From NCBI GenBank assembly GCA_963681505.1, contig OY811982.1, forward strand, positions 7,882,272-7,946,271: a stretch of DNA of 64,000 bases, read 5' to 3'. Made by a program: the position numbers and the translations under genes. This document shows, piece after piece, positions 1 to 64,000 of the stretch (its first letter is position 1; each line of letters starts with the position of its first letter). The notes beneath the pieces were generated by a model. The model ran no database searches. It was given only the letters and a program-made list of their open reading frames with translations, and was not told the origin of the DNA. The DNA comes from Eunapius fragilis. Lineage: Eukaryota; Porifera; Demospongiae; Spongillida; Spongillidae.

Positions 1-1446
1 ATTCTTTGTAGTCTAAGTAGTTCACTTCAATAATAATTTTTGATATAGAATCAAATATTAGCTGGAAGTCAGTAATGACATAATCTTTTAGCTGAGGAAT
101 ATCAGCATAGTATAACACTGTGCCTGCATTATCACGCAGAAATGCCAGGGTCATCTCAAACTCATCATCCTTTATACCACATAATTGAGCTATTTTGCAA
201 CATTTTATTTTTTCAACCTTACGCAGGTGTTCAGATTTGGCATATGAGTGCAGAGCAAAGTCAAACACAAGAAAAGGAGCTGGGATATCTTGACAGGTTA
301 TATGAGATACTAACTTTTCAATTTCTGCTTTTACTTTTAGTATATCTTGTTCTTGAAAGTTGTTGATACCAATGATTAAATCTTCAATGCTTTTTATTTT
401 CATGGATTTATAAGGTTTTGATTCTCGCAGCCAGCCACGCAATGATGTGGCAATATTTCTTATTGTAGTCATCTTTAGGTCTTCAGAGCCCTCCAGTTTA
501 TCTTTGTGTGTGCCAACTAGTAAAATCGGAGAACCACCATCAAAAAATGAACATACACTGGAGAGAGCATGGAAAATGACCTCCTTAACCACATAACTGT
601 CTTGCCATGAGTGCTCCTTTCCATCACTTGGTTGGTACCGGACTGGCTTAGACTCTGTTAGACCATCTGTTAGCTTGAATATTATAAGTGTTACCGAAGG
701 ACCACTGATTAGAAGAGGAAATATTTCTTGAAAGGTGGGTTGCCCGCCTCCATCAATCACTTGCAGAAGCATTGAATTGTTGAGGAAATGAAGAGCACTT
801 AATACCTCTGACCATTGCCCTGTTTTAACTGCATTTAAAAACAACTGCCGAATGTCTATGTTTGAATTGGTTTTTTGCACTTCAGCTACATCAGATGAAG
901 TACTGGTCACCTGATTGGTTTCCACGGTTTGCATTGAATTAGATGTTTTTTCTGCTTCAGATATGCTGGTAGCTGTGGTTGTAGTAGCAGCTTGTTGCAC
1001 ATGTGGCTTTCCTAAATTCAGATGCCCAATTATAGCATTGGAAGTAGGCAATAATGAAACATTCTGGCTTATAACGTTGGATTGTGGTAATTTTAATTTA
1101 TGTTGTATGTTCTCATGTTTAGATAGTTCAAGGTCTAAGGAACGCAGTAACATTTTAGCAATGTCATCTAATTCTTTGACAGTCCACCTCCATTCATTGT
1201 TTTCTCCATTTTGTGCTAAAATGCGCTCAATCAAAATAGGACTACCAATCTCTGCAATGGGTGTACTTGGTTCAGGAGTGCTACACATTTGTAGCATATC
1301 CTTTGTATTTCTAAGGAGTTGCTTACGAAGGGTGGTTTTCCCAGCTCTTGGGGTTCCATAGAAAATAAGCTTTCCAATCTTGAAACCACGAAATGAAATA
1401 TCTTTGTAATCAGCCAAGATGCTTGACAACTTTTGAGCTAAAATAT
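1..1446 (-). CDS. Roc-COR-type GTPase exon of gene A (partial)
   Basis: This open exon starts at an acceptor (TTTGCAG) at 1446 in phase 1 and runs off the window without a stop. It shows a P-loop in the context YGTPRAGKTTLRK, a G3-like VIDGGGQPTFQE about 240 residues in, a G4-like GTHKD, and then a COR-like region with PAPFLVFDFALH, CGIKDDEF and AGTVLYYADIP. Roc-COR modules are GTPases that act as signalling or oligomerisation switches in LRRK, DAPK and MFHAS-type proteins. Here it follows the FN3 exon in matching phase. It is a paralogue of the exon at 22391-24519 but is clearly diverged from it, unlike the neighbouring exons. Function beyond GTP binding is not inferable. Confidence 0.85.
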
Positions 1447-2323
1447 CTGCAAACAACAGGAACAGAGATTATCTAGTAAATACGAAGGAGACCTGATACA
1501 AACGCACTTAAAACAGTACCTGAAGCACAACAGTGTAGAAAAACAAACATGCCTTGAGATGGATGATCAAAATGAAAATAGTTTTTTTTGCAATTCAAAA
1601 AGCAGTGGATTGTATGTATTATAACAAACCTGGGTGTTAGCCCGTCACATCTATTCTCTCCTGCCTATTTAGGGTAGAATTTGAAGTGTTCTAATCATGG
1701 ATTGATGGGTGTTAAACAACCTTTTAAAATGGCATCTGCACTACTGTCCTACCAGGACACCTCTTAGGCATTCGCACCACACCAGTTCTCGATTCTTGTC
1801 TCGCAATTTGTACCGTGAAATGCAATCTTCCTCCACCCACTTTATGCCGCCATCTTAAATACCACGCACGGCAAAAGGACTGGCTATTGAGATTAACATT
1901 TGTGCCGGCTATTATTGGACAGAGCATGACACATGCTGCCTGCTGGAAGAGCAAGGTTGTTAATGTCATCGTAACTATTCAGGTAGGTACAAGCAAAGCC
2001 AAAAAGGGAGGCAGCTTCTCATCATTAAACAAGGACTATATAGTGCTAGAGTTCTTACGGTTTTTGCTAACAGTGAATCTGATGTTGCTGCTTTTCATTA
2101 GTTGAACATTACGTTTGAACGCTAAACTGGTTTAACACACTTTTAATATTGAACGGTCAATGAACCAAATACCATGTTAAGTTTGACATTAGTATACCTG
2201 CCTCCAGAAAAAGAACAGGTAGCTTTTTTTAATCCCATGCAATACGCAAAACGTTGTGACTTGACGAAAAGACAAAATGCAACAGGAGAGAGCCAGATGA
2301 GAAGAGGAACGCGCACAGCGTGA
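1447..2323. other. Intron sequence, nothing recognised
   Basis: This is the proximal part of the intron between the FN3 and Roc-COR exons of gene A. The small open frames here lack recognisable motifs and have no counterpart elsewhere in the window. Confidence 0.5.
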
Positions 2324-2992
2324 GTGGGAGGGATAGCAGAAGAATTAAAGGGCGCAACAAGAATGAGAAGCGCAAGAGCGCACATGGATAAGCTAATAAA
2401 AATCGTGGAAGAGCAAAAGTCCTCGTCATTGTCGAAGGTGGCTACAGAACTAAGCGTAAAGCTGGTTTCCCTGACTGAGCGTGACGATAGAGTCCTACCT
2501 GGTTACATTCGAAAGAATCATGGTAGCACATAAGGTAGACAAGAGGCGGTGACCTAGGACGCGTATAAGAATCGCGTCAGGTCATCGAAGCGGACGGAGG
2601 TAGAAACAAACCGAGAGTTTACAGTACGGATGATGGACTCGTTGTTGGTAGTGGCTCAACGAGCACAAGATGATAAACCAGGTTCATCAGGTCCTGGGCA
2701 TTGAACAGTTCCTGATCCCACTGGACAAGTTTGTGGCTGGTGGAGCGGAAGCCAAAGATGTGCCTTCAGGCTGGTGAGTGGCTTGATGTACGAGCAGGCG
2801 AGGAGACAATGTGTCAGGCCTCTCAAGCCGAGGGACAAGCTAATGAAGCTGTTTCAGAAAGAGACTGGTGATGGGGACAAGGATGCTGGTCTGAAGGAGG
2901 GCCAACAGCCCCCAGCGCCACCTACCAGATGTTACAACTGTCGTAACACAGCAAAAAACGCGTCGAATCAATTCTTGGTTTTCTATTGATAT
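2324..2992 (+). pseudogene. gag remnant of an LTR-type retroelement
   Basis: Three disjoint frames resemble the gag remnants at 4.4, 31.4 and 35.9 kb. They end with the first half of a zinc knuckle (CYNC at about 2932-2943), immediately followed by the start of the MITE seen at 31538 and 36044. The copy is cut at about 2993, where the FN3-unit repeat begins. It lies in an intron of gene A in the opposite orientation. Confidence 0.55.
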
Positions 2993-4020
2993 GTCACAAT
3001 ACTGGTCTATATTAATTTTAAATCACGGGCCATTAATAAATTTATTAGTCAAACCAGGCAATTTTAGAACCACATATTTTTATATCTCATTCTACCTGAC
3101 TGAATCTCATGTTTCCAAACCTTCCCCCTCCCACGTGAATATATTGTTATTAGATTCATTCTTGAATTTCTGGATATGCATGCTTGTATAAGGCCCTACT
3201 CTTCCTCCATAATTGAGGCTGCAGCACATGATTCATTTTCTAAAAGTTTAGGATAATATAAGTGTTTTTGATGAATTTAAATGTGCATTGCTGTCATGCA
3301 TATACATCAATCTGCCGTATTGTGTCATCAAGCAAAATGCCTGTTAAGTATGGCTGAAATGAGCCCTTATATAATTTTACTGTTGGCAGTAAGAAGCTTC
3401 ACAGTGGTAGCAGCTGTAGTGACGATGAATACATGGATGATGACCCTGACTATACAATGCATCGAGTATAGCCTTGTTTATAATGAGGATGCCCTCATTC
3501 CCACGACTATAAATACCTTATCAGACCTAGTTTCCAACCCAGAACAGCTGTAAAGCAGGTTCCATACAGGATTGATGCTGCATAATATTTCTCTGTGTGT
3601 CAATGTTCTAAGCTGCAGTTCACGATACTTATATAATGCACTTGTGACATATAAATGAACACTTTAGATTAGGGCTAAAATAATCTGCATAACATTAAAA
3701 GCATTGGCAATCACTTTTAAAACTCAATGTGGTGCAAAGAGCTTGGCAATGAACAGAAATTTAATTCAGAAACTATTAATGGTCCCTTCAGTACTGAAAA
3801 AAAATCTGAAATGATCTCAATTCTCAAATCTGGGCTACAACCCATGCATGATGGTTATATAACAAACAAAAGTAATTAATATTCATAGAACTCAGAGCAG
3901 CATACTTCATAAACTATAATGGTTATTGATGATACACCTAACCCTAATCCTATAACCCACAAGTAATTGCAATAAGTGAAGATATTGACTAACATGCTGT
4001 GAATAGCACACTATACTCAC

Positions 4021-4302
4021 CATCTTCAAGAGTGCTGGCAATGATTGGAGTGCTGTTGACCCCATAATCCACTGTCTTGGCCCTCACACGTATGGTGTAC
4101 TCAGTGTGTGGTCTTAGACCAGTCAGCTCAGTACTAGTAGCATTTCTAGCAACATCATGAAGCCATTCACTTTCACCATGTAGAGTGTAGCTGACTTGAT
4201 AACCTCTGATGATACCATTTACATCATGTGGTGGTTGCCAAGATATGGTCATGGATGTAGCTTTGATACTGTCAGCCTTTAATCCAATTGGAGGAGAAGG
4301 AA
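4021..4302 (-). CDS. Fibronectin type III domain exon, gene A
   Basis: This 282-nt exon is phase 1 at both ends, with acceptor CCCCAG and donor GTGAGT. It encodes one 94-residue FN3 domain with typical landmarks: SPPIGL start, the B-strand tryptophan in ISWQPP, G-YQVSY in the C strand, and TELTGLRPHTEYTIRVRA with the conserved leucine and tyrosine. FN3 domains are beta sandwiches used for binding or spacing. It is near identical to the five FN3 exons of gene B. Unlike those it carries VNSTP and VARNAT variants. Confidence 0.9.
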
Positions 4303-4339
4303 CTGGGGAGGGAGAAAATATTACAATACTGGTCTAAAT

Positions 4340-4830
4340 TAATTTTAAATCGACGGACCAACTATACGTAGATGAAATTGGTCAAAATCATCTACACCTT
4401 GACAATACTTGAAAGCAAGTTTCGGGTATTTTTAAACGTTTAAATCGGTGTCAAAATGGAAGTAATGAGCAGGCTTCTCAAGCCAAGGGACAAGCTAATG
4501 AAGCTATGTTTCAGGAAGAGACTGGTGATGGGGACAAGGATGCTGGTCTGAAGGAGGGCCAACTTGTGCAAAAGAGCCCCCAGCACTGCCTACCCAGATG
4601 TTACAGGAGATTGTCACCAGCGCCAGTTATGAAAGATCTTGGAGAGGAAGGAATGTGGCCTCCCAGACGGAGGACAACGTGGTTGAGAAAAATGCTGACG
4701 CGGAGCAAGAGGAAACTGATGGTCCAGGTGTTGATGCTGAGGGGACAACTATGACAGTCTTGGTGGAGTCGATGGAAAGAAACTAAGGAAGTTGCAACTG
4801 GAGGATGGGACATTGAAAGCAGTACGAGAG
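4340..4830 (+). pseudogene. Internally deleted gag-protease remnant
   Basis: The remnant matches the element at 35765-36950 at both ends, but about 700 bp are missing from the zinc knuckle through the protease. The join is visible where a GATGTTAC sequence runs directly into AGGAGATTGTCACC near 4600. It sits in the intron between the DD2 and FN3 exons of gene A, on the opposite strand. Confidence 0.6.
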
Positions 4831-4929
4831 ACACCCTAATCCTAACCCAAATAAATACAAGTAATTGCAATAAGATCTGATTATGTGAAGCTATTGACTA
4901 ACATGCTGTAAATAGCACACTACACTCAC

Positions 4930-5283
4930 CATCTTCAAGTGTGCTGGCAATGATTGGAGTGCGTATATACTTATTACGTACTGCGTCAGCAAGAGCATCT
5001 TCACCGACAGCATCCTTCTTGAGAACATCAATTAATGTGTTCCAAGAGTAAGATTCAGGATATTGTTTCCTCCATTCTTTGAAGACCTGTCTAAAATATC
5101 TTTCATGAGAATTGGAGTATTTACAATTTTCATCTTGTATTCTGTCCAAAGTATTGGTTGACAGTTTCAGTTGAATGCCAACTTGTCGCCACTTAGTAGG
5201 GATTACCTCAGCAACATCACTAGGTGTTGGTTTCAGCGACCATAACATATCAGTTTTCACCATCGCAGAAAAGGCATGGAGGT
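4930..5283 (-). CDS. Death domain 2 exon with FN3-derived 3' end, gene A
   Basis: The exon is 354 nt, phase 1 to phase 1. About 105 residues look like a death domain: TPSDVAEVIPTKWRQVGIQL, then LDRIQDENCKYSNSHERYFRQVFKEW and SWNTLIDVLKKDAVGEDALADAV. The last 10 residues (PIIASTLED) and the donor with its downstream intron are identical to the 3' end of the FN3 exons. Death domains make homotypic contacts in apoptotic and immune signalling complexes. The join to the Kelch exon 6147-6297 is in phase. The copy in gene B is at 37047-37400. Confidence 0.8.
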
Positions 5284-6146
5284 CTAATGGCACGACAATA
5301 GAAATGACATGTAAAGGAAATTATTTATAATTAACACAAACAAGCAATATAGTATGGAATAATGTCCATGAAGGGACTTCTGCTGCTTAAAAAGTTGGAT
5401 AGTTTTAGCTGGAGAGTTGCATGCATCATTCTTCAACTGCACAACTACAGGGCAATCCAGGAAATTACATATGGTTTTTCTGAAATCTAGTGCCTTTAAC
5501 ACTTGATGATAGTTAGAACTTTTAACATTTTTGTAAAGAGTACTAGTTGCCAAATCATTTGGAGTGAAAAGTCTATATACTCTATGACATTGAGAAAGTA
5601 GACATATACATATACGCAGTCCAACAAATTGCTTCTAATGCTTGAAGTTCTGATGTTATGAAATTGTACACTGAAAATTTCATGGCGAGTGTTATCATGC
5701 CCTAATGCAATTGCAATGAAATAACACAAATATTACTTCATAAAATCACGTTAATTATTCAAATTAGCAATATGTTCAATTCTGTAAGAAGTACACTGCA
5801 CACCTTCAAGTACTAATGAACACTAACTCATTGTATAGTTTACAATTGTAAATATGCAAAATGAATAAAACAAATAAATGCAATCATCAACACAAACATT
5901 AATTATTATTTTACTTTGTGCCAGTACAGATTGCATTTTAAAAGATGGGTACATTACTTATGCGGTGCAGCAGTTGGTTCAAAGGTTTTCTTCTGTACAA
6001 AGTGAACTATAAATCCAATTACATATAAAGTAACAATCTTCATTCAATATGGTATGACTACAACAATGTCTCCAAGTAAATGTTATAGTACTATACTAAA
6101 ATATTGGTACCTTGTGCGAAGTTACATTGTGAATACTGTAACGCAC
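5284..6146. other. Intron between Kelch and DD2 exons
   Basis: No supported exon was found. Two open stretches (about 5284-5553 and 5959-6050 on the minus strand) are conserved in copy B, but so is all surrounding intron. Neither fits the phase of the neighbouring splice sites. Confidence 0.5.
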
Positions 6147-6297
6147 CAAGACAAAAAACTGTAGTATTGGACATTGGTTCTGGATGCTGACCAGTTTCTT
6201 CACGACCTCCAAATACAACTACTTGTAGCTTGGTGGGATCTAGCGAGACACATGTAGCTGTATGCCAGTATCGCTTCACATCGGAAGAAGTGGTGAG
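6147..6297 (-). CDS. Kelch exon 4, gene A
   Basis: The 151-nt exon is phase 0 to 1. It contains a Kelch blade: YWHTATCVSLDPTKLQVVVFGGR with the diagnostic paired glycines. Its donor (CTTG then GTGCGT) leaves phase 1, matching the DD2 exon. An alternative donor about 40 nt downstream is possible. Confidence 0.75.
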
Positions 6298-6520
6298 CTT
6301 TGGATGAAAAATCAAAATAAATAAAAGCGTACCCATGGTAGACACTTTCTTAATTAGAGAATTTTCTTATAATGGTTAAATTCATACACCACCTAATAAG
6401 GAGTCCAAAATATTACATGAGATGTTTCCACTTGACATTACGAACACAAATGGTACATACTCCCAACAATGGTCATTCTAGCAAAGGTTCAATTGCTTTA
6501 AAACCTTGTGCCATGCCTAC

Positions 6521-6694
6521 CTGCTTCCACTTCTTGTCATCATAGTTAAATATCCACATCTCTCCTGAGGTGCTATTAGCATTTATATTTCCTCCGGTGA
6601 TCAAAATTGTATTATTTGCCAAGACCTGTGAAGTGGTATGAAATTTTCTTTCTTTTGGTACGTCAGGGCCCTGGATAATAAGTTTATTCCATTT
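6521..6694 (-). CDS. Kelch exon 3, gene A
   Basis: The 174-nt exon is phase 0 at both ends. It encodes GPDVPKERKFHTTSQVLANN followed by ILITGG and MWIFNYDDKKWKQ, a complete Kelch repeat with GG and the later tryptophan. The acceptor is CTGACAG and the donor GTAGGC. Confidence 0.8.
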
Positions 6695-7959
6695 CTGTCA
6701 GATTACAAAGGTCATAATTAATACAATTACACATATCTGCGTAGTACCACATAGCTATATTAGAAAAATTAATACTTCGTTGTAACATGCTTCAATTCAA
6801 GCAGATTATTATAAAACCTTATAAGACCACAGATTTGTCACAATAGGGTTACGGGAGTAAGTAATCGTGTAGTCAGCTGAGTAGTTTACCTTTGGGAAAC
6901 ATTTGTTACCCAAAGGTAACGCGTGATCATTTAACATTGTTAGAGCTTACAAAGACTGGTAAAAAAACACGGTAATAACAAAAATTCTACATTATACGTT
7001 TTGACCTCCTAGGTGACAAATGTCTCCCTAGGATGACAGTATCTAGGATGACAGTAGTCATTTAAAGGAGTGAATGTGTAACTGTATGGCACAGATGCAT
7101 ATAACAGTACATAACAAAGTAGCATAGCCAGCCCAGTTTGGAATTTCACATTCCTTTGAGCACATGCAGATTATACGTATGGATGAATTATGTCATCATA
7201 ATCCATAATAAACATGGGACAGTTGAAAATTTCATGCTGCTATATTGACATATAAAGGTATAAACATGCTTCACATTAAAATCGCCAAATGCCATTGACT
7301 TCCTATTTCTTTATACTACCATTTCTTTATGGTAGCATACATTTTGGGGTATTGCATTAGCATTGTGCCAGTGTGGCAACGTCTGACACTCCTTGGGGTT
7401 CCCACCTGTCATATCCTGCTGCAGGAAAATTATATTCACTTCCAAATTTGGTAAATACTTGGAGGGATCATGTACCTATTGATTTGTCCTGTTTTTAGTT
7501 TATCTGTTGTAAAGATATAGTTGTGCAAAGTGTGTGCACATATTCCCACTTGATTCATGGCAATGATAATGAACCTGCTTCCCATACATTTGATGGGATG
7601 TGATTTGCATAAATCATTGGCAGGAATCAAGCAGGAAAATGTGCATGCAATATTTTCGCAATGATAAAGTATGAATTAACAAACAGGTTAAGTCAATAGT
7701 GACAGGACTGTTCTATGTACACGCAGAAGGATATTCAAGTTTTGAACCCCTAGTGGTAACGCCCCTATTTATTTTTGGAGAGGACTTAAAAGACAGAAAA
7801 ACTATGTCATAGAGAAATGGTGTGGTAGGATGAGACGCAAATAGTGGCAGCTTAATCATTCGGAAGTTATAGCAATTTAAACAGAGAGCATTAAAAAATA
7901 AAGTTGCAAAGCGAAAATTTCATGTGAACTGTCCCCATACATACACATATCTAACATAC
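6695..7959. other. Intron of gene A
   Basis: Non-coding by every sign seen and conserved in copy B (38812-40042). It includes a stretch (about 7690-7770) that resembles a stretch near 60500-60600, suggesting a dispersed repeat. Confidence 0.5.
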
Positions 7960-8094
7960 CCACTCCAGGAGGTCAAGGATATAAATCGTGCTAACACTTT
8001 TTTTTGCTTCAGTTCCTCCATACTTAAACACACAGTTGTCATGAAGAAGTACGAAAGAAAAACCATTACATGGTGGTGGTACCTCATGTGAGGG
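7960..8094 (-). CDS. Kelch exon 2, gene A
   Basis: The 135-nt exon is phase 0 at both ends: PPPCNGFSFVLLHDNCVFKYGG followed by STIYILDLLEW. This is one Kelch blade, although the second glycine doublet context is less canonical. The acceptor is TTTCAG and the donor GTATGT. Confidence 0.75.
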
Positions 8095-8155
8095 CTGAAA
8101 CTTCCAGGATCCTGCCATACAATACATCAGATATGCATTCATAAGTATGGCATAC

Positions 8156-8683
8156 ATTGGTTGACATACTTGACTGTGCTTCAAAGATGTAGAGGTCATT
8201 AGTCCAACACTCTTCTCTTGTTCCATTACATTCATACTTCGCTCCATTATGTTTGCGTTGAGGTGGACAGCCATAACCCCCGAACAATACGAGCAAATCC
8301 TTCCAGACGACCATCCCAGCAGCAGCTTTTTTCCCGGGAGCATTTTCAGGATCACCGCCACTGATTTCCTTCCATTCCATGGAACCAAGTGTAAGCATAT
8401 ATAAGGAATTGCTAAATGAACCATGGTATCCACCATACACATACAGTTGGCCTCTGTCTTCAGAAAATGCGTGTGTGCAACGTTCTGGCCATTGGGGGAA
8501 ATCCCCTTTTGCATGTAACTGTGTCCACTTCATCTGGACAGGATCAAATTCCTCGACTACAGATATGAGATCATCCTTTTCAGATAGGTTCTCGATGCGG
8601 CCTCCCCAGATGTAAACTTTCCCCCGGTATGCAACAGCCACATGGCTCCAGCGAGAGATCGGTTCATATAGACCACTAGCCAT
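8156..8683 (-). CDS. Kelch exon 1, gene A (three blades)
   Basis: About 176 residues carry three Kelch repeats: SRWSHVAVAYRGKVYIWGGR, RCTHAFSEDRGQLYVYGG and KKAAAGMVVWKDLLVLFGG. Each has the aromatic-x-hydrophobic-GG signature. Kelch blades fold into a propeller that usually binds protein ligands. With exons 2-4 there are six blades, a usual propeller size. The 5' end follows a polypyrimidine acceptor (TTTTTTCAAG). The 3' donor is the uncertain point: AAT followed by GTATGC is in phase 0 with exon 2, but copy B lacks that GT. Confidence 0.8.
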
Positions 8684-8724
8684 CTTGAAAAAACATGCAT
8701 CAGAGTAAAATATGGCGAATCATG

Positions 8725-11272
8725 TTTATAGTGTACCCACTCCCACCCCCTTTATAGTGTACCCACTTCCACCCCTTTATAGTGTACCACTCCCACCCTC
8801 CCCTTATAGTGTACCTACTCCCACCCCTTTATAGTGTACCCACTCCCACCCCCTTTATAGTGTACCCACTCCCACCCCCTTTATAGTGTACCCACTCCCA
8901 CCCCCTTTATAGTGTACCTACTCCCACCCCCTTTATAGTGTACCCACTCCCACCCCCTTTATAGTGTACCCACTCCCACCCTCCCTTATAGTGTACCCAC
9001 TCCCACCCCTTTATAGTGTACCACTCCCACCCTCCCTTATAGTGTACCCACTCCCACCCCCTTTCTAGTGTATCCACTCCCACCCCCTTTATAGTGTACC
9101 CACTCCCACCCCCCTCAATAGTGTACCCACTCCCACCCCTTTATAGTGTATCCACTCCCACCCCCTTTATAGTGTACCCACTCCCACCCCCTTTAGAGTG
9201 TACCCACTCCCACCCCCTTATAGTGTACTCACTCCTGCCCCATTTATAGTGTACCCACTCCCACCCCCTTTATAGTGTACCCACTCCCACCCCCTTATAG
9301 TGTACTCACTCCTGCCCCCTTTATAGTGTACCCACTCCCACCCCCTTATAGTGTACTCACTCCTGCCCCCTTTATAGTGTACCCACTCCCACCCCCTTTA
9401 TAGTGTACCCACTCCCACCCCCTTATAGTGTACTCACTCCTGCCCCCTTTATAGTGTACCCACTCCCACCCCCTTTATAGTGTACCCACTCCCACCCCCT
9501 TTATAGTGTACCCACTCCCACCCCCTTTATAGTGTACCTACTCCCACCCCCTTTATAGTGTACCCACTCCCACCCCTTTATAGTGTACCCACTCTCACCC
9601 CCTTTATAGTGTACCTACTCCCACCCCCTTTATTGTGTACCCACTCCCACCCCCCTCAATAGTGTACCCACTCCCACCCTCCCTTATAGTGTACCCACTC
9701 CCACCCCCTTTATAGTGTACCCACTCCCTTTAGAGTGTACCCACTCCCACCCCCTTTATAGTGTACCCACTCCCACCCCCTTTATAGTGTACCCACTCCC
9801 ACCCCCTTTATAGTGTACCCACTTCCACCCCCTTTATAGTGTACCCACTCCCACCCCTTTATAGAGTACCTACTCCCACCCTCCCTTTATAGTGTACCCA
9901 CTCCCACCCCCTTTATAGTGTGCCCACTCCCACCCCCTTTATAGTGTACCCACTCCCACCCCCTTTATAGTGTACCACTCCCACCCCCTTTATAGAGTAC
10001 CTACTCCCACCCCTTTATAGTGTACCCACTCCCACCCCCTTTATAGTGTACCCACTCCCACCCCCTTATAGTGTACTCACTCCTGCCCCCTTTATAGTGT
10101 ACCCACTCCCACCCCCTTTATAGTGTACCCACTCCCACCCCCTTTATAGTGTACCCACTCCCACCCCCTTTATAGTGTACCCACTCCCACCCCCTTATAG
10201 TGTACTCACTCCTGCCCCCTTTATAGTGTACCCACTCCTACCCCCTTTATAGTGTACCCACTCCCACCCCTTTATAGTGTACCCACTCCCACCCCCTTTA
10301 TAGTGTGCCCACTCCCACCCCCTTTATAGTGTACCTACTCCCACCCCCTTTATAGTGTACCCACTCCCACCCCCTTTATAGTGTACCCACTCCCACCCCC
10401 TTTATAGTGTGCCCACTCCCACCCCCTTTATAGTGTACCCACTCCCACCCCCTTTATAGTGTACCCACTCCCACCCTCCCCTTATAGTGTACCCACTCCC
10501 ACCCCCTTTATAGTGTACCCACTCCCACCCCCTTTATAGAGTACCCACTCCCACCCTCTTTATAGTGTACCCACTCCCACCCCCTTTATAGTGTACCCAC
10601 TCCCACCCCCTTTATAGAGTACCCACTCCCACCCCCTTTAGTGTACCCACTCCCACCCTCTTTATAGTGTACCCACTCCCACCCCCTTTATAGTGTACCC
10701 ACTTCCACCCCCTTTATAGTGTACCCACTTCCACCCTCTTTATAGTGTACCCACTCCCACCCCCTTTATAGTGTACCCACTTCCACCCCCTTTATAGTGT
10801 ACCCACTCCCACCCTTTTATAGTGTACCCACTCCCACCCCCTTTATAGTGTACCCACTCCCACCCCCTTTATAGAGTACCCACTCCCACCCTCTTTAGTG
10901 TACCCACTCCCACCCTCTTTATAGTGTACCCACTCCCACCCCCTTTATAGTGTACCCACTTCCACCCTCTTTATAGTGTACCCACTCCCACCCCCTTTAT
11001 AGTGTACCCACTTCCACCCTCTTTATAGTGTACCCACTCCCACCCCCTTTATAGTGTACCCACTTCCACCCTCTTTATAGTGTACCCACTTCCACCCCCT
11101 TTATAGTGTACCCACTCCCACCCTTTTATAGTGTACCCACTCCCACCCCCTTTATAGTGTACTCACTCCCACCTCCTTTATAGTGTACCCACTCCCACCC
11201 CCTTTATAGTGTACCCACTCCCACCCCCTTTATAGTGTACCCACTCCCACCCCCTTTATAGTGTACCCACTC
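8725..11272. repeat. 26-27 bp minisatellite, about 98 units (gene A intron)
   Basis: The consensus unit is TTTATAGTGTACCCACTCC followed by CACCCCC. It is repeated head to tail with variant classes, such as GTACTCACTCCTGCC, units with CACTTCC, and units shortened to CACCCTC. On the minus strand the unit is G-rich with GGGGG and GGGAGTGGG tracts. It lies within the intron between the linker exon and Kelch exon 1. Confidence 0.97.
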
Positions 11273-11293
11273 AACCTCATCTTTCATGCTTAC

Positions 11294-11484
11294 ATCAGTG
11301 CCGGGAGTGGACAGGAGATGTTTCGCACAAGCAGTGTGTTCCAACCCTACAAAGGACCAAATCAGTGGCGCACACATGGGCAAATATTTATCATTACCAT
11401 TCACTGATTCAGACGCTGTTTGTGGTGGCTGTGGGACACTTGTATCACATGTTGCAGCTTGCTGATCCTGCTTAGCAGCTATGT
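11294..11484 (-). CDS. Linker exon between DD1 and Kelch, gene A
   Basis: The 191-nt exon is phase 1 to 0 and begins DIAAKQDQQAATCDTSVPQP. It is low in recognisable structure, with a Pro/Gln/Thr-rich start and a cysteine-containing end. The donor is a good GTAAGC. The orthologous exon in copy B contains an in-frame TGA. A shorter version ending at 11402 is conceivable but would not join the Kelch exon in frame. Confidence 0.6.
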
Positions 11485-11835
11485 CTGTACAAGAAAACTT
11501 TCTCATTATAAAGATAATGACTCTGTCGTATGTGGTAATATATAATACTTACATGGCAGCCAGAATCCTTCGCCTCAGTTTTACACATTAAAAAATACAG
11601 TGCAAAGAATCCAAATGATTTTTAAAAATTATAGTCATTAGACCGTCTATTTTCAGCCTTTAAAGAGTTCGTAAATAGCCTGCCAGGCGCAAAAATTCTT
11701 ATGGCTGCCATGTCATTAATTGTGTATATTAAATTGATAATGTTTCATCAAGCATATGCTCATTCCCTATATGCTCATATAATGAAACTACAAGCTGAAA
11801 TTTACGTATTGTATATATGAAACAACGTTACCTAC

Positions 11836-12120
11836 CTTCAGCTATAGGTGGTACCAATGCCTTCACTGCCTCAGCTGCCTGGTGGTAGTTTACTTCTTCA
11901 AGTACACCTATCAACACTCTATAAGTAGCCTTGGTCCCTTCCTGTTCCAGCCACTTCAGAAATATTTTGTCTCTCCTTATCTGTTCACCCTGCTCCTCCC
12001 TATCAATGTCTATAATGGCCTGCTCACCCACTAGACGTCTGCCTACCACCTTCCAATCAAAACTAAAGGACAAAGCCACTTTGTTCATGTGTTCAACACT
12101 GCACTGCGAGTCCAGGGGGT
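11836..12120 (-). CDS. Death domain 1 exon, gene A
   Basis: The 285-nt exon is phase 1 at both ends. The sequence around SFDWKVVGRRLVGEQA, DIDREEQGEQIRRDKIFLKW and ATYRVLIGVLEEVNYHQAAE has the six-helix pattern of a death domain, including the WKxxGRxL start and the W-then-LxxxLxxxxxxxxA end. It directly follows the 2A-like exon, so a StopGo product would begin only a few residues before this domain. Confidence 0.85.
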
Positions 12121-12615
12121 CTAGCGGAGTGAGAATATTCAACAATAAAGGCAAACATAAGGGTTGCAGGCAATGCTAAGTACGATTTTATCTTTTATCC
12201 AAAATGTAAACTAATCCCAATGTGTTTTATGATTGAATGCATTACACATCAACAATGTTGCCTAGAGTTAGTTGCCTGCAATAGACACAATAGACCCGCT
12301 CTATTGTGTATTTGTTACCACAATGGTGATAATTTGTGATAATTTTTAAGGGGTGTGATGAAAATATGGCTTCACCCCCAGGCCACTGATTGACGGAAGA
12401 CCGGCCTATGTGATATCATATGTGGGTTATATGTGACAATAGCCACACTTGAACGCCCAACTAGTCTAGTACAGTATGGTCAAGGCGCCATACATAGGCA
12501 ACACTGTTGCATGCAACTCAATGAATCCAATTATATTTTCTGTAAAACATTAGTTTACTAGAATATGCGCACATGTTGTGTATGGTCGCCTTAATTAGGC
12601 GGGTAAGTAACTCAC

Positions 12616-12937
12616 CTTCAGTTAAAGGTCCGGGGTTCTCCTCTATATCTCCGGATATCAGCAACAGCATGTGTCCTATATTGACCACAAAAGTCACTGC
12701 CATCAATTGCTGGTCCAACCTGTACTTTTGTAATGAACACCCATCGTATGATGCATCGTCGGAATAAGGATCTGTATCGCCATCTCTCAACATATTCACG
12801 TCACGATGTCTTCTTTTCTTTTCTAATTCCTGCAACTCTACATTTCTGCCGACTCTCTTATTCAGACGTACCACCCCCATCTTGGTCAGATTAGTCTCGT
12901 CCCCAGACCTGTATGGCGTAATGTTTATCGCGTGCAT
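12616..12937 (-). CDS. Leader exon with 2A-like StopGo motif, gene A
   Basis: The exon encodes about 107 residues. A basic, Lys/Arg/Glu-rich first half (NKRVGRNVELQELEKKRRHR) is followed by a hydrophobic stretch (TFVVNIGHMLLLI) and SGDIEENPGP at 12626-12655. The motif fits D-V/I-E-x-N-P-G-P, where ribosomes skip the last Gly-Pro bond. In sea urchin NLRs such motifs sit near the N terminus and can double as signal sequences (established knowledge). The start at 12937 is the first in-frame ATG; an upstream exon is possible. The donor is phase 1 and fits DD1. No promoter element was identified. Confidence 0.75.
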
Positions 12938-14677
12938 CCGTATGTATGGTATGACACTATGTCAGGCACATTGCAGCTGCAGCCTGGTTTTTTTTTTTTT
13001 TTTTTTTTTTTTTGGGGGGGGGGGGGGGGAGGAGGGGGAGGGGGTTAATGCTGTACTTTAAGTAGGCAGGCTTCATTGGTAATACAAACAATATGTTATG
13101 GACATCTACCAGTAACCTGTGGAAGGGGGGTGGGAGGTGTTGCTAAAATGGTGAGTATGCAATTTCACGTCAGAGTTCATTATTCCTGTGTCCCTGTGGT
13201 TGTAGCATGGATTCATATAGGCAATTGTGTTTAATAACTTCAGCTGCTATTGTTGAAAATGTTAGCTAATATGCTCTCGCTCATTTATTACTTGAGTATG
13301 ATAAAATGTATATGGGACAGTGTCCACCTTCTGGCTAGTTTTTCAAGTTTTCAAATTATTTGATTTTCCTTGAACACCCATGAGCTTCTGTCAAATGGTC
13401 CCTACGCATCCTAAATCGGACTATCCATCACAAAGTTATTAGGCACTGAATTAGCCATACATTTCAATGCGAGCGTTACTTTTCTTTTGCTTGTTCTGGA
13501 AATTTTGAAAAAGTACCATAAGGGTGATTTAGCTGGACACTGTCCCATATGTAACATTATTCCACTGGTTTTATTGAATGCAAATGAGAAGTTGGAACAG
13601 CCACAAATGAAGCTTACACATAACTGAACAACATAATTGGAACCATTTAAGTTACCCAAAAGTCATTTAACTTATCCTAAACCCAACTTATACAAATAAC
13701 TAAAATATACTACTTGTCCAAACGCTTGTCAATGGACACAAAATATTCTCTATCTGCCCTCTCGTTTCCACAGTCCATCAAGACGAATGACCCCACCTCT
13801 TCAGGCATCCGACAATGCTCAGAAGGAGCTGTCATAAATGTGGCACCAGACCTCACCTCTAAGCCCACTCCATTACTGCGCCCACCATTTGCACATTCTG
13901 AAGTGCAACAACCAGTGCCCCTCTGGTCCCCAGTCCATCATCTGCCAGTTCCATCATCCGCTCCAGTACCTGGAAAATGGAGGCCTATCCCCTCAGGTGC
14001 CACCATCGGACTCCCCACCTCTCTTCCCCTTCCTTACGCCAACACCAGGCTCCAGTTCTCTCTCACTTCAGCAGTTATAAATACATTACCACCACCACCA
14101 CCCCTCCCTGTCAATGTGGTCACCTTGGTGATGGAGAATGCAGGGTTTGGGGATGGGTTGGTAGTACACTGCACCTCCTCAGTAGCCTGAGGTTCACCTC
14201 AGGAAACGACTGAAACAATTTAGTATTAATAATAAGCACATTAATTAATGCATGATGTAAAAACAACTGAAACAAGATATATGTTTCTGTCGGTTGAACA
14301 CGGTGAATTAGACAGAGACTATGCTTCCTCCGTATGTGATTGTTGTACAGCATGTGAGATGGCCACGTGGTTGGGGGGGGGGGGGGGGTGGTGGGTAAAA
14401 TAGGTATGAGCAAGGCTTTTGGCTCGGTCTAAGTATCGTGCACGTGCTACAAACATTATGTTGGTGTTGTCTGTTCTTTGCCGGCCATGTGAGGCACCAT
14501 GGCCAGTGTACCCATGTGAGGCACCATAGCTAGTGTACCCATGTGAAGGCACCATGCAGAAGATAAATAAGACAAAACGAAGGGTGGTTTTCATCTCAGG
14601 TTTGGCGTTCATTAACTTGACCACACCTCCTCCCTTACCCCAAGTAGAGCACATGGTCAAGGGCATGGTCACATGAG
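12938..14677. other. Upstream flank of gene A, no supported gene
   Basis: Contains a T-tract followed by a G-tract (about 12989-13035) and sequence conserved in copy B. An open plus-strand proline-rich frame at 13714-14190 is frameshifted in copy B, so it is not called. Confidence 0.5.
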
Positions 14678-14685
14678 CATGTAGT

Positions 14686-15082
14686 CAGCCCCGGATCCAG
14701 CATAGGCTCGGGGGGGGGGGGGCGGCCGCCCCCCCCCCCCATTCATACGAAATGCCGCCCTCTGGGACCAATTGCCCCCCCCCCCCGGCCCCCCCCCCCC
14801 CCTCCCTCCATTCCCCACGCACTATCACGCACAAACCTAGGTATAAATCATCGTACGGCAAGTAGCCCCCCTCCCCCCCCCCACTTTTCGTATCGGACCT
14901 GAAGCAGACTGCACCCCCTCCCCCGCTTTTCGTATCAGGCCTAAAACGGACAGCACCCCCCCCCCCCCCCCCCCCCCCCCGCTTTTCATATCCGCCCCTG
15001 GCTTCGCATGCATTCATTGTCAATGTGCCGCCCCTCCAGTAAAACCGCCCCCCCCCTTAGCCAAATCCTGGATCCGGGGCTG
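14686..15082. mobile_element. MITE with CAGCCCCGGATCCAG termini and 8-bp TSD (hAT-like)
   Basis: The 397-bp element has imperfect inverted ends (CAGCCCCGGATCCAG and CTGGATCCGGGGCTG). It is flanked by a perfect 8-bp repeat CATGTAGT at 14678-14685 and 15083-15090. Its interior is long C and G homopolymer tracts and has no coding capacity. An 8-bp duplication is typical of hAT transposons. The corresponding site near 45377 in copy B is empty. Confidence 0.85.
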
Positions 15083-15090
15083 CATGTAGT

Positions 15091-17927
15091 GGAGGTGCCT
15101 TGATGAGAAACAAATAGTAGTGGATTAGGATTTGGGAGGGGTGGGGGAGGGGGGTGTTGGGGGGGAGGAGGAGGACAAATAAACAGGGAGAACGTTGTAA
15201 GCTTGCCCATCGGGTGAGGCTACGACCCATATGCATTTTCAATTGTTGTGTTCTCGGCATTAAGAATCTCATAGCAAACTGAAATGGATATACTATTACT
15301 TTTAAGTGGGAGGGAGCTAAGGGACCCACCTCTCCCCAGGTCCATTACTGTGCAATGAGACATGTAGTGGATACATGTAGTCCTGACCAAGTACTGAGAC
15401 ACGAGCATGTGAGGTTAGTGTATGCCATTGTGTTAATGTGTGTGTGTTTACATATATCTTCAAGGAGGTGTGACATGCAATTAAAAATAAAAAATTGTAT
15501 TATGGGGGTTCATACATCTGTGTGTGCAGAGCATAAATTACAAATAAAAAGAAGGGGTGCTATCAGCCCAGTAGTGGTCAACCCCCTCCCTCCCCCCCCC
15601 CCCCCCCCTCACTCTGAAACTATAGTAAAGGAAGGGCTTGGGACATGAGCATGTAGTGGAGGTATGAGACGCAAAAGTGGACATGTATGAGACAGGACCA
15701 TGTAGTGGAGGCTATGAAACACAAGCATCTACTGCTGGCTGAAAGCAACATTAAATTGAAATTTACACTCCACACATACAGATGTATGAACCCCCCCCCC
15801 CCCACCATACTTTTACTTTTTATTTTTTGCATGTTACACTCCCTTGCGTATATACGTAAACACATACACACATACATGCATTAACACATAGACATATACA
15901 AACCTTACATGCTCATGTCTCACTACATGGTCAGGACTACATGTATCTCATTACCTCCCACCACATGTCTCATATCCTCCCCTAAATGCCCAGGTCTCCT
16001 AGTCTCTCCCCACAGTAATGGATCCGGAGGAGGGGGGATGGGCGAGCTTAAAGCGTTGCAATGGGCATGGACCCTCTCACACCTTGTGCCCTCACCCTCC
16101 CAAATCCTGAATCTGCCACTGCTACATGCTTGTGTCTCATCACCTCCACTACATGCTCATGTGACCCCTTCACTATGTGCTCAAGTTCAGTGCTTGCGTG
16201 TGTACGTGTGTGCATGTACAAAGGTGATGATGTCTAGTAACACTTTTCAACCCTCAATGGTAAAATTACACAGGGTCCCTTTCTGAACAGTGATATGTAC
16301 AGCTCTAGGCAGCAATTTATTTTTTGAGACGCGTGTAGGCAAGACTATAATGGAAGCCGTTCATGTACAGGGGGGGACTCGCAAATGGAAGATTGAGAAA
16401 ATCTTTGCAATAACGTACTGCTTATAATATTCATTGGCTGCTGAAAACGTTGTAGTGCTTCGTAATCCGCCCCTTTTTTGTTTGCTAGCTTGCCTCTCCA
16501 CGCCCTGCCTACTTCTAGCTTACCTTCATTATACGAGGCTATGTGTACGTATTAAAAAATGGCTATAACGATGACAGCTGCTGTGTTTCAAGAGATCGAG
16601 CGGTAGACCTTGGAAGCGGTTGCGATGATACCATCACTTGCGTCGCCGTCGGGGCGCTGCCATGAGAGCCATTGGAGCACTTACCGTGTTTTGCCGGGAG
16701 GCAACATGTGCAGGCTCGTTCAGCCTTCGCACACGCGCAAAACTTATAACGGGCGTTGATGCCATTGCAGCGACAGCAGGGAGGGTCCGCTTCGGCCTTG
16801 AGTTCTGGGACTGGTTGCGGTTAGGCATGAATAGGGACTGCATGTGCAATATTTGTTGTATGTTAGCTGTATACATAATCTAATACTATAATTTCCATCG
16901 TACATACGTACGTACGTACGTACGTCCCGTACGTTCGTACGTGTAGCTCATTTATATATTTTTTCTGACCGCACATATTAATGTTTACACAATACATCAG
17001 ATAAGTATACATAAAAAGTAAATGACGGATAAGATTTCAAAGTTCAATTGGAGATCCTGCTTTCTGAGCAGGAAAGGTCGATGGCCTTACTGAACATGTT
17101 TCTTGGTCTGTGGTAGGAGGACCTTTATATACTCGGCCTAGCGCCTATTGGTTGCTAGGTATGTACGCGTACCTAGCTACCAATAGGAACGACCACCTCC
17201 CACACAAAAGGCGGTCGCAATGACAGCAGGTTTCCATTTCACATTTAATATATAGGACAAGGTACGCGGTTTTAACTGGACCACTTATTCCCCGAGGGAA
17301 AAAAAAATCAGTTGTGACCCCCTATGCATTAACCGGCCCTCCCATACCGGCCATAGTTGTAACCGGAGCACTTACTATAGTGTGGCTACACTAGCCTGTA
17401 AGATGAGATGATTATTTTAGCTGTGGCCAATTATTCGCAAGTGTAATAAGCCCACAACGGGTTATTACATGGCCAATACATTTTAATGGCTCCCTATGTA
17501 AACTGTGACGCAAGTACGGTTGTGTATTTGTATTCGTGAAATACTAGTATACAACGTCGTATATTTCAAATGTACTGATCCGGCGTATAGTTAATTTCAA
17601 GTATAGTCCAAAGTATAAAGTATCGTATAACTTGACAAACAATTTGCACAGTGTCCATGATAACCATCTGCAAGTGGCGGTAGTACCCTTCACACTGCAC
17701 GCGCACAATTAGTGACGCCACCATTTGAATATTTTTATCTGCCTTGCCATCACCAATGTGCTCCTCACCCACATACAGTGCAAGCCATCACCATGGTGTT
17801 GAAGATTCAGATCAAAAAACATGTGCACTAGTATAAAAGTACTAGAAGTGCATCAGTGATGTGTTCATTAATTACACATCAAGATTACAGTGGTTACCCA
17901 GGCTATAAACTTATAACGTACCTAAAG
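15091..17927. other. Intergenic region between gene A and the 3' end of gene B
   Basis: Holds sequence shared with copy B up to about 15.75 kb, polyC/polyG tracts, an ACGT microsatellite (about 16903-16940) and a perfect-looking inverted repeat at 17144-17187. That repeat has arms CCTATTGGTTGCTAGGTA and TACCTAGCTACCAATAGG and contains CCAAT boxes. I see no gene supported by homology or copy conservation. Confidence 0.5.
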
Positions 17928-18223
17928 CTAACTATGCTCCTCTGCTATCTTCCTCGCCAATGCTGGGTTATTGCCCCCAACACGTTTGTGTACAGCTTGA
18001 CACAATAGTTTCCAAGATGGCTGACAAAACTTTTTGGTATCACAGTGTTGTTGCTGTAGCCAAGCATGAAGGACATCTGTGAGACATTCATTTGGGTCAT
18101 TGGGATGTTTTGATGAAATAGCACCCAGATCTGCAGGTCTAATTCCTAAGGCCAATCCTAGTGATTTCCATTTTGCTGCTATATCCACCACAGCCTCCAT
18201 TACATCTGCAAGGTCATCCTCAC
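17928..18223 (-). CDS. Death domain 3, terminal exon of gene B
   Basis: This last coding exon ends at TAG 17928-17930. It reads DDLADVMEAVVDIAAKWKSL then GIRPADLGAISSKHPNDPNE, LTDVLHAWLQQQ, SWKLLCQAVHKRVGGNNPAL and ARKIAEEHS. This is a canonical C-terminal death domain with WxxLGxxLG, the AIxxxHPxDxxxCLxxVLxxWL core and the final GGNxxLAxKI helix. It would act by homotypic interaction with adaptors. The preceding 60-nt intron is a multiple of three without a stop, so retention would keep the frame. Confidence 0.92.
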
Positions 18224-18283
18224 CTGGGCCAAGGGGTGTAGTTTGTAAGATACAACAATACATGATGCAATCAATTAACATAC

Positions 18284-18397
18284 CAAGAAGGTCCCCAGAA
18301 ACACATGGGAAATCATCTGTACATGGTTCTGTATTACCTTCCCCTCCAGTTCCTCCACTTTGTCCACTATCTCCAATTCTACCTTGATTATCACCAT
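18284..18397 (-). CDS. Gly-rich spacer exon before death domain 3
   Basis: The 114-nt exon is phase 1 at both ends. It encodes a flexible GRIGDSGQSGGTGGEGN stretch, then CTDDFPCVSGDLLG. It probably acts as a hinge between ZU5/UPA and the last death domain. Acceptor CCTTGCAG, donor GTATGT. Confidence 0.7.
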
Positions 18398-21253
18398 CTG
18401 CAAGGAGATTATTGTTGTATATATACATCATAACACTATGCATAGTGTTACACACAAACACTACCGAAACTTTTGTTGTCAACTAGTGGACTGTCTTAAA
18501 GATGTTATAATACCATAATGCCTGCATAACGCTCTCTATTGCTCTTTGATCACTATCAACTATGCATCCAATTGATGTTGGGGGACCTTTGTATGAAAAT
18601 GAATAATACTACACTGCAGTACCAGAAAAAGGAACACCAATTCATAAATTTGGCTAGTACAATAAAATTATAACTCTATTACTTGGTGAATTCCTAATGA
18701 ATATATTGGAAAGAATATTTAATATTATCACATGAATCCCACTGTGCATTTTGGTAGTCACTTTTACAGGTTCTTTTTTATTTCCATTTAAACAAGAACT
18801 CTAAAGACTCAGTGCACTGCAAGAAAATTGTATTTCAACACACAGTATCATAACTATTTAAAACTGTTCAACAGTGATAGCAAAAGCGCTGATACCTTCC
18901 TTGGTTAATTTATGATTCCATTGCTTACCACAATTACAATTTAAGAGATTACTCAAATTGTGCACCAAGTATTACAAACTTGTGATTACATCAGTGCATG
19001 CATGCTGGTGATGCTTAGTGACAAAAAAGCGCTGGTTGGGGTGGTAAAACGTTTAACTAGTCAAATCAACACATATTCGTTTTGGGGGAGCAAATTTAGC
19101 CATTAAATATCTTCTTTACAAGCATCCTATTAACATGTAGGTCATTGCAACTGTTCCCCTTAAAACCTTGAACTTGAACTGTACATTTCACATTATCATA
19201 TCGATGGCTGAAGTGAAAATGATTCCGCAGAATCAGGAGCTTGTGAAGGTTTGATAAAGCGCTGGGGGAAAACCCCACAACTGGAGTTTTGAAACGGTTG
19301 TCTTAACCATAGGTAACTTCCAAAAGAAATCACAGAACAACATGAGCACTTGCTCCAGTGCTGATGCAGCTAGTTCTGAGATTACTTCTGGAGGTCTTCT
19401 TCCTTGAAACAGCTGATCACACAAAATAAGATATAGAAAAGTTACTAAGTCAGGTGTCCATTGAAAACTAGTTTGTCAACATATGAGTGTTCAGTCATAT
19501 TATTTACCATTGTTCCAAAAACTAATTTTGAAGACCTGAAAAAAGTTTATGCTCAACTGCCATATTCATAACTGCACCTGCCTAAACAATCATATTTGAT
19601 CACATCATTCATTCCTTTGATATGTGTGCCTCCAGATGCTTGGTTGTGGCTGCCTCTAGAGCGCTATCAAATTCCACATCTCTATGTCTCAAGGGTCAAC
19701 AAAGGGCTGCACATTGAGAAAAACTGAGGCCATACATTGTGACATTATTAACAAGAACACAGTAAGGAACAAAAGAAATTGACACTGACACTCCGTCATA
19801 TTCACACAGGGATGTTGCTGCTATTTTATCAACTGCTGAAGAAGAGAAGAGAAAATATTGAGACGCTGCAGAAGTACGCTGTGCCTCCTTCACACCCCTA
19901 TTTGTTTCTGTTGACAGAGTTCTATGTTGAGAAGCAGAATGCTTTGTCAAAATCCTTGCTGAAAAAATTGCTACCAAATGCCGGGAAAAAAAATCATATC
20001 CAGAAGTAACAGGATGGATATGAGCCAGGCTGTCTGTTGCCATTTTGAGGGCCACAAATTATTGCCTACTGGGTTCTCGAACCAAACGGGGAAGTGGTGC
20101 AGCAATCGATTATGGGGCTGGTCTGCTGGAACTTGCATAAATGTAATGTTATTGTTTTTTAAAAAAATTTTCTGTTCATATTATATCTTGTATGTCATCA
20201 TTCTATGAACTGAAAAATAAAATAAACAACAAAAAAAAACAATCAAAAGAGGTAAGAGGGACAGTTATGTTTTGATTCCTCTGGTGCATGATATTATTGG
20301 CATACAAGTGTCTTCAGTGATGTATACTGTCATTCTAGCGGACATTCTCACAATTCAGAATGATACGATTCTGTTGAAGTGCTAGTCAAATAGCTATCTT
20401 TTAAATATAATGCGGAGGTTATTCTTGCCAATTGTGTCATTCCAAATGGACTTTAAGATGTTATTTTTGAACATCTCAATTTTTAATCAATAATCATCTT
20501 GCTCATTATATGCCTTTTCATAGTATGCATGCCATTACTTGCCTCAGAATGCGTTTATTCCTATACAGTGCTACTGAAATAAAATTCAGAGTGATGCTTT
20601 TGAATGCACAACTCATAGAATGAAAATTGTGCATTAAAAATTTCAATTTGCAATTTAATTTATGATCATGCCTCATATCGCCTTACCAATTTCAGCATCT
20701 AATGAACAGAGATATTTGCCTCTCATGACCATGTCTAAATTTTTTAATTCTTAATTTCAAAATGAAAGTATTTACCTTGTCTACCTGCCTTGCATATACA
20801 AGATGAATTAGAAGTGTTCCTATCAGCTTGAGTTGGAGGAGTGGTTGGAATGGAATTAATAAAATGAAGAGATAAGAATTTAATAATTGACACGATATTA
20901 ACATCTCAAATGTTCATACAGCATTACATGCTATCAATACAATACTAAAGCCTCTAAATAGGAATAGGAGCATAGAAACAAGAGGATGCAAGTTTATTGT
21001 ACACACTTACATATTCATGACGTTAGCTGCATTGCTATATATGATATCAAGCAAGATTCCATATTTTGTGTTTGGTGTACTGTGGCTTATTATCCTATGA
21101 TGATCTGTAACTGGTATCAGTACATTACAATGGTGTGTGAATATTATAGTCATAACAATATAATATTGATACAGTTCGTACTAGAAATGGTGTCTTCACA
21201 GTAATGGATACCAAAAAAGCATTCCACGTTAATATTATGTGGTGTTACAGCAC
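18398..21253. other. Long intron of gene B
   Basis: This 2.86-kb AT-rich intron lies before the last two exons. Short open frames near 19.2-19.4 and 19.7-20.1 kb show no family resemblance, and there is no second copy to test conservation. Confidence 0.5.
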
Positions 21254-21368
21254 CACATAGATTAACTTGCAAGGGACGTTTGAGTGCAGGTGAGTTCCAG
21301 AAATTAGTAAAGGTGCATTGAGGTAGTCTTTTTCCTCTGTCATAGTCATCGACTTCCTTTTTTGTTAT
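21254..21368 (-). CDS. Short exon after UPA-like exon, gene B
   Basis: The 115-nt exon is phase 0 to 1 and encodes DDYDRGKRLPQCTFTNFWNS then PALKRPLQVNLC. The acceptor (TTTTTAAAATAG) is weak. The exon is placed because its phases join the flanking exons and the text reads as a beta-rich continuation of the UPA-like region. Confidence 0.5.
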
Positions 21369-21438
21369 CTATTTTAAAAATCCATTTCATAAATACAGCC
21401 TGCTATAAAAGAACCATGCAAGATCTCTTTTCACTTAC

Positions 21439-21570
21439 CTCAGCAGGGTTTGCAACAGGCTTAAACTCCCACCTATTTTCATTTTCACAAGGCTCAAAAG
21501 TTATTTTCGAATCATGAAATTCCACCACCATACTGTCTTTAGTATTGTTAGAAGCACTTTTTGCAACCAA
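21439..21570 (-). CDS. UPA-like exon, gene B
   Basis: The 132-nt exon is phase 0 at both ends: MVVEFHDSKITFEPCENENR then WEFKPVANPAE. Its position right after ZU5 and the alternating beta pattern suggest the UPA module found after ZU5 in UNC5, PIDD and ankyrins. The assignment rests mainly on context. Confidence 0.6.
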
Positions 21571-21656
21571 CTAGAGGAAATGCATATTACATAGCATGCA
21601 TCTTTGAAACATTACAAAACAATAACATTATCATCATGAGTAGCTCACACCCTTAC

Positions 21657-22195
21657 CTCATTAGCTAGCGGTAAATTCTTGGTAATAACAAAGTGTACCT
21701 TTCGACACTGAGATTGAGAGTCATCATAGTACAATAATCCACTGTATGAAACGTTTGGTACACTCCCAGTTACCCAGTTCCAAACGGTGGTCAAGAATGA
21801 AAAGCTACTGATATGTATTCTTCCAATCTTCATTCCAGTCTTAGCATCAACTTCAAATGTTCCTCCATTCATGTATTCAAATCTTGATTGAGCTTGGTCC
21901 TTTGCTACCATGAAGCAAAGCTGGCTTGAATCTTTAGCACAATGTATCATGGATACCTCAACAGGTTGGTTGAACCTCTCAATGAATGGAGTTGTTGTAA
22001 TGTGGTAAACAGCACTAACAAGGAATGAACCAGATGGCAGAGGAATGTCTGTAGTAAGGTCAGCGGTGACAAACAGACTGCATTCTTTGACATTTGGAGG
22101 CAAGCAATCTTTGCCAACAGAAATGGACAACCCATAGTCATCCAAGTTAAATACATTTGCATTTCCATTGAATATTGGAATACATTTTAGTTTTT
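21657..22195 (-). CDS. ZU5 domain exon, gene B
   Basis: The 539-nt exon is phase 1 to 0. The ZU5-like core reads NLDDYGLSISVGKDCLPPNV, then GSFLVSAVYHITTTPFIERF, NQPVEVSMIHCAK, with the characteristic lvSavYxI and His-Cys-Ala. A second half (GGTFEVDAKTGMKIGRIHIS, LYYDDSQSQ) leads to the UPA-like exon. In UNC5 and PIDD, ZU5 packs against UPA and the death domain to keep the protein closed (established). The same order ZU5, UPA-like, DD here suggests similar autoinhibition (inference). Confidence 0.82.
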
Positions 22196-22295
22196 CTGAA
22201 ACAAAAGACATTTGTAATTACAAACATTATATACATTAATTGGAGTCTAAAAATATTTCAGGGCATAGTTAAATGGTGACAATTCACTTGCTTAC

Positions 22296-22320
22296 CATCC
22301 ATGTGTTCTACATGTTCAAT
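22296..22320 (-). CDS. 25-nt microexon linking Roc-COR to ZU5
   Basis: The microexon has acceptor CGCTTAG, encodes IEHVEHMD, and has donor GTAAGC. Phase is 0 to 1, exactly what is needed between the Roc-COR exon (ends phase 0) and the ZU5 exon (starts phase 1). Confidence 0.6.
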
Positions 22321-22390
22321 CTAAGCGAAGGAGAATACAGTAATGCCATAAAATTGCTGGAAATGACATTTTGAAGGCATGTGTACATAC

Positions 22391-24519
22391 CTTACAAAAC
22401 CATGACTTCTGTAGTCTGGTTAATCCAATTTGCTTACAGGTAAAATGACACTTCATTTCCTCATAGTCATCACCTTCAAGCTTTGCCATGTGCTCAACAG
22501 CAGCGCCGCATGTACAATAGAGTCCGTAAGATGGAAGACTGTATTGTAAGTCATTACAAACATTTGCGAATGATTTATTAACAGCTTTATAAACACGAAA
22601 TCTGACTTCTGGGATGTTAATCTCATTAACGCACACCTCATAATAATCATTAAAAGCAGTGAATACTATGTCATATGATGTTTCTGACCACAAGTAACGG
22701 AAGCACATTCTGTTTTTAAACTGTGAAAGAGACATATTGATTTCCCAGTTATGCGTATTAACAAGCCTGGTGGAAACAGCACAGAAGAATCCAATAGGAC
22801 AATAGCCCTGCTCAAACATCACTAGAAAAGAACATGAGTTATTGCAAACATTGTAAGCTAGTTCTGTTTGTGGCAGTAAAGAAGGCATGAAGAAAGTATC
22901 AGAGCTTATAACAGAAATAATATGGCAATGTTTCATTAAAGACCGTAGTTGGTCAAACTTTAGGCATTTATTATCAAAACTACATGGATTTTTCATCTCT
23001 ACCAATCCATTCATATTGGTTTTTCTATCTGGCTTGCTGCAGTCACAGAAATACTGTCGAATGACTTCTGAAATTGAATCAAGGATGAGTTGGAAGTTAG
23101 TAATAACCCAGCTATTTAGCTCAGGAATATCTGAATAATAGAGCAATGTGCCTGCTTTGTAGTGTAAAAAATAAAGAATAACATCGATTTCATCCTCCTT
23201 TATGCCACATACTTTGGCTATTTCATGACATTTTGATTTTTCAACTTTATCCAATCCTTCTAACTCAGCATATTTATGCACAGCAAAGTCAAATACCAGC
23301 CAGGGACCTGGGATGCCATCGGGAAGTGTTTCAGATAATAATTCTTCGATTCCTTCTTCAATTTTTCTTTTCACATTTATTATACTTTTATCATCACATT
23401 TGGCAATTCCAGTAATAAAATCATCCACATTTTCCTTTTTTAACCAATCCACGACTTGTGGTCCAAATGCTTTTGATTCATCTAACAAGGTTTGATATAA
23501 TGACTTAGTTTTGCATTTTATTTCTTTCATCTTGTCCTCTTCCGAGCCCTCCAGCATATCCTTATGTGTACCAATTAGCAATAGTTTAGATTTAGAATCA
23601 AACTGTAATGTAGGATGAGATTGACTTTTTGTTGATAAGTAAAATTGGCTTGATATTGCATGAGAAATAAAATCTTTGACAACATAAGTACTATTTGGCC
23701 AAGTTTGCTCCACTCCATTGATTGGCTGATACTGAGCATTGTAAGATATTTTTGGGTTATCTGTTAGTTTAAAAATGAGAAGTCTTAGAGAAGAACCATT
23801 GATTAGAAGAGGGAATATTTCTTGAAAAGTGGGTTGTCCACCTCCATCAATAACTTGTAGAAGGATTGCATTGTCAAGGATGTGAGCTATATCCATGACC
23901 TTTGACCAATCCCTATATTTAATTGCTTCTAAGAAAAGATTTTTTAAATTCACCCGTGAGTTGCTTACTTTTTCATGTACACCAGTGGTATCTGCAGCTA
24001 AATGGCTAACTTGCATTTTTTCATCCTCTTCATTTTGCACCGTGGCTTTCACTTGCTTTGATATGCTGATGGTAGTAGTAGTAGTCATATTATACCCGTC
24101 ATCTTGGCACTCGGTAATAGAAACTGGAGTAGGTATCAGTGGCTTTTCTTCTCTAGTGTTGTTTATTTGCGCATCTTGAGGTCTGATTTTATTTTTGGAT
24201 AATTCAATGTCTAGTGATTGCAAAAGTGTTTTTGCAATGTCATCTAATTCTTGGTAAGTCCAACTCCATTTATTGTCTTTTTCAATAGCTAATAAACGTG
24301 TAATCAAAATAGGACTACCAATCTCTGCAATTGGTGTACTTGGTTCAGGGGTGATGCACTTTTGTGGTATATTCACTGTGTACCTAAGGAGCTCTTTACG
24401 AAGGGTGGTTTTCCCAGCACGTGGTGGTCCAAAGAAAATAAGCTTGCCAATTTTCAAACTGCGAAATGAAATATCTTTGTAACCAGCCAGTACCCTTGAT
24501 AACTTCTTTGCTAGATATT
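22391..24519 (-). CDS. Roc-COR GTPase exon, gene B
   Basis: A single 2129-nt exon of 709 codons, phase 1 to 0. Features in order: P-loop FFGPPRAGKTTLRKEL near residue 30; a variable Ser/Thr-rich insert with acidic patches; switch II VIDGGGQPTFQEIFPLLI near 220; G4-like GTHKD near 325; COR-like block LVFDFAVHKYAELEGLDKVE with GIKEDEIDVILYFLHYKAGT and DIPELNSWVI; and a C-terminal part with FMPSLLP, GYCPIGFF and Cys-containing YCTCGAAVEHM. DGGGQ replaces the commoner DxAGQ. The acceptor TTAACAG at 24519 is homologous to the gene A exon start, so the ATG at 24535 is probably intronic. Confidence 0.85.
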
Positions 24520-24590
24520 CTGTTAACAATGCCATTGATTAAAAAGTTAACATGTGAAAGAATAATAACATATTGATCATCTTAATAATA

Positions 24591-24650
24591 ATGCTGTAAC
24601 TGTATTCTGTTGTCAATAATAATAATAATTATATAAAATAATAATAATAC
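24591..24650 (+). mobile_element. 3' tail of an upstream R2/Dong-like element copy in a TAA tract
   Basis: GCTGTAACTGTATTCTGTTG at 24592-24611 is identical to the 3' tail of the element at 26715-26740. It is followed by a TAA/AAT microsatellite, at which the next, 5'-truncated copy begins. Confidence 0.75.
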
Positions 24651-26770
24651 TAATTGCACTGAACAAAGGTAAGGAGGGTAACCCACCAGATGTTAGGCCG
24701 ATTGCAGTGGGGGAAACATTGCGTAGGCTGACAGGGAAATGCATCTGTGCCATTCTAAGGGACAAGATCTCCTCATTCTTTCAGCCCTCACAATTTGGAG
24801 TGACTTGTAAAGCAGGTGCAGAGAAGATTGTGCACAGCTTAAGGAGATGCATTGATGAAAACTGGTTGAGTGGCGACTTCGTAGTGTTCAAGGTGGACAT
24901 GTCAAATGCCTTCAATATGGTATCGAGGCAGGCAGTTTTGGATGAGTGTACTACTTTCTTTCCAGAGCCTCTCCCATGGGTCTCGTGGTGCTATGGATCT
25001 CATACATCATTGTGGCACCCTATGGGCCAGATTAGTTCCCAGTCTGGTGTCCAGCAAGGTGATCCACTGGGCCCAATGCTGTTCGCCTTGGTTCTCCATA
25101 AGCTTGTTACCAGTATTGATGCAGATGATGATTGTCTCCAGCTGCTTCTGGAAGCTTGGTATCTTGATGATGGGGTTCTAGCGGGGGAGAGGTCTGCAGT
25201 AATACGTGCTCTGCACCTCATAGAAGAGCTTGGTCCTCACTTGGGGCTTTACATCAATTTTTCCAAGTGTGAACTTTTCAGTAGGAGTGGTAATTCACTA
25301 TTTCCACCAGTGGTGAAGTCATCTCTCCTTCCCAACCTGGACATCCTAGTGGCCCCAATTGGAGATTTTGTTCACTGTTCTCGCTTCATTGCTGAGAAAT
25401 GTGCAATGCCCAAGATCTTGCTTAAGGCTCTTGTGGATGTCTCTACAGTTGACCTTCACGTGGCCTTTTCGCTTCTTCGTATGTGTGGAAGTTACTGTAA
25501 GTTAGTGCACTAGCCAGAGCCACTCCTCCAAGACATTGTGCTGACTATCTTAAGCTCTTTGATGAGGAGGTAAGGCTATGCTTCACCTCCTGCATTGCAG
25601 TGGACGTCCCTGACCAAAATTGGCAGCAAGCACAACTCAGTCAAAGTTTTGGTGGGCTTGGCTTTCGGTCCCTTGCTTTGCACTGTTCTGCTGCGTTTAT
25701 AGCTTCCCTTGCTTCATCAGGATTTGGTAGTGCCGATAACATACACATGCTTCAGGCTGTGACCGCTTCAATACTCTGGTTCCCCCTGATGAGTCAATCA
25801 CAGCTGAGGAGGTTCTGGTCAACCTGCCTCCACAAAGAGCTCTGTCTAAGAAGCTGGATATGCATGTTTTCCAATCACTGTTATCTTCCTCCTCTCCAGT
25901 GAATAAGGCTCGGATCCTTTCTGTTTCTGCCCCTCATGCGGGTTCTTGGATCTCAGTCATCCCTTCTACTGGTCTGGATCTGCACCTTACCTCTGCTGAA
26001 TGTCAGATAGCACTCAGATGGTGGTTGGGTCTTGACACCTCTGGAGGTTCTTTGTGTCCACATTGTCCTGATATTGCCCTTGACCCTTTAGGTCATCATA
26101 CAGCCTCCTGCAGACATGGTGGGTGATGTGGTTGCAAGGCACAATCACTTGCGGGATATCTTTGCTAACTTTTGCTGCCAGGCCCACCTTTCTGTGAGGG
26201 TTGAAGTTGGGTATGGCTTAGCTAGGGACCATGTTAACTCTCGCCCTGCGGATGTCCTTGTTCAGGGATGGGACAGAGGAAAGCCTGCGGCCTTTGACGT
26301 TACTGTTACTTCACCCCTTACACCAGTAACCCTCAACAATGCCAGTACATCTGTGGGAGCAGCAGCCTATGCTGCTGAACTTAGAAAGCATGTGGCCAAT
26401 GACACCAGATGCCAGGAGTTGGGGTGGACATGTATCCCCCTAGCTGTAGAAACATACGGTAACTGGGGGAAGGAGGCCCAGAGTGTTTTTTCCCGTCTAG
26501 CCTCTCTACTTGCCATTGGCCAGGCCATTCCCAAACCCAAAATGCTGGGTGACACCTATGGCCACCTCAACATGTCACTGGTGAGGTCAGTGGCTAGGGC
26601 CATCATGGGGAGAGAAAATGTCCGGATAGGTTAGAAGAACTGTAGGTTTGTTAGCGGCATTTATCGTAAGTTAGTTATACTTATAATAATGTAATTGTGT
26701 TTGTCCTTTTATCCTGCTGTAACTGTATTCTGTTGTCAAAAATAAATAATAATAAAATAATTTTAGTCTT
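24651..26770 (+). pseudogene. 5'-truncated R2/Dong-like non-LTR retrotransposon (RT + CCHC + RLE)
   Basis: Reading frames in three phases together show reverse transcriptase blocks (VVFKVDMSNAFNMVSRQAV, QSGVQQGDPLGPMLFALVL, WYLDDGVLAG with the Y-x-DD box). A CPHC...H...C knuckle at about 26058-26110 follows, then RPADVLVQGWDRGKPAAFDV, resembling the PD...D restriction-like endonuclease. A stop at 25511 and frame changes near 25510, 25880 and 26115 make it inactive. The 3' UTR ends in a TAA microsatellite, and insertion into TAA repeats is a Dong/R4 habit. It sits in the gene B intron just upstream of the Roc-COR exon, on the opposite strand. Confidence 0.85.
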
Positions 26771-26879
26771 AAATAATAATAATAATAATTGATATAATTA
26801 ACATTCATGAAGGGGAATATGGGGGCATCTCAGCAGGATGGCTCTAGCATTCTGCCTCATTAATGTTACACCCAGCAGG

Positions 26880-26945
26880 CAGTAGATTTGGCTCAGTGGT
26901 TCATTGTCAGATAGCACGGCAAGTCTCTTGTTCAATCCTGAGAAG
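26880..26945 (+). repeat. tRNA-like (SINE head?) with A and B boxes
   Basis: TGGCTCAGTGG near 26890 matches a Pol III A box. TGTTCAATCC about 40 nt later resembles a B box. The intervening sequence does not give a convincing full cloverleaf, so this is read as a tRNA-derived SINE head or tRNA pseudogene. Confidence 0.4.
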
Positions 26946-27307
26946 CATTCTTGGGCTTCAAATTCCTAACCACCATAGACTTCCACCACTAATGGAATGC
27001 ACGTCCAGCCCAACTCTGAACACATCTCATCATTTTTGGCATGCTTCCCAACCTCGCCACATTCTGCAGAATTGCCTGAAGCCAAACTCGCTTCCAGAAT
27101 GAGATCTGTATTAAGCGGATGGATGACTATTAGGTAAAATGCTGCAGGGTGGGAGAGAGACCAGTTTGACATAAGTACATCAGCTGGTCTAGAGAAGTCT
27201 ATGCCTGGACCTTTCTCCAGTTGAGGAGATAAGCTTTGGAGCACAGATTGGCAAAACAGTCTCTTAGCGTATTGTGCTGTGCAATGATGCCCCCTCCAGA
27301 ACGACAT
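26940..27307 (-). pseudogene. Endonuclease-region fragment of an R2/Dong-like element
   Basis: FSRPADVLMSNWSLSHPAAF and CSELGWTCIPLVVEVYG align with the RLE and following region of the plus-strand copy at 26230-26470. It is a second, diverged fragment in inverted orientation. Confidence 0.75.
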
Positions 27308-28357
27308 GTAAAAACGTGGAAATCTAATTAAGCTACACTACATGCGTTGGTCTCATGCTGTTACCAACAGTGCACATGCCATTAATAAATTCATTAGTCA
27401 AACCAGGCAATTTTAGAACCACATATTTTTATATCTCATTCTACCTGACTGAATCTCATGTTTCCAAACCTTCCTTCTCCCACGTGAATATATTGTTATT
27501 AGATCCATTCCTGAATTTCTGGATATGCATGCTTGTATAAGGCCCTAGCACATGTTTCATTTTCTAAAAGTTTAGGATAATATGCTGTCAGTGTTTTTGA
27601 TTAATTCAAAATATACTAATGTGCATTGTTGTCATGCATATACATCAATCAGCCGTACTGTGTCATCATCAAGCAAGATGCCTGTTAAGTATGGCTGAAA
27701 TGAGCCCTTATATATTTTTACTGTTGCGCAGTAAGAAGCTTCACAGTGGTAGCAGCTGTAGTGACGATGAATACATGGATGATGACCCTGACTATACAAT
27801 GCATCGAGTATAGCCTTGTTTATAATGAGGATGCCCTCATTCCCACGACTATAAATACCATATCAGACCTAGTTTCCAACCCAGAACAGCTGTAAAGCAG
27901 GTTCCATACAGAATTGATGCTGCATAATATTTCTCTGTGTGCCAATGTTCTAAGCTGTGGTTCACGATACTTATATAATGCACTTGTGACATTTAAATGG
28001 AACACTTTAGAATTAGGGCTAAAATAATCTGCATAACATTTAAAACATTGGCAATCACTTTTAAAACTCAATGTGGTGCAAAGAGCTTGGCAATGAACAG
28101 AAATTTAAACTATTAATGGTCCCTTCAGTACTAAAAAAAAAACTGGAATGATCTCAATTCTCAAATCTGGGCTACAACCCATGATGTTTATTTAACAAAC
28201 AAAAGTAATTAATACTCATAGATTAATTATTCAGAGCAGCATACATCATAGACTATTATGGTTATTGATGATACACCTAACCCTAATCCTAACCCACAAG
28301 TAATTGCAATATGTGAAGATATTGACTAACATGCTGTGAATAGCACACTATACTCAC

Positions 28358-28639
28358 CATCTTCAAGTGTGCTGGCAATGATTGGAGTGCTGTTGTCTCC
28401 ATAATCCACTGTCTTGGCCCTCACACGTATGGTGTACTCAGTGTGTGGTCTTAGTCCAGTCAGCTCAGTACTAGTAGCATTTTCAGCAACATCATGAAGC
28501 CATTCACTTTCACCATGTAGAGTGTAGCTGACATGATAACCTCTGATGATACCATTTACATCATGTGGTGGTTGCCAAGATATGGTCATGGATGTAGCTT
28601 TGATATTGTCAGTCTTTAATCCAATTGGAGGAGAAGGAA
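28358..28639 (-). CDS. FN3 exon 5, gene B
   Basis: 282 nt, phase 1 at both ends, with the same FN3 landmarks as the exon at 4021. Variant residues include GYHVSY and AENATST. Its phase 1 donor joins the Roc-COR exon acceptor at 24519. Confidence 0.9.
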
Positions 28640-29677
28640 CTGGGGAGGGAGAAAATATTACAATACTGGTCTATATTAATTTTAGATCACGGGCCATTAA
28701 TAAATTTATTAGTCAAACCAGGCAATTTTAGAACTACATATTTTTATATCTCATTCTACCTGACTGAATCTCATGTTTCCAAACCTTCCTCCTCCCACGC
28801 GAATATATTGTTATTAGATCCATTCCTGAATTTCTGGATATGCATGCTTGTATAAGGCCCTACTCTTCCTCCATAATAGAGGCTGCAGCATATGTTTCAT
28901 TTTCTAAAAGTTTAGGATAATATAAGTGTTTTTGATTAATTTATAATATATTAATGTGCATTGTTGTCATGCATATACGTACTGTGTCATCATCAAACAA
29001 GATGCCTATTAAGTATGGCTGAAATGAGCCCTTATGTAATTTTACTGTTGCGCAGTGAGAAGCTTCACAGTGGTAGCAGCTGTAGTGATGATGAATACAT
29101 GGATGATGACCCTGACTATACAATGCATCGAGTATAGCCTTGTCTATAATGAGGATGCCCTTGTTCCCACGACTATAAGACCTAGTTTCCAACCCAGAAC
29201 AGCCGTAAAGCAGGTTCCATACAGGATTGATGCTGCATAATATGTCTCTGTGTGCCAATGTTCTAAGCTGCGGTTCACAATACTTGTATAATGCACTTGT
29301 GACATATAAATGAACACTTTAGATTAGGGCTAAAATAATCTGCATAACATTTAAAACATTGGCAATCACTTTTAAAACTCAATGTGGTGCAAAGAGCTTG
29401 GCAATGAACAGAAATTTATTTCTTAAACTATTAATGGTCCCTTCAGTACTGAAAAAAAATCTGGAATGATCTCAATTCTCAAATCTGGGCTACAACCTAT
29501 GATGTTTATTTAACAAACAAAAGTAATTAATTCAGAGCAGCATACTTCATAAACTATTATGGTTATTAATGATACACCTAACCCTAATCCTAACCCAAAT
29601 AAATACAAGTAATTGCAATAAGATCTGATGATGTGAAGCTATTGACTAACATGCTGTGAATAGCACACTATACTCAC

Positions 29678-29959
29678 CATCTTCAAGTGTGCTGGCAATG
29701 ATTGGAGTACTGTTGTCTCCATAATCCACTGTCTTGGCCCTCACACGTATGGTGTACTCAGTGTGTGGTCTTAGTCCAGTCAGCTCAGTACTAGTAGCAT
29801 TTTTAGCAACATCATGAAACCATTCACTTTCACCATGTAGTATGTAGCTGACTTGATAACCTCTGATGATACCATTTACATCATACGGTGGTTGCCAAGA
29901 TATGGTCATGGATGTAGCTTTGATATTGTCAGCCTTTAATTCAATTGGAGGAGAAGGAA
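29678..29959 (-). CDS. FN3 exon 4, gene B
   Basis: 282 nt, class 1-1. Variants include WQPPYDVNG and SYILHGESEWFHDVAKNATS. Open, with intact splice sites. Confidence 0.9.
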
Positions 29960-30990
29960 CTGGGGAGGGAAAAAATATTACAATACTGGTCTATATTCAC
30001 GGGCCATTAATAAATTTATTAGTCAAACCAGGCAATTTTAGAACCACACATTTTTATATCTCATTCTACCTGACTGAATCTCATGTTTCCAAACCTTCCT
30101 CCTCCCATGTGAATATATTGTTATTAGATCCATTCCTGAATTTCTGGATATGCATGCTTGTATAAGGCCCTACTCTTCCTCCATAATAGAGGCTGCAGTA
30201 CATGTTTCATTTTCTAAAAGTTTAGGATAATATGTATTAATTTATAATATATTATTGTGCATTGTTGTCATGCATATACACCAATCAGCCGTACTGTGTC
30301 ATCATCAAGCAAGATGCCTGTTAAGTATGGCTGAAATAAGCCCTTATATATTTTTACTGTTGCGCAGTGAGGAGCTTCACAGTGGTAGCAGCTGTAGTGA
30401 CGATGAATACATGGATGATGACCTTGACTGTACAATGCATCGAGTATAGCCTTGTCTATAATGAGGATGCCCTCGTTCCCACAACTATAAGACCTAGTTT
30501 CCAACCCAGAACAGCTGTAAAGCAGGTTCAATATAGGATTGATGCTGCATAATATTTCTCTGTGTGCCCATGTTCTAAGCTGCGGTTCACGATACTTATA
30601 TAATGCACTTGTGACATATAAATGAACACTTTAGATTAGGGCTAAAATAATCTGCATAACATTTAAAACATTGGCAATCACTTTTAAAACTCAATGTGGT
30701 GCAAAGAGCTTGGCAATGAACAGAAATTTATTTTTTAAACTATTAATGGTCCCTTCAGTACTGAAAAAAAAATCTGGAATGATCTCAATTCTCAAATCTG
30801 GGCTACAACCTATGATGTTTATTTAACAAACAAAAGGAATTAATTCAGAGCAGCATACATCATAAACTATTATGGTTATTGATGATACACCTAACCCTAA
30901 TCCTAACCCAAATAAATACAAGTAATTGCAATAAGATCTGATGATGTGAAGCTATTGACTAACATGCTGTAAATAGCACACTATACTCAC

Positions 30991-31272
30991 CATCATCAAG
31001 TGTGCTGGCAATGATTGGAGTGCTGTTGTCCCCATAATCCACTGTCTTGGCCCTCACACGTATGGTGTACTCAGTGTGTGGTCTTAGTCCAATCAGCTCA
31101 GTACTGGTAGCATTTTTAGCAACATCATGAAACCATTCACTTTCACCATGTAGAGTGTAGCTGACTTGATAACTTCTGATGATACCATTTACTTCATGTG
31201 GTGGTTGCCAAGATATGGTCATGGATGTAGCTGTGATATTGTCAGTCTTTAATCCAATTGGAGGAAAAGGAA
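30991..31272 (-). CDS. FN3 exon 3, gene B
   Basis: 282 nt, class 1-1. Variants include PPHEVNGIIRSYQVSY, ELIGLRPHTEY and a final LDDG. Open, with intact splice sites. Confidence 0.9.
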
Positions 31273-31537
31273 CTGGGGAGGGAGAAAATATTACAATACT
31301 GGTCTATATTAATTTTAAATTGGTCGAAATCATCTACACGTAGACACCACATCCAGGCAAGTTTCGGGTATTAAACGTTTAAATCGGTGTCAAAATGAAA
31401 GTAATGAGCAGGCCTCTCAAGCCGAGGGACAAGCTAATAAAGCTATGTTTCAGGAAAAGACTGATGATGGGGACAAGGATGATGGTCTGAAGGAGGGCCA
31501 ACTCGAACAAAAGAGCCCCCAGTTACAACTGTCGTAA

Positions 31538-31711
31538 CACAGCAGAAAAACGCGTCGAATCAATTCTTGATTTTCTATTGATTGTCACTTACGTACATTC
31601 TGGTACAAAATGTTTAAATATCTCGTACAAACAGTTAACAATATGTACCAGAATGTAAGTGACAAGTCAATTGAAAATCAAGAATTGATTCTACGCGTTC
31701 TTTTTGCTGTG
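31538..31711. mobile_element. 174-bp palindromic MITE, TAA target duplication
   Basis: Ends CACAGCA...TGCTGTG form long imperfect arms (AATCAATTCTTGATTTTC and its complement; TGTACCAGAATGTAAGTGAC and its complement). It is flanked by TAA at 31535-31537 and 31712-31714. TWA duplications are typical of PIF/Harbinger-type elements (inference). It interrupts the gag zinc knuckle. Confidence 0.8.
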
Positions 31712-32333
31712 TAAGGTGGGTCATGTGGCGAGCAGATGTCTGAAGAATGCGCGGCTACGTCCTATGGAGGGAGATCAAAGCAGTCCAAAGTGAAGGGGGC
31801 CAACTCTCTTCCACGTAGGGCAGGCTACGTAGAAGGGAAAGAAGTTAGAGACATCGTTCTAGACATCGATGCAGCCAGAACATTAGTGCGAGACAATCTT
31901 GTGCCTAGGAATAGATATCTAAATAAATTAGTGTCAGTGCAATGTGTGCATGGTGACAATGTCTCTCACCCACTTAGCCAAGGTGGAGGTGATTGTCGAC
32001 GGCAAGAGCTACTTTTGTGGCAGCTGCCGTGGTAAAGAAGCTACCTACGTCAGTGCTACGTGGAAGAGACGTTCCTGAGCTGGTGTGGATTTGTTCATAT
32101 GAACCCGCAGGAGAGGAAACGTTGGCAGCTATAACGAGGGCTCAGGCCAAACGGAAGAGTGAAGAGTGAAGAGGAAGAGAGTGCATCCAAGAAGGAGAAG
32201 GACTCTGGTATTACGTGTAGGAGATTGTCACCAGCGCCAGTTATGAAAGATCCCGGAGAGGAAGGAGTGTAGCCTCCCAGACAGAGGACAATGTGGTTGA
32301 GAAAAATGCTGATGCGGAGCAAGAGGAAACTGA

Positions 32334-32520
32334 TGGTCCAGGTGGTGATGCTGAGGGGACAACTATGACAGTCTTGGAGGAGTATTCATCATCACTACAG
32401 CTGCTACCACTGTGAAGCTCCTCACTGCGCAACAGTAAAAATATATAAGGGCTCATTTCAGCCGTACTCCACCAAGACTGTCATAGTTGTCCCCTCAGCA
32501 TCACCACCTGGACCATCAGT
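32334..32520. repeat. Inverted insertion made of gag and FN3-unit pieces
   Basis: A gag 3' segment (GGTCCAGG...GACAGTCTTGG) is followed by about 75 bp of FN3-unit intron in reverse orientation, then by the reverse complement of the same gag segment, after which the normal gag text resumes. The result is a hairpin-capable structure. Confidence 0.75.
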
Positions 32521-33668
32521 GGAAAGAAACTAAGGAAGTTGCAACTGAGGATGGGACATTGAAAGCGGTACGAGAGTCAGCAAAGCAACTGCTACATTAC
32601 ATGCGTTGGTCTCATATTGTTATCAACAGCTCACATGCCATTAATAAATTTATTAGTCAAACCAGGCAATTTTAGACCCACACATTTAAGGTTCTGATTT
32701 ATATCTCATTCTACCTGACTAAATCACATGTTTCCAAACCTCCCTCCTCCCATGTGAATACATTGTATTAGATCCATTCCTGAATTTCTGGATATGCATG
32801 CTTGTACACAACCCTACTCTTCCATCCATAATTGAGGCTGCAGCACATGTAATTTATAAATTTCATTTTCTAAAAGTGTTGGATAATGTAAGTGTTTTTG
32901 CTATAAATTATTAGTTTTACGTGTTATACTTTCATATAAATGTGCATTGTTGTCATGCATATACGTCAATTTGTCATACTGTATTATCAAGCAAGATCTC
33001 TTTTAAATAAATTTCACTATGGCTGAAATAAGCCCTTATATATTTTTACTGTTGCGCAGTGCGGAGCTTCACAGTGGTAGCAGCTGTAGTGACGATGAAT
33101 ACATGGATGATGACCCTGACTATACAATGCATCGAGTATAGCCTTGTCTATAATGAGGATGCCATCGTTCCCACGACTATAAATACCTTATCAGACCTAG
33201 TTTCCAACCCAGAACAGCCGTAAGGCAGGTCCCATATCGGATTGATGCTGCATAATTTTTTCTGTGTGCCAATGTTCCAAGCTGCGGTTCACGATACTTG
33301 TATAACACACTTGTGACGTATAAATGAACACTTTAGATTAGGGCTAAAATAATCTGCATAACATTGGCAATCACTTTTAAAATTCAAAGTGGCGCAAAAA
33401 GCTTGGCAACGAACAGAAATTTATTTCAGAAAGACAATATTAATGGTCCCTTCAGTCCTGAAAAAAAATCTGGAACGATCTCAATTTTCAAATCTGGGCT
33501 ACAACCCATGATGTTTATTTAACAAACAAAAGTAATTAATACTCATAGATTAATTATTCAGAGCAGCATACATCATAAACTATTATGGTTATTGATGATA
33601 CACCTAACCCATAATCCTAACCCAAGTAATTGCAATAAGATCTGATGATGTGAAGCATTGACTAACAT

Positions 33669-34117
33669 CCCGGGAGAAAAACGCGGCGTAATTGCGCGTT
33701 ATTGTGCGTGAAGAACTGCCATAACCATAAACATGCCAAATTACGCGGTCTTCAAAATCGCTGTATCTTCTTGATTGTGCAATATAGTACATGTACATTT
33801 TACAAAGCGGTCCTGTGTCTATAGAAGTCCAAAGATGGTTTAGTTTGCGATGCATTGTTCCGAAGATATTCACATTCAAGTAAAGAGCTTGATTTTGCGA
33901 GGTTTTGTACTTGAAGCCTGCGAAATCTTGCTCTAAGTTGATTGTGAATATCTTCGGAAAGATTCATCGCAAACTAAACCATCTTTTGACTTCTATGACA
34001 CAGGACCGCTTTGTAAATATGCAAAATGTAGCTCTACTATATTGCACAATCAAGAAGATACAGCGCTTCGAAGACCGCATAATTTGGTGTGCGATTACGC
34101 CGTTTTTTTCTCCCGGG
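33669..34117. mobile_element. 449-bp foldback MITE with CCCGGGAGAAAAA termini
   Basis: Arms of roughly 200 bp run from both ends (CCCGGGAGAAAAACG...CGTTTTTTTCTCCCGGG). AT at 33667-33668 and at 34118-34119 is the apparent 2-bp duplication; unoccupied FN3 units read AACATGCTG at this site. It lies within about 30 bp of the FN3 exon 2 donor. Confidence 0.85.
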
Positions 34118-34144
34118 ATGCTGTAAATAGCACACTATACTCAC

Positions 34145-34426
34145 CATCTTCAAGTGTGCTGGCAATGATTGGAGTGCTGTTGTCCCCATAATCCACTGTC
34201 TTGGCCCTCACACGTATGGTGTACTCAGTGTTTGGTCTTAGTCCAATCAGCTCAGTACTGGTAGCATTTTTAGCAACATCATGAAACCATTCACTTTCAC
34301 CATGTAGAGTGTAGCTGACTTGATACCCCCTGATGATACCATTTACATCATGTGGTGGTTGCCAAGATATGGTCATGGATGTAGCTTTGATATTGTCAGC
34401 CTTTAATCCAATTGGAGGAGAAGGAA
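34145..34426 (-). CDS. FN3 exon 2, gene B
   Basis: 282 nt, class 1-1. Variants include ELIGLRPNTEY. The acceptor is TTCCCAG rather than CCCCAG. A foldback MITE sits just downstream of the donor. Confidence 0.9.
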
Positions 34427-35452
34427 CTGGGAAGGGAGAAAATATTACAATACTGGAGGTCATTAATAAATTTATTAGTCAAACCAGGCAATTTTAGAAC
34501 CACATATTTTTATATCTCATTCTACCTGACTGAATCTCATGTTTCCAAACCTCTCTCCTCCCACGTGAATATATTGTTATTAAATCCATTCCTGAATTTC
34601 TGGATATGCATGCTTGTATAAGGCCCTACTCTTCCTCCATAAGTCAGGCTGCAGCACATGTTTCATATTAGGATAATATAAGTGTTTTTGATTAATTTAT
34701 AATATATAAAGGTGCATTGTTGTCATGCATATACATCAATCTGCCGTACTGTGTCATCATCAAGCAAGATGCCTGTTAAGTATGGCTGAAATAAGTCCTT
34801 ATATATTTTTACTGTTGCGCAGTGAGGAGCTTCACAGTGGTAGCAGCTGTAGTGATGATGAATACATGGATGATGACCCTGACTATACAATGCATCGAGT
34901 ATAGCCTTGTCTATAATGAGGATGCCCTCGTTCCCACGACTATAAATACCTTGTCAGACCTAGTTTCCAACCCAGAACAGCTGTAAAGCAGGTTCCATAC
35001 AGGATTGATGCTGCATAATATTTCTCTGTGTGCCCATGTTCTAAGCTGCAGTTCACGATACTTATATAATGCACTTGTGACATATAAATGAACACTTTAG
35101 ATTAGGGCTAAAATAATCTGCATAACATTTAAAACATTGGCAATCACTTTTAAAACTCAATGTGGTGCAAAGAGCTTGGCAATGAACAGAACTTTATTTC
35201 AGAAACTATTAATGGTCCCTTCAGTACTGAAAAAAAAATCTGGAATGATCTCAATTCTCAAATCTGGGCTACAACACATGCATGATGGTTATTTAACAAA
35301 CAAAAGTAATTAATATTCATAGAATTCAGAGCAGCATACTTCATAAACTATAATGGTTATTGATGATACACCTAACCCTAATCCTAACCCACAAGTAATT
35401 GCAATATGTGAAGCTATTGACTAACATGCTGTGAATAGCACACTATACTCAC

Positions 35453-35734
35453 CATCTTCAAGAGTGCTGGCAATGATTGGAGTGCTGTTGTCTCCATAAT
35501 CCACTGTCTTGGCCCTCACACGTATGGTGTACTCAGTGTGTGGTCTTAGTCCAGTCAGCTCAGTACTAGTAGTATTTTTAGCAACATCATGAAGCCATTC
35601 ACTTTCACCATGTGAAGTGTAGCTGACTTGATAACCTCTGATGATACCATTTACATCATGTGGTGGTTGCCAAGATATGGTCATGGATGTAGCTTTGATA
35701 TCGTCAGCCTTTAATCCAATTGGAGGAGAAGGAA
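35453..35734 (-). CDS. FN3 exon 1, gene B
   Basis: 282 nt, class 1-1. Variants include SYTSHGESEWLHDVAKNTTS. It is the first FN3 after the DD2 exon. Confidence 0.9.
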
Positions 35735-35764
35735 CTGGGGAGGGAAAAAATATTACAATACTGG

Positions 35765-36950
35765 TCTATATTAATTTTAAATCGACGGACCATCTATACG
35801 TAGATGAAATTGGTCAAAATCATCTACACGTAGACAATACTTGAAAGCAAGTTTCGGGTATTAAACGTTTAAATCGGTGTCAAAATGAAAGTAATGAGCA
35901 GGCCTCTCAAGCCAAGGGACAAGCTAATGAAGCTATGTTTCATGAAGAGACAGGTGATGAGGACAAGGATGCTGGTCTGAAGGAGGGCCAACTTGTGCAA
36001 AAGAGCCCCCAGCGCCACCTACCAGATGTTACAACTGTCGTAACACAGCAAAAAACGCGTTGAATCAATTCTTGATTTTCTATTGATATGTAACTTATGT
36101 ACATTCTGGTACAAAATGTTTAAATACCTGGTACAAACAGTTAACAATATGTACCAGAATGTAAGTGACAAAGCAATAGAAAATCAAGAAATGATTCTAC
36201 GCATTCTTTTTATTTTGCTGCGTACGGTGGGTCATGTGGCGAGCAGATGTCTGAAGAATGCGCGGCTACATCCTATGGAGGGAGATCAAAGCAGTCCAAA
36301 GTGATGGGGGCCAACTCTCTTCCACGTAGGGCAGGCTACGTAGAAAGGAAAGAAGTTAGAGACATCGTTCTAGACATCGATGCAGCCAGAACTTTAGTGC
36401 GAGACAATCTTGTGCCTAGGAATAGATATCTAAATAAATTAGTGTCAGTGCAATGTGTGCATGGTGACAATGTCTCTCACCCACTTAGCCAAGGTGGAGG
36501 TGACTGTCGACGGCAAGAGCTACTTTGTGGAAGCAGTGGTGGTGAAGAAGCTGCCTACGTCAGTGCTACGTGGAAGAGACGTTCCTGAGCTGGTGCGGAT
36601 ATGTTCATATGAACCTGCAGGAGAGGAAGCATTGGCAGCTATAACGAGGGTTCAGGCCAAACGGAAGAGGGAAGTGGAAGAGAATGCATCCAAGAAGGAG
36701 AAGGACTCTGGTATTATGTGTAGGAGATTGTCACCAGTGCCAGTTATGAAAGATCCAGGAGAGGAAGGAATGTGGCCTCCCAGACGGAGGACAACGTGGT
36801 TGAGAAAAATGCTGATGCGGAGCAAGAGGAAACTGATGGTCCAGGTGTTGATGCTGAGGGGACAACTATGACAGTCTTGGTGGAGTCGATGGAAAGAAAC
36901 TAAGGAAGTTGCAACTGGAGGATGGGACATTGAAAGCAGTACGAGAGACA
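35765..36950 (+). pseudogene. gag-protease retroelement remnant (most complete copy)
   Basis: The order is as at 31320: KPRDK/LKEGQ gag text, knuckle half, MITE (36044-36222), second half (GHVASRC near 36230-36250), degenerate protease (LDIDAARTLVRDNLVP; KVEVTVDGKSYFVEAVVVKK) and a Lys/Glu-rich tail. Frames change several times and no reverse transcriptase is present. It sits between the DD2 and FN3 exon 1 of gene B, antisense. Confidence 0.65.
36044..36222. mobile_element. Second copy of the CACAGCA MITE in the gag knuckle
   Basis: Same element, same insertion point as at 31538, with left TAA at 36041-36043 and a mutated right duplication (TAC). The shared position shows the MITE was present before the gag remnant was duplicated. 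Confidence 0.8.
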
Positions 36951-37046
36951 CCCTAATCCTAACCCAAATAAATACAATTAATTGCAATAAGATCTGATTA
37001 TGTGAAGCTATTGACTAACATGCTGTAAATAGCACACTATACTCAC

Positions 37047-37400
37047 CATCTTCAAGTGTGCTGGCAATGATTGGAGTGCGTATATACTTATTACGTAATG
37101 CGTCAGCAAGAGCATCTTCACTGACAGCACCCTTCTTGAGAACATCAATTAATGTGTTCCAAGAGTAAGATTCAGGATATTGTTTCCTCCATTCTTTGAA
37201 GACCTGTCTAAAATATCTTTCATGAGAATTGGAGTATTTACAATTTTCATCTTGTATTCTGTCCAAAGTATTGGTTGACAGTTTCAGTTGAATGCCAACT
37301 TGTCGCCACTTAGTAGGGATTACTTCAGCAACATCGCTAGGTGTTGGTTTCAGCGACCATAACATATCAGTTTTCACCATCGCAGAAAAGGCATGGAGGT
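37047..37400 (-). CDS. Death domain 2 exon with FN3-derived 3' end, gene B
   Basis: 354 nt, phase 1 to 1, nearly identical to 4930-5283 (KKGAVSEDALADAL instead of KKDAVGEDALADAV). The same FN3-type ending PIIASTLED and donor are present, so the chimeric exon predates the segmental duplication. Confidence 0.8.
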
Positions 37401-38262
37401 CTAATGGCACGACAATAGAAATGACATGTAAAGGAAATTATTTATAATTAACACAAACAAGCAATATAGTATGGAATAATTTCCATGAACGGACTTCTGC
37501 TGCTTAAAAAGTTGGGTAGTTTGAGCTGGAGAGTTGCATGCATCATTCTTCAACTGCACAACTACAGGGTAATCCAGGAAATTACATATGGTTTTTCTGA
37601 AATCTAGTGCCTTTAAGACTTGATGATAGTTGGAACTTTTAACATTTTTGTAAAGAGTACTAGTTGCCAAATCATTTGGAGTGAAAAAGTCTATATACTC
37701 TATGACATTGAGAAAGTAGACATATACATATACGGAGTCCAACAAATTGCTTCTAATGCTTGAAGTTCTGATATTACGAAATTGTATACTGAAAATTTCA
37801 TGGCGAGTGCTATCATGCCCTTGTGATTATTTCAATTGCAATGAAATAACTCAAATATTACTTCATAAAATCACGTTAAATATTCAAATTAGCAATATGT
37901 TCAGTTCTGTAAGAAATACACTGCACACCTTCAAGTACTAACGAACACTAACTCATTCTATAGTTTACAATTGAAAATGAATAAAACTAATAAATGCAAT
38001 CATCAACACAAACATTAATTATTATTTTACTTTGTGCCAGTACAGATTGCATTTTAAAAGATGGGCACATTACTTATGCGGTGCGGCAGTTGGTTCAAAG
38101 GTTTTCTTCTGTACAAAGTGAACTATAAATCCAATTACATATAAAGTAACAATCTTCATTCAATATGGTATGACTACAACAATGTCTCCAAGTAAATGTT
38201 ATAGTACTATACTAAAATATTGGTACCTTGTGCGAAGTTACATTGTGAATACTGTAACGCAC

Positions 38263-38413
38263 CAAGGCAAAAAACTGTAGTATTGGACATTGGTTCTGGA
38301 TGCTGACCAGTTTCGTCTCGACCTCCAAATATAACTACTTGTAACTTGGTGGGATCTAGCGAGACACATGTAGCTGTATGCCAGTATCGCTTCACATCGG
38401 AAGAAGTGGTGAG
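38263..38413 (-). CDS. Kelch exon 4, gene B
   Basis: 151 nt, phase 0 to 1. YWHTATCVSLDPTKLQVVIF then GGRDETGQHPEP. Conserved with gene A. Confidence 0.75.
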
Positions 38414-38637
38414 CTTTGGATGAAAAATCAAAATAAATAAAAGCGTACCCATAGGTAGACACTCTCTTAATTAGAGAATTTTCTTATAATGGTTAAATTC
38501 ATACACCACCTAATAAGAAGTCCAAAATATTACATGGGATGTTTCCACTTGACATTACAAACACAAATGGTACATACTCCTAACAATGGTCATTCTAGCA
38601 AGTATTCAATGGCTTTAAAACCTTGTGCCATGCCTAC

Positions 38638-38811
38638 CTGCTTCCACTTCTTGTCATCATAGTTAAATATCCACATCTCTCCTGAGGTGCTATTAACATT
38701 TATATTTCCTCCGGTGATCAAAATTGTATTATTTGCCAAGACCTGTGAAGTGGTATGAAATTTTCTTTCTTTTGGTATGTCAGGGCCCTGGATAATAAGT
38801 TTATTCCATTT
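38638..38811 (-). CDS. Kelch exon 3, gene B
   Basis: 174 nt, phase 0 at both ends; complete Kelch repeat as in gene A with conservative changes. Confidence 0.8.
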
Positions 38812-40042
38812 CTGTCAGATTACAAAGGTCATAATTAATACAATTACACATATCTGCGTAGTACAACATAGCTATATTAGAAAAATTAATAATTCATTGT
38901 AACATGCTCCAATTCAAGCCAATTATTAACCTTATAAGACCACAGATTTGTCATAAAAGGGTTACAGGAGTAAGTAATCGTGTAGTCAGCTGAGTAGTTT
39001 ACCTTTGGGAAACATTTGTTACCCAAAGGTAACGCGTGATCATTTAACATTGCTAGAGCTTTCAAAGTCTGGTAAAAAAAAACACGGTAATAACACAAAT
39101 TCTACATTATACATTTTGACCTCCTAGGTGACAAATGTCTCACTAGGATGACAGTAGTCATTTAAAGGAGTGAATGTGTAACTGTATGGCACAGATGCAT
39201 ATAAAAGTACATAACAAAGTAGCGTAGCCAGCCCAGTTTGGAATTTCACCTTCTTTTGAGCACATGCAGATTATATGTATGGATGAATTATGTCATCCTA
39301 ATTCATAATAAACATGGGACAGTTGAAAATTTCATGCTGCTATATTGACATATAAAGGTATAAACATGCTTCACATTAAAATTACCAAATGCCATTGACT
39401 TCCTATTTCTTTATGGTAGAATACATTTTGGGGTATTGCATTAGCATTGTGCCAGTGTGGCAACGTCTGACACTCCTTGGGGTTCTCACCTGCCATATCC
39501 TGCTGCAGGAAGATTTATTTTAACTTCCAAATTTGGTAAATACTTGGAGGGATCATGTACCTATTGATTTGTCCTGTTTTTAGTTTATCTGTTGTAAAGA
39601 TATAGCTGTGCAAAATGTGTGCACATATTTCCACTTGATTCATGGCAATAATAATGAACCTGCTTCCCATACATTTGATGGGATGCGATTTGCTTATATC
39701 ATTGGCAGGAATCAAGCAGGAAAATGTGCATGCAATATTTTCGCAATGATAAAGTAAGAATTAACAAACAGTTTAAGTCAATAGTGACAGGACTGTTCTA
39801 TGTACACGCAGAAGGATATTTAAGGTTTGAACCCCCAGTGGTAACGCCAATTTTTTTTTGGAGAGGACTTAAAAGACAGAAAAACTATGTCATAGAGAAA
39901 TGGTGTGGTAGGATGAGACGCAAATAGTGGCAGCTTAATCATTCGGAAGTTATAGCAATTTAAACAGAGAGCATTAAAAAATAAAATTGCAAAGCAAAAA
40001 TTTCATGTGAACTGTCCCCATACATATACATATCTAACATAC

Positions 40043-40177
40043 CCACTCCAGGAGGTCAAGGATATAAATCGTGCTAACACTTTTTTTTGCTTCTGTTCCT
40101 CCATACTTAAACACACGGTTGTCATGAAGAAGTACGAAAGAAAAACCATTACATGGTGGTGGTACCTCATGGGAGGA
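40043..40177 (-). CDS. Kelch exon 2, gene B
   Basis: 135 nt, phase 0 at both ends; PPPCNGFSFVLLHDNRVFKY. Same splice signals as in gene A. Confidence 0.75.
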
Positions 40178-40223
40178 CTGAAACTTCCAGGATCCTGCCA
40201 TACAATACATCAGATATACATAC

Positions 40224-40766
40224 ATAAGTATGGCATATATTGGTTGACATACTTGGCTGTGCTTCAAAGATGTAGAGGTCATTAGTCCAACACTCTTCTC
40301 TTGTTCCATTACATTCATACTTTGCTCCATTATGTTTGCGTTGAGGTGGACAGCCATAACCCCCGAACAATACCAGCAAATCCTTCCAGACGACCATCCC
40401 TGCAGCAGCTTTTTTCCCGGGAGCATTTTCAGGATCACTGCCACTGATTTCCTTCCATTCCATGGTACCAAGTGTAAGCATATATAAGGAATTGCTAAAT
40501 GAACCATGGTATCCACCATACACATATAGTTGGCCTCTGTCTTCAGAAAATGCATGTGTGCAACGTTCTGGCCACTGGGGGAAATCCCCTTTTGCATGTA
40601 ATTGTGTCCACTTCATCTGGACAGGATCAAATTCCTCGACTACAGATATGAGATCATCCTTTTCAGATAGGTTCTCAATGCGGCCTCCCCAGATGTAAAC
40701 TTTCCCCTGGTATGCAACAGCCACGTGGCTCCAGCGAGAGATCGGTTCATATAGACTACTAGCCAT
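40224..40766 (-). CDS. Kelch exon 1, gene B
   Basis: Three blades as in gene A (SRWSHVAVAYQGKVYIWGGR and two more). The donor inferred for gene A is absent here (AATATATG). The nearest phase-0 donor is TAT followed by GTATGT at 40224, giving five extra codons. An alternative is a phase-1 donor shared by both copies (CAA followed by GTATGT), which would not fit exon 2. Confidence 0.7.
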
Positions 40767-40810
40767 CTTGAAAAAACATGCATCAGTATAAAATATGGTG
40801 AATCATGTTG

Positions 40811-41523
40811 ATACTGTACCCACTCCCACCCCTTTATAGTGTACCCACTCCCACCCCCTTTATAGTGCACTTACTCCCACCCCCTTTATAGTGCACCCAC
40901 TTCCACCCCCTTTATAGTGTAACTACTTCCACCCCCTTTATAGTGCACCCACTTCCACCCCCTTTATAGTGTACCCACTCCCACCTCTTTATAGTGTACC
41001 CACTCCCACCCCCTTTATAGTGCACCCACTTCCACCCCCTTTATAGTGCACCCACTTCCACCCCCTTTATAGTGTACCCACTCCCACCCTTTTATAGTGT
41101 ACCCACTCCCACCCCCTTTATAGTGTACCCACTCCCACCCCCTTTATAGTGTACCCACTCCCACCCCCTTTATAGTGCACCCACTTCCACCTCCTTTATA
41201 GTGTACCCACTCCCACCCTTTTATAGTGTACCCACTCCCACCCCCTTTATAGTGTACCCACTCCCACCCCCTTTATAGTGCACCCACTTCCACCTCCTTT
41301 ATAGTGTACCCACTCCCACCCTTTTATAGTGTACCCACTCCCACCCCCTTTATAGTGTACCCACTCCCACCCCCTTTATAGTGCACCCATTCCCACCCCC
41401 TTTATAGTGTACCCACTCCCACCCCCTTTATAGTGCACCCACTCCCACCCCCTTTATAGTGTACCTACTCCCACCCCATATTTATAGTGTACCCACTCCC
41501 TCCCCCTTTATAGTGTACCCACT
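40811..41523. repeat. 26-27 bp minisatellite, about 28 units (gene B intron)
   Basis: Same unit and intron position as the array at 8725, but about a quarter of the length. Many units carry GTGCACCCACTTCC variants that are rare in copy A. Confidence 0.97.
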
Positions 41524-41545
41524 CAACCTCATCTTTCATGCTTAC

Positions 41546-41731
41546 ATCAGTGCCGGGAGTGGACAGGAGATGTTTCGCACAAGCAGTGTGTTCCAACCCT
41601 ACAAAGGTACCAAATCAGTGGTGATCACATGGGTAAATATTTATCATTACCATTCACTGAAGCTATTTGTGGTAGCTGTGGGACACTCGTATCACATGCT
41701 GCAGCATGCTGATCCTGCTTAGCTGCTATGT
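41546..41731 (-). pseudogene. Linker exon of gene B with in-frame TGA
   Basis: Acceptor and first codons match gene A (DIAAKQDQHAAACDTSVPQL). The frame fixed by DD1 then reaches LPM followed by TGA at 41625-41627, where gene A reads LPMCAPL. The GTAAGC donor at 41545 is retained. Either gene B is truncated after death domain 1, or this exon is spliced or skipped differently. Confidence 0.65.
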
Positions 41732-42115
41732 CTGTAGAAGAAAAAGAAATCAAAAATACTTTCATGCTCATTATGAAGGTTAAACAGAATATGGACTCAG
41801 TCATTGTGGTAATATAGAGGCATAATACTTGCATGACAACCAAAATCCTTCATCTCATTCTTAGACATAAAAAAAATACAGTTCAAAGAATCCAAATGAT
41901 TTAAAAAAATTGTAGTCATTAGACGGTCTATTTTCAGCCTTTTAAGTGTTCGTAAATAGCCGGCCAGGCACAAACATTCTTATGGCTGCCATGCCATTAA
42001 ATGTGTATATTAAATTGATAATGTTTCATCAAGCATATGCTCATTCCCTATATGCTCATGTAATGAAACTACAAGCTGAAACCTACGTATTGCATATATA
42101 TGGAACGTTACCTAC

Positions 42116-42400
42116 CTTCAGCTATAGGTGGTACCAATGACCTCACTGCCTCAGCTGTCTGGTGGTAGTTTACTTCTTCAAACACACCTATCAATACTCT
42201 ATATGTAGCCTTGGTCCCTTCCTGTTCCAGCCACTTCAGAAACATTTTGTCTCTCTTTCTCTGTTCACCCTGCTCCTCCCTATCAATGTCTTCAATGGCC
42301 TGCTCACCCACTAGACGTCTGCCTACCACCTTCCAGTCAAAATTAAAGGACAAAGCCACTTTGTTCATGTGTTCAACACTACACTGCGAGTCCAGGGGGT
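42116..42400 (-). CDS. Death domain 1 exon, gene B
   Basis: 285 nt, phase 1 at both ends. SFNFDWKVVGRRLVGEQAIE and the rest as gene A, with few replacements (FEEVNYHQTAEAVRSLV). Confidence 0.85.
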
Positions 42401-42725
42401 CTAGCGGAGTGAGTAAATTAGTTATTAAGGCAAACATAAGGGTTGCATGCAATGCTAAGTTTTATCTTTTATCCAAAATGTAAACTAATCCCAATGTGTT
42501 TTATGATTGAATGCATTACACATCAACAATGTTGCCTAGAGTTAGTTGCCCGCAATAGGCACCGCTCTATTGTGTTTTTGTTACCACAATGGAGATAATT
42601 GTGATAGTGTGATGAAAATATGGCTTCACCCAGTCACCACTGATTGACGGATGACCGGCCTATGTATCCATCTGATATCGTATGTGGGCTATATGTGATA
42701 ATAGCCACACTTGGACGCCCAACTA

Positions 42726-43124
42726 CAGTAGCGGCTCGCTACAGCGGTACATTCGCTCCAGAGGAAAGATAATTATTTCACCTGGTACAGAAGAAACTGT
42801 TGGTGTACTTAGCAAAACCCCATGCGGTTGACTATGCTCCTCTCTAAATGGAATTCACGTTTTACGCGGCTTTGCTGTGTACCTAGCGCTTCGTAATCCG
42901 CCCCTTCTCTAATACTACTTGTATTATAAAAGGGGCGGATTACGAAGCGCTAGGTACACAGCAAAGCCGCGTATAAACAGTGAATTCCATTTAGAGAGGA
43001 GCATAGTCTTCAACCACAGGGGGGGTTTGCTAAGTACACCAACAGTTTCTTCTGTACCAGGTGAATATAATTATCTTTCCGCTGGAGCGAATGTGATAAT
43101 TACCACTGTAGCGAGCAGCTACTG
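42726..43124. mobile_element. 399-bp near-perfect foldback MITE with TA duplication
   Basis: The element is almost entirely two long arms (about 185 bp each) starting CAGTAGCGGCTCGCTAC and ending with the complement. TA flanks both sides (42724-42725, 43125-43126). Gene A has the unoccupied AACTAGTCTAG. TA duplication suggests a Tc1/mariner-type mobiliser. It lies in the intron between the 2A-like exon and DD1. Confidence 0.88.
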
Positions 43125-43282
43125 TAGTCTAGTACAGTATGGCATAAGGCGACCATACATTAGGCAACACACTGTTGAATGCAACTCAATAAACCAATTA
43201 TATTTTCTGTAAAACATTAGTTTACTAGAATATGCGCACATGTTGTGTATGGTCGCCTTAATTAGGCGGGTAAGTAACTCAC

Positions 43283-43661
43283 CTTGAGTTAAAGGTCCGG
43301 GGTTCTCCTCTATATCTCCGGATATCAGCAACAGCATGTGTCCTATATCGACCACAAAAGTCACTGCGCCATGCACCATCAATTGCTGGTCCAACCTGTA
43401 CTTTTGTAATGAACACCCATTGTATGATGCATCGTCGGAATAAGAATCTGTATAGCCATCTCTCAACATATTCACGTCACGATGTCTTCTTTTCTTTTCT
43501 AATTCCTGCAACTCTAAATTTCTGCCGACTCTCTTATTCAGGCGTACGAACGTCCCAATGCGAGCTCTGTATATAAAGAAATAATCCACCCCCATCTTGG
43601 TCAGATTGGTCTCGTCCTCAGACCTGTATGGCGTAATGTTTATGCGTAATGGGTATGACAA
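43283..43661 (-). CDS. Leader exon with 2A-like StopGo motif, gene B
   Basis: 126 codons, donor phase 1. SGDIEENPGP lies at 43293-43322 after a hydrophobic run (GAVTFVVDIGHMLLLI). Compared with gene A it has a 39-nt in-frame addition (around FFIYRARIGTF) and two extra residues before the hydrophobic run. The start at 43661 is the first in-frame ATG after an A-rich tract; no promoter was recognised. Confidence 0.75.
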
Positions 43662-45089
43662 TTTTTTTTTCGGGGGGGGTTAATGCTGTATTTTTATGCA
43701 CAGGCTTCATTGGTAATACCAACAATATGTTATGGACATCTACCAGTAACCCGTGGAAGAGGGGTGGGGGAGGGGGGTTGCAAAAATGGTGGGTATGCAG
43801 TTTCACGTCAGAGTTCATTATTCCTGTGTCCCTGTGGTTGTAGCATGGATTGATATAGGCAATTGTGTTTAATAGCTTCAGCTGCTATTGTTGAAAATGT
43901 TAGCTAATATGCTCTCGCTCATTTATTACTTGAGTATGATAAAATGTATATGTAACATTATTCCACTGGCTTTATTGCATGCAAATGAGAAGTTGGAACA
44001 GCCACAAATGAAGCTTACACATAACTGAACAACATAATTTGAACCATTTAAGTTACCCAAAAGTCATTTAACTTATCCTAAACCCAACTTATACAAATAA
44101 CTAAAATATACTACTTGTCCAAACGCTTGTCAATGGACACAAAATATTCTCAATCTGCCCTCTCGTTTCCACAGTCCATCAAGACAAATGACCCCACCTC
44201 TTCAGGCATCCGACAATGCTCAGAAGGAGCTGTCATAAATGTGGCACCAGACCTCATCTCTAAGCCCACCCCATTACTGCACCCAACTCATCTGCACATT
44301 CTGAAGTGCAACAACTAGTGCCCCTCTGGTCCCCAGTCCATCATCTGCCAGTTCCATCATTTGCTCCAGTACCTGGAAAATGGAGGCCTACCCCCTCAGG
44401 TGCCACCATCGGACTCCCCACCCCTCTTCCCCTTCCTTACGCCAACACCAGGTCCCAGTTCTCTCTCACTTCAGCAGTTATAAATACATTACATTAGCAC
44501 CACCACCCCTCCCTGGCAATGTGGTCACCTTGGAGATGAAGAATGCAGGGTTTGGGGATGGGGTTATGGTACACTGCACTCCCCCCCCCCCCACCCCCAG
44601 CACATCGACATTCAGGCTAATAGCCTGACCACCTTTTGCCTGAGGTTCACCTCAGGAAGCGGCTGATAATGGTATAACAACATGTAGTATGAATAATGAA
44701 CACACATTGGTGCATGGTGTATAAGCACTGAAACTAGGTCATGACTAAAATGGGATTTGTGCTGGATATACAAAAAAAATTTGGTAGTTATATCTAAGAT
44801 GGCAGATTTTTATTATTTTGACTTTCAAACTCTTTTTTTTTGCAATGTGCTCAATGTGACCAGTAGTGATTTCCTTAATCAGCTAGATATTTTTTCATTT
44901 GCGCTTGCGCCACCGGACTGTGCTTCTTTGAGTTTGGGGGGCATTAATAATAAGCACATTAATTAATGCATGATGTAAAAACAACTGAAACAAGATATAT
45001 GTTTCTGTCGGTTGAACACGGTGAATTAGACAGAGACTATGCTCCCTCCATATATGTTGTACAGCACGTGAGATGGCCACGTGGTGTGT

Positions 45090-45120
<31 letters not shown>

Positions 45121-46657
45121 TTAAATAGGTATGAGCAGGACTTTTGGCTCAGTCTAAGTATCATGCATGTGGTGCAAACTTTTTGTTGGTGTTGTCTGTT
45201 CTTGCTGGCCATGTAATGCACTATAGCTAGTGAACCATGTGAAGGCACCATGCAGAAGATAAATAGGACAAAAAGAAGGGTAGTTTTCACCTCAGGTTTG
45301 GCTTTCATTAACATGACCACACCTCCTCCCCCCACCCCAACAGGAGTACATGGTGAAGAGCATGGTCACATGAGCATGTGGTGGAGGTGCCTCGATAGTG
45401 GATTAGGATTTGGGAGGGGTGGGGGGGGGGGGGGGGGGTGGGAGGACGAACAAACAGGGAGAACGTTGTAAGCTCACCCATCGGGTGAGGCTACGACCCA
45501 TATGCATTTTCAATTATTGTGTTCTCGGCATTAAAAATCTCATAGCAAACTGAAATGGATATACTATCACTTTTAAGTGGGAGGGAGCTAAGGGACCCAC
45601 CTCCCCCCAGGTCCATTACTGTGCAATGAGACATGTAGTGGATACATGTAGTCCTGATCATGTAGTGAGACACGAGCATGTGAGGTTAGTGTATGCCATT
45701 GTGTTAATGTGTGTGTGTGTTTACATATATCTTCAAGGAGGTGTGACATGCAATTAAAAAAAAATTGTATTATGGGGGTTCATACATCTGTGTGTGCAGA
45801 GCATAAATTATGAATAAAAAGAAGGGTTGCTATCAGCCCAGTAGTGGTCAACTGTGTGCCAAACAAAGGCCCCCCACTTCTTGTATTGGACCTGAAGCGG
45901 ACAGCACCCCCCCCCCCCCCCCAAGGGTGTAGACAAGACAAGTTTTTAAGGGTGGGGGGGGCTAATTGTGGTTGGGGGCTTAGATCCGCAATACGACAAG
46001 CAGGGGGTAGTGGGTGCTGTCCGCTTTTCTTACTTCGCGCTTGCCTACCAGTATTTCAATCACACTACCATCAAAAGTCAGCCGGTCATCAAGACAAGCC
46101 ATTATAGTATTATTGCACATAAACATTGTTAATAGTTAGTTAATCGACCCCCCCCCCCCCCCAAAATTATGTCAACTATGTAGTAATTAAAGAACATATC
46201 TTGATTTTTAACTTCATAGTCCATTACAATCTGAAACTCAACTTTTTATAGTGGAAAGAAAAAGAATTTTACTATATACTAAAATGTTATTGAATTCAAT
46301 TTGGAATTTTTTTATGAATGTCCTCCAATGTATGGGGCATTTGTGGCTCAATTGTGGTTTTAACTCAACTGCACCTCCCCCCCCCCCCCCCAACCCTACT
46401 CTGAATTGATAGTGAAGGAAGGACATGGGATGTGAGCATGTAGTGGAGGCGCTGTGACAAAAAATGTATGAGACAGGACCATGTAATGGAGGCTGTGAAA
46501 CATAAACTTGTAATGGATGCCATAAGCCAGGACCATGTAGCAGAGGTTATGTGACACCAGCGCTAGCAGGTAGTAGAGGCTATGAAACATTGGTATGTAC
46601 TGAAGTCGATGAGGCACATGTATGTAATGAGACACAAGCATGTGTGGTTTGTGTGAC

Positions 46658-46688
<31 letters not shown>

Positions 46689-47144
46689 GTGAGTGTTTTG
46701 TGTGCATGTGTTGGGGGTTACATATATATGCAAGTGGGTATAGCTTGCACATGAAATGAAAAACTGAGAGATATGGTTGGTTCAATAATACATCTGTGCG
46801 TGCAGAGAGTAAACTTTTCAGCCCAGCTGTGACTTTAATTCGACCCCGCCTCCCCAATGCAACGACTTTTTCTCATGGATCTGTTATAGCATTGTACGCC
46901 GATACATGGCCACGCAAGGAGTGACAGGCACACGATTTCTAAATGATGTTATGTGCGCGCGTATCACTACTGGTACATACCGTGTTGCGTAAGGCGATGG
47001 CTGAATCCGGCCACGCGTATTTCGAGCGCTTAACGATTTCCGTTCGCTATAGGAGTTTAAAAAGACGTTTGCAAAGCCACAGATAAATCCCCAAATTTTC
47101 TACATTTATTGAAATATAAATACATGAATGAATATACTGATACA
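43662..47144. other. Upstream flank of gene B, no supported gene
   Basis: Shared with copy A up to about 46530. It holds GT microsatellites (about 45083-45103, 46656-46690), several C/G homopolymer tracts and small open frames that change phase between copies. Nothing coding is supported. Confidence 0.5.
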
Positions 47145-47345
47145 TTAAACTATACATATAAAGTAACTAAGCCATATTACATGCTCTATACTGAGGAGAG
47201 CTCTGGCATTGCACCTCACTAGGGCTATGTTTAACTTCTCATACATCTCTGCCAAAATCTTTGGCTTCTGAATTCCTAAGCCAAAGGACAGGCGTGAGGC
47301 AGACAGGGAGGAGCTTATTGCCATGGTGTTCATACCCAACAACAC
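47145..47345 (-). pseudogene. C-terminal fragment of an R2/Dong-like element
   Basis: FGLGIQKPKILAEMYEKLNI followed by ALVRCNARALLSIE aligns with the end of the retrotransposon protein near 26520-26610 (AIPKPKMLGDTYGHLNMSLV). Only the 3' end is present. Confidence 0.7.
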
Positions 47346-48069
47346 TCTAGGTCATCTCACATTGGTCTGCTGTACGTGGGAATCTTTTGTCAGCGTCAGC
47401 GTGATCTGCCCCCTGATGACTATCCACTGGCTGTGAGACTCCTTGAGCACCAGGTGAGGGACAAAGCCAAAGACGAGCATCTTGTACTGGTTCAAGACCC
47501 CCTCGACGGTCATGGTGTTGATGACCTCTTGGGCAGCCTGATCGTATAGGCTGTGGCTTGGAGGACCACCTTAGTATTGTCCATGTCATAGCTGGTGATG
47601 TGGCCTGGGAAATGGATCATCACCTCCAGTGTGGCGTTCTTCCCTCTGTCCATGTCCAGTCCAAGCCATAAGGGTGGAGGGTGAAGTAGAACTTTGCGCG
47701 GCACTTTACTAGTAAGGGCGCGAGGTCGAGGTCTATTGGGCGGGGCATCTTCCTGTGTTCGCTCTCTTTGTGGTTGTAGATGGCTCTGTTGAGCTTGTCC
47801 CTGTCAACCTTCCATTCCCGCAGTGGGGAGACGACCGACAGCTGTGTGGCGCGAGGCTGTGGGGAGCGGGATGGGGACCAGGGTGGAGCCGCTGCAATAG
47901 GAGGGAGAGAGAGCATGTTCAGTTTTAGTGCATTGCAGCCATGCCTTAGTGCATTCATCGACTTAATTATAGCCGCCTCATCTCTTATATCGGATCTAGG
48001 CCTGTCGAAAAAATTCCACCGGAATTTCGGCATTTTTAGGCAGTTTCTAATTTCACAAAATGCCAGCAT
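47346..48069 (-). pseudogene. Unrecognised coding remnant with frameshifts
   Basis: Three successive frames read coherently: REWKVDRDKLNRAIYNHKES and KCRAKFYFTLHPYGLDWTW, then GKNATLEVMIHFPGHITSYD, then MTVEGVLNQYKMLVFGFVPH to LTLTKDSHVQQTN. The beta-rich pattern after NATLEV vaguely recalls a MATH-type fold, but I do not recognise the family. Two frame changes (about 47640 and 47530) point to a decayed gene or element. Confidence 0.4.
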
Positions 48070-49734
48070 TTTCTAATTATATACACATCGCGTACTACCG
48101 ACAACGGGTCAGTAAACCACAAAAACTAACGGTATGCAAAAATATACGGTTTTTCACTAATATGGCGATCAACGAGGTCCCATCGTCCTAATTGGCCAGA
48201 AAAAGACAATCGAAGACGGCCAGACCCAAGGTCACTGTAGCAGCAGGCATCGCTAACGTGGCTGCTTTGTTGTCGTCTTTTGCAATCCAGCAGCGTACGG
48301 GTGTTGCACTCGAACCGTCGTACTTAGTTGTTGTGTCTTCTCCACTTCCAATTTGTGTGCCTGGCCTTTCCTCTTCTTCCGCCACTTCTTTGTGTGTTGG
48401 ACTAAATTAAACTATCGTGACGGTTAAAAAGATAACCGGCATTTTTTGGTGGAATTTGGAAATTTTACAGAGCATTTTTTGCATATTACGGTCGGAATTT
48501 TTGAGAATTTTTGTGTGGCATTTTTTCGACAGGCCTAATCGGATCTCGAATAATTGGTGGCTTAATTTTTAAAAGAAAGTTGACTCAATATACACGTCAT
48601 CTGTGCGTTTAATGACGTAACGTTCATGACCACCAAACATTAGTCCCAGACTAGTAGTAAAGTTGGCTATTACTATTCACACCTAAGCCCTATAGCTGTT
48701 ATGTCATCCGCTGATGTGGTCCATAACCCCACGGATCCTCTTAATTGTTACGGCGGCACACATGCTGTAATCAGTCAAGTAGTTGAACCACGTTTGGCAA
48801 CAGCTGGTTGCTTTTTACTTGCAACAAGGATATGATGAACCAATTTTATATTCGAGCATTATAAACGAGCTGATATTATACTTACCGGAACAGTGTATCC
48901 ATTGTTATAAAAAAAAATGCACTCTTCTAATTCATTTTACCAATTTGTGTCCTTATCGCAGCGGCTCGCGATACTCCCTGTGGCGTATAAGCATAACATT
49001 TGAAATGGCGGTCACTCGATGGTGGTTCTTATAGTGCTTTTCTATAAGCAATATTTACACTCAATTACGTAAAAAAAATTCTTGTTTATAATTATCGCGG
49101 AAACAATCCGAATTTCGAAATCCGTGCTATAACGATGATTTTTATTTAAACCCTTCAACATCCACAAAGATCACTACTTTATAGGTCCTGAGTACATTCC
49201 TGGAGCTTCAATTTGATGCCAAAAACGTCACTACCAAACAATAGTGAAGTCATGTGATAATGTGTGTTGTCATAATGAGACACAGTTCTTGATGGGAACT
49301 CTTGAGATCCTATTAAAACAAATTATCTAAAACAGTTTTTTTCTTCTGAATGCAAGAACACAACAATCATGATTATATGCTAAAATGTGCATGCATGGTG
49401 ATTTATTTAGGTGCTAAAACACACAAGGATGAAGTTAGCAGTGGTTTGCACGATGACCCGTCCGGCGTTAAAAAAGCTAGCTCCATCAATGCGTGCATGA
49501 TATGCTCCGATCACAATTCCCGGGCCCTTCACTGATGCCGCACACTTATACATGTCACAGGAAAAGTCTGACTGGAATCCCTCAAAATATAGCACCCCCC
49601 CCCCCCCCCCCCCACCCCCACTCCATTTATCTTGCACACCCACTACAATTTTCCTGACATCCCTCTTAGGAAAATAGGCATCCCTTAGCATAATGATTTC
49701 TCCTATAATTATATAGGGCATCCCCACACCAAAA
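48070..49734. other. Intergenic, no supported feature
   Basis: Short open frames on both strands near 48190-48410 show no motif. A polyC tract lies at about 49595-49612. Confidence 0.5.
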
Positions 49735-50390
49735 TTAGACATCTGTAACTTCATCCGTTGATAACCCAAATACATGCGTTCTGGAGGGGGGGTTGCAACG
49801 CGGTGAGACTACAGTTAGGTCAAATGCAGCTGGCTTGCCCAGTGTCCAGTTGGGGACCAGAAAGTCTGCTGGCCGGCTATTAGAAAAATCCCCTCCCGAT
49901 CCATACCCTATCTCCAATTGACCACCCAGACGAGCCCTATGGCAGAATTGCGCAAATACATCCCTCAGGGCATTATGCCGTATCACTGCATCCCCTCCCC
50001 CTTTGCAGGTTACTGCATGATGCCCAAGAGGGTCTAGCTGATGGTCGTGGCAGTGGGGACAACGTTGCTGTGGTGAAGTGTCCATCCCAAGCCACCATTT
50101 CAGTGCCATCTGGAACTCTTCCGGCTCCATGCAGAGATTCAGTCCCCTGGATGGAATCACTGCAAGCCGAGAGGAAGCATGGCGAGATGACGCTGACAAC
50201 AAGCGGGCACGGTTGGCTGGAGTTGAGGTCGCACACAACTGATCAAACTGATGGTTTTCAATTCCAGCAGATAACTTTTTTTGGCTCGACCCTGACTCTA
50301 AAATCGAATTATCTGATAAAGAACTTGCCTGAGGAACCAAACTATTGTAAATGCTGACTGCTTGCCTAGAAAACTCATCCAGGGGATCTG
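49735..50390 (-). pseudogene. R2/Dong-like fragment with CCHC and RLE motifs
   Basis: Contains RARLLSASSRHASSRLAVIP, ALKWWLGMD, the knuckle CPHCHDHQLDPLGHHAVTC and the endonuclease block RPADFLVPNWTLGKPAAFDL. On its 5' side is a TAA/TTA microsatellite (about 50402-50420). The 3' part is lost near 49780. Confidence 0.85.
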
Positions 50391-50558
50391 AATTACTGGT
50401 TTTTATTATTATTATTATTATCAAGGTGTGCTCAATCATCTGTAAATCAAAAATTGATTTGACGCGTTTTTGATTTTTCCCTGTGATCCTTTTCGTCTTC
50501 TCCCCTTCCTCTATGCTTTCGCTTAGTCAACTTTATCGCACGAGGGTTCAGAAAATCT

Positions 50559-50609
50559 TAACCCTAACCCTAACCCAATCCTAACCCTAACCCCCAACCC
50601 TAACCCTAA
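50559..50609. repeat. Interstitial telomere-like repeat
   Basis: About eight CCCTAA units, several perfect and consecutive (AACCCTAACCCTAACCC and again), with minor interruptions. TTAGGG is the usual metazoan telomere unit. It lies at the boundary between the duplicated, repeat-rich left part and the different right part. Confidence 0.9.
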
Positions 50610-50910
50610 ATTTAGAGTGGGCATGCCGGCATGTCTAAACTGATATCCTATGTAAGATTTTACTGGTGTGCCGCGCCGTGCAGGAAACACCGGCCCTAGC
50701 TTGCAGCAAGGCATTCTCCCCGTGGATAATAAGTAAAGCATTAAATACCTTTTCATTTTAATTAAATGTAGCATCGAGATGTACTGAATTATTTAAAAAC
50801 CACAAGCGATTAAAAAAAAAAAATTCCTCGCATTTGATCAGCATACATAGAGTAGCTAAGCGCCCTTTATACGAAAAATATCTAAAAATCATTCGTATAT
50901 GGCCGCTTTA

Positions 50911-51477
50911 TTAATCAACGCAATTATTATATTCGTCGGCTGATATACTAAAGCATTCCTCAGCTTCAGATTCCTCTTTCTCCTCCGGAACGAAGGAAAC
51001 ATCTATTAATACCGTAGCGTTCTTGTTTTGCACAGGTAGTGCAAAATCGAACTTCTCTTCCTCAGTTCTGTAAGGGCAGGTTGGCGATGTCAGTTCATCA
51101 ATGCAGGGTAAGCCATCTACATCGTGTGTGGTACCCTTGTGATAGATGCATATAATATATACGCAGCAATCATTTCTCTCACCTTTTCCCAAGCACATAC
51201 GGATATTTCCACTCCAAACGCCTTCAAACGCCAAGGTTGAACAAGCAGAACCGCACACAAGACTAGCTTTATTAATGCGCTCATGAAATAGTTCTGTAAA
51301 TGCGTCCAGGTAATCCTCGTAGCTTTTTTTGTATTCAGGGTTGCAGGAGATTACGGAAATTTCCTTCTGCGTGTGCCTAGCTCTCGCTTCGAGTTGAGTC
51401 AATTTTTGCCTCGCATGCGGATGAGCAGCTACTAACTGCAGCAGAGCAAGTAAGGCAATACCCAATGAGTAACTCAT
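50911..51477 (-). CDS. Cys-rich secreted protein, unknown family
   Basis: 188 codons from ATG 51477 to a stop at 50911. It starts MSYSLGIALLALLQLVAAHP, a clear signal peptide with probable cleavage after VAA. The mature part has about 14 cysteines (VCGSACS, NDCCVYIIC, PCIDELTSPTCP, EECFS), two possible Asn sites and an acidic tail (PEEKEESEAEE), suggesting an extracellular disulfide-bonded protein. A possible 66-nt in-frame intron (51182 down to 51117; GTGAGA...TGTAG, phase 1) would remove the CCVYIIC segment. I do not recognise the family. Confidence 0.65.
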   Translation of the reverse strand: MSYSLGIALLALLQLVAAHPHARQKLTQLEARARHTQKEISVISCNPEYKKSYEDYLDAFTELFHERINKASLVCGSACSTLAFEGVWSGNIRMCLGKGERNDCCVYIICIYHKGTTHDVDGLPCIDELTSPTCPYRTEEEKFDFALPVQNKNATVLIDVSFVPEEKEESEAEECFSISADEYNNCVD

Positions 51478-51527
51478 AGCTTCGGACGTGCTGCGCGTTG
51501 CATTGATGTAAATGCAATGCTGCTCGC

Positions 51528-51535
51528 ATTATATA
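51528..51535 (-). promoter_or_regulatory. TATA box of the secreted protein gene
   Basis: TATATAAT on the minus strand about 50 nt upstream of the ATG at 51477, within GAGTATATAATGCGAGC. This spacing would leave a short 5' UTR of roughly 20 nt. Confidence 0.55.
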
Positions 51536-51749
51536 CTCACTATGCAACGCTGCATCACGTGCACAAAAATGAGTAGTTTTCATGCATGCGGCGTTCGGTT
51601 GCAGTCTGAATAATAGGTAGTCCTATATGCATGCATATAGAAACGGTGAGAGCACCCAACGTTTTTCATGCAGGATACTTAGTCATATTCATGCAGCTAT
51701 ACGGAAAGTATTTGTAATACTGAGTTATGTATGTGAATATGTATATATT

Positions 51750-51764
51750 ATTCTAGAACGTTCT
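51750..51764. promoter_or_regulatory. Heat-shock-element-like triplet at the TIR end
   Basis: TTCtaGAAcgTTC is three alternating nGAAn units, the heat shock factor consensus. A near copy (GAAcgTTCtaGA) is at the other end of the element, 52502-52513. Confidence 0.45.
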
Positions 51765-52513
51765 ATCCTCGTCCCCAGGCCGTCAATTAAAGAAGACGGC
51801 CTGGTACCTATTGCCACTATGTTAGTGCGCATGCGCTGGCCAATACCAAAAATCTGGTATTCGTATACTTAGTTCGTAACCCGTTCCGTAAATTAACTCA
51901 TATCCAGTCTGCGTCGTTAGGGGTTTTTATTCATTAATAAAATGAAAAACATCGCACACGTGCCAAAAATTCTTAATTTCATACACGGCTACGCGTATGT
52001 ATGCGTAAAGGGATGCACACATATCCAGGGATTGGCAATGGACCACAACCCTCCGAGCCTTCATGTTGCGTTCAGCCAGATCCCTGACGACAGAGCTGAA
52101 GTCCTCCTCGATGGTATTCTTCCGAACCGCCTCATATGTGATGTTCGGTTTGTCAGGAGACTCGAAAACCAAACAATATTTGGAAACAAATCGACTTCCC
52201 GTAACCTGTAGGAAACCAAGCGAACACATCTCCACCGTTGTACAAATGAAAAAGTGCTTCCTCCTGCTTTGCTTTCAGTACAAGGTTCTGTTGGTTCACA
52301 CACAAAAGAGAATAGGCCAACGCTTCATGAAATTCTGCCATTGCTTCGACGCAGACCGGATATGAGCTAATTTACGGAACGGGTTACGAACTAAGTATAC
52401 GAATACCCGATTTTTGGTATTGGCCAGCGCATGCGCACTAACATAGGTACCAGGCCGTCTTTTTTCTTAACCTTTAATTGACGGCCTGGGGACGAGGCTA
52501 AGAACGTTCTAGA
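51752..52513. mobile_element. TIR element (about 165-bp arms) with RecQ-like fragment
   Basis: Arms 51752-51916 and 52347-52513 are near-perfect inverted copies (CCTCGTCCCCAGGCCGTCAA, GTGCGCATGCGCTGGCCAAT and TACGGAACGGGTTACGAAC among shared blocks). Each arm has an internal GACGGCC palindrome. An AGAACGTTCTA at each end is both palindromic and direct, so terminal repeat and target duplication cannot be separated. The 430-bp centre holds the helicase remnant. Confidence 0.85.
51927..52341 (-). pseudogene. Gutted RecQ-like helicase remnant
   Basis: Frame 1 (from 52341): LKAKQEEALFHLYNGGDVFA then WFPTGYGKSICFQ, the RecQ Q-motif and Walker A. Frame 2 (to 51927): ESPDKPNITYEAV then VVRDLAERN and VVVHCQSLDMCASLYAYI, the start of the second RecA domain. 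The DEAH box and everything between is missing, and a frame change occurs at the join. The ATG lies just inside the right arm, so the arm probably supplied the promoter. Confidence 0.7.
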
Positions 52514-52676
52514 TTGAGGCGCTTCGTGTATTTAACCCTGTAGAAGGTCTACCCGAATAGTTCTTTGGCACACTAAATAGCGTCTCTTGCTCTTTTTATG
52601 CGCTTGGTGAAGCAGAACTTGCACCTATATACTCTTTTCTTACTCTAAGAATTAACCCCGACCCAGATTTCTTTGA

Positions 52677-52880
52677 ATGGAACCAGAGATATCTGATGGA
52701 ACTACAGTTAGCATGTACATAGTTGTCTTAGCAATCCTCAGTATATACGGATGCCATGCAGCAACGCGAGCTCCGTGGAGTCTAGCATTTCCTCATGCAT
52801 CAAGCTGCAATATAGTGCATGGTGTACTAAGAGGCTTCGATTCTGAGAAACACCACACTAGCGGTATTTGTGGCATATAG
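52677..52880 (+). CDS. Small possibly secreted peptide
   Basis: 67 codons. A hydrophobic run SMYIVVLAILSIYGCHAA near residue 12 looks like a signal peptide ending in an AxA-like site, followed by a short Cys-containing tail. No homology is recognised. Upstream are the heat-shock-like end of the TIR element and a TATTTAA at about 52530. It could be a first exon or chance. Confidence 0.3.
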   Translation: MEPEISDGTTVSMYIVVLAILSIYGCHAATRAPWSLAFPHASSCNIVHGVLRGFDSEKHHTSGICGI

Positions 52881-53062
52881 TGGGAGTCTTCCGGGTTCTA
52901 TGCACACTACTTGCTAAGTTACGGAAAGATTGCGGCAATGAGATTCTTTATAGCCATTTAGTATACTTTAAATAGCAAGTATACTTGCAGGCTTTGCACA
53001 TGCATCTTATGCATACATGGCTTCATGCTTCATAGTTTTAAGGAGACGGAGCGCCAGGTTAC

Positions 53063-53690
53063 CTATATTCGGATCAGTCCATTTTCCTTTTTGTGGCCGG
53101 CTTCGGGACTGAATGGCTCCCCCCCCCCCCCCCCCCCGCTCCCTTGTAATAAAAGTTTACATACATGCGCACCCCCCACTGGCTGAATTGGCTGAAAGCG
53201 GACAGCCTCCACCGCCCACTGGTTGAATCTGCCGAAAGCGCGGAACTTCATTGATTGAATCGATCGAAAGCTGACATCAGCCCCCTCCCCCCCCCCTAAT
53301 CTGCCGAAAGCGGACAACGTATTCGCGGCTGTCAAATGGCGCCCCCTGCCCTATATTACCTCCCCCTTCTAGAAAAGCTGGGGAGCGCCCATGGTTCCGC
53401 CCATGGATCAGCCCATTTTCCTTTTTGTGACCGGCTTCGGGACTGAATGGCGTCCCCTCCCCCCCCCCCCCCCCCGCCCCCTTGTAATAAAAGTTTACAT
53501 ACATGCGCATCCCCCACTGGCTGAATTGGCTGAAAGCGGACAGCACCCACCTGTCCACTGGTTGAATCTGCCGAAAGCGGACAACGTATTCGCGGCTGTC
53601 AAATGGCGCCCCCTTGTCCTATATTGTCCTGCCTCCCCCCCCCCCCCCCCCCCCCTTACAGAAAAGCTGGGAGGCGCCCATGGTTCCGCA
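53063..53690. repeat. Direct repeats carrying long polyC tracts
   Basis: Two copies (about 53080-53345 and 53408-53620) share CATTTTCCTTTTTGTG, GGCTTCGGGACTGAATGG, TTGTAATAAAAGTTTACATA, GGCTGAATTGGCTGAAAGCG and CGGACAACGTATTCGCGGCT. Each has C tracts of 15-20 nt. The phrase AGCGGACAGC next to C tracts recurs at about 14950 and 45900, so this is a dispersed family. Confidence 0.8.
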
Positions 53691-53694
53691 TTAT

Positions 53695-53800
53695 GAAGAG
53701 TACGATATATGTAACCTTTGAAGTTGATCCGTTTCGACCGCATCGTAGCAAAACATACGACAACTCATACACACTGCGGTGTAAGTGAGCTAGGTTGCAT
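53695..53800. repeat. Direct repeat flanking the gypsy remnant (left)
   Basis: ACGATATATGTAACCTTTGA ... CGTTTCGACC ... TGCGGTGTAAGTGAG matches about 55497-55575. The pair could be decayed LTR parts or a separate repeat. Confidence 0.5.
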
Positions 53801-53839
53801 GGGACTATACATCGTTACACTTCTAGTAAAAGCACAACA

Positions 53840-54930
53840 CATATGGCGAGTGACGAAGAGAAAATATAGACGGCGGTTTTCCATTGAAGAGATACCCCAA
53901 TATCTTTTACAAGGCGTGTGTCCTTCCACATTTTCGAAATCGGACAAGCAAGCGTTACGAAAGAGGGCCAAATGTTTCGCCGTAAAAGGCTGACTTTTAC
54001 ATATACTAACGCGTGGAGGTGAGAACCACGTTTTGCAGTAACAAGCATGTAACATCAGATTGCTCCTAAGTAGACGATGCATATGTTGTAGAGAATGAAG
54101 ATCAGCGGCAGAGAATTGTTCGGAGTTAATATATAGTACAAACAGTACTATTACATCGAAGTACTACTGGCTTGTATACAGATGTGAAATCATACGTAAG
54201 ATTGTGACCATGTATTGTAAACATAGGCTCAAGTATATGTATTGTATTTATTAGGTGAACTAATGCGACCGTTGTCAGAGAAACAACAAAAAGCTTGACT
54301 CTTCAGCTGGAGTTCTACATTCTATATTCCTGTTAAAGCTCAAATCTGGCACCAAGTGGGGATGAATTTAATTGGTCCGCTACCTGAAACGTCACCAGCC
54401 AGAGGCAATAAATTAATACATCATCACCCTGACTGAATACTTCTCAAAGTGGGCAGAAGCAACAGCTCTTCAAGACAAGACAGCAGTTAGTGTCCATGGC
54501 TAGATTTATGTACTCGGTAAGACGAAGTAGTAAACTAAATTGCTATAGACATCATATCACTAAAATGTCGCTCTGGAGCTCCTGAAATTGTAATAACTAA
54601 TCAAGGTAGAGAATTTGTCAATGAGATAACGAGAGAAATATTTTTGATTCTAAGACTGAACACAGACTTGTAGTTCCTACCATCCACAGGTATTTATTTT
54701 TAATGCTTTTTCATGCATTATGAAATTACTATTTGCTTTGTTTCCAAGACTAATGGTCTTACGGAACGCTTTAATCAGACCCTGTCTCAGTGCTTGTCAA
54801 AGATGGTGGGTCAAGATCAGATGAATTGGGATTTAAAGATTGAAACAGTTCTGATGGGCACAGGACAAGCTTCAAAAAAGTATTCTCCGTATTTTGCATT
54901 TTCAAAAAGAGATGCGCCTTCCTATTAGCA
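53840..54930 (+). pseudogene. Ty3/gypsy-type integrase remnant
   Basis: Pieces in several frames: RRRFSIEEIPQYLLQGVCPS and LRKRAKCFAVKG (region before the integrase zinc finger), WHQVGMNLIGPLPETSPARG with TEYFSKWAEATALQDKTAV (core start), and NGLTERFNQTLSQCLSKMVG with WDLKIE (core end). Several stops and indels lie between; no intact protein is encoded. Confidence 0.75.
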
Positions 54931-57590
54931 ATATAGAATGTATAGTCCACCTATATCGACATGTCATTTCTATTAAACTATTAACTAACTTAGTTCAGGC
55001 TATTGTAAACTCATGACGTTGCTGCACGGTGAAATGGACTTAACCGTTTAAGCTTTTTTCATGTTCAGTGTATATGTTTTTATGCATGTTGTTGAAATGA
55101 ACAATGTAATAGTAGTTCAGCCTGCATAGATGTCGTTCAGCTTCTGTATTTTTATTAAGCTACGCATAATTTGAGTAACATAATAAAGATTCAGTACTGT
55201 GACATGTCTATGTATTATATCAGATAGAGTTTTGCTTTAATGCACTAATTGATAACTGTGTGTTGAACAGAACACAACAGGTTGTTTTGGGCATGCTATT
55301 GATTTGAGTATACATTTACGTTAGGTCATTTTATAATTTTGGACTTTTAAATGTCGTGGTGCTCACAACGGAGGAGATACGTTAACGTTCAAGTAGGGTA
55401 TCGCTCTTCCCAATGGTATGCGTTTATCGTACAAATAAAAATTGTCAACTACCTACACTATGAAACGAAGCACTTTGTTCCGTGTATAAACAATACTACG
55501 ATATATAACCTTTGAAGTCCGTTTCGACCACTTATGCAACAATTGAAACCCATGCATTGCGGTGTAAGTGAGGTACTGCAAACGTGCTGCGCCGCGCGCG
55601 CGCGCACACACAGACACATGCCCACCATGCACGCACGCACGTGGACGCACGCAGCATGCATGCGTGCACATTTCTAAGTACTATGATTGTATATCTCTTT
55701 TGCACCTCGTTTTTCTTATTCTCAGTACGCTCTTTCATTGCATGCAAAGTGTGAATTTGTTCTATTCCATGTGAGCGGGTCCGTCACTCTGCATGTCCTC
55801 CGAGGTAGTTTTCGGTAGTTTCTTTTGTCTATATGACTGTACAGTCACAGAGATAAAATACAAAGACATTATTAATGATGAAGGCTGCATGATGTTTCTT
55901 ATACCAAGAACAATCACACGAATTCTATTTAAGTATATGCAGATTTATACAATATATATAGATCTATATAGAGGGGATAGTAAACCAGAGATAAAGGACG
56001 AATAATGATAAGTGGCGGCGTCCCTGGGGAGCTAGGTTCATCCTCCCTCCCAAGGGGAAGCGCCGCTTTTTTGTTGTTGAGTATGTTAATGTTTTGTTTT
56101 AAACTATGCACAAGACAGAGCTAGTGCAATTAACCAGTTAACAATAGAGCCCCTTCCCCCCACTTCCAACCTCCTCACCCCCAGATTCGCCAATGAATAG
56201 GAGGTTTCCGTGGTATACCCTATAGCTCTGAGTGCATGAACGTACGAATACCTGTACGAATGCCTATCTATATACAGTGTGATTGGAAGTCACGTAAAAT
56301 CTTTGAATTGGTATAACTGGGATAACTCCAGAGCTGAGCATGGAAAAATTATGCTATAGAACAAAAAAACATGCCAGTGGTTAATAAAAGTTATTAATTA
56401 ATAGTTTTGAACTGTAGCATGATTTATTCATGCATGTTGTTTCTCCTAAATATTTATTTATTGTATTCCTATATTATTATGAATAGTTTTAAAAGTTACT
56501 GCACAGTTTATGTTTTTCTTCAAGAGAATACAACAGGTTCAATTGAAATATGTTACATAATTATTGTAAAGTTCAATACATTATAATTCAATATTCAATT
56601 CTGGAGTTACACCATTTTGCACGACTTTCCATGCAATCATCCTGTATATATGGAACAGTGTTCAGCTAAACCGCCGTTATGATAATATGTATATATACCT
56701 ATCGAGACATGGGCCATACAGATTAACGCTACGGCGATATGGCATGCGACCGCATAAATAGTGCATGTGTGGGCACGATAAAAAAAGCCATAAGAAAGTA
56801 CAATGGTCCAAATGACAATGACTGCATGCATATTAATTCATATGCGGCATATGGACACGTAGATTGAACAACATGCATGCAGATAGCCAGCCAAATTATC
56901 TCATGGCCGAATTGGGCGCCCACTGTTTGCGGTCTCTTAATTTATACACCGGACCGCGACGAAATTGCATAAACCATGACGGCAGTGCCCTGCCTATACA
57001 CCGTATTTGCATGTGGAATAACTGCACACGATTTTATACACCACTGCATGCATGGATGTAATATAAAAAGAATACCATGCAGATAGCAGCTATCACATTC
57101 TGTTAATTTAATTTTCAGTATTTAATTGTTCTACTTGGACTTATTAAATGATTCAAAGAATAATAGACCTTCTATTCTCTTTATACATCTTCAGATTTGT
57201 CGCCGCCCCTGGGACTTGTTATTCGGGACGATCACAGCATGTTTACAAGAGCCTGATAATTCTGTGAATGTTACGAGATGCAGGTCCATGCATGTTGGTT
57301 AATCTCAACTGTGCATGTTATTACAGCTCAAAACCTTGATCAGAACTGATGCATGTTTGAATGCTGCTTACTGTGGTCAGCACTGATGACGCAGTGCCTT
57401 GAATTGAAAGCAACTGTGTGTACATGTAGTTATGATCGTGTAGTACTCATTTCTGCTCATATTGATGGGGTATTCGGCGATCTTCCCGGCGGAAACCAAA
57501 ACAAATCCCATGCGCTCTGCAAAAGATACATGTATATAAGGAAAGGTCCTTCGTTTAAACACATTCACAGGACAGACGCGTTCATCAGAA
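54931..57590. other. Intergenic, no supported gene
   Basis: Holds the second copy of the flanking repeat (about 55497-55575), a purine-pyrimidine alternating CG/CA tract (about 55594-55640) and many TGCATGCA motifs. Open frames are short and featureless. Confidence 0.5.
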
Positions 57591-59021
57591 ATGCCGGGTG
57601 AAATATTGTCCCGCGCTGTTGTGCTGCTCGTGTTGTTTTGCATCTGTCGACAATCCACTGTCGAGGGAAAGTACGAAGCATCAAATCCTTGTACTGTACG
57701 TAAAAATTAATTTGTCCCACATTCATTCGAATGTAAATGCATGCATGTATTATTATACAGCCGACCATTGCTTGTATACTTACTCCGCAAAACAACAAAG
57801 TTCGGCTAGTGATAAGCAATCTGAGGTTCAGATCAGCTCAACAGTCGAAGTATCTTGTGTTTCAAGTAAGCAACGTCCACACCTGAGAAGCATGCATGCA
57901 TCGATTAATCACACACATGCGGGACATTCCAGCTGGAATATTCAACGAGCAAACAGCTACTAAGTACTGTATCAAGCTGAAAGATACAACGATCGCAATT
58001 TTGGATCCAGATGGAAAAAATGTGTATGCAAACGAAGCAACCGGGCCATGTATGCCTGCAAGTATATAATATACATTTTTATTAACTCCAGTTTAGACGC
58101 CGATCCTTCCAGCGCTGCAAATGAAATTCTTTGTGGACCTTTCTGCTTTGTTCAAGCAGACGACGGGAAGATTTTATCTGTTTACTACGAGTCTACGGAA
58201 AAGACGCAAATTTTCAACTTCAAGAAAGGAATAGCAGCTGCCTTCCAAGCCAATTTTAAGAAGACGGAAGTAGAGATCGAAGAAGATACCCAGTCGAGGC
58301 ATTACTCTCGCTACAGGTATATGTCGCTACATGTGCGTATATATACGCGGTGCTGAGATGTACCGCATGAGATTCGAGGCACGTGTTGCAGTTGGTAACT
58401 TAACCCTTTCAATGCTTCACAGTTTCGAGATGATTGAACCCAATCACGTGATTATGCATCGTTCAGTGGACTCCGAAAACGTGATTGAATTTGCCGCCAT
58501 GGAAAAGAATGATATGCCTCTCATGGTAAAAAAGGCTGAAGACGTCGAGTACAAAAATGGAAAGCTGCTGGGCTCGGTTGGTACAACGACTATAACGATG
58601 GACGGCGAGTCATTTGAACCACGCAGTGATGATGCAACTTCCGCGGAAAACCGCAGCGACGAACCTTTTGATAACGGAAGACTACGCGGCACGGGAACGT
58701 ACTCGTTGAAATTGCAAAGCTGCGTGAAAAGTTCGAAATCGAAGCTATTTTCAGCAGATGAAAAACACGAGAAACTGACCGAAGGAAGATTGATTGCATA
58801 CTAGAATGAAGGTAAGAAAACTATAAGTATTATAGAAACGTATGCATGCATGTAGTTTCATGCATATGCCCTTTTGCATGGAAATCAACAGAAGAAAGTG
58901 ATCGTGAAGAGATGGACAGGACTAGGCAAAGTTTGCCATCGATCAGAGAAGCTTTGATAGGTCTTGGCCCCGAAACAAGTACGTATATTATCATTATAGA
59001 TGCATGTATACAGCAATAAAA

Positions 59022-59118
59022 AGTTATTTTGATTTCACAAGTGATCTGTTATATCTTTACCAAAATGATAACATTTTTGATACAAATATATAAAAACAGA
59101 TCACTTGTGGAATCAATA
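59022..59118. repeat. Short foldback repeat in intron
   Basis: ATTTCACAAGTGATCTGTT and AACAGATCACTTGTGGAAT form about 23-bp arms around an AT-rich loop, in the intron 58979-59701 of the lipid transfer gene. Confidence 0.7.
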
Positions 59119-59281
59119 TATGATTTGCGTCTTTTTTAGCTGTGAGACGGCAAAGTGGCATGCATATATGCCATATGTGGACTGTACGTTAAGGAAGAGA
59201 ATTAACTCTTAATTCTATAGCGAAATGTGCTCATTTTGAGGGTCCAAATCAATATCAATATAGTTTTGGGTCAATTTCGCA

Positions 59282-59642
59282 GGTCTGCACCCATATATAG
59301 AGCTCTTTCATGGTCACATGACGCGTGGGCTTTAATTGCGTTAATTGCTTTATTGTCCGCCATATTGGTGCTCGGTTTACTATGGAAATATATGGGCTTA
59401 GGCTCGGTTTTGATACTTTTGATACGTATAACTCGCGCTCCGAGGGCACAAGTAAAAATCATACGTTAGTCATGTGTTAGACCACAATAGCATATATTTA
59501 AACGACACTCTGAAGTAATGATACGTACTAAAACCAAGCATAAGCCCATACTTCTCCATTGTAAACGAGCACCAATATGGCGGACTACTTAGAAGATGAA
59601 TGCTATTAAGTCACGCGATGAAAGAGCTCTATAGGCTGCACC
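59282..59642. mobile_element. 361-bp foldback MITE in intron
   Basis: Imperfect arms run most of its length: GGTCTGCACCCATATATAGA versus the complement of TCTATAGGCTGCACC, plus GAGCTCTTTCAT, TCCGCCATATTGGTGCTCG and AAGTATGGGCTTA-type blocks. Target duplication is not clear. It lies in the intron between exons 6 and 7 of the lipid transfer gene. Confidence 0.75.
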
Positions 59643-59960
59643 AATTAATTATTTAATTACCGATACTATTTTATAACACACATTTCTATGTACATACATA
59701 GGTCACGCGATTAAAATGCTGCTTTCTTTTGAGGCTAAATATGGACCCACTCCAGGCTATCAACGTGCGGTTCAAGATGTCATAGACTATCTAAACACGG
59801 TAACAGATGGTGCATGTTTCACGAGTAATAGAATTTTAGGTATTCACGCACAATTCCATAATTTTCTTTCTTGTAGCTTTCATCAAATGAAGAGAATTAC
59901 GAGATGAGGGTTCTTGTATATAACTTGCTTGCATCCGAAGGCAGCATCAACTCACAAAAG

Positions 59961-60769
59961 GTGAATATCACATTTAGATGCGAGTGTATAAAAATTTTAA
60001 AGTTACAAAATTGTTTTATTTTAAAATGGTTGTATCTTCCGAACGATGTAGCTATCGACGTCCTATTAAGTAAGATACATGCACCGTGCATTTCTATATT
60101 TCAAAATATAATTTTACTCCTTGCCGGGATCACTTTCCTAGAAAACATGCAAAGGCATAGGGTTCAAAACTTAAATAACTTTCTGCAGGAGAACCCAAAT
60201 CGCATCAAAATTGGCATGTATACCCAGAAGAATCCCGTCACTATTGATTCGTTGATTTGTTCGGTTCGTTATTTTAATTTTCCTATCAGCAGTTGCAAAG
60301 ACAGCTGTGCCAAGTGCGTGCACATTTTCTCGCTCCATTCCTATCAATGATTAGGCTAATCGCGCGTCCCTTCTGATGTATGGAAGGCGGGTTCGTAAAA
60401 ATAATTGGGCGCTAAGCGCGAAAATGTGCACTCACTTGACATGACAGCTATATTATAGGGCGACGGCTAGAGTAAAAATTAACGAACGGGGATAAATCAA
60501 TGGCGACAGGATTTTTCTATGTATTTCGAAGCGATTTGCATGCATGGGTTTTCCTGCATGCAGGAGGATATTAATTTTTGAACTCCTAGGGGTAATGCCA
60601 TTACATGTTCTCTAACGATGCATGCGATCAATTAATATAGCATGTAAATATATAGAAAAGCATATGCATGGTGTATCTTCATGGGTGGACGACCCAAAGC
60701 GTTCGGCCCGAAAGATATATAATGCTATATATATGCCCTAGAGAATGGTTTTACTAATTTCTTATATAG
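59961..60769. other. Intron of the lipid transfer gene
   Basis: An open stretch continues from exon 8 to 60350 without motifs. About 60500-60600 resembles intron sequence at 7690-7770 (GACAGGA...CTATGTA, GGATATT, TTTTGAA.TCCTAG.GGTAA), indicating a dispersed repeat. Confidence 0.5.
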
Positions 60770-62593
60770 GTCATTTTGAACGCCATGACGTCAGCAGTGG
60801 ATCCGAGTGAAAAGAATTTGTTGAAGATGCAACTGGCGTTCGTTCCAAACGTCCATCCAGACATTCTTGGGGAAATCGAAGGTCTCATATCCGCAAGCGA
60901 CGCCGACGCTACAGATCCTTTGATACTGTCTTACGGCGCTCTGGCCTCTAAATCGGCGCCCGAACTAATGAAGCAAGTGGTCCAGTACTTGCAAGGCCGC
61001 GTGGAGCCGGACAATCAAATCACGTTGGTACACTTAGTGCATGCTTTGGGCAACACCAAATCAAGTTTGGTGGACAAGACGCTCCTCCCCCTGATCGAGC
61101 ACGATAATCCCAGCGTTAGAGCGGCAGCTGTGTACGCCCTCCGACACAGACTACAGTCAACAGACGTCCAGAAAGCTCTTACGGAAGCCCTACGCGTTAA
61201 CCGTCATGACAGCGCCTTTACTGCAATGGTCGTCAGATCGCTGGTAGCGGGTGCAGAGTCGGCACAATTATCCGCAGCGAAGGACGAGGTCGAAGACGCC
61301 CTGATCGAGGAGCTGCTGTCCCATGCAGGGTTACGACAACGAAGATATTAGGACAATGGTGGTCGATTATGCCAAGGCGCTCGGTCGAAATGCACCGAAC
61401 AAGCTGAAACGTTTGCTAAAGCAAGCCACGGGCACAGTGTCCATTAGCTCCCCCACCCCCTCATCCACGTCATGGGACTCGACGGCCAACAGTCTTTTAG
61501 ACCTTTTGGCACCCGTAAATGACCGCCGCAAGGACGTCAGTAACTACCCCGTGTGAAAGTCGTACCTGTGGGGCAGGGCTCTGGGGGCGCGTGTTATAAA
61601 GCTTGACTTGGCATTTGGGATCTTTGGGGGAATTTCAGACAGAGAAAAACTTAAGAAATTCAAGTTGTACTCCAGAGCCGTGACCATCTTGCATATATTC
61701 GGGATAAGAGTCCGAGTGTTCGAAGCAGAGCTGACGAAATCGAGGGAGCTGAAACTTCCGCAAGTATAAATGGCATGCAAACTCTACGTGGTCATCGCAG
61801 GAAGCATTTTGGCTGATTATGCTATCGAGTCGTGCAAAGAGTTGTCTAAAGACTTTGCGAATAGATTGCCGCAAATTAAGGCCAAACTCTTCATCTACGT
61901 CGGTTTTCTAGAGTTCATGATTGGTCTTGAAGCCAAGTTAAGCATTCATGCGAGCGCCAAGGCGTGTATAGCCAAGTGCATATCAGCCAAGGCGAACGTC
62001 GGCCCTAAGATAACTTTGACAGTATACGCCGGTACAGCCCTTAACATTATTGTAAGTAAAACACAAAAGCACACATGCATGAATTTAAGAACTAAGTGTG
62101 CGCCAAGTATGCGGCGCCAAAATAGTGCATATTCATATGAACTGATTACGCATATTTTAATACATATAGGAACTCGTAAAAGGAGGCCTTGACCTTTCTG
62201 TTTCTTTCGATTACCAAGCACAAGCACACCCGGAGGTGACTATACCGTCTATGAGATTCCAAAGGGACCAACAGAATTCTGCATGGAAATAAAACACGGG
62301 TGGCCGAATAACAAGATCAGTTTATACGCCTATTATCAGCGCAGAACTATCGTGTGGTGCGGTAATTGGTTTAAATGGGTAAGTGTGTGGCAGGTGCAAT
62401 ATAATATATAATTAATCATTGCACGATTACTTGATGCATGCATTACGCTCATTTCATGCAGCCATGCGGGTTCAAATGGACAGAAAAGACAAAATATGGC
62501 TCAGAATCGTTCGAATGGGCTCTTCCTTCGTCCGGATTGAAAGTGCTTTGGAGTAACTGCGACGCAAAGCTGCAACAATGTCCCCGGCCATAG

Positions 62594-64000
62594 TGCTATA
62601 GGAAAGCGAAATAATGAAATGCTTTTTTAACACCGTAATTTGCTGTATACTATGATGTGCACGTGCATCATGCAATAAGGACCTTTTCGTAATATGCCAA
62701 TTTTTAATGCACTCTATTAGTAAATATCGGGTGGACGTACAGTAAATCTGAAAAGCGAACGATTCGAAAAAGAGTATATAGTTTTGTGTTGAAGGAAGGC
62801 GCGTGGTCTTTTCAATAGCATTAGGGCCGACATAGCGGGCCGACATAGCAGAAAAGCGTGCAATGATCGTGAATAAAGAGGATCAAATGAATTGTTAAAC
62901 TGCACGACATGCAATAAAGTTGTCACGACAGAAACGTCAAAAAAAAAAAACGGTGGAAAACGCTTTTAATTTATAAAAGTTCAATTTGGCAGGCACACTG
63001 TGATTTTGCCGTTTTTTGATGGTGATGAAGACTGATATCTGAAGAGTCGAAGTATCACATTTCCTGAATTAGAAAATGCGGATCTTACTTCTGCCTATAA
63101 AAATACCGTCTACCTACGGAAACCTGTAAAGTGTCAATTTTTGAACATGCATGTTTTTTTTTTGGTAGCGAAGCCTTAGGCTTACAAATTAACGGTTCTA
63201 GTCAACTGATGTTGGAAAGTAGGGTGGAAGATATCCAAATACTGACAGCTTAACATTGCTTGGTGATGTTCATAATGAGGATGGAACAATGGAATAAAGT
63301 CTATACTCCTATAGATGCGCATATCATTTTAGCGTAGATGATATGCGTCTATACGCGATTGAACATTCAGATTTGTTGACATAGTGGAACATTTGTGACT
63401 TATTGGATAAAATAACACCAATAAAAGAAGTCACACTCATGGCTAAAGCATACTTTTTGACGTCACCTTCTGACTTGGGAGAAAACAATGCATGCATGGA
63501 ACAAATTAAAACAGAATGATGTTCTACCCATGCACCAACAAAGGATGCGACATATATACTACCTGCATATATGAGTTTGAAATTAATGAACAATCTAGGT
63601 ATCCATCCTAGCTATGGGCTGTATAGCCTGTATTAACATTTCTATCTATTCAATTATGTTTAAAAATGCACTTTTTAAATTATGTTAAAGAAGGAAGTGG
63701 TTATACGGGTCATGAAATTAATACAACCCACAGCTAAGGACAGATACCTAGATTACATATTAATTTCAAACTCATACGTATCTTGATTTCAGTTTTAATT
63801 TATAATCAAAGCGAAAATCTTGCCACCCTGGCTAATCTTGAGCAAGAATTTTCTGCTGGGATATTTATACGCTACACAGTAACAGCCCGAAGTTGTTCTT
63901 GTAATGGCGACCTGATCGCCACTAGCTCTCGGGATCGGTTCAAATCTCACCTAAACGTCTTTTTGCTCTCAAGAAGAAAAGGACACGTATCAGGAGTTAG
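62594..64000. other. Downstream flank, no supported gene
   Basis: Contains a possible polyadenylation signal AATAAA (62874), a hairpin with arms at 63313-63326 and 63339-63352, and an inverted repeat ATGAGTTTGAAATTAAT / ATTAATTTCAAACTCAT (about 63571-63588 and 63758-63775). No coding sequence is recognised. Confidence 0.5.

Follow-up and report, generated by a model that had tools for sequence, protein, structure and literature searches.

A candidate ROCO-like death-domain switch with an N-terminal 2A motif and an adjoining tandem paralogue

Do the death, Kelch, FN3, Roc-COR and ZU5 domains that lie in a row on the minus strand of a 64,000-nucleotide stretch of DNA (the window) belong to one gene, and what would its protein do? 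In copy A (43595-17928, minus strand), 21 exons chain into an open frame of 2336 aa that closes with TAG at 17928. All 20 introns are GT-AG and the phases are consistent along the whole chain, although phase consistency alone is weak evidence, the splice sites having been picked with the phases already known. The original prediction had twenty phase-matched exons; the phases do match, but the count is 21, the extra one being a 53-nt exon (41598-41546, phase 1 in and 0 out) that is needed because the first death domain (DD1) and the Kelch region are otherwise out of phase. The domain order is 2A motif, DD1, Kelch, a second death domain (DD2), five FN3 repeats, Roc-COR, ZU5, a segment without a Pfam match and a third death domain (DD3). 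This is the order first proposed, upheld by the open chain, Pfam matches, GTPase motifs and, through Roc-COR, by copy B, except that nothing supports the UPA-like label given to the segment after ZU5. In the exon-by-exon HMM check that had been suggested, run with Pfam, DD1, Kelch, DD2, FN3 and ZU5 scored above the cut-offs, Roc and COR-A scored below them, and UPA had no match. As an observed chain of exons and domains, copy A is confirmed from the DNA, and it looks like one very large predicted animal gene.

Domains along the chain

Exon 1 of copy A (43283-43595, leaving in phase 1) encodes a leader and the 2A motif GDIEENPGP. Its core, DIEENPGP, at residue 94 of the protein, fits D(V/I)ExNPGP and is present in copy B too; in-frame Met at 1, 43, 73 and 87 all lie ahead of it, and a hydrophobic 19-residue window (1.8-1.9) directly precedes it in both copies. 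If copy B starts at M60, its 2A leader has 26 residues through the final Pro, the same length as the 2A leaders of sea-urchin NLRs (PMC4981915). DD1, in exon 2 (42116-42400), matches Pfam Death at 2.5e-6, above the curated cut-off, and the RIPK1 death domain at 2.3e-4. A linker exon (exon 3, 41651-41731) and the 53-nt exon 4 (41546-41598) follow, the latter without a Pfam match and identical in copy B at 53 of 53 positions. By eye, exon 4 resembles an ankyrin-repeat remnant.

The Kelch region occupies exons 5 (40253-40766, with an ATG at its start), 6 (40043-40194), 7 (38638-38811) and 8 (38263-38413); by eye, exon 5 holds blades 1-3 and exon 8 blade 6. The ORF of the first Kelch exon alone matches Pfam Kelch_KLHDC2 at 1.9e-24 and the four exons joined at 8.6e-49, over the entire profile (1-221 of 221, residues 14-258) and across two joins, a rise that supports the joining of these exons. 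Against KLHDC2 structures (1.5e-24) the match reaches residue 313, across the third join, and places almost the whole propeller in the KLHDC2 class of Kelch. KLHDC2 is a degron receptor; its residues R236, R241 and S269, which bind the C-terminal glycine pair, align with T, S and K here, and a KLHDC2-type degron function is unlikely.

DD2, in exon 9 (37047-37400), scores 2.3e-6 in Pfam, above the curated cut-off, and matches solved death-domain structures at 0.22 only. A match to designed PPR/solenoid proteins (best 1.7e-14) looks like a composition artefact, with no stretch passing alone. The end of the FN3 exon unit recurs almost unchanged in the last 33 nt of exon 9, its donor and the start of the next intron, which ties DD2 to the FN3 array. 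The FN3 repeats lie in exons 10 (35453-35734, phase 1-1), 11 (34145-34426), 12 (30991-31272), 13 (29678-29959) and 14 (28358-28639), and have protein identities of 89-94 per cent; the one of these five exons that was scanned matches Pfam at 5.3e-21, above the curated cut-off. The FN3 exon has been amplified, five being present in copy A against one in copy B.

The GTPase that had been proposed for exon 15 (22391-24519) is borne out by its motifs, G1 GPPRAGKT (1193), G3 DGGGQ (1387) and G4 THKD (1480), which read GTPRAGKT, DGGGQ and THKD in copy B. The COR-A match, which comes after G4 within the same exon, reaches 29.2 bits (9.9e-7) against a Pfam cut-off of 35.3, and Roc 16.2 bits (0.013) against 27; in copy B they reach 20.1 and 17.1 bits, both again below these curated cut-offs, which are a detection threshold and not a biological definition. 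We term the protein ROCO-like because Roc and COR-A fall below them. A structure prediction from the Roc-COR alignment of both copies was unusable (mean pLDDT 32.3). A likeness of the end of this exon to C1 zinc fingers (E 0.27) is at chance level.

Beyond the 25-nt exon 16 (22296-22320), ZU5 in exon 17 (21657-22195) scores 1.6e-4 and 22.3 bits against a cut-off of 21, and 20.3 bits, just below, on a longer construct. Its match to the ZO-1 ZU5 is not significant (0.073), and a structure prediction of the exon alone had a mean pLDDT of 40.8. The segment labelled UPA-like, exon 18 (21439-21570) and its continuation in exon 19 (21182-21368), has no Pfam match, to UPA at E up to 10 included, a profile that a short divergent segment could escape. 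A 42-nt linker exon (exon 20, 20785-20826) leads to exon 21 (17928-18397), which carries DD3 and the stop codon; DD3 reaches 21.7 bits as a whole exon against a cut-off of 22.6, 23.5 (above) when trimmed and 19.5 in a longer construct. Among solved structures, DD3 had no match at E up to 1. The tail of PIDD, UNC5 and ankyrins is ZU5-UPA-DD, and the self-cleavage motif of the PIDD ZU5 is HFS. From the PIDD/UNC5-like module that was first proposed, ZU5 followed by a C-terminal death domain remains. The UPA label finds no support for want of a match, nor does a self-cleaving ZU5 of the PIDD type, the HFS tripeptide being absent from the 2336-aa protein.

Copy B and the divergence of the two halves

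Copy B runs on the minus strand from 12880 to the window edge (12880-1), in the same order as copy A through Roc-COR. Its 11 exons chain without a stop at sites homologous to those of copy A: leader and 2A motif (12616-12880), DD1 (11836-12120), exons 3 and 4 (11484-11398 and 11346-11294), four Kelch exons (8683-8170, 8111-7960, 6694-6521 and 6297-6147), DD2 (exon 9, 4930-5283), a single FN3 (exon 10, 4021-4302) and Roc-COR (exon 11, 1-1446), which leaves the window. A tblastn search of 44-64 kb of the window with the A protein (E up to 0.01) gave no third copy.

The two copies are alike in one half and far apart in the other. Most blocks are about 93-95 per cent identical, introns included (89 per cent in the minisatellite block), and Ks is 0.02-0.09 in the 5′ half but 1.06 in Roc-COR, where 254 of 472 aligned residues are identical; collinear homology stops within the FN3/Roc-COR intron. 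In Fisher tests on rounded site counts, purifying selection is seen on Kelch (Ka/Ks 0.20, p 1.1e-4) and on Roc-COR (Ka/Ks 0.33, p 6e-20; its codon counts include a few misaligned residues at the cut end of copy B, and alignment A2 drops the last ten residues of B), while constraint on DD1 is not significant (p 0.11), nor is it on the 2A exon (6 replacement and 1 silent changes). The sequence pattern allows two readings. In one, copying or conversion placed a cassette of promoter, 2A, DD, Kelch, DD and FN3 ahead of GTPase halves that are old and diverged; in the other, the two halves are separate genes.

One gene or several

We lean, by a modest degree, towards one gene whose product, about 2300 residues long, would be a ROCO-like signalling switch with death domains, and which has an adjoining tandem paralogue. 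The Roc-COR exon of copy B has no ATG ahead of its P-loop, an in-frame stop lies 8 codons upstream of where the exon opens, and its pyrimidine-rich acceptor matches that of copy A in place and phase; this exon is therefore probably internal, which favours one gene, since it would probably need an upstream exon and its phase 1 fits the FN3 donor.

Three joints in copy A are weak: from the 53-nt exon to Kelch, since the Kelch exon starts with ATG; from Kelch to DD2, with a possible alternative terminal exon in between; and from FN3 to Roc-COR. Two or three tandem genes, 2A-DD-Kelch(-DD-FN3) alternating with Roc-COR-ZU5-DD along the chromosome and the first recently duplicated, are a reading that we hold to be less probable but a serious contender; the ATG that opens the Kelch exon speaks for it. 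The more than ten-fold mismatch in Ks and the end of homology in the FN3/Roc-COR intron are what separate genes would also show. In copy A, an ATG lies 16 nt ahead of the Roc-COR exon, and Roc-COR could start there (MALLTEY...). The acceptor of this exon has a weak tract, with a pyrimidine fraction of 0.5; among the 30 acceptors compared, one other shares this value and one falls below it. The possible terminal exon after Kelch, read by eye as VHFVQKKTFEPTAAPHK and a stop (38070-38122, minus strand), is nearly identical in the two copies (1 difference in 57 sites over 38071-38127). Divergence barely differs between exons (30/1345) and introns (88/2705; p 0.07), which, with the lack of significant constraint on DD1 and the 2A exon, also speaks against one gene. 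Separate genes, however, would leave the Roc-COR exon of copy B without a start codon ahead of its P-loop; the position and phase of its acceptor have survived a Ks of about 1 and agree with the FN3 donor, and both copies have the same neighbours. An FN3 exon left unspliced runs into a stop, but this stop belongs to intron sequence present in five of the six FN3 units, internal ones included.

If the parts do form one gene, it may still have nothing to do with immunity. The product could be a scaffold or a regulator of development, of an ankyrin, DAPK or KLHDC type, whose death domains serve ordinary apoptosis or cytoskeletal assembly; this overlaps with the single-gene reading and is, in our view, less likely than not. 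In its favour, ZU5-DD pairs occur in ankyrins and Roc-COR-DD pairs in DAPK1 (PMC6320773), neither of which is known to act as an immune sensor, and Kelch shows purifying selection where a direct reader of pathogens might be expected to diversify. Against it, the tandem copies, the homogenisation of the 5′ half, the change in FN3 number and the 2A motif at the N-terminus resemble expanded invertebrate immune families, by analogy only. Alleles misplaced in tandem, or decaying copies, would fit the 93-95 per cent identity of most blocks and the heavy repeats in the window, yet this is very improbable, as alleles would not differ nearly as much as the two Roc-COR halves do, FN3 number and minisatellite length differ, and all frames are open in both copies.

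Proposed working and known counterparts

Under the single-gene reading, most ribosomes would release the leader at the 2A motif, so that the main chain would begin with Pro and stay in the cytosol. Any product left unseparated would keep the hydrophobic leader and might be routed into the secretory path, which is what reporters revealed for the N-terminal 2A of sea-urchin NLRs (PMC4981915). The KLHDC2-like propeller, with the FN3 stalk as a spacer, would bind a protein or peptide ligand; binding would alter the nucleotide state and dimerisation of Roc-COR, and the death domains (DD1 and DD2 on the N-terminal side of Roc-COR, DD3 beyond ZU5) would be exposed or clustered to nucleate a death-domain assembly. 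An immune role fits one gene and is not required by it; an NLR-like sensor role is suggested by domain analogy, its sole tie to immunity. More tentatively still, the locus may belong to a family of ROCO-like animal receptors that grows by cassette copying, the promoter-2A-DD-Kelch-DD-FN3 block being repeatedly copied or converted between paralogues in front of old Roc-COR-ZU5-DD halves, with sensor and switch changing at different tempos and the 2A leader splitting products between cytosol and secretory path. Such a gene family would have front and back halves that evolve at very different rates.

The protein is best read as NLR-like in logic and not as an NLR: NACHT, leucine-rich repeats, protein kinase and ankyrin repeats had no match in Pfam scans of one FN3 exon and of every other exon except 3 and 16. 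If one transcript joins the parts, an animal, and an early-branching one should it be a sponge, would have a death-domain sensor in which an LRRK2-like GTPase takes the position of NACHT. The parts are known and their combination may be new. That no described family has this arrangement was too strong a statement, given ROCO proteins with DD or CARD (PMC4104024), Kelch beside Roc-COR as well as DAPK1 (PMC6320773), and Roc-COR as a proposed immune switch (PMC8195603). The exact order was not found in open-licence PMC papers, a search that cannot exclude its description.

Trichoplax adhaerens, an early-branching animal, has an expanded set of ROCO proteins with DD and CARD; their partners are TPR, LRR, Ras-like or AAA domains, and the words Kelch and ZU5 are absent from the paper's text (PMC4104024). 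Beta-propellers, Kelch or WD40, flank Roc-COR elsewhere, but with LRR and kinase domains and no ZU5 in that text (PMC6320773). DAPK1 shares Roc-COR followed by a C-terminal DD; unlike copy A, it has a kinase and ankyrin repeats, and its order (ANK-Roc-COR-DD) is without Kelch, FN3, ZU5 and 2A in that source (PMC6320773). The sea-urchin NLRs share the N-terminal 2A motif and hydrophobic leader ahead of a DD, but have the NACHT and LRR that find no match in copy A (PMC4981915). Brown-algal LRR-ROCO genes, proposed as immune receptors, likewise place a ROCO core beside one-repeat-per-exon arrays; their LRR exons diversify, whereas here the FN3 repeats are near-identical and Kelch is conserved (PMC11378527). 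Prokaryotic AP-GTPase (Roc-COR) conflict systems use Roc-COR as a switch against invaders, and the Amphimedon DD/TRADD-N families are DD-rich sponge proteins with shuffled domains; the present order is not among the descriptions, and the word Kelch does not appear in the text (PMC8195603).

Among contigs of other genomes, 282 pattern matches gave no confirmed relative, and a scan of viral contigs with the first Kelch exon gave none. A 22-residue match in Pseudoduganella lurida (L001) was set aside: it lies in a mechanical 200-residue ORF with no P-loop or other likeness. Within the window, the FN3/Roc-COR intron of copy A holds a retroelement-like insert with open frames on the opposite (plus) strand (24629-26634; RVT_1 7.9e-18 on 24629-25513, the sole part scanned). 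A 26-bp minisatellite has 27.6 copies in intron 4 of copy A (40811-41524) and 98.7 copies in copy B (8725-11272); its consensus unit in copy A contains TATAAA on the gene strand.

Exon chain and domains of the two copies

On the minus strand, between 43595 and 17928, we could chain 21 exons through 20 GT-AG introns with agreeing phases, giving 2336 residues open to the TAG at 17928 (copy A). The matching phases of the original prediction were recovered, with 21 exons in place of its twenty. Since the splice sites were picked with the phases known, the chain alone is moderate evidence only. Pfam searches gave, in order, a first death domain (DD1, 2.5e-6), Kelch (8.6e-49, exons joined), a second death domain (DD2, 2.3e-6), FN3 (5.3e-21, one exon scanned out of five similar ones), a weak Roc (0.013) and COR-A (9.9e-7), both under their cut-offs, ZU5 (1.6e-4) and a third death domain (DD3, 6.1e-5, trimmed segment). 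The GTPase motifs G1, G3 and G4 were all found, and the 2A leader motif DIEENPGP lies at residue 94. The predicted domain order is supported; its UPA-like element is unconfirmed, as both exons so named had no Pfam match. In the Roc of both copies, about 190 residues separate G1 from G3, part of them low-complexity by eye (24519-22391 in copy A), which suggests a large insertion close to switch I.

A tandem paralogue (copy B), absent from the original prediction, runs from 12880 to the window edge at position 1. Its 11 exons, with an open frame and splice sites homologous to those of copy A, encode 2A, DD, Kelch, DD, one FN3 and Roc-COR. As the remainder lies beyond the window, only copy A shows ZU5 and DD3.

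One gene or several

We consider it fairly probable that the domains of copy A belong to one gene, and lean, a little less firmly, towards the full reading of a ROCO-like death-domain switch; the rival readings overlap with this one and with one another. The main rival is that several genes lie in tandem, in place of one spanning the whole chain. An ATG at the start of the Kelch exon would suit a separate gene, as would the minisatellite and the 53-nt exon, resembling an ankyrin remnant by eye, that precede it, and a possible terminal exon after Kelch, with a stop following APHK, in both copies. Against this, the Kelch exons, once joined, match the propeller of KLHDC2 over almost the full length (residues 7-313 of 331). 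The 26-bp minisatellite, in the intron preceding the Kelch exon, has 98.7 copies at 8725-11272 in copy B and 27.6 at 40811-41524 in copy A. Because its consensus unit includes TATAAA on the gene strand, it could conceivably act as a promoter for a Kelch-only transcript.

In copy A, an ATG lies 16 nt ahead of the Roc-COR exon, and the exon's acceptor has a poor pyrimidine tract; both would suit a separate Roc-COR gene. In copy B, however, there is no methionine ahead of the P-loop, and an in-frame stop lies 8 codons upstream of the first codon. Moreover, the acceptor is in the same place and phase in both copies despite a Ks of about 1 between the exons, and its phase 1 is that supplied by the FN3 donor. 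At 37079-36950, the final 33 nt of the DD2 exon, together with the donor and the first part of the following intron, are nearly a copy of the FN3 unit (FN3 exon plus flanking intron) at 35485-35375, which indicates that DD2 and FN3 belong together; it looks as if the front of an FN3 exon had been swapped for a death domain.

Two tempos of divergence between the copies

Silent divergence between the copies is low in the 2A exon (Ks 0.018, one change), DD2 (0.027), Kelch (0.070) and the DD1 group (0.092). For Roc-COR, Ks is 1.06, and the two copies share 254 of the 472 residues aligned. Patchy DNA homology sets in some 2-3 kb ahead of exon 1; most blocks are about 93-95 per cent identical, the one with the minisatellite 89 per cent. 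Collinearity is lost within the FN3/Roc-COR intron (about 3030 in B, 27378 in A), past which matches are confined to the Roc-COR exon and to repeat pieces some 200 nt long. The homology in copy B ends directly ahead of the expected next FN3 acceptor, suggesting that copy B probably lost FN3 units. The FN3 exons of copy A have phase 1-1 and a spacing of about 1.3 kb in three of four intervals, so units can be gained or lost with the frame kept. Intron pieces of the unit also lie at 33639-32637, where the FN3 exon itself is missing; they may represent a further, degenerate unit. We regard this two-tempo cassette structure, above the domain list, as the point of novelty worth following.

Ka/Ks was 0.20 for Kelch (p = 1.1e-4) and 0.33 for Roc-COR (p = 6e-20), 0.40 for DD2 from five changes, and 0.48, not significantly (p = 0.11), for DD1; the 2A exon had six replacement changes and one silent (p = 1). 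Within the Kelch-DD2 block, 30 of 1345 coding and 88 of 2705 intron sites differ (p = 0.07); so little contrast is as expected for a young copy and does not aid the gene case.

Possible function and known relatives

In the proposed switch, Kelch would bind a ligand, FN3 would form a stalk, Roc-COR would switch and the death domains would provide output. DD1 resembles the death domain of RIPK1 (2.3e-4). Kelch resembles KLHDC2, but the residues that form the glycine-end pocket there are replaced. HFS, the self-cleavage motif of PIDD, does not occur in the 2336-residue protein, which argues against PIDD-like self-cleavage. The 2A leader might, by analogy, divide the product between the cytosol and the secretory path: in reporter tests in mammalian and plant cells, 26-residue N-terminal 2A leaders of sea-urchin NLRs mediated ribosome skipping and also served as signal sequences (PMC4981915). 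Through the final proline, the leader has 26 residues from M60 in copy B and 29 from M73 in copy A; by eye, the first ATG has the better start context.

The exon chain of copy A is real and well-formed, and its arrangement is a variant of the animal ROCO/death-domain kind, assembled from known pairings. Trichoplax has ROCO genes with DD and CARD (PMC4104024), some ROCO proteins have Roc-COR flanked by Kelch or WD40 propellers, and DAPK1 is Roc-COR-DD (both PMC6320773). The original claim that no described family has this arrangement goes too far: the pairings are described, and for the exact order we found no description in open-licence literature. The arrangement is new as far as these searches reach; with open-licence coverage only, it cannot be called undescribed. 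A ROCO review distinguishes three groups, none of which, in the passages covered, has the order of copy A (PMC6337361); a term search of a placozoan immunity paper found none of the words Roc, COR and ZU5 (PMC6321704). Other papers propose brown algal ROCO genes with shuffled LRR exons as immune receptors (PMC11378527) and Roc-COR as a counter-invader switch, with DD-rich proteins expanded in Amphimedon (PMC8195603), and count 128 DEATH-domain genes in one species in a sponge NLR survey (PMC12909245).

Two other elements lie on the plus strand: open frames at 24629-26634, opposite to the gene within the FN3/Roc-COR intron of copy A, the first matching reverse transcriptase, and an open frame at 60770-61348 that contains HEAT repeats (9.3e-12) and also matches Vitellogenin_N weakly, at 1.3e-4, which is below cut-off.
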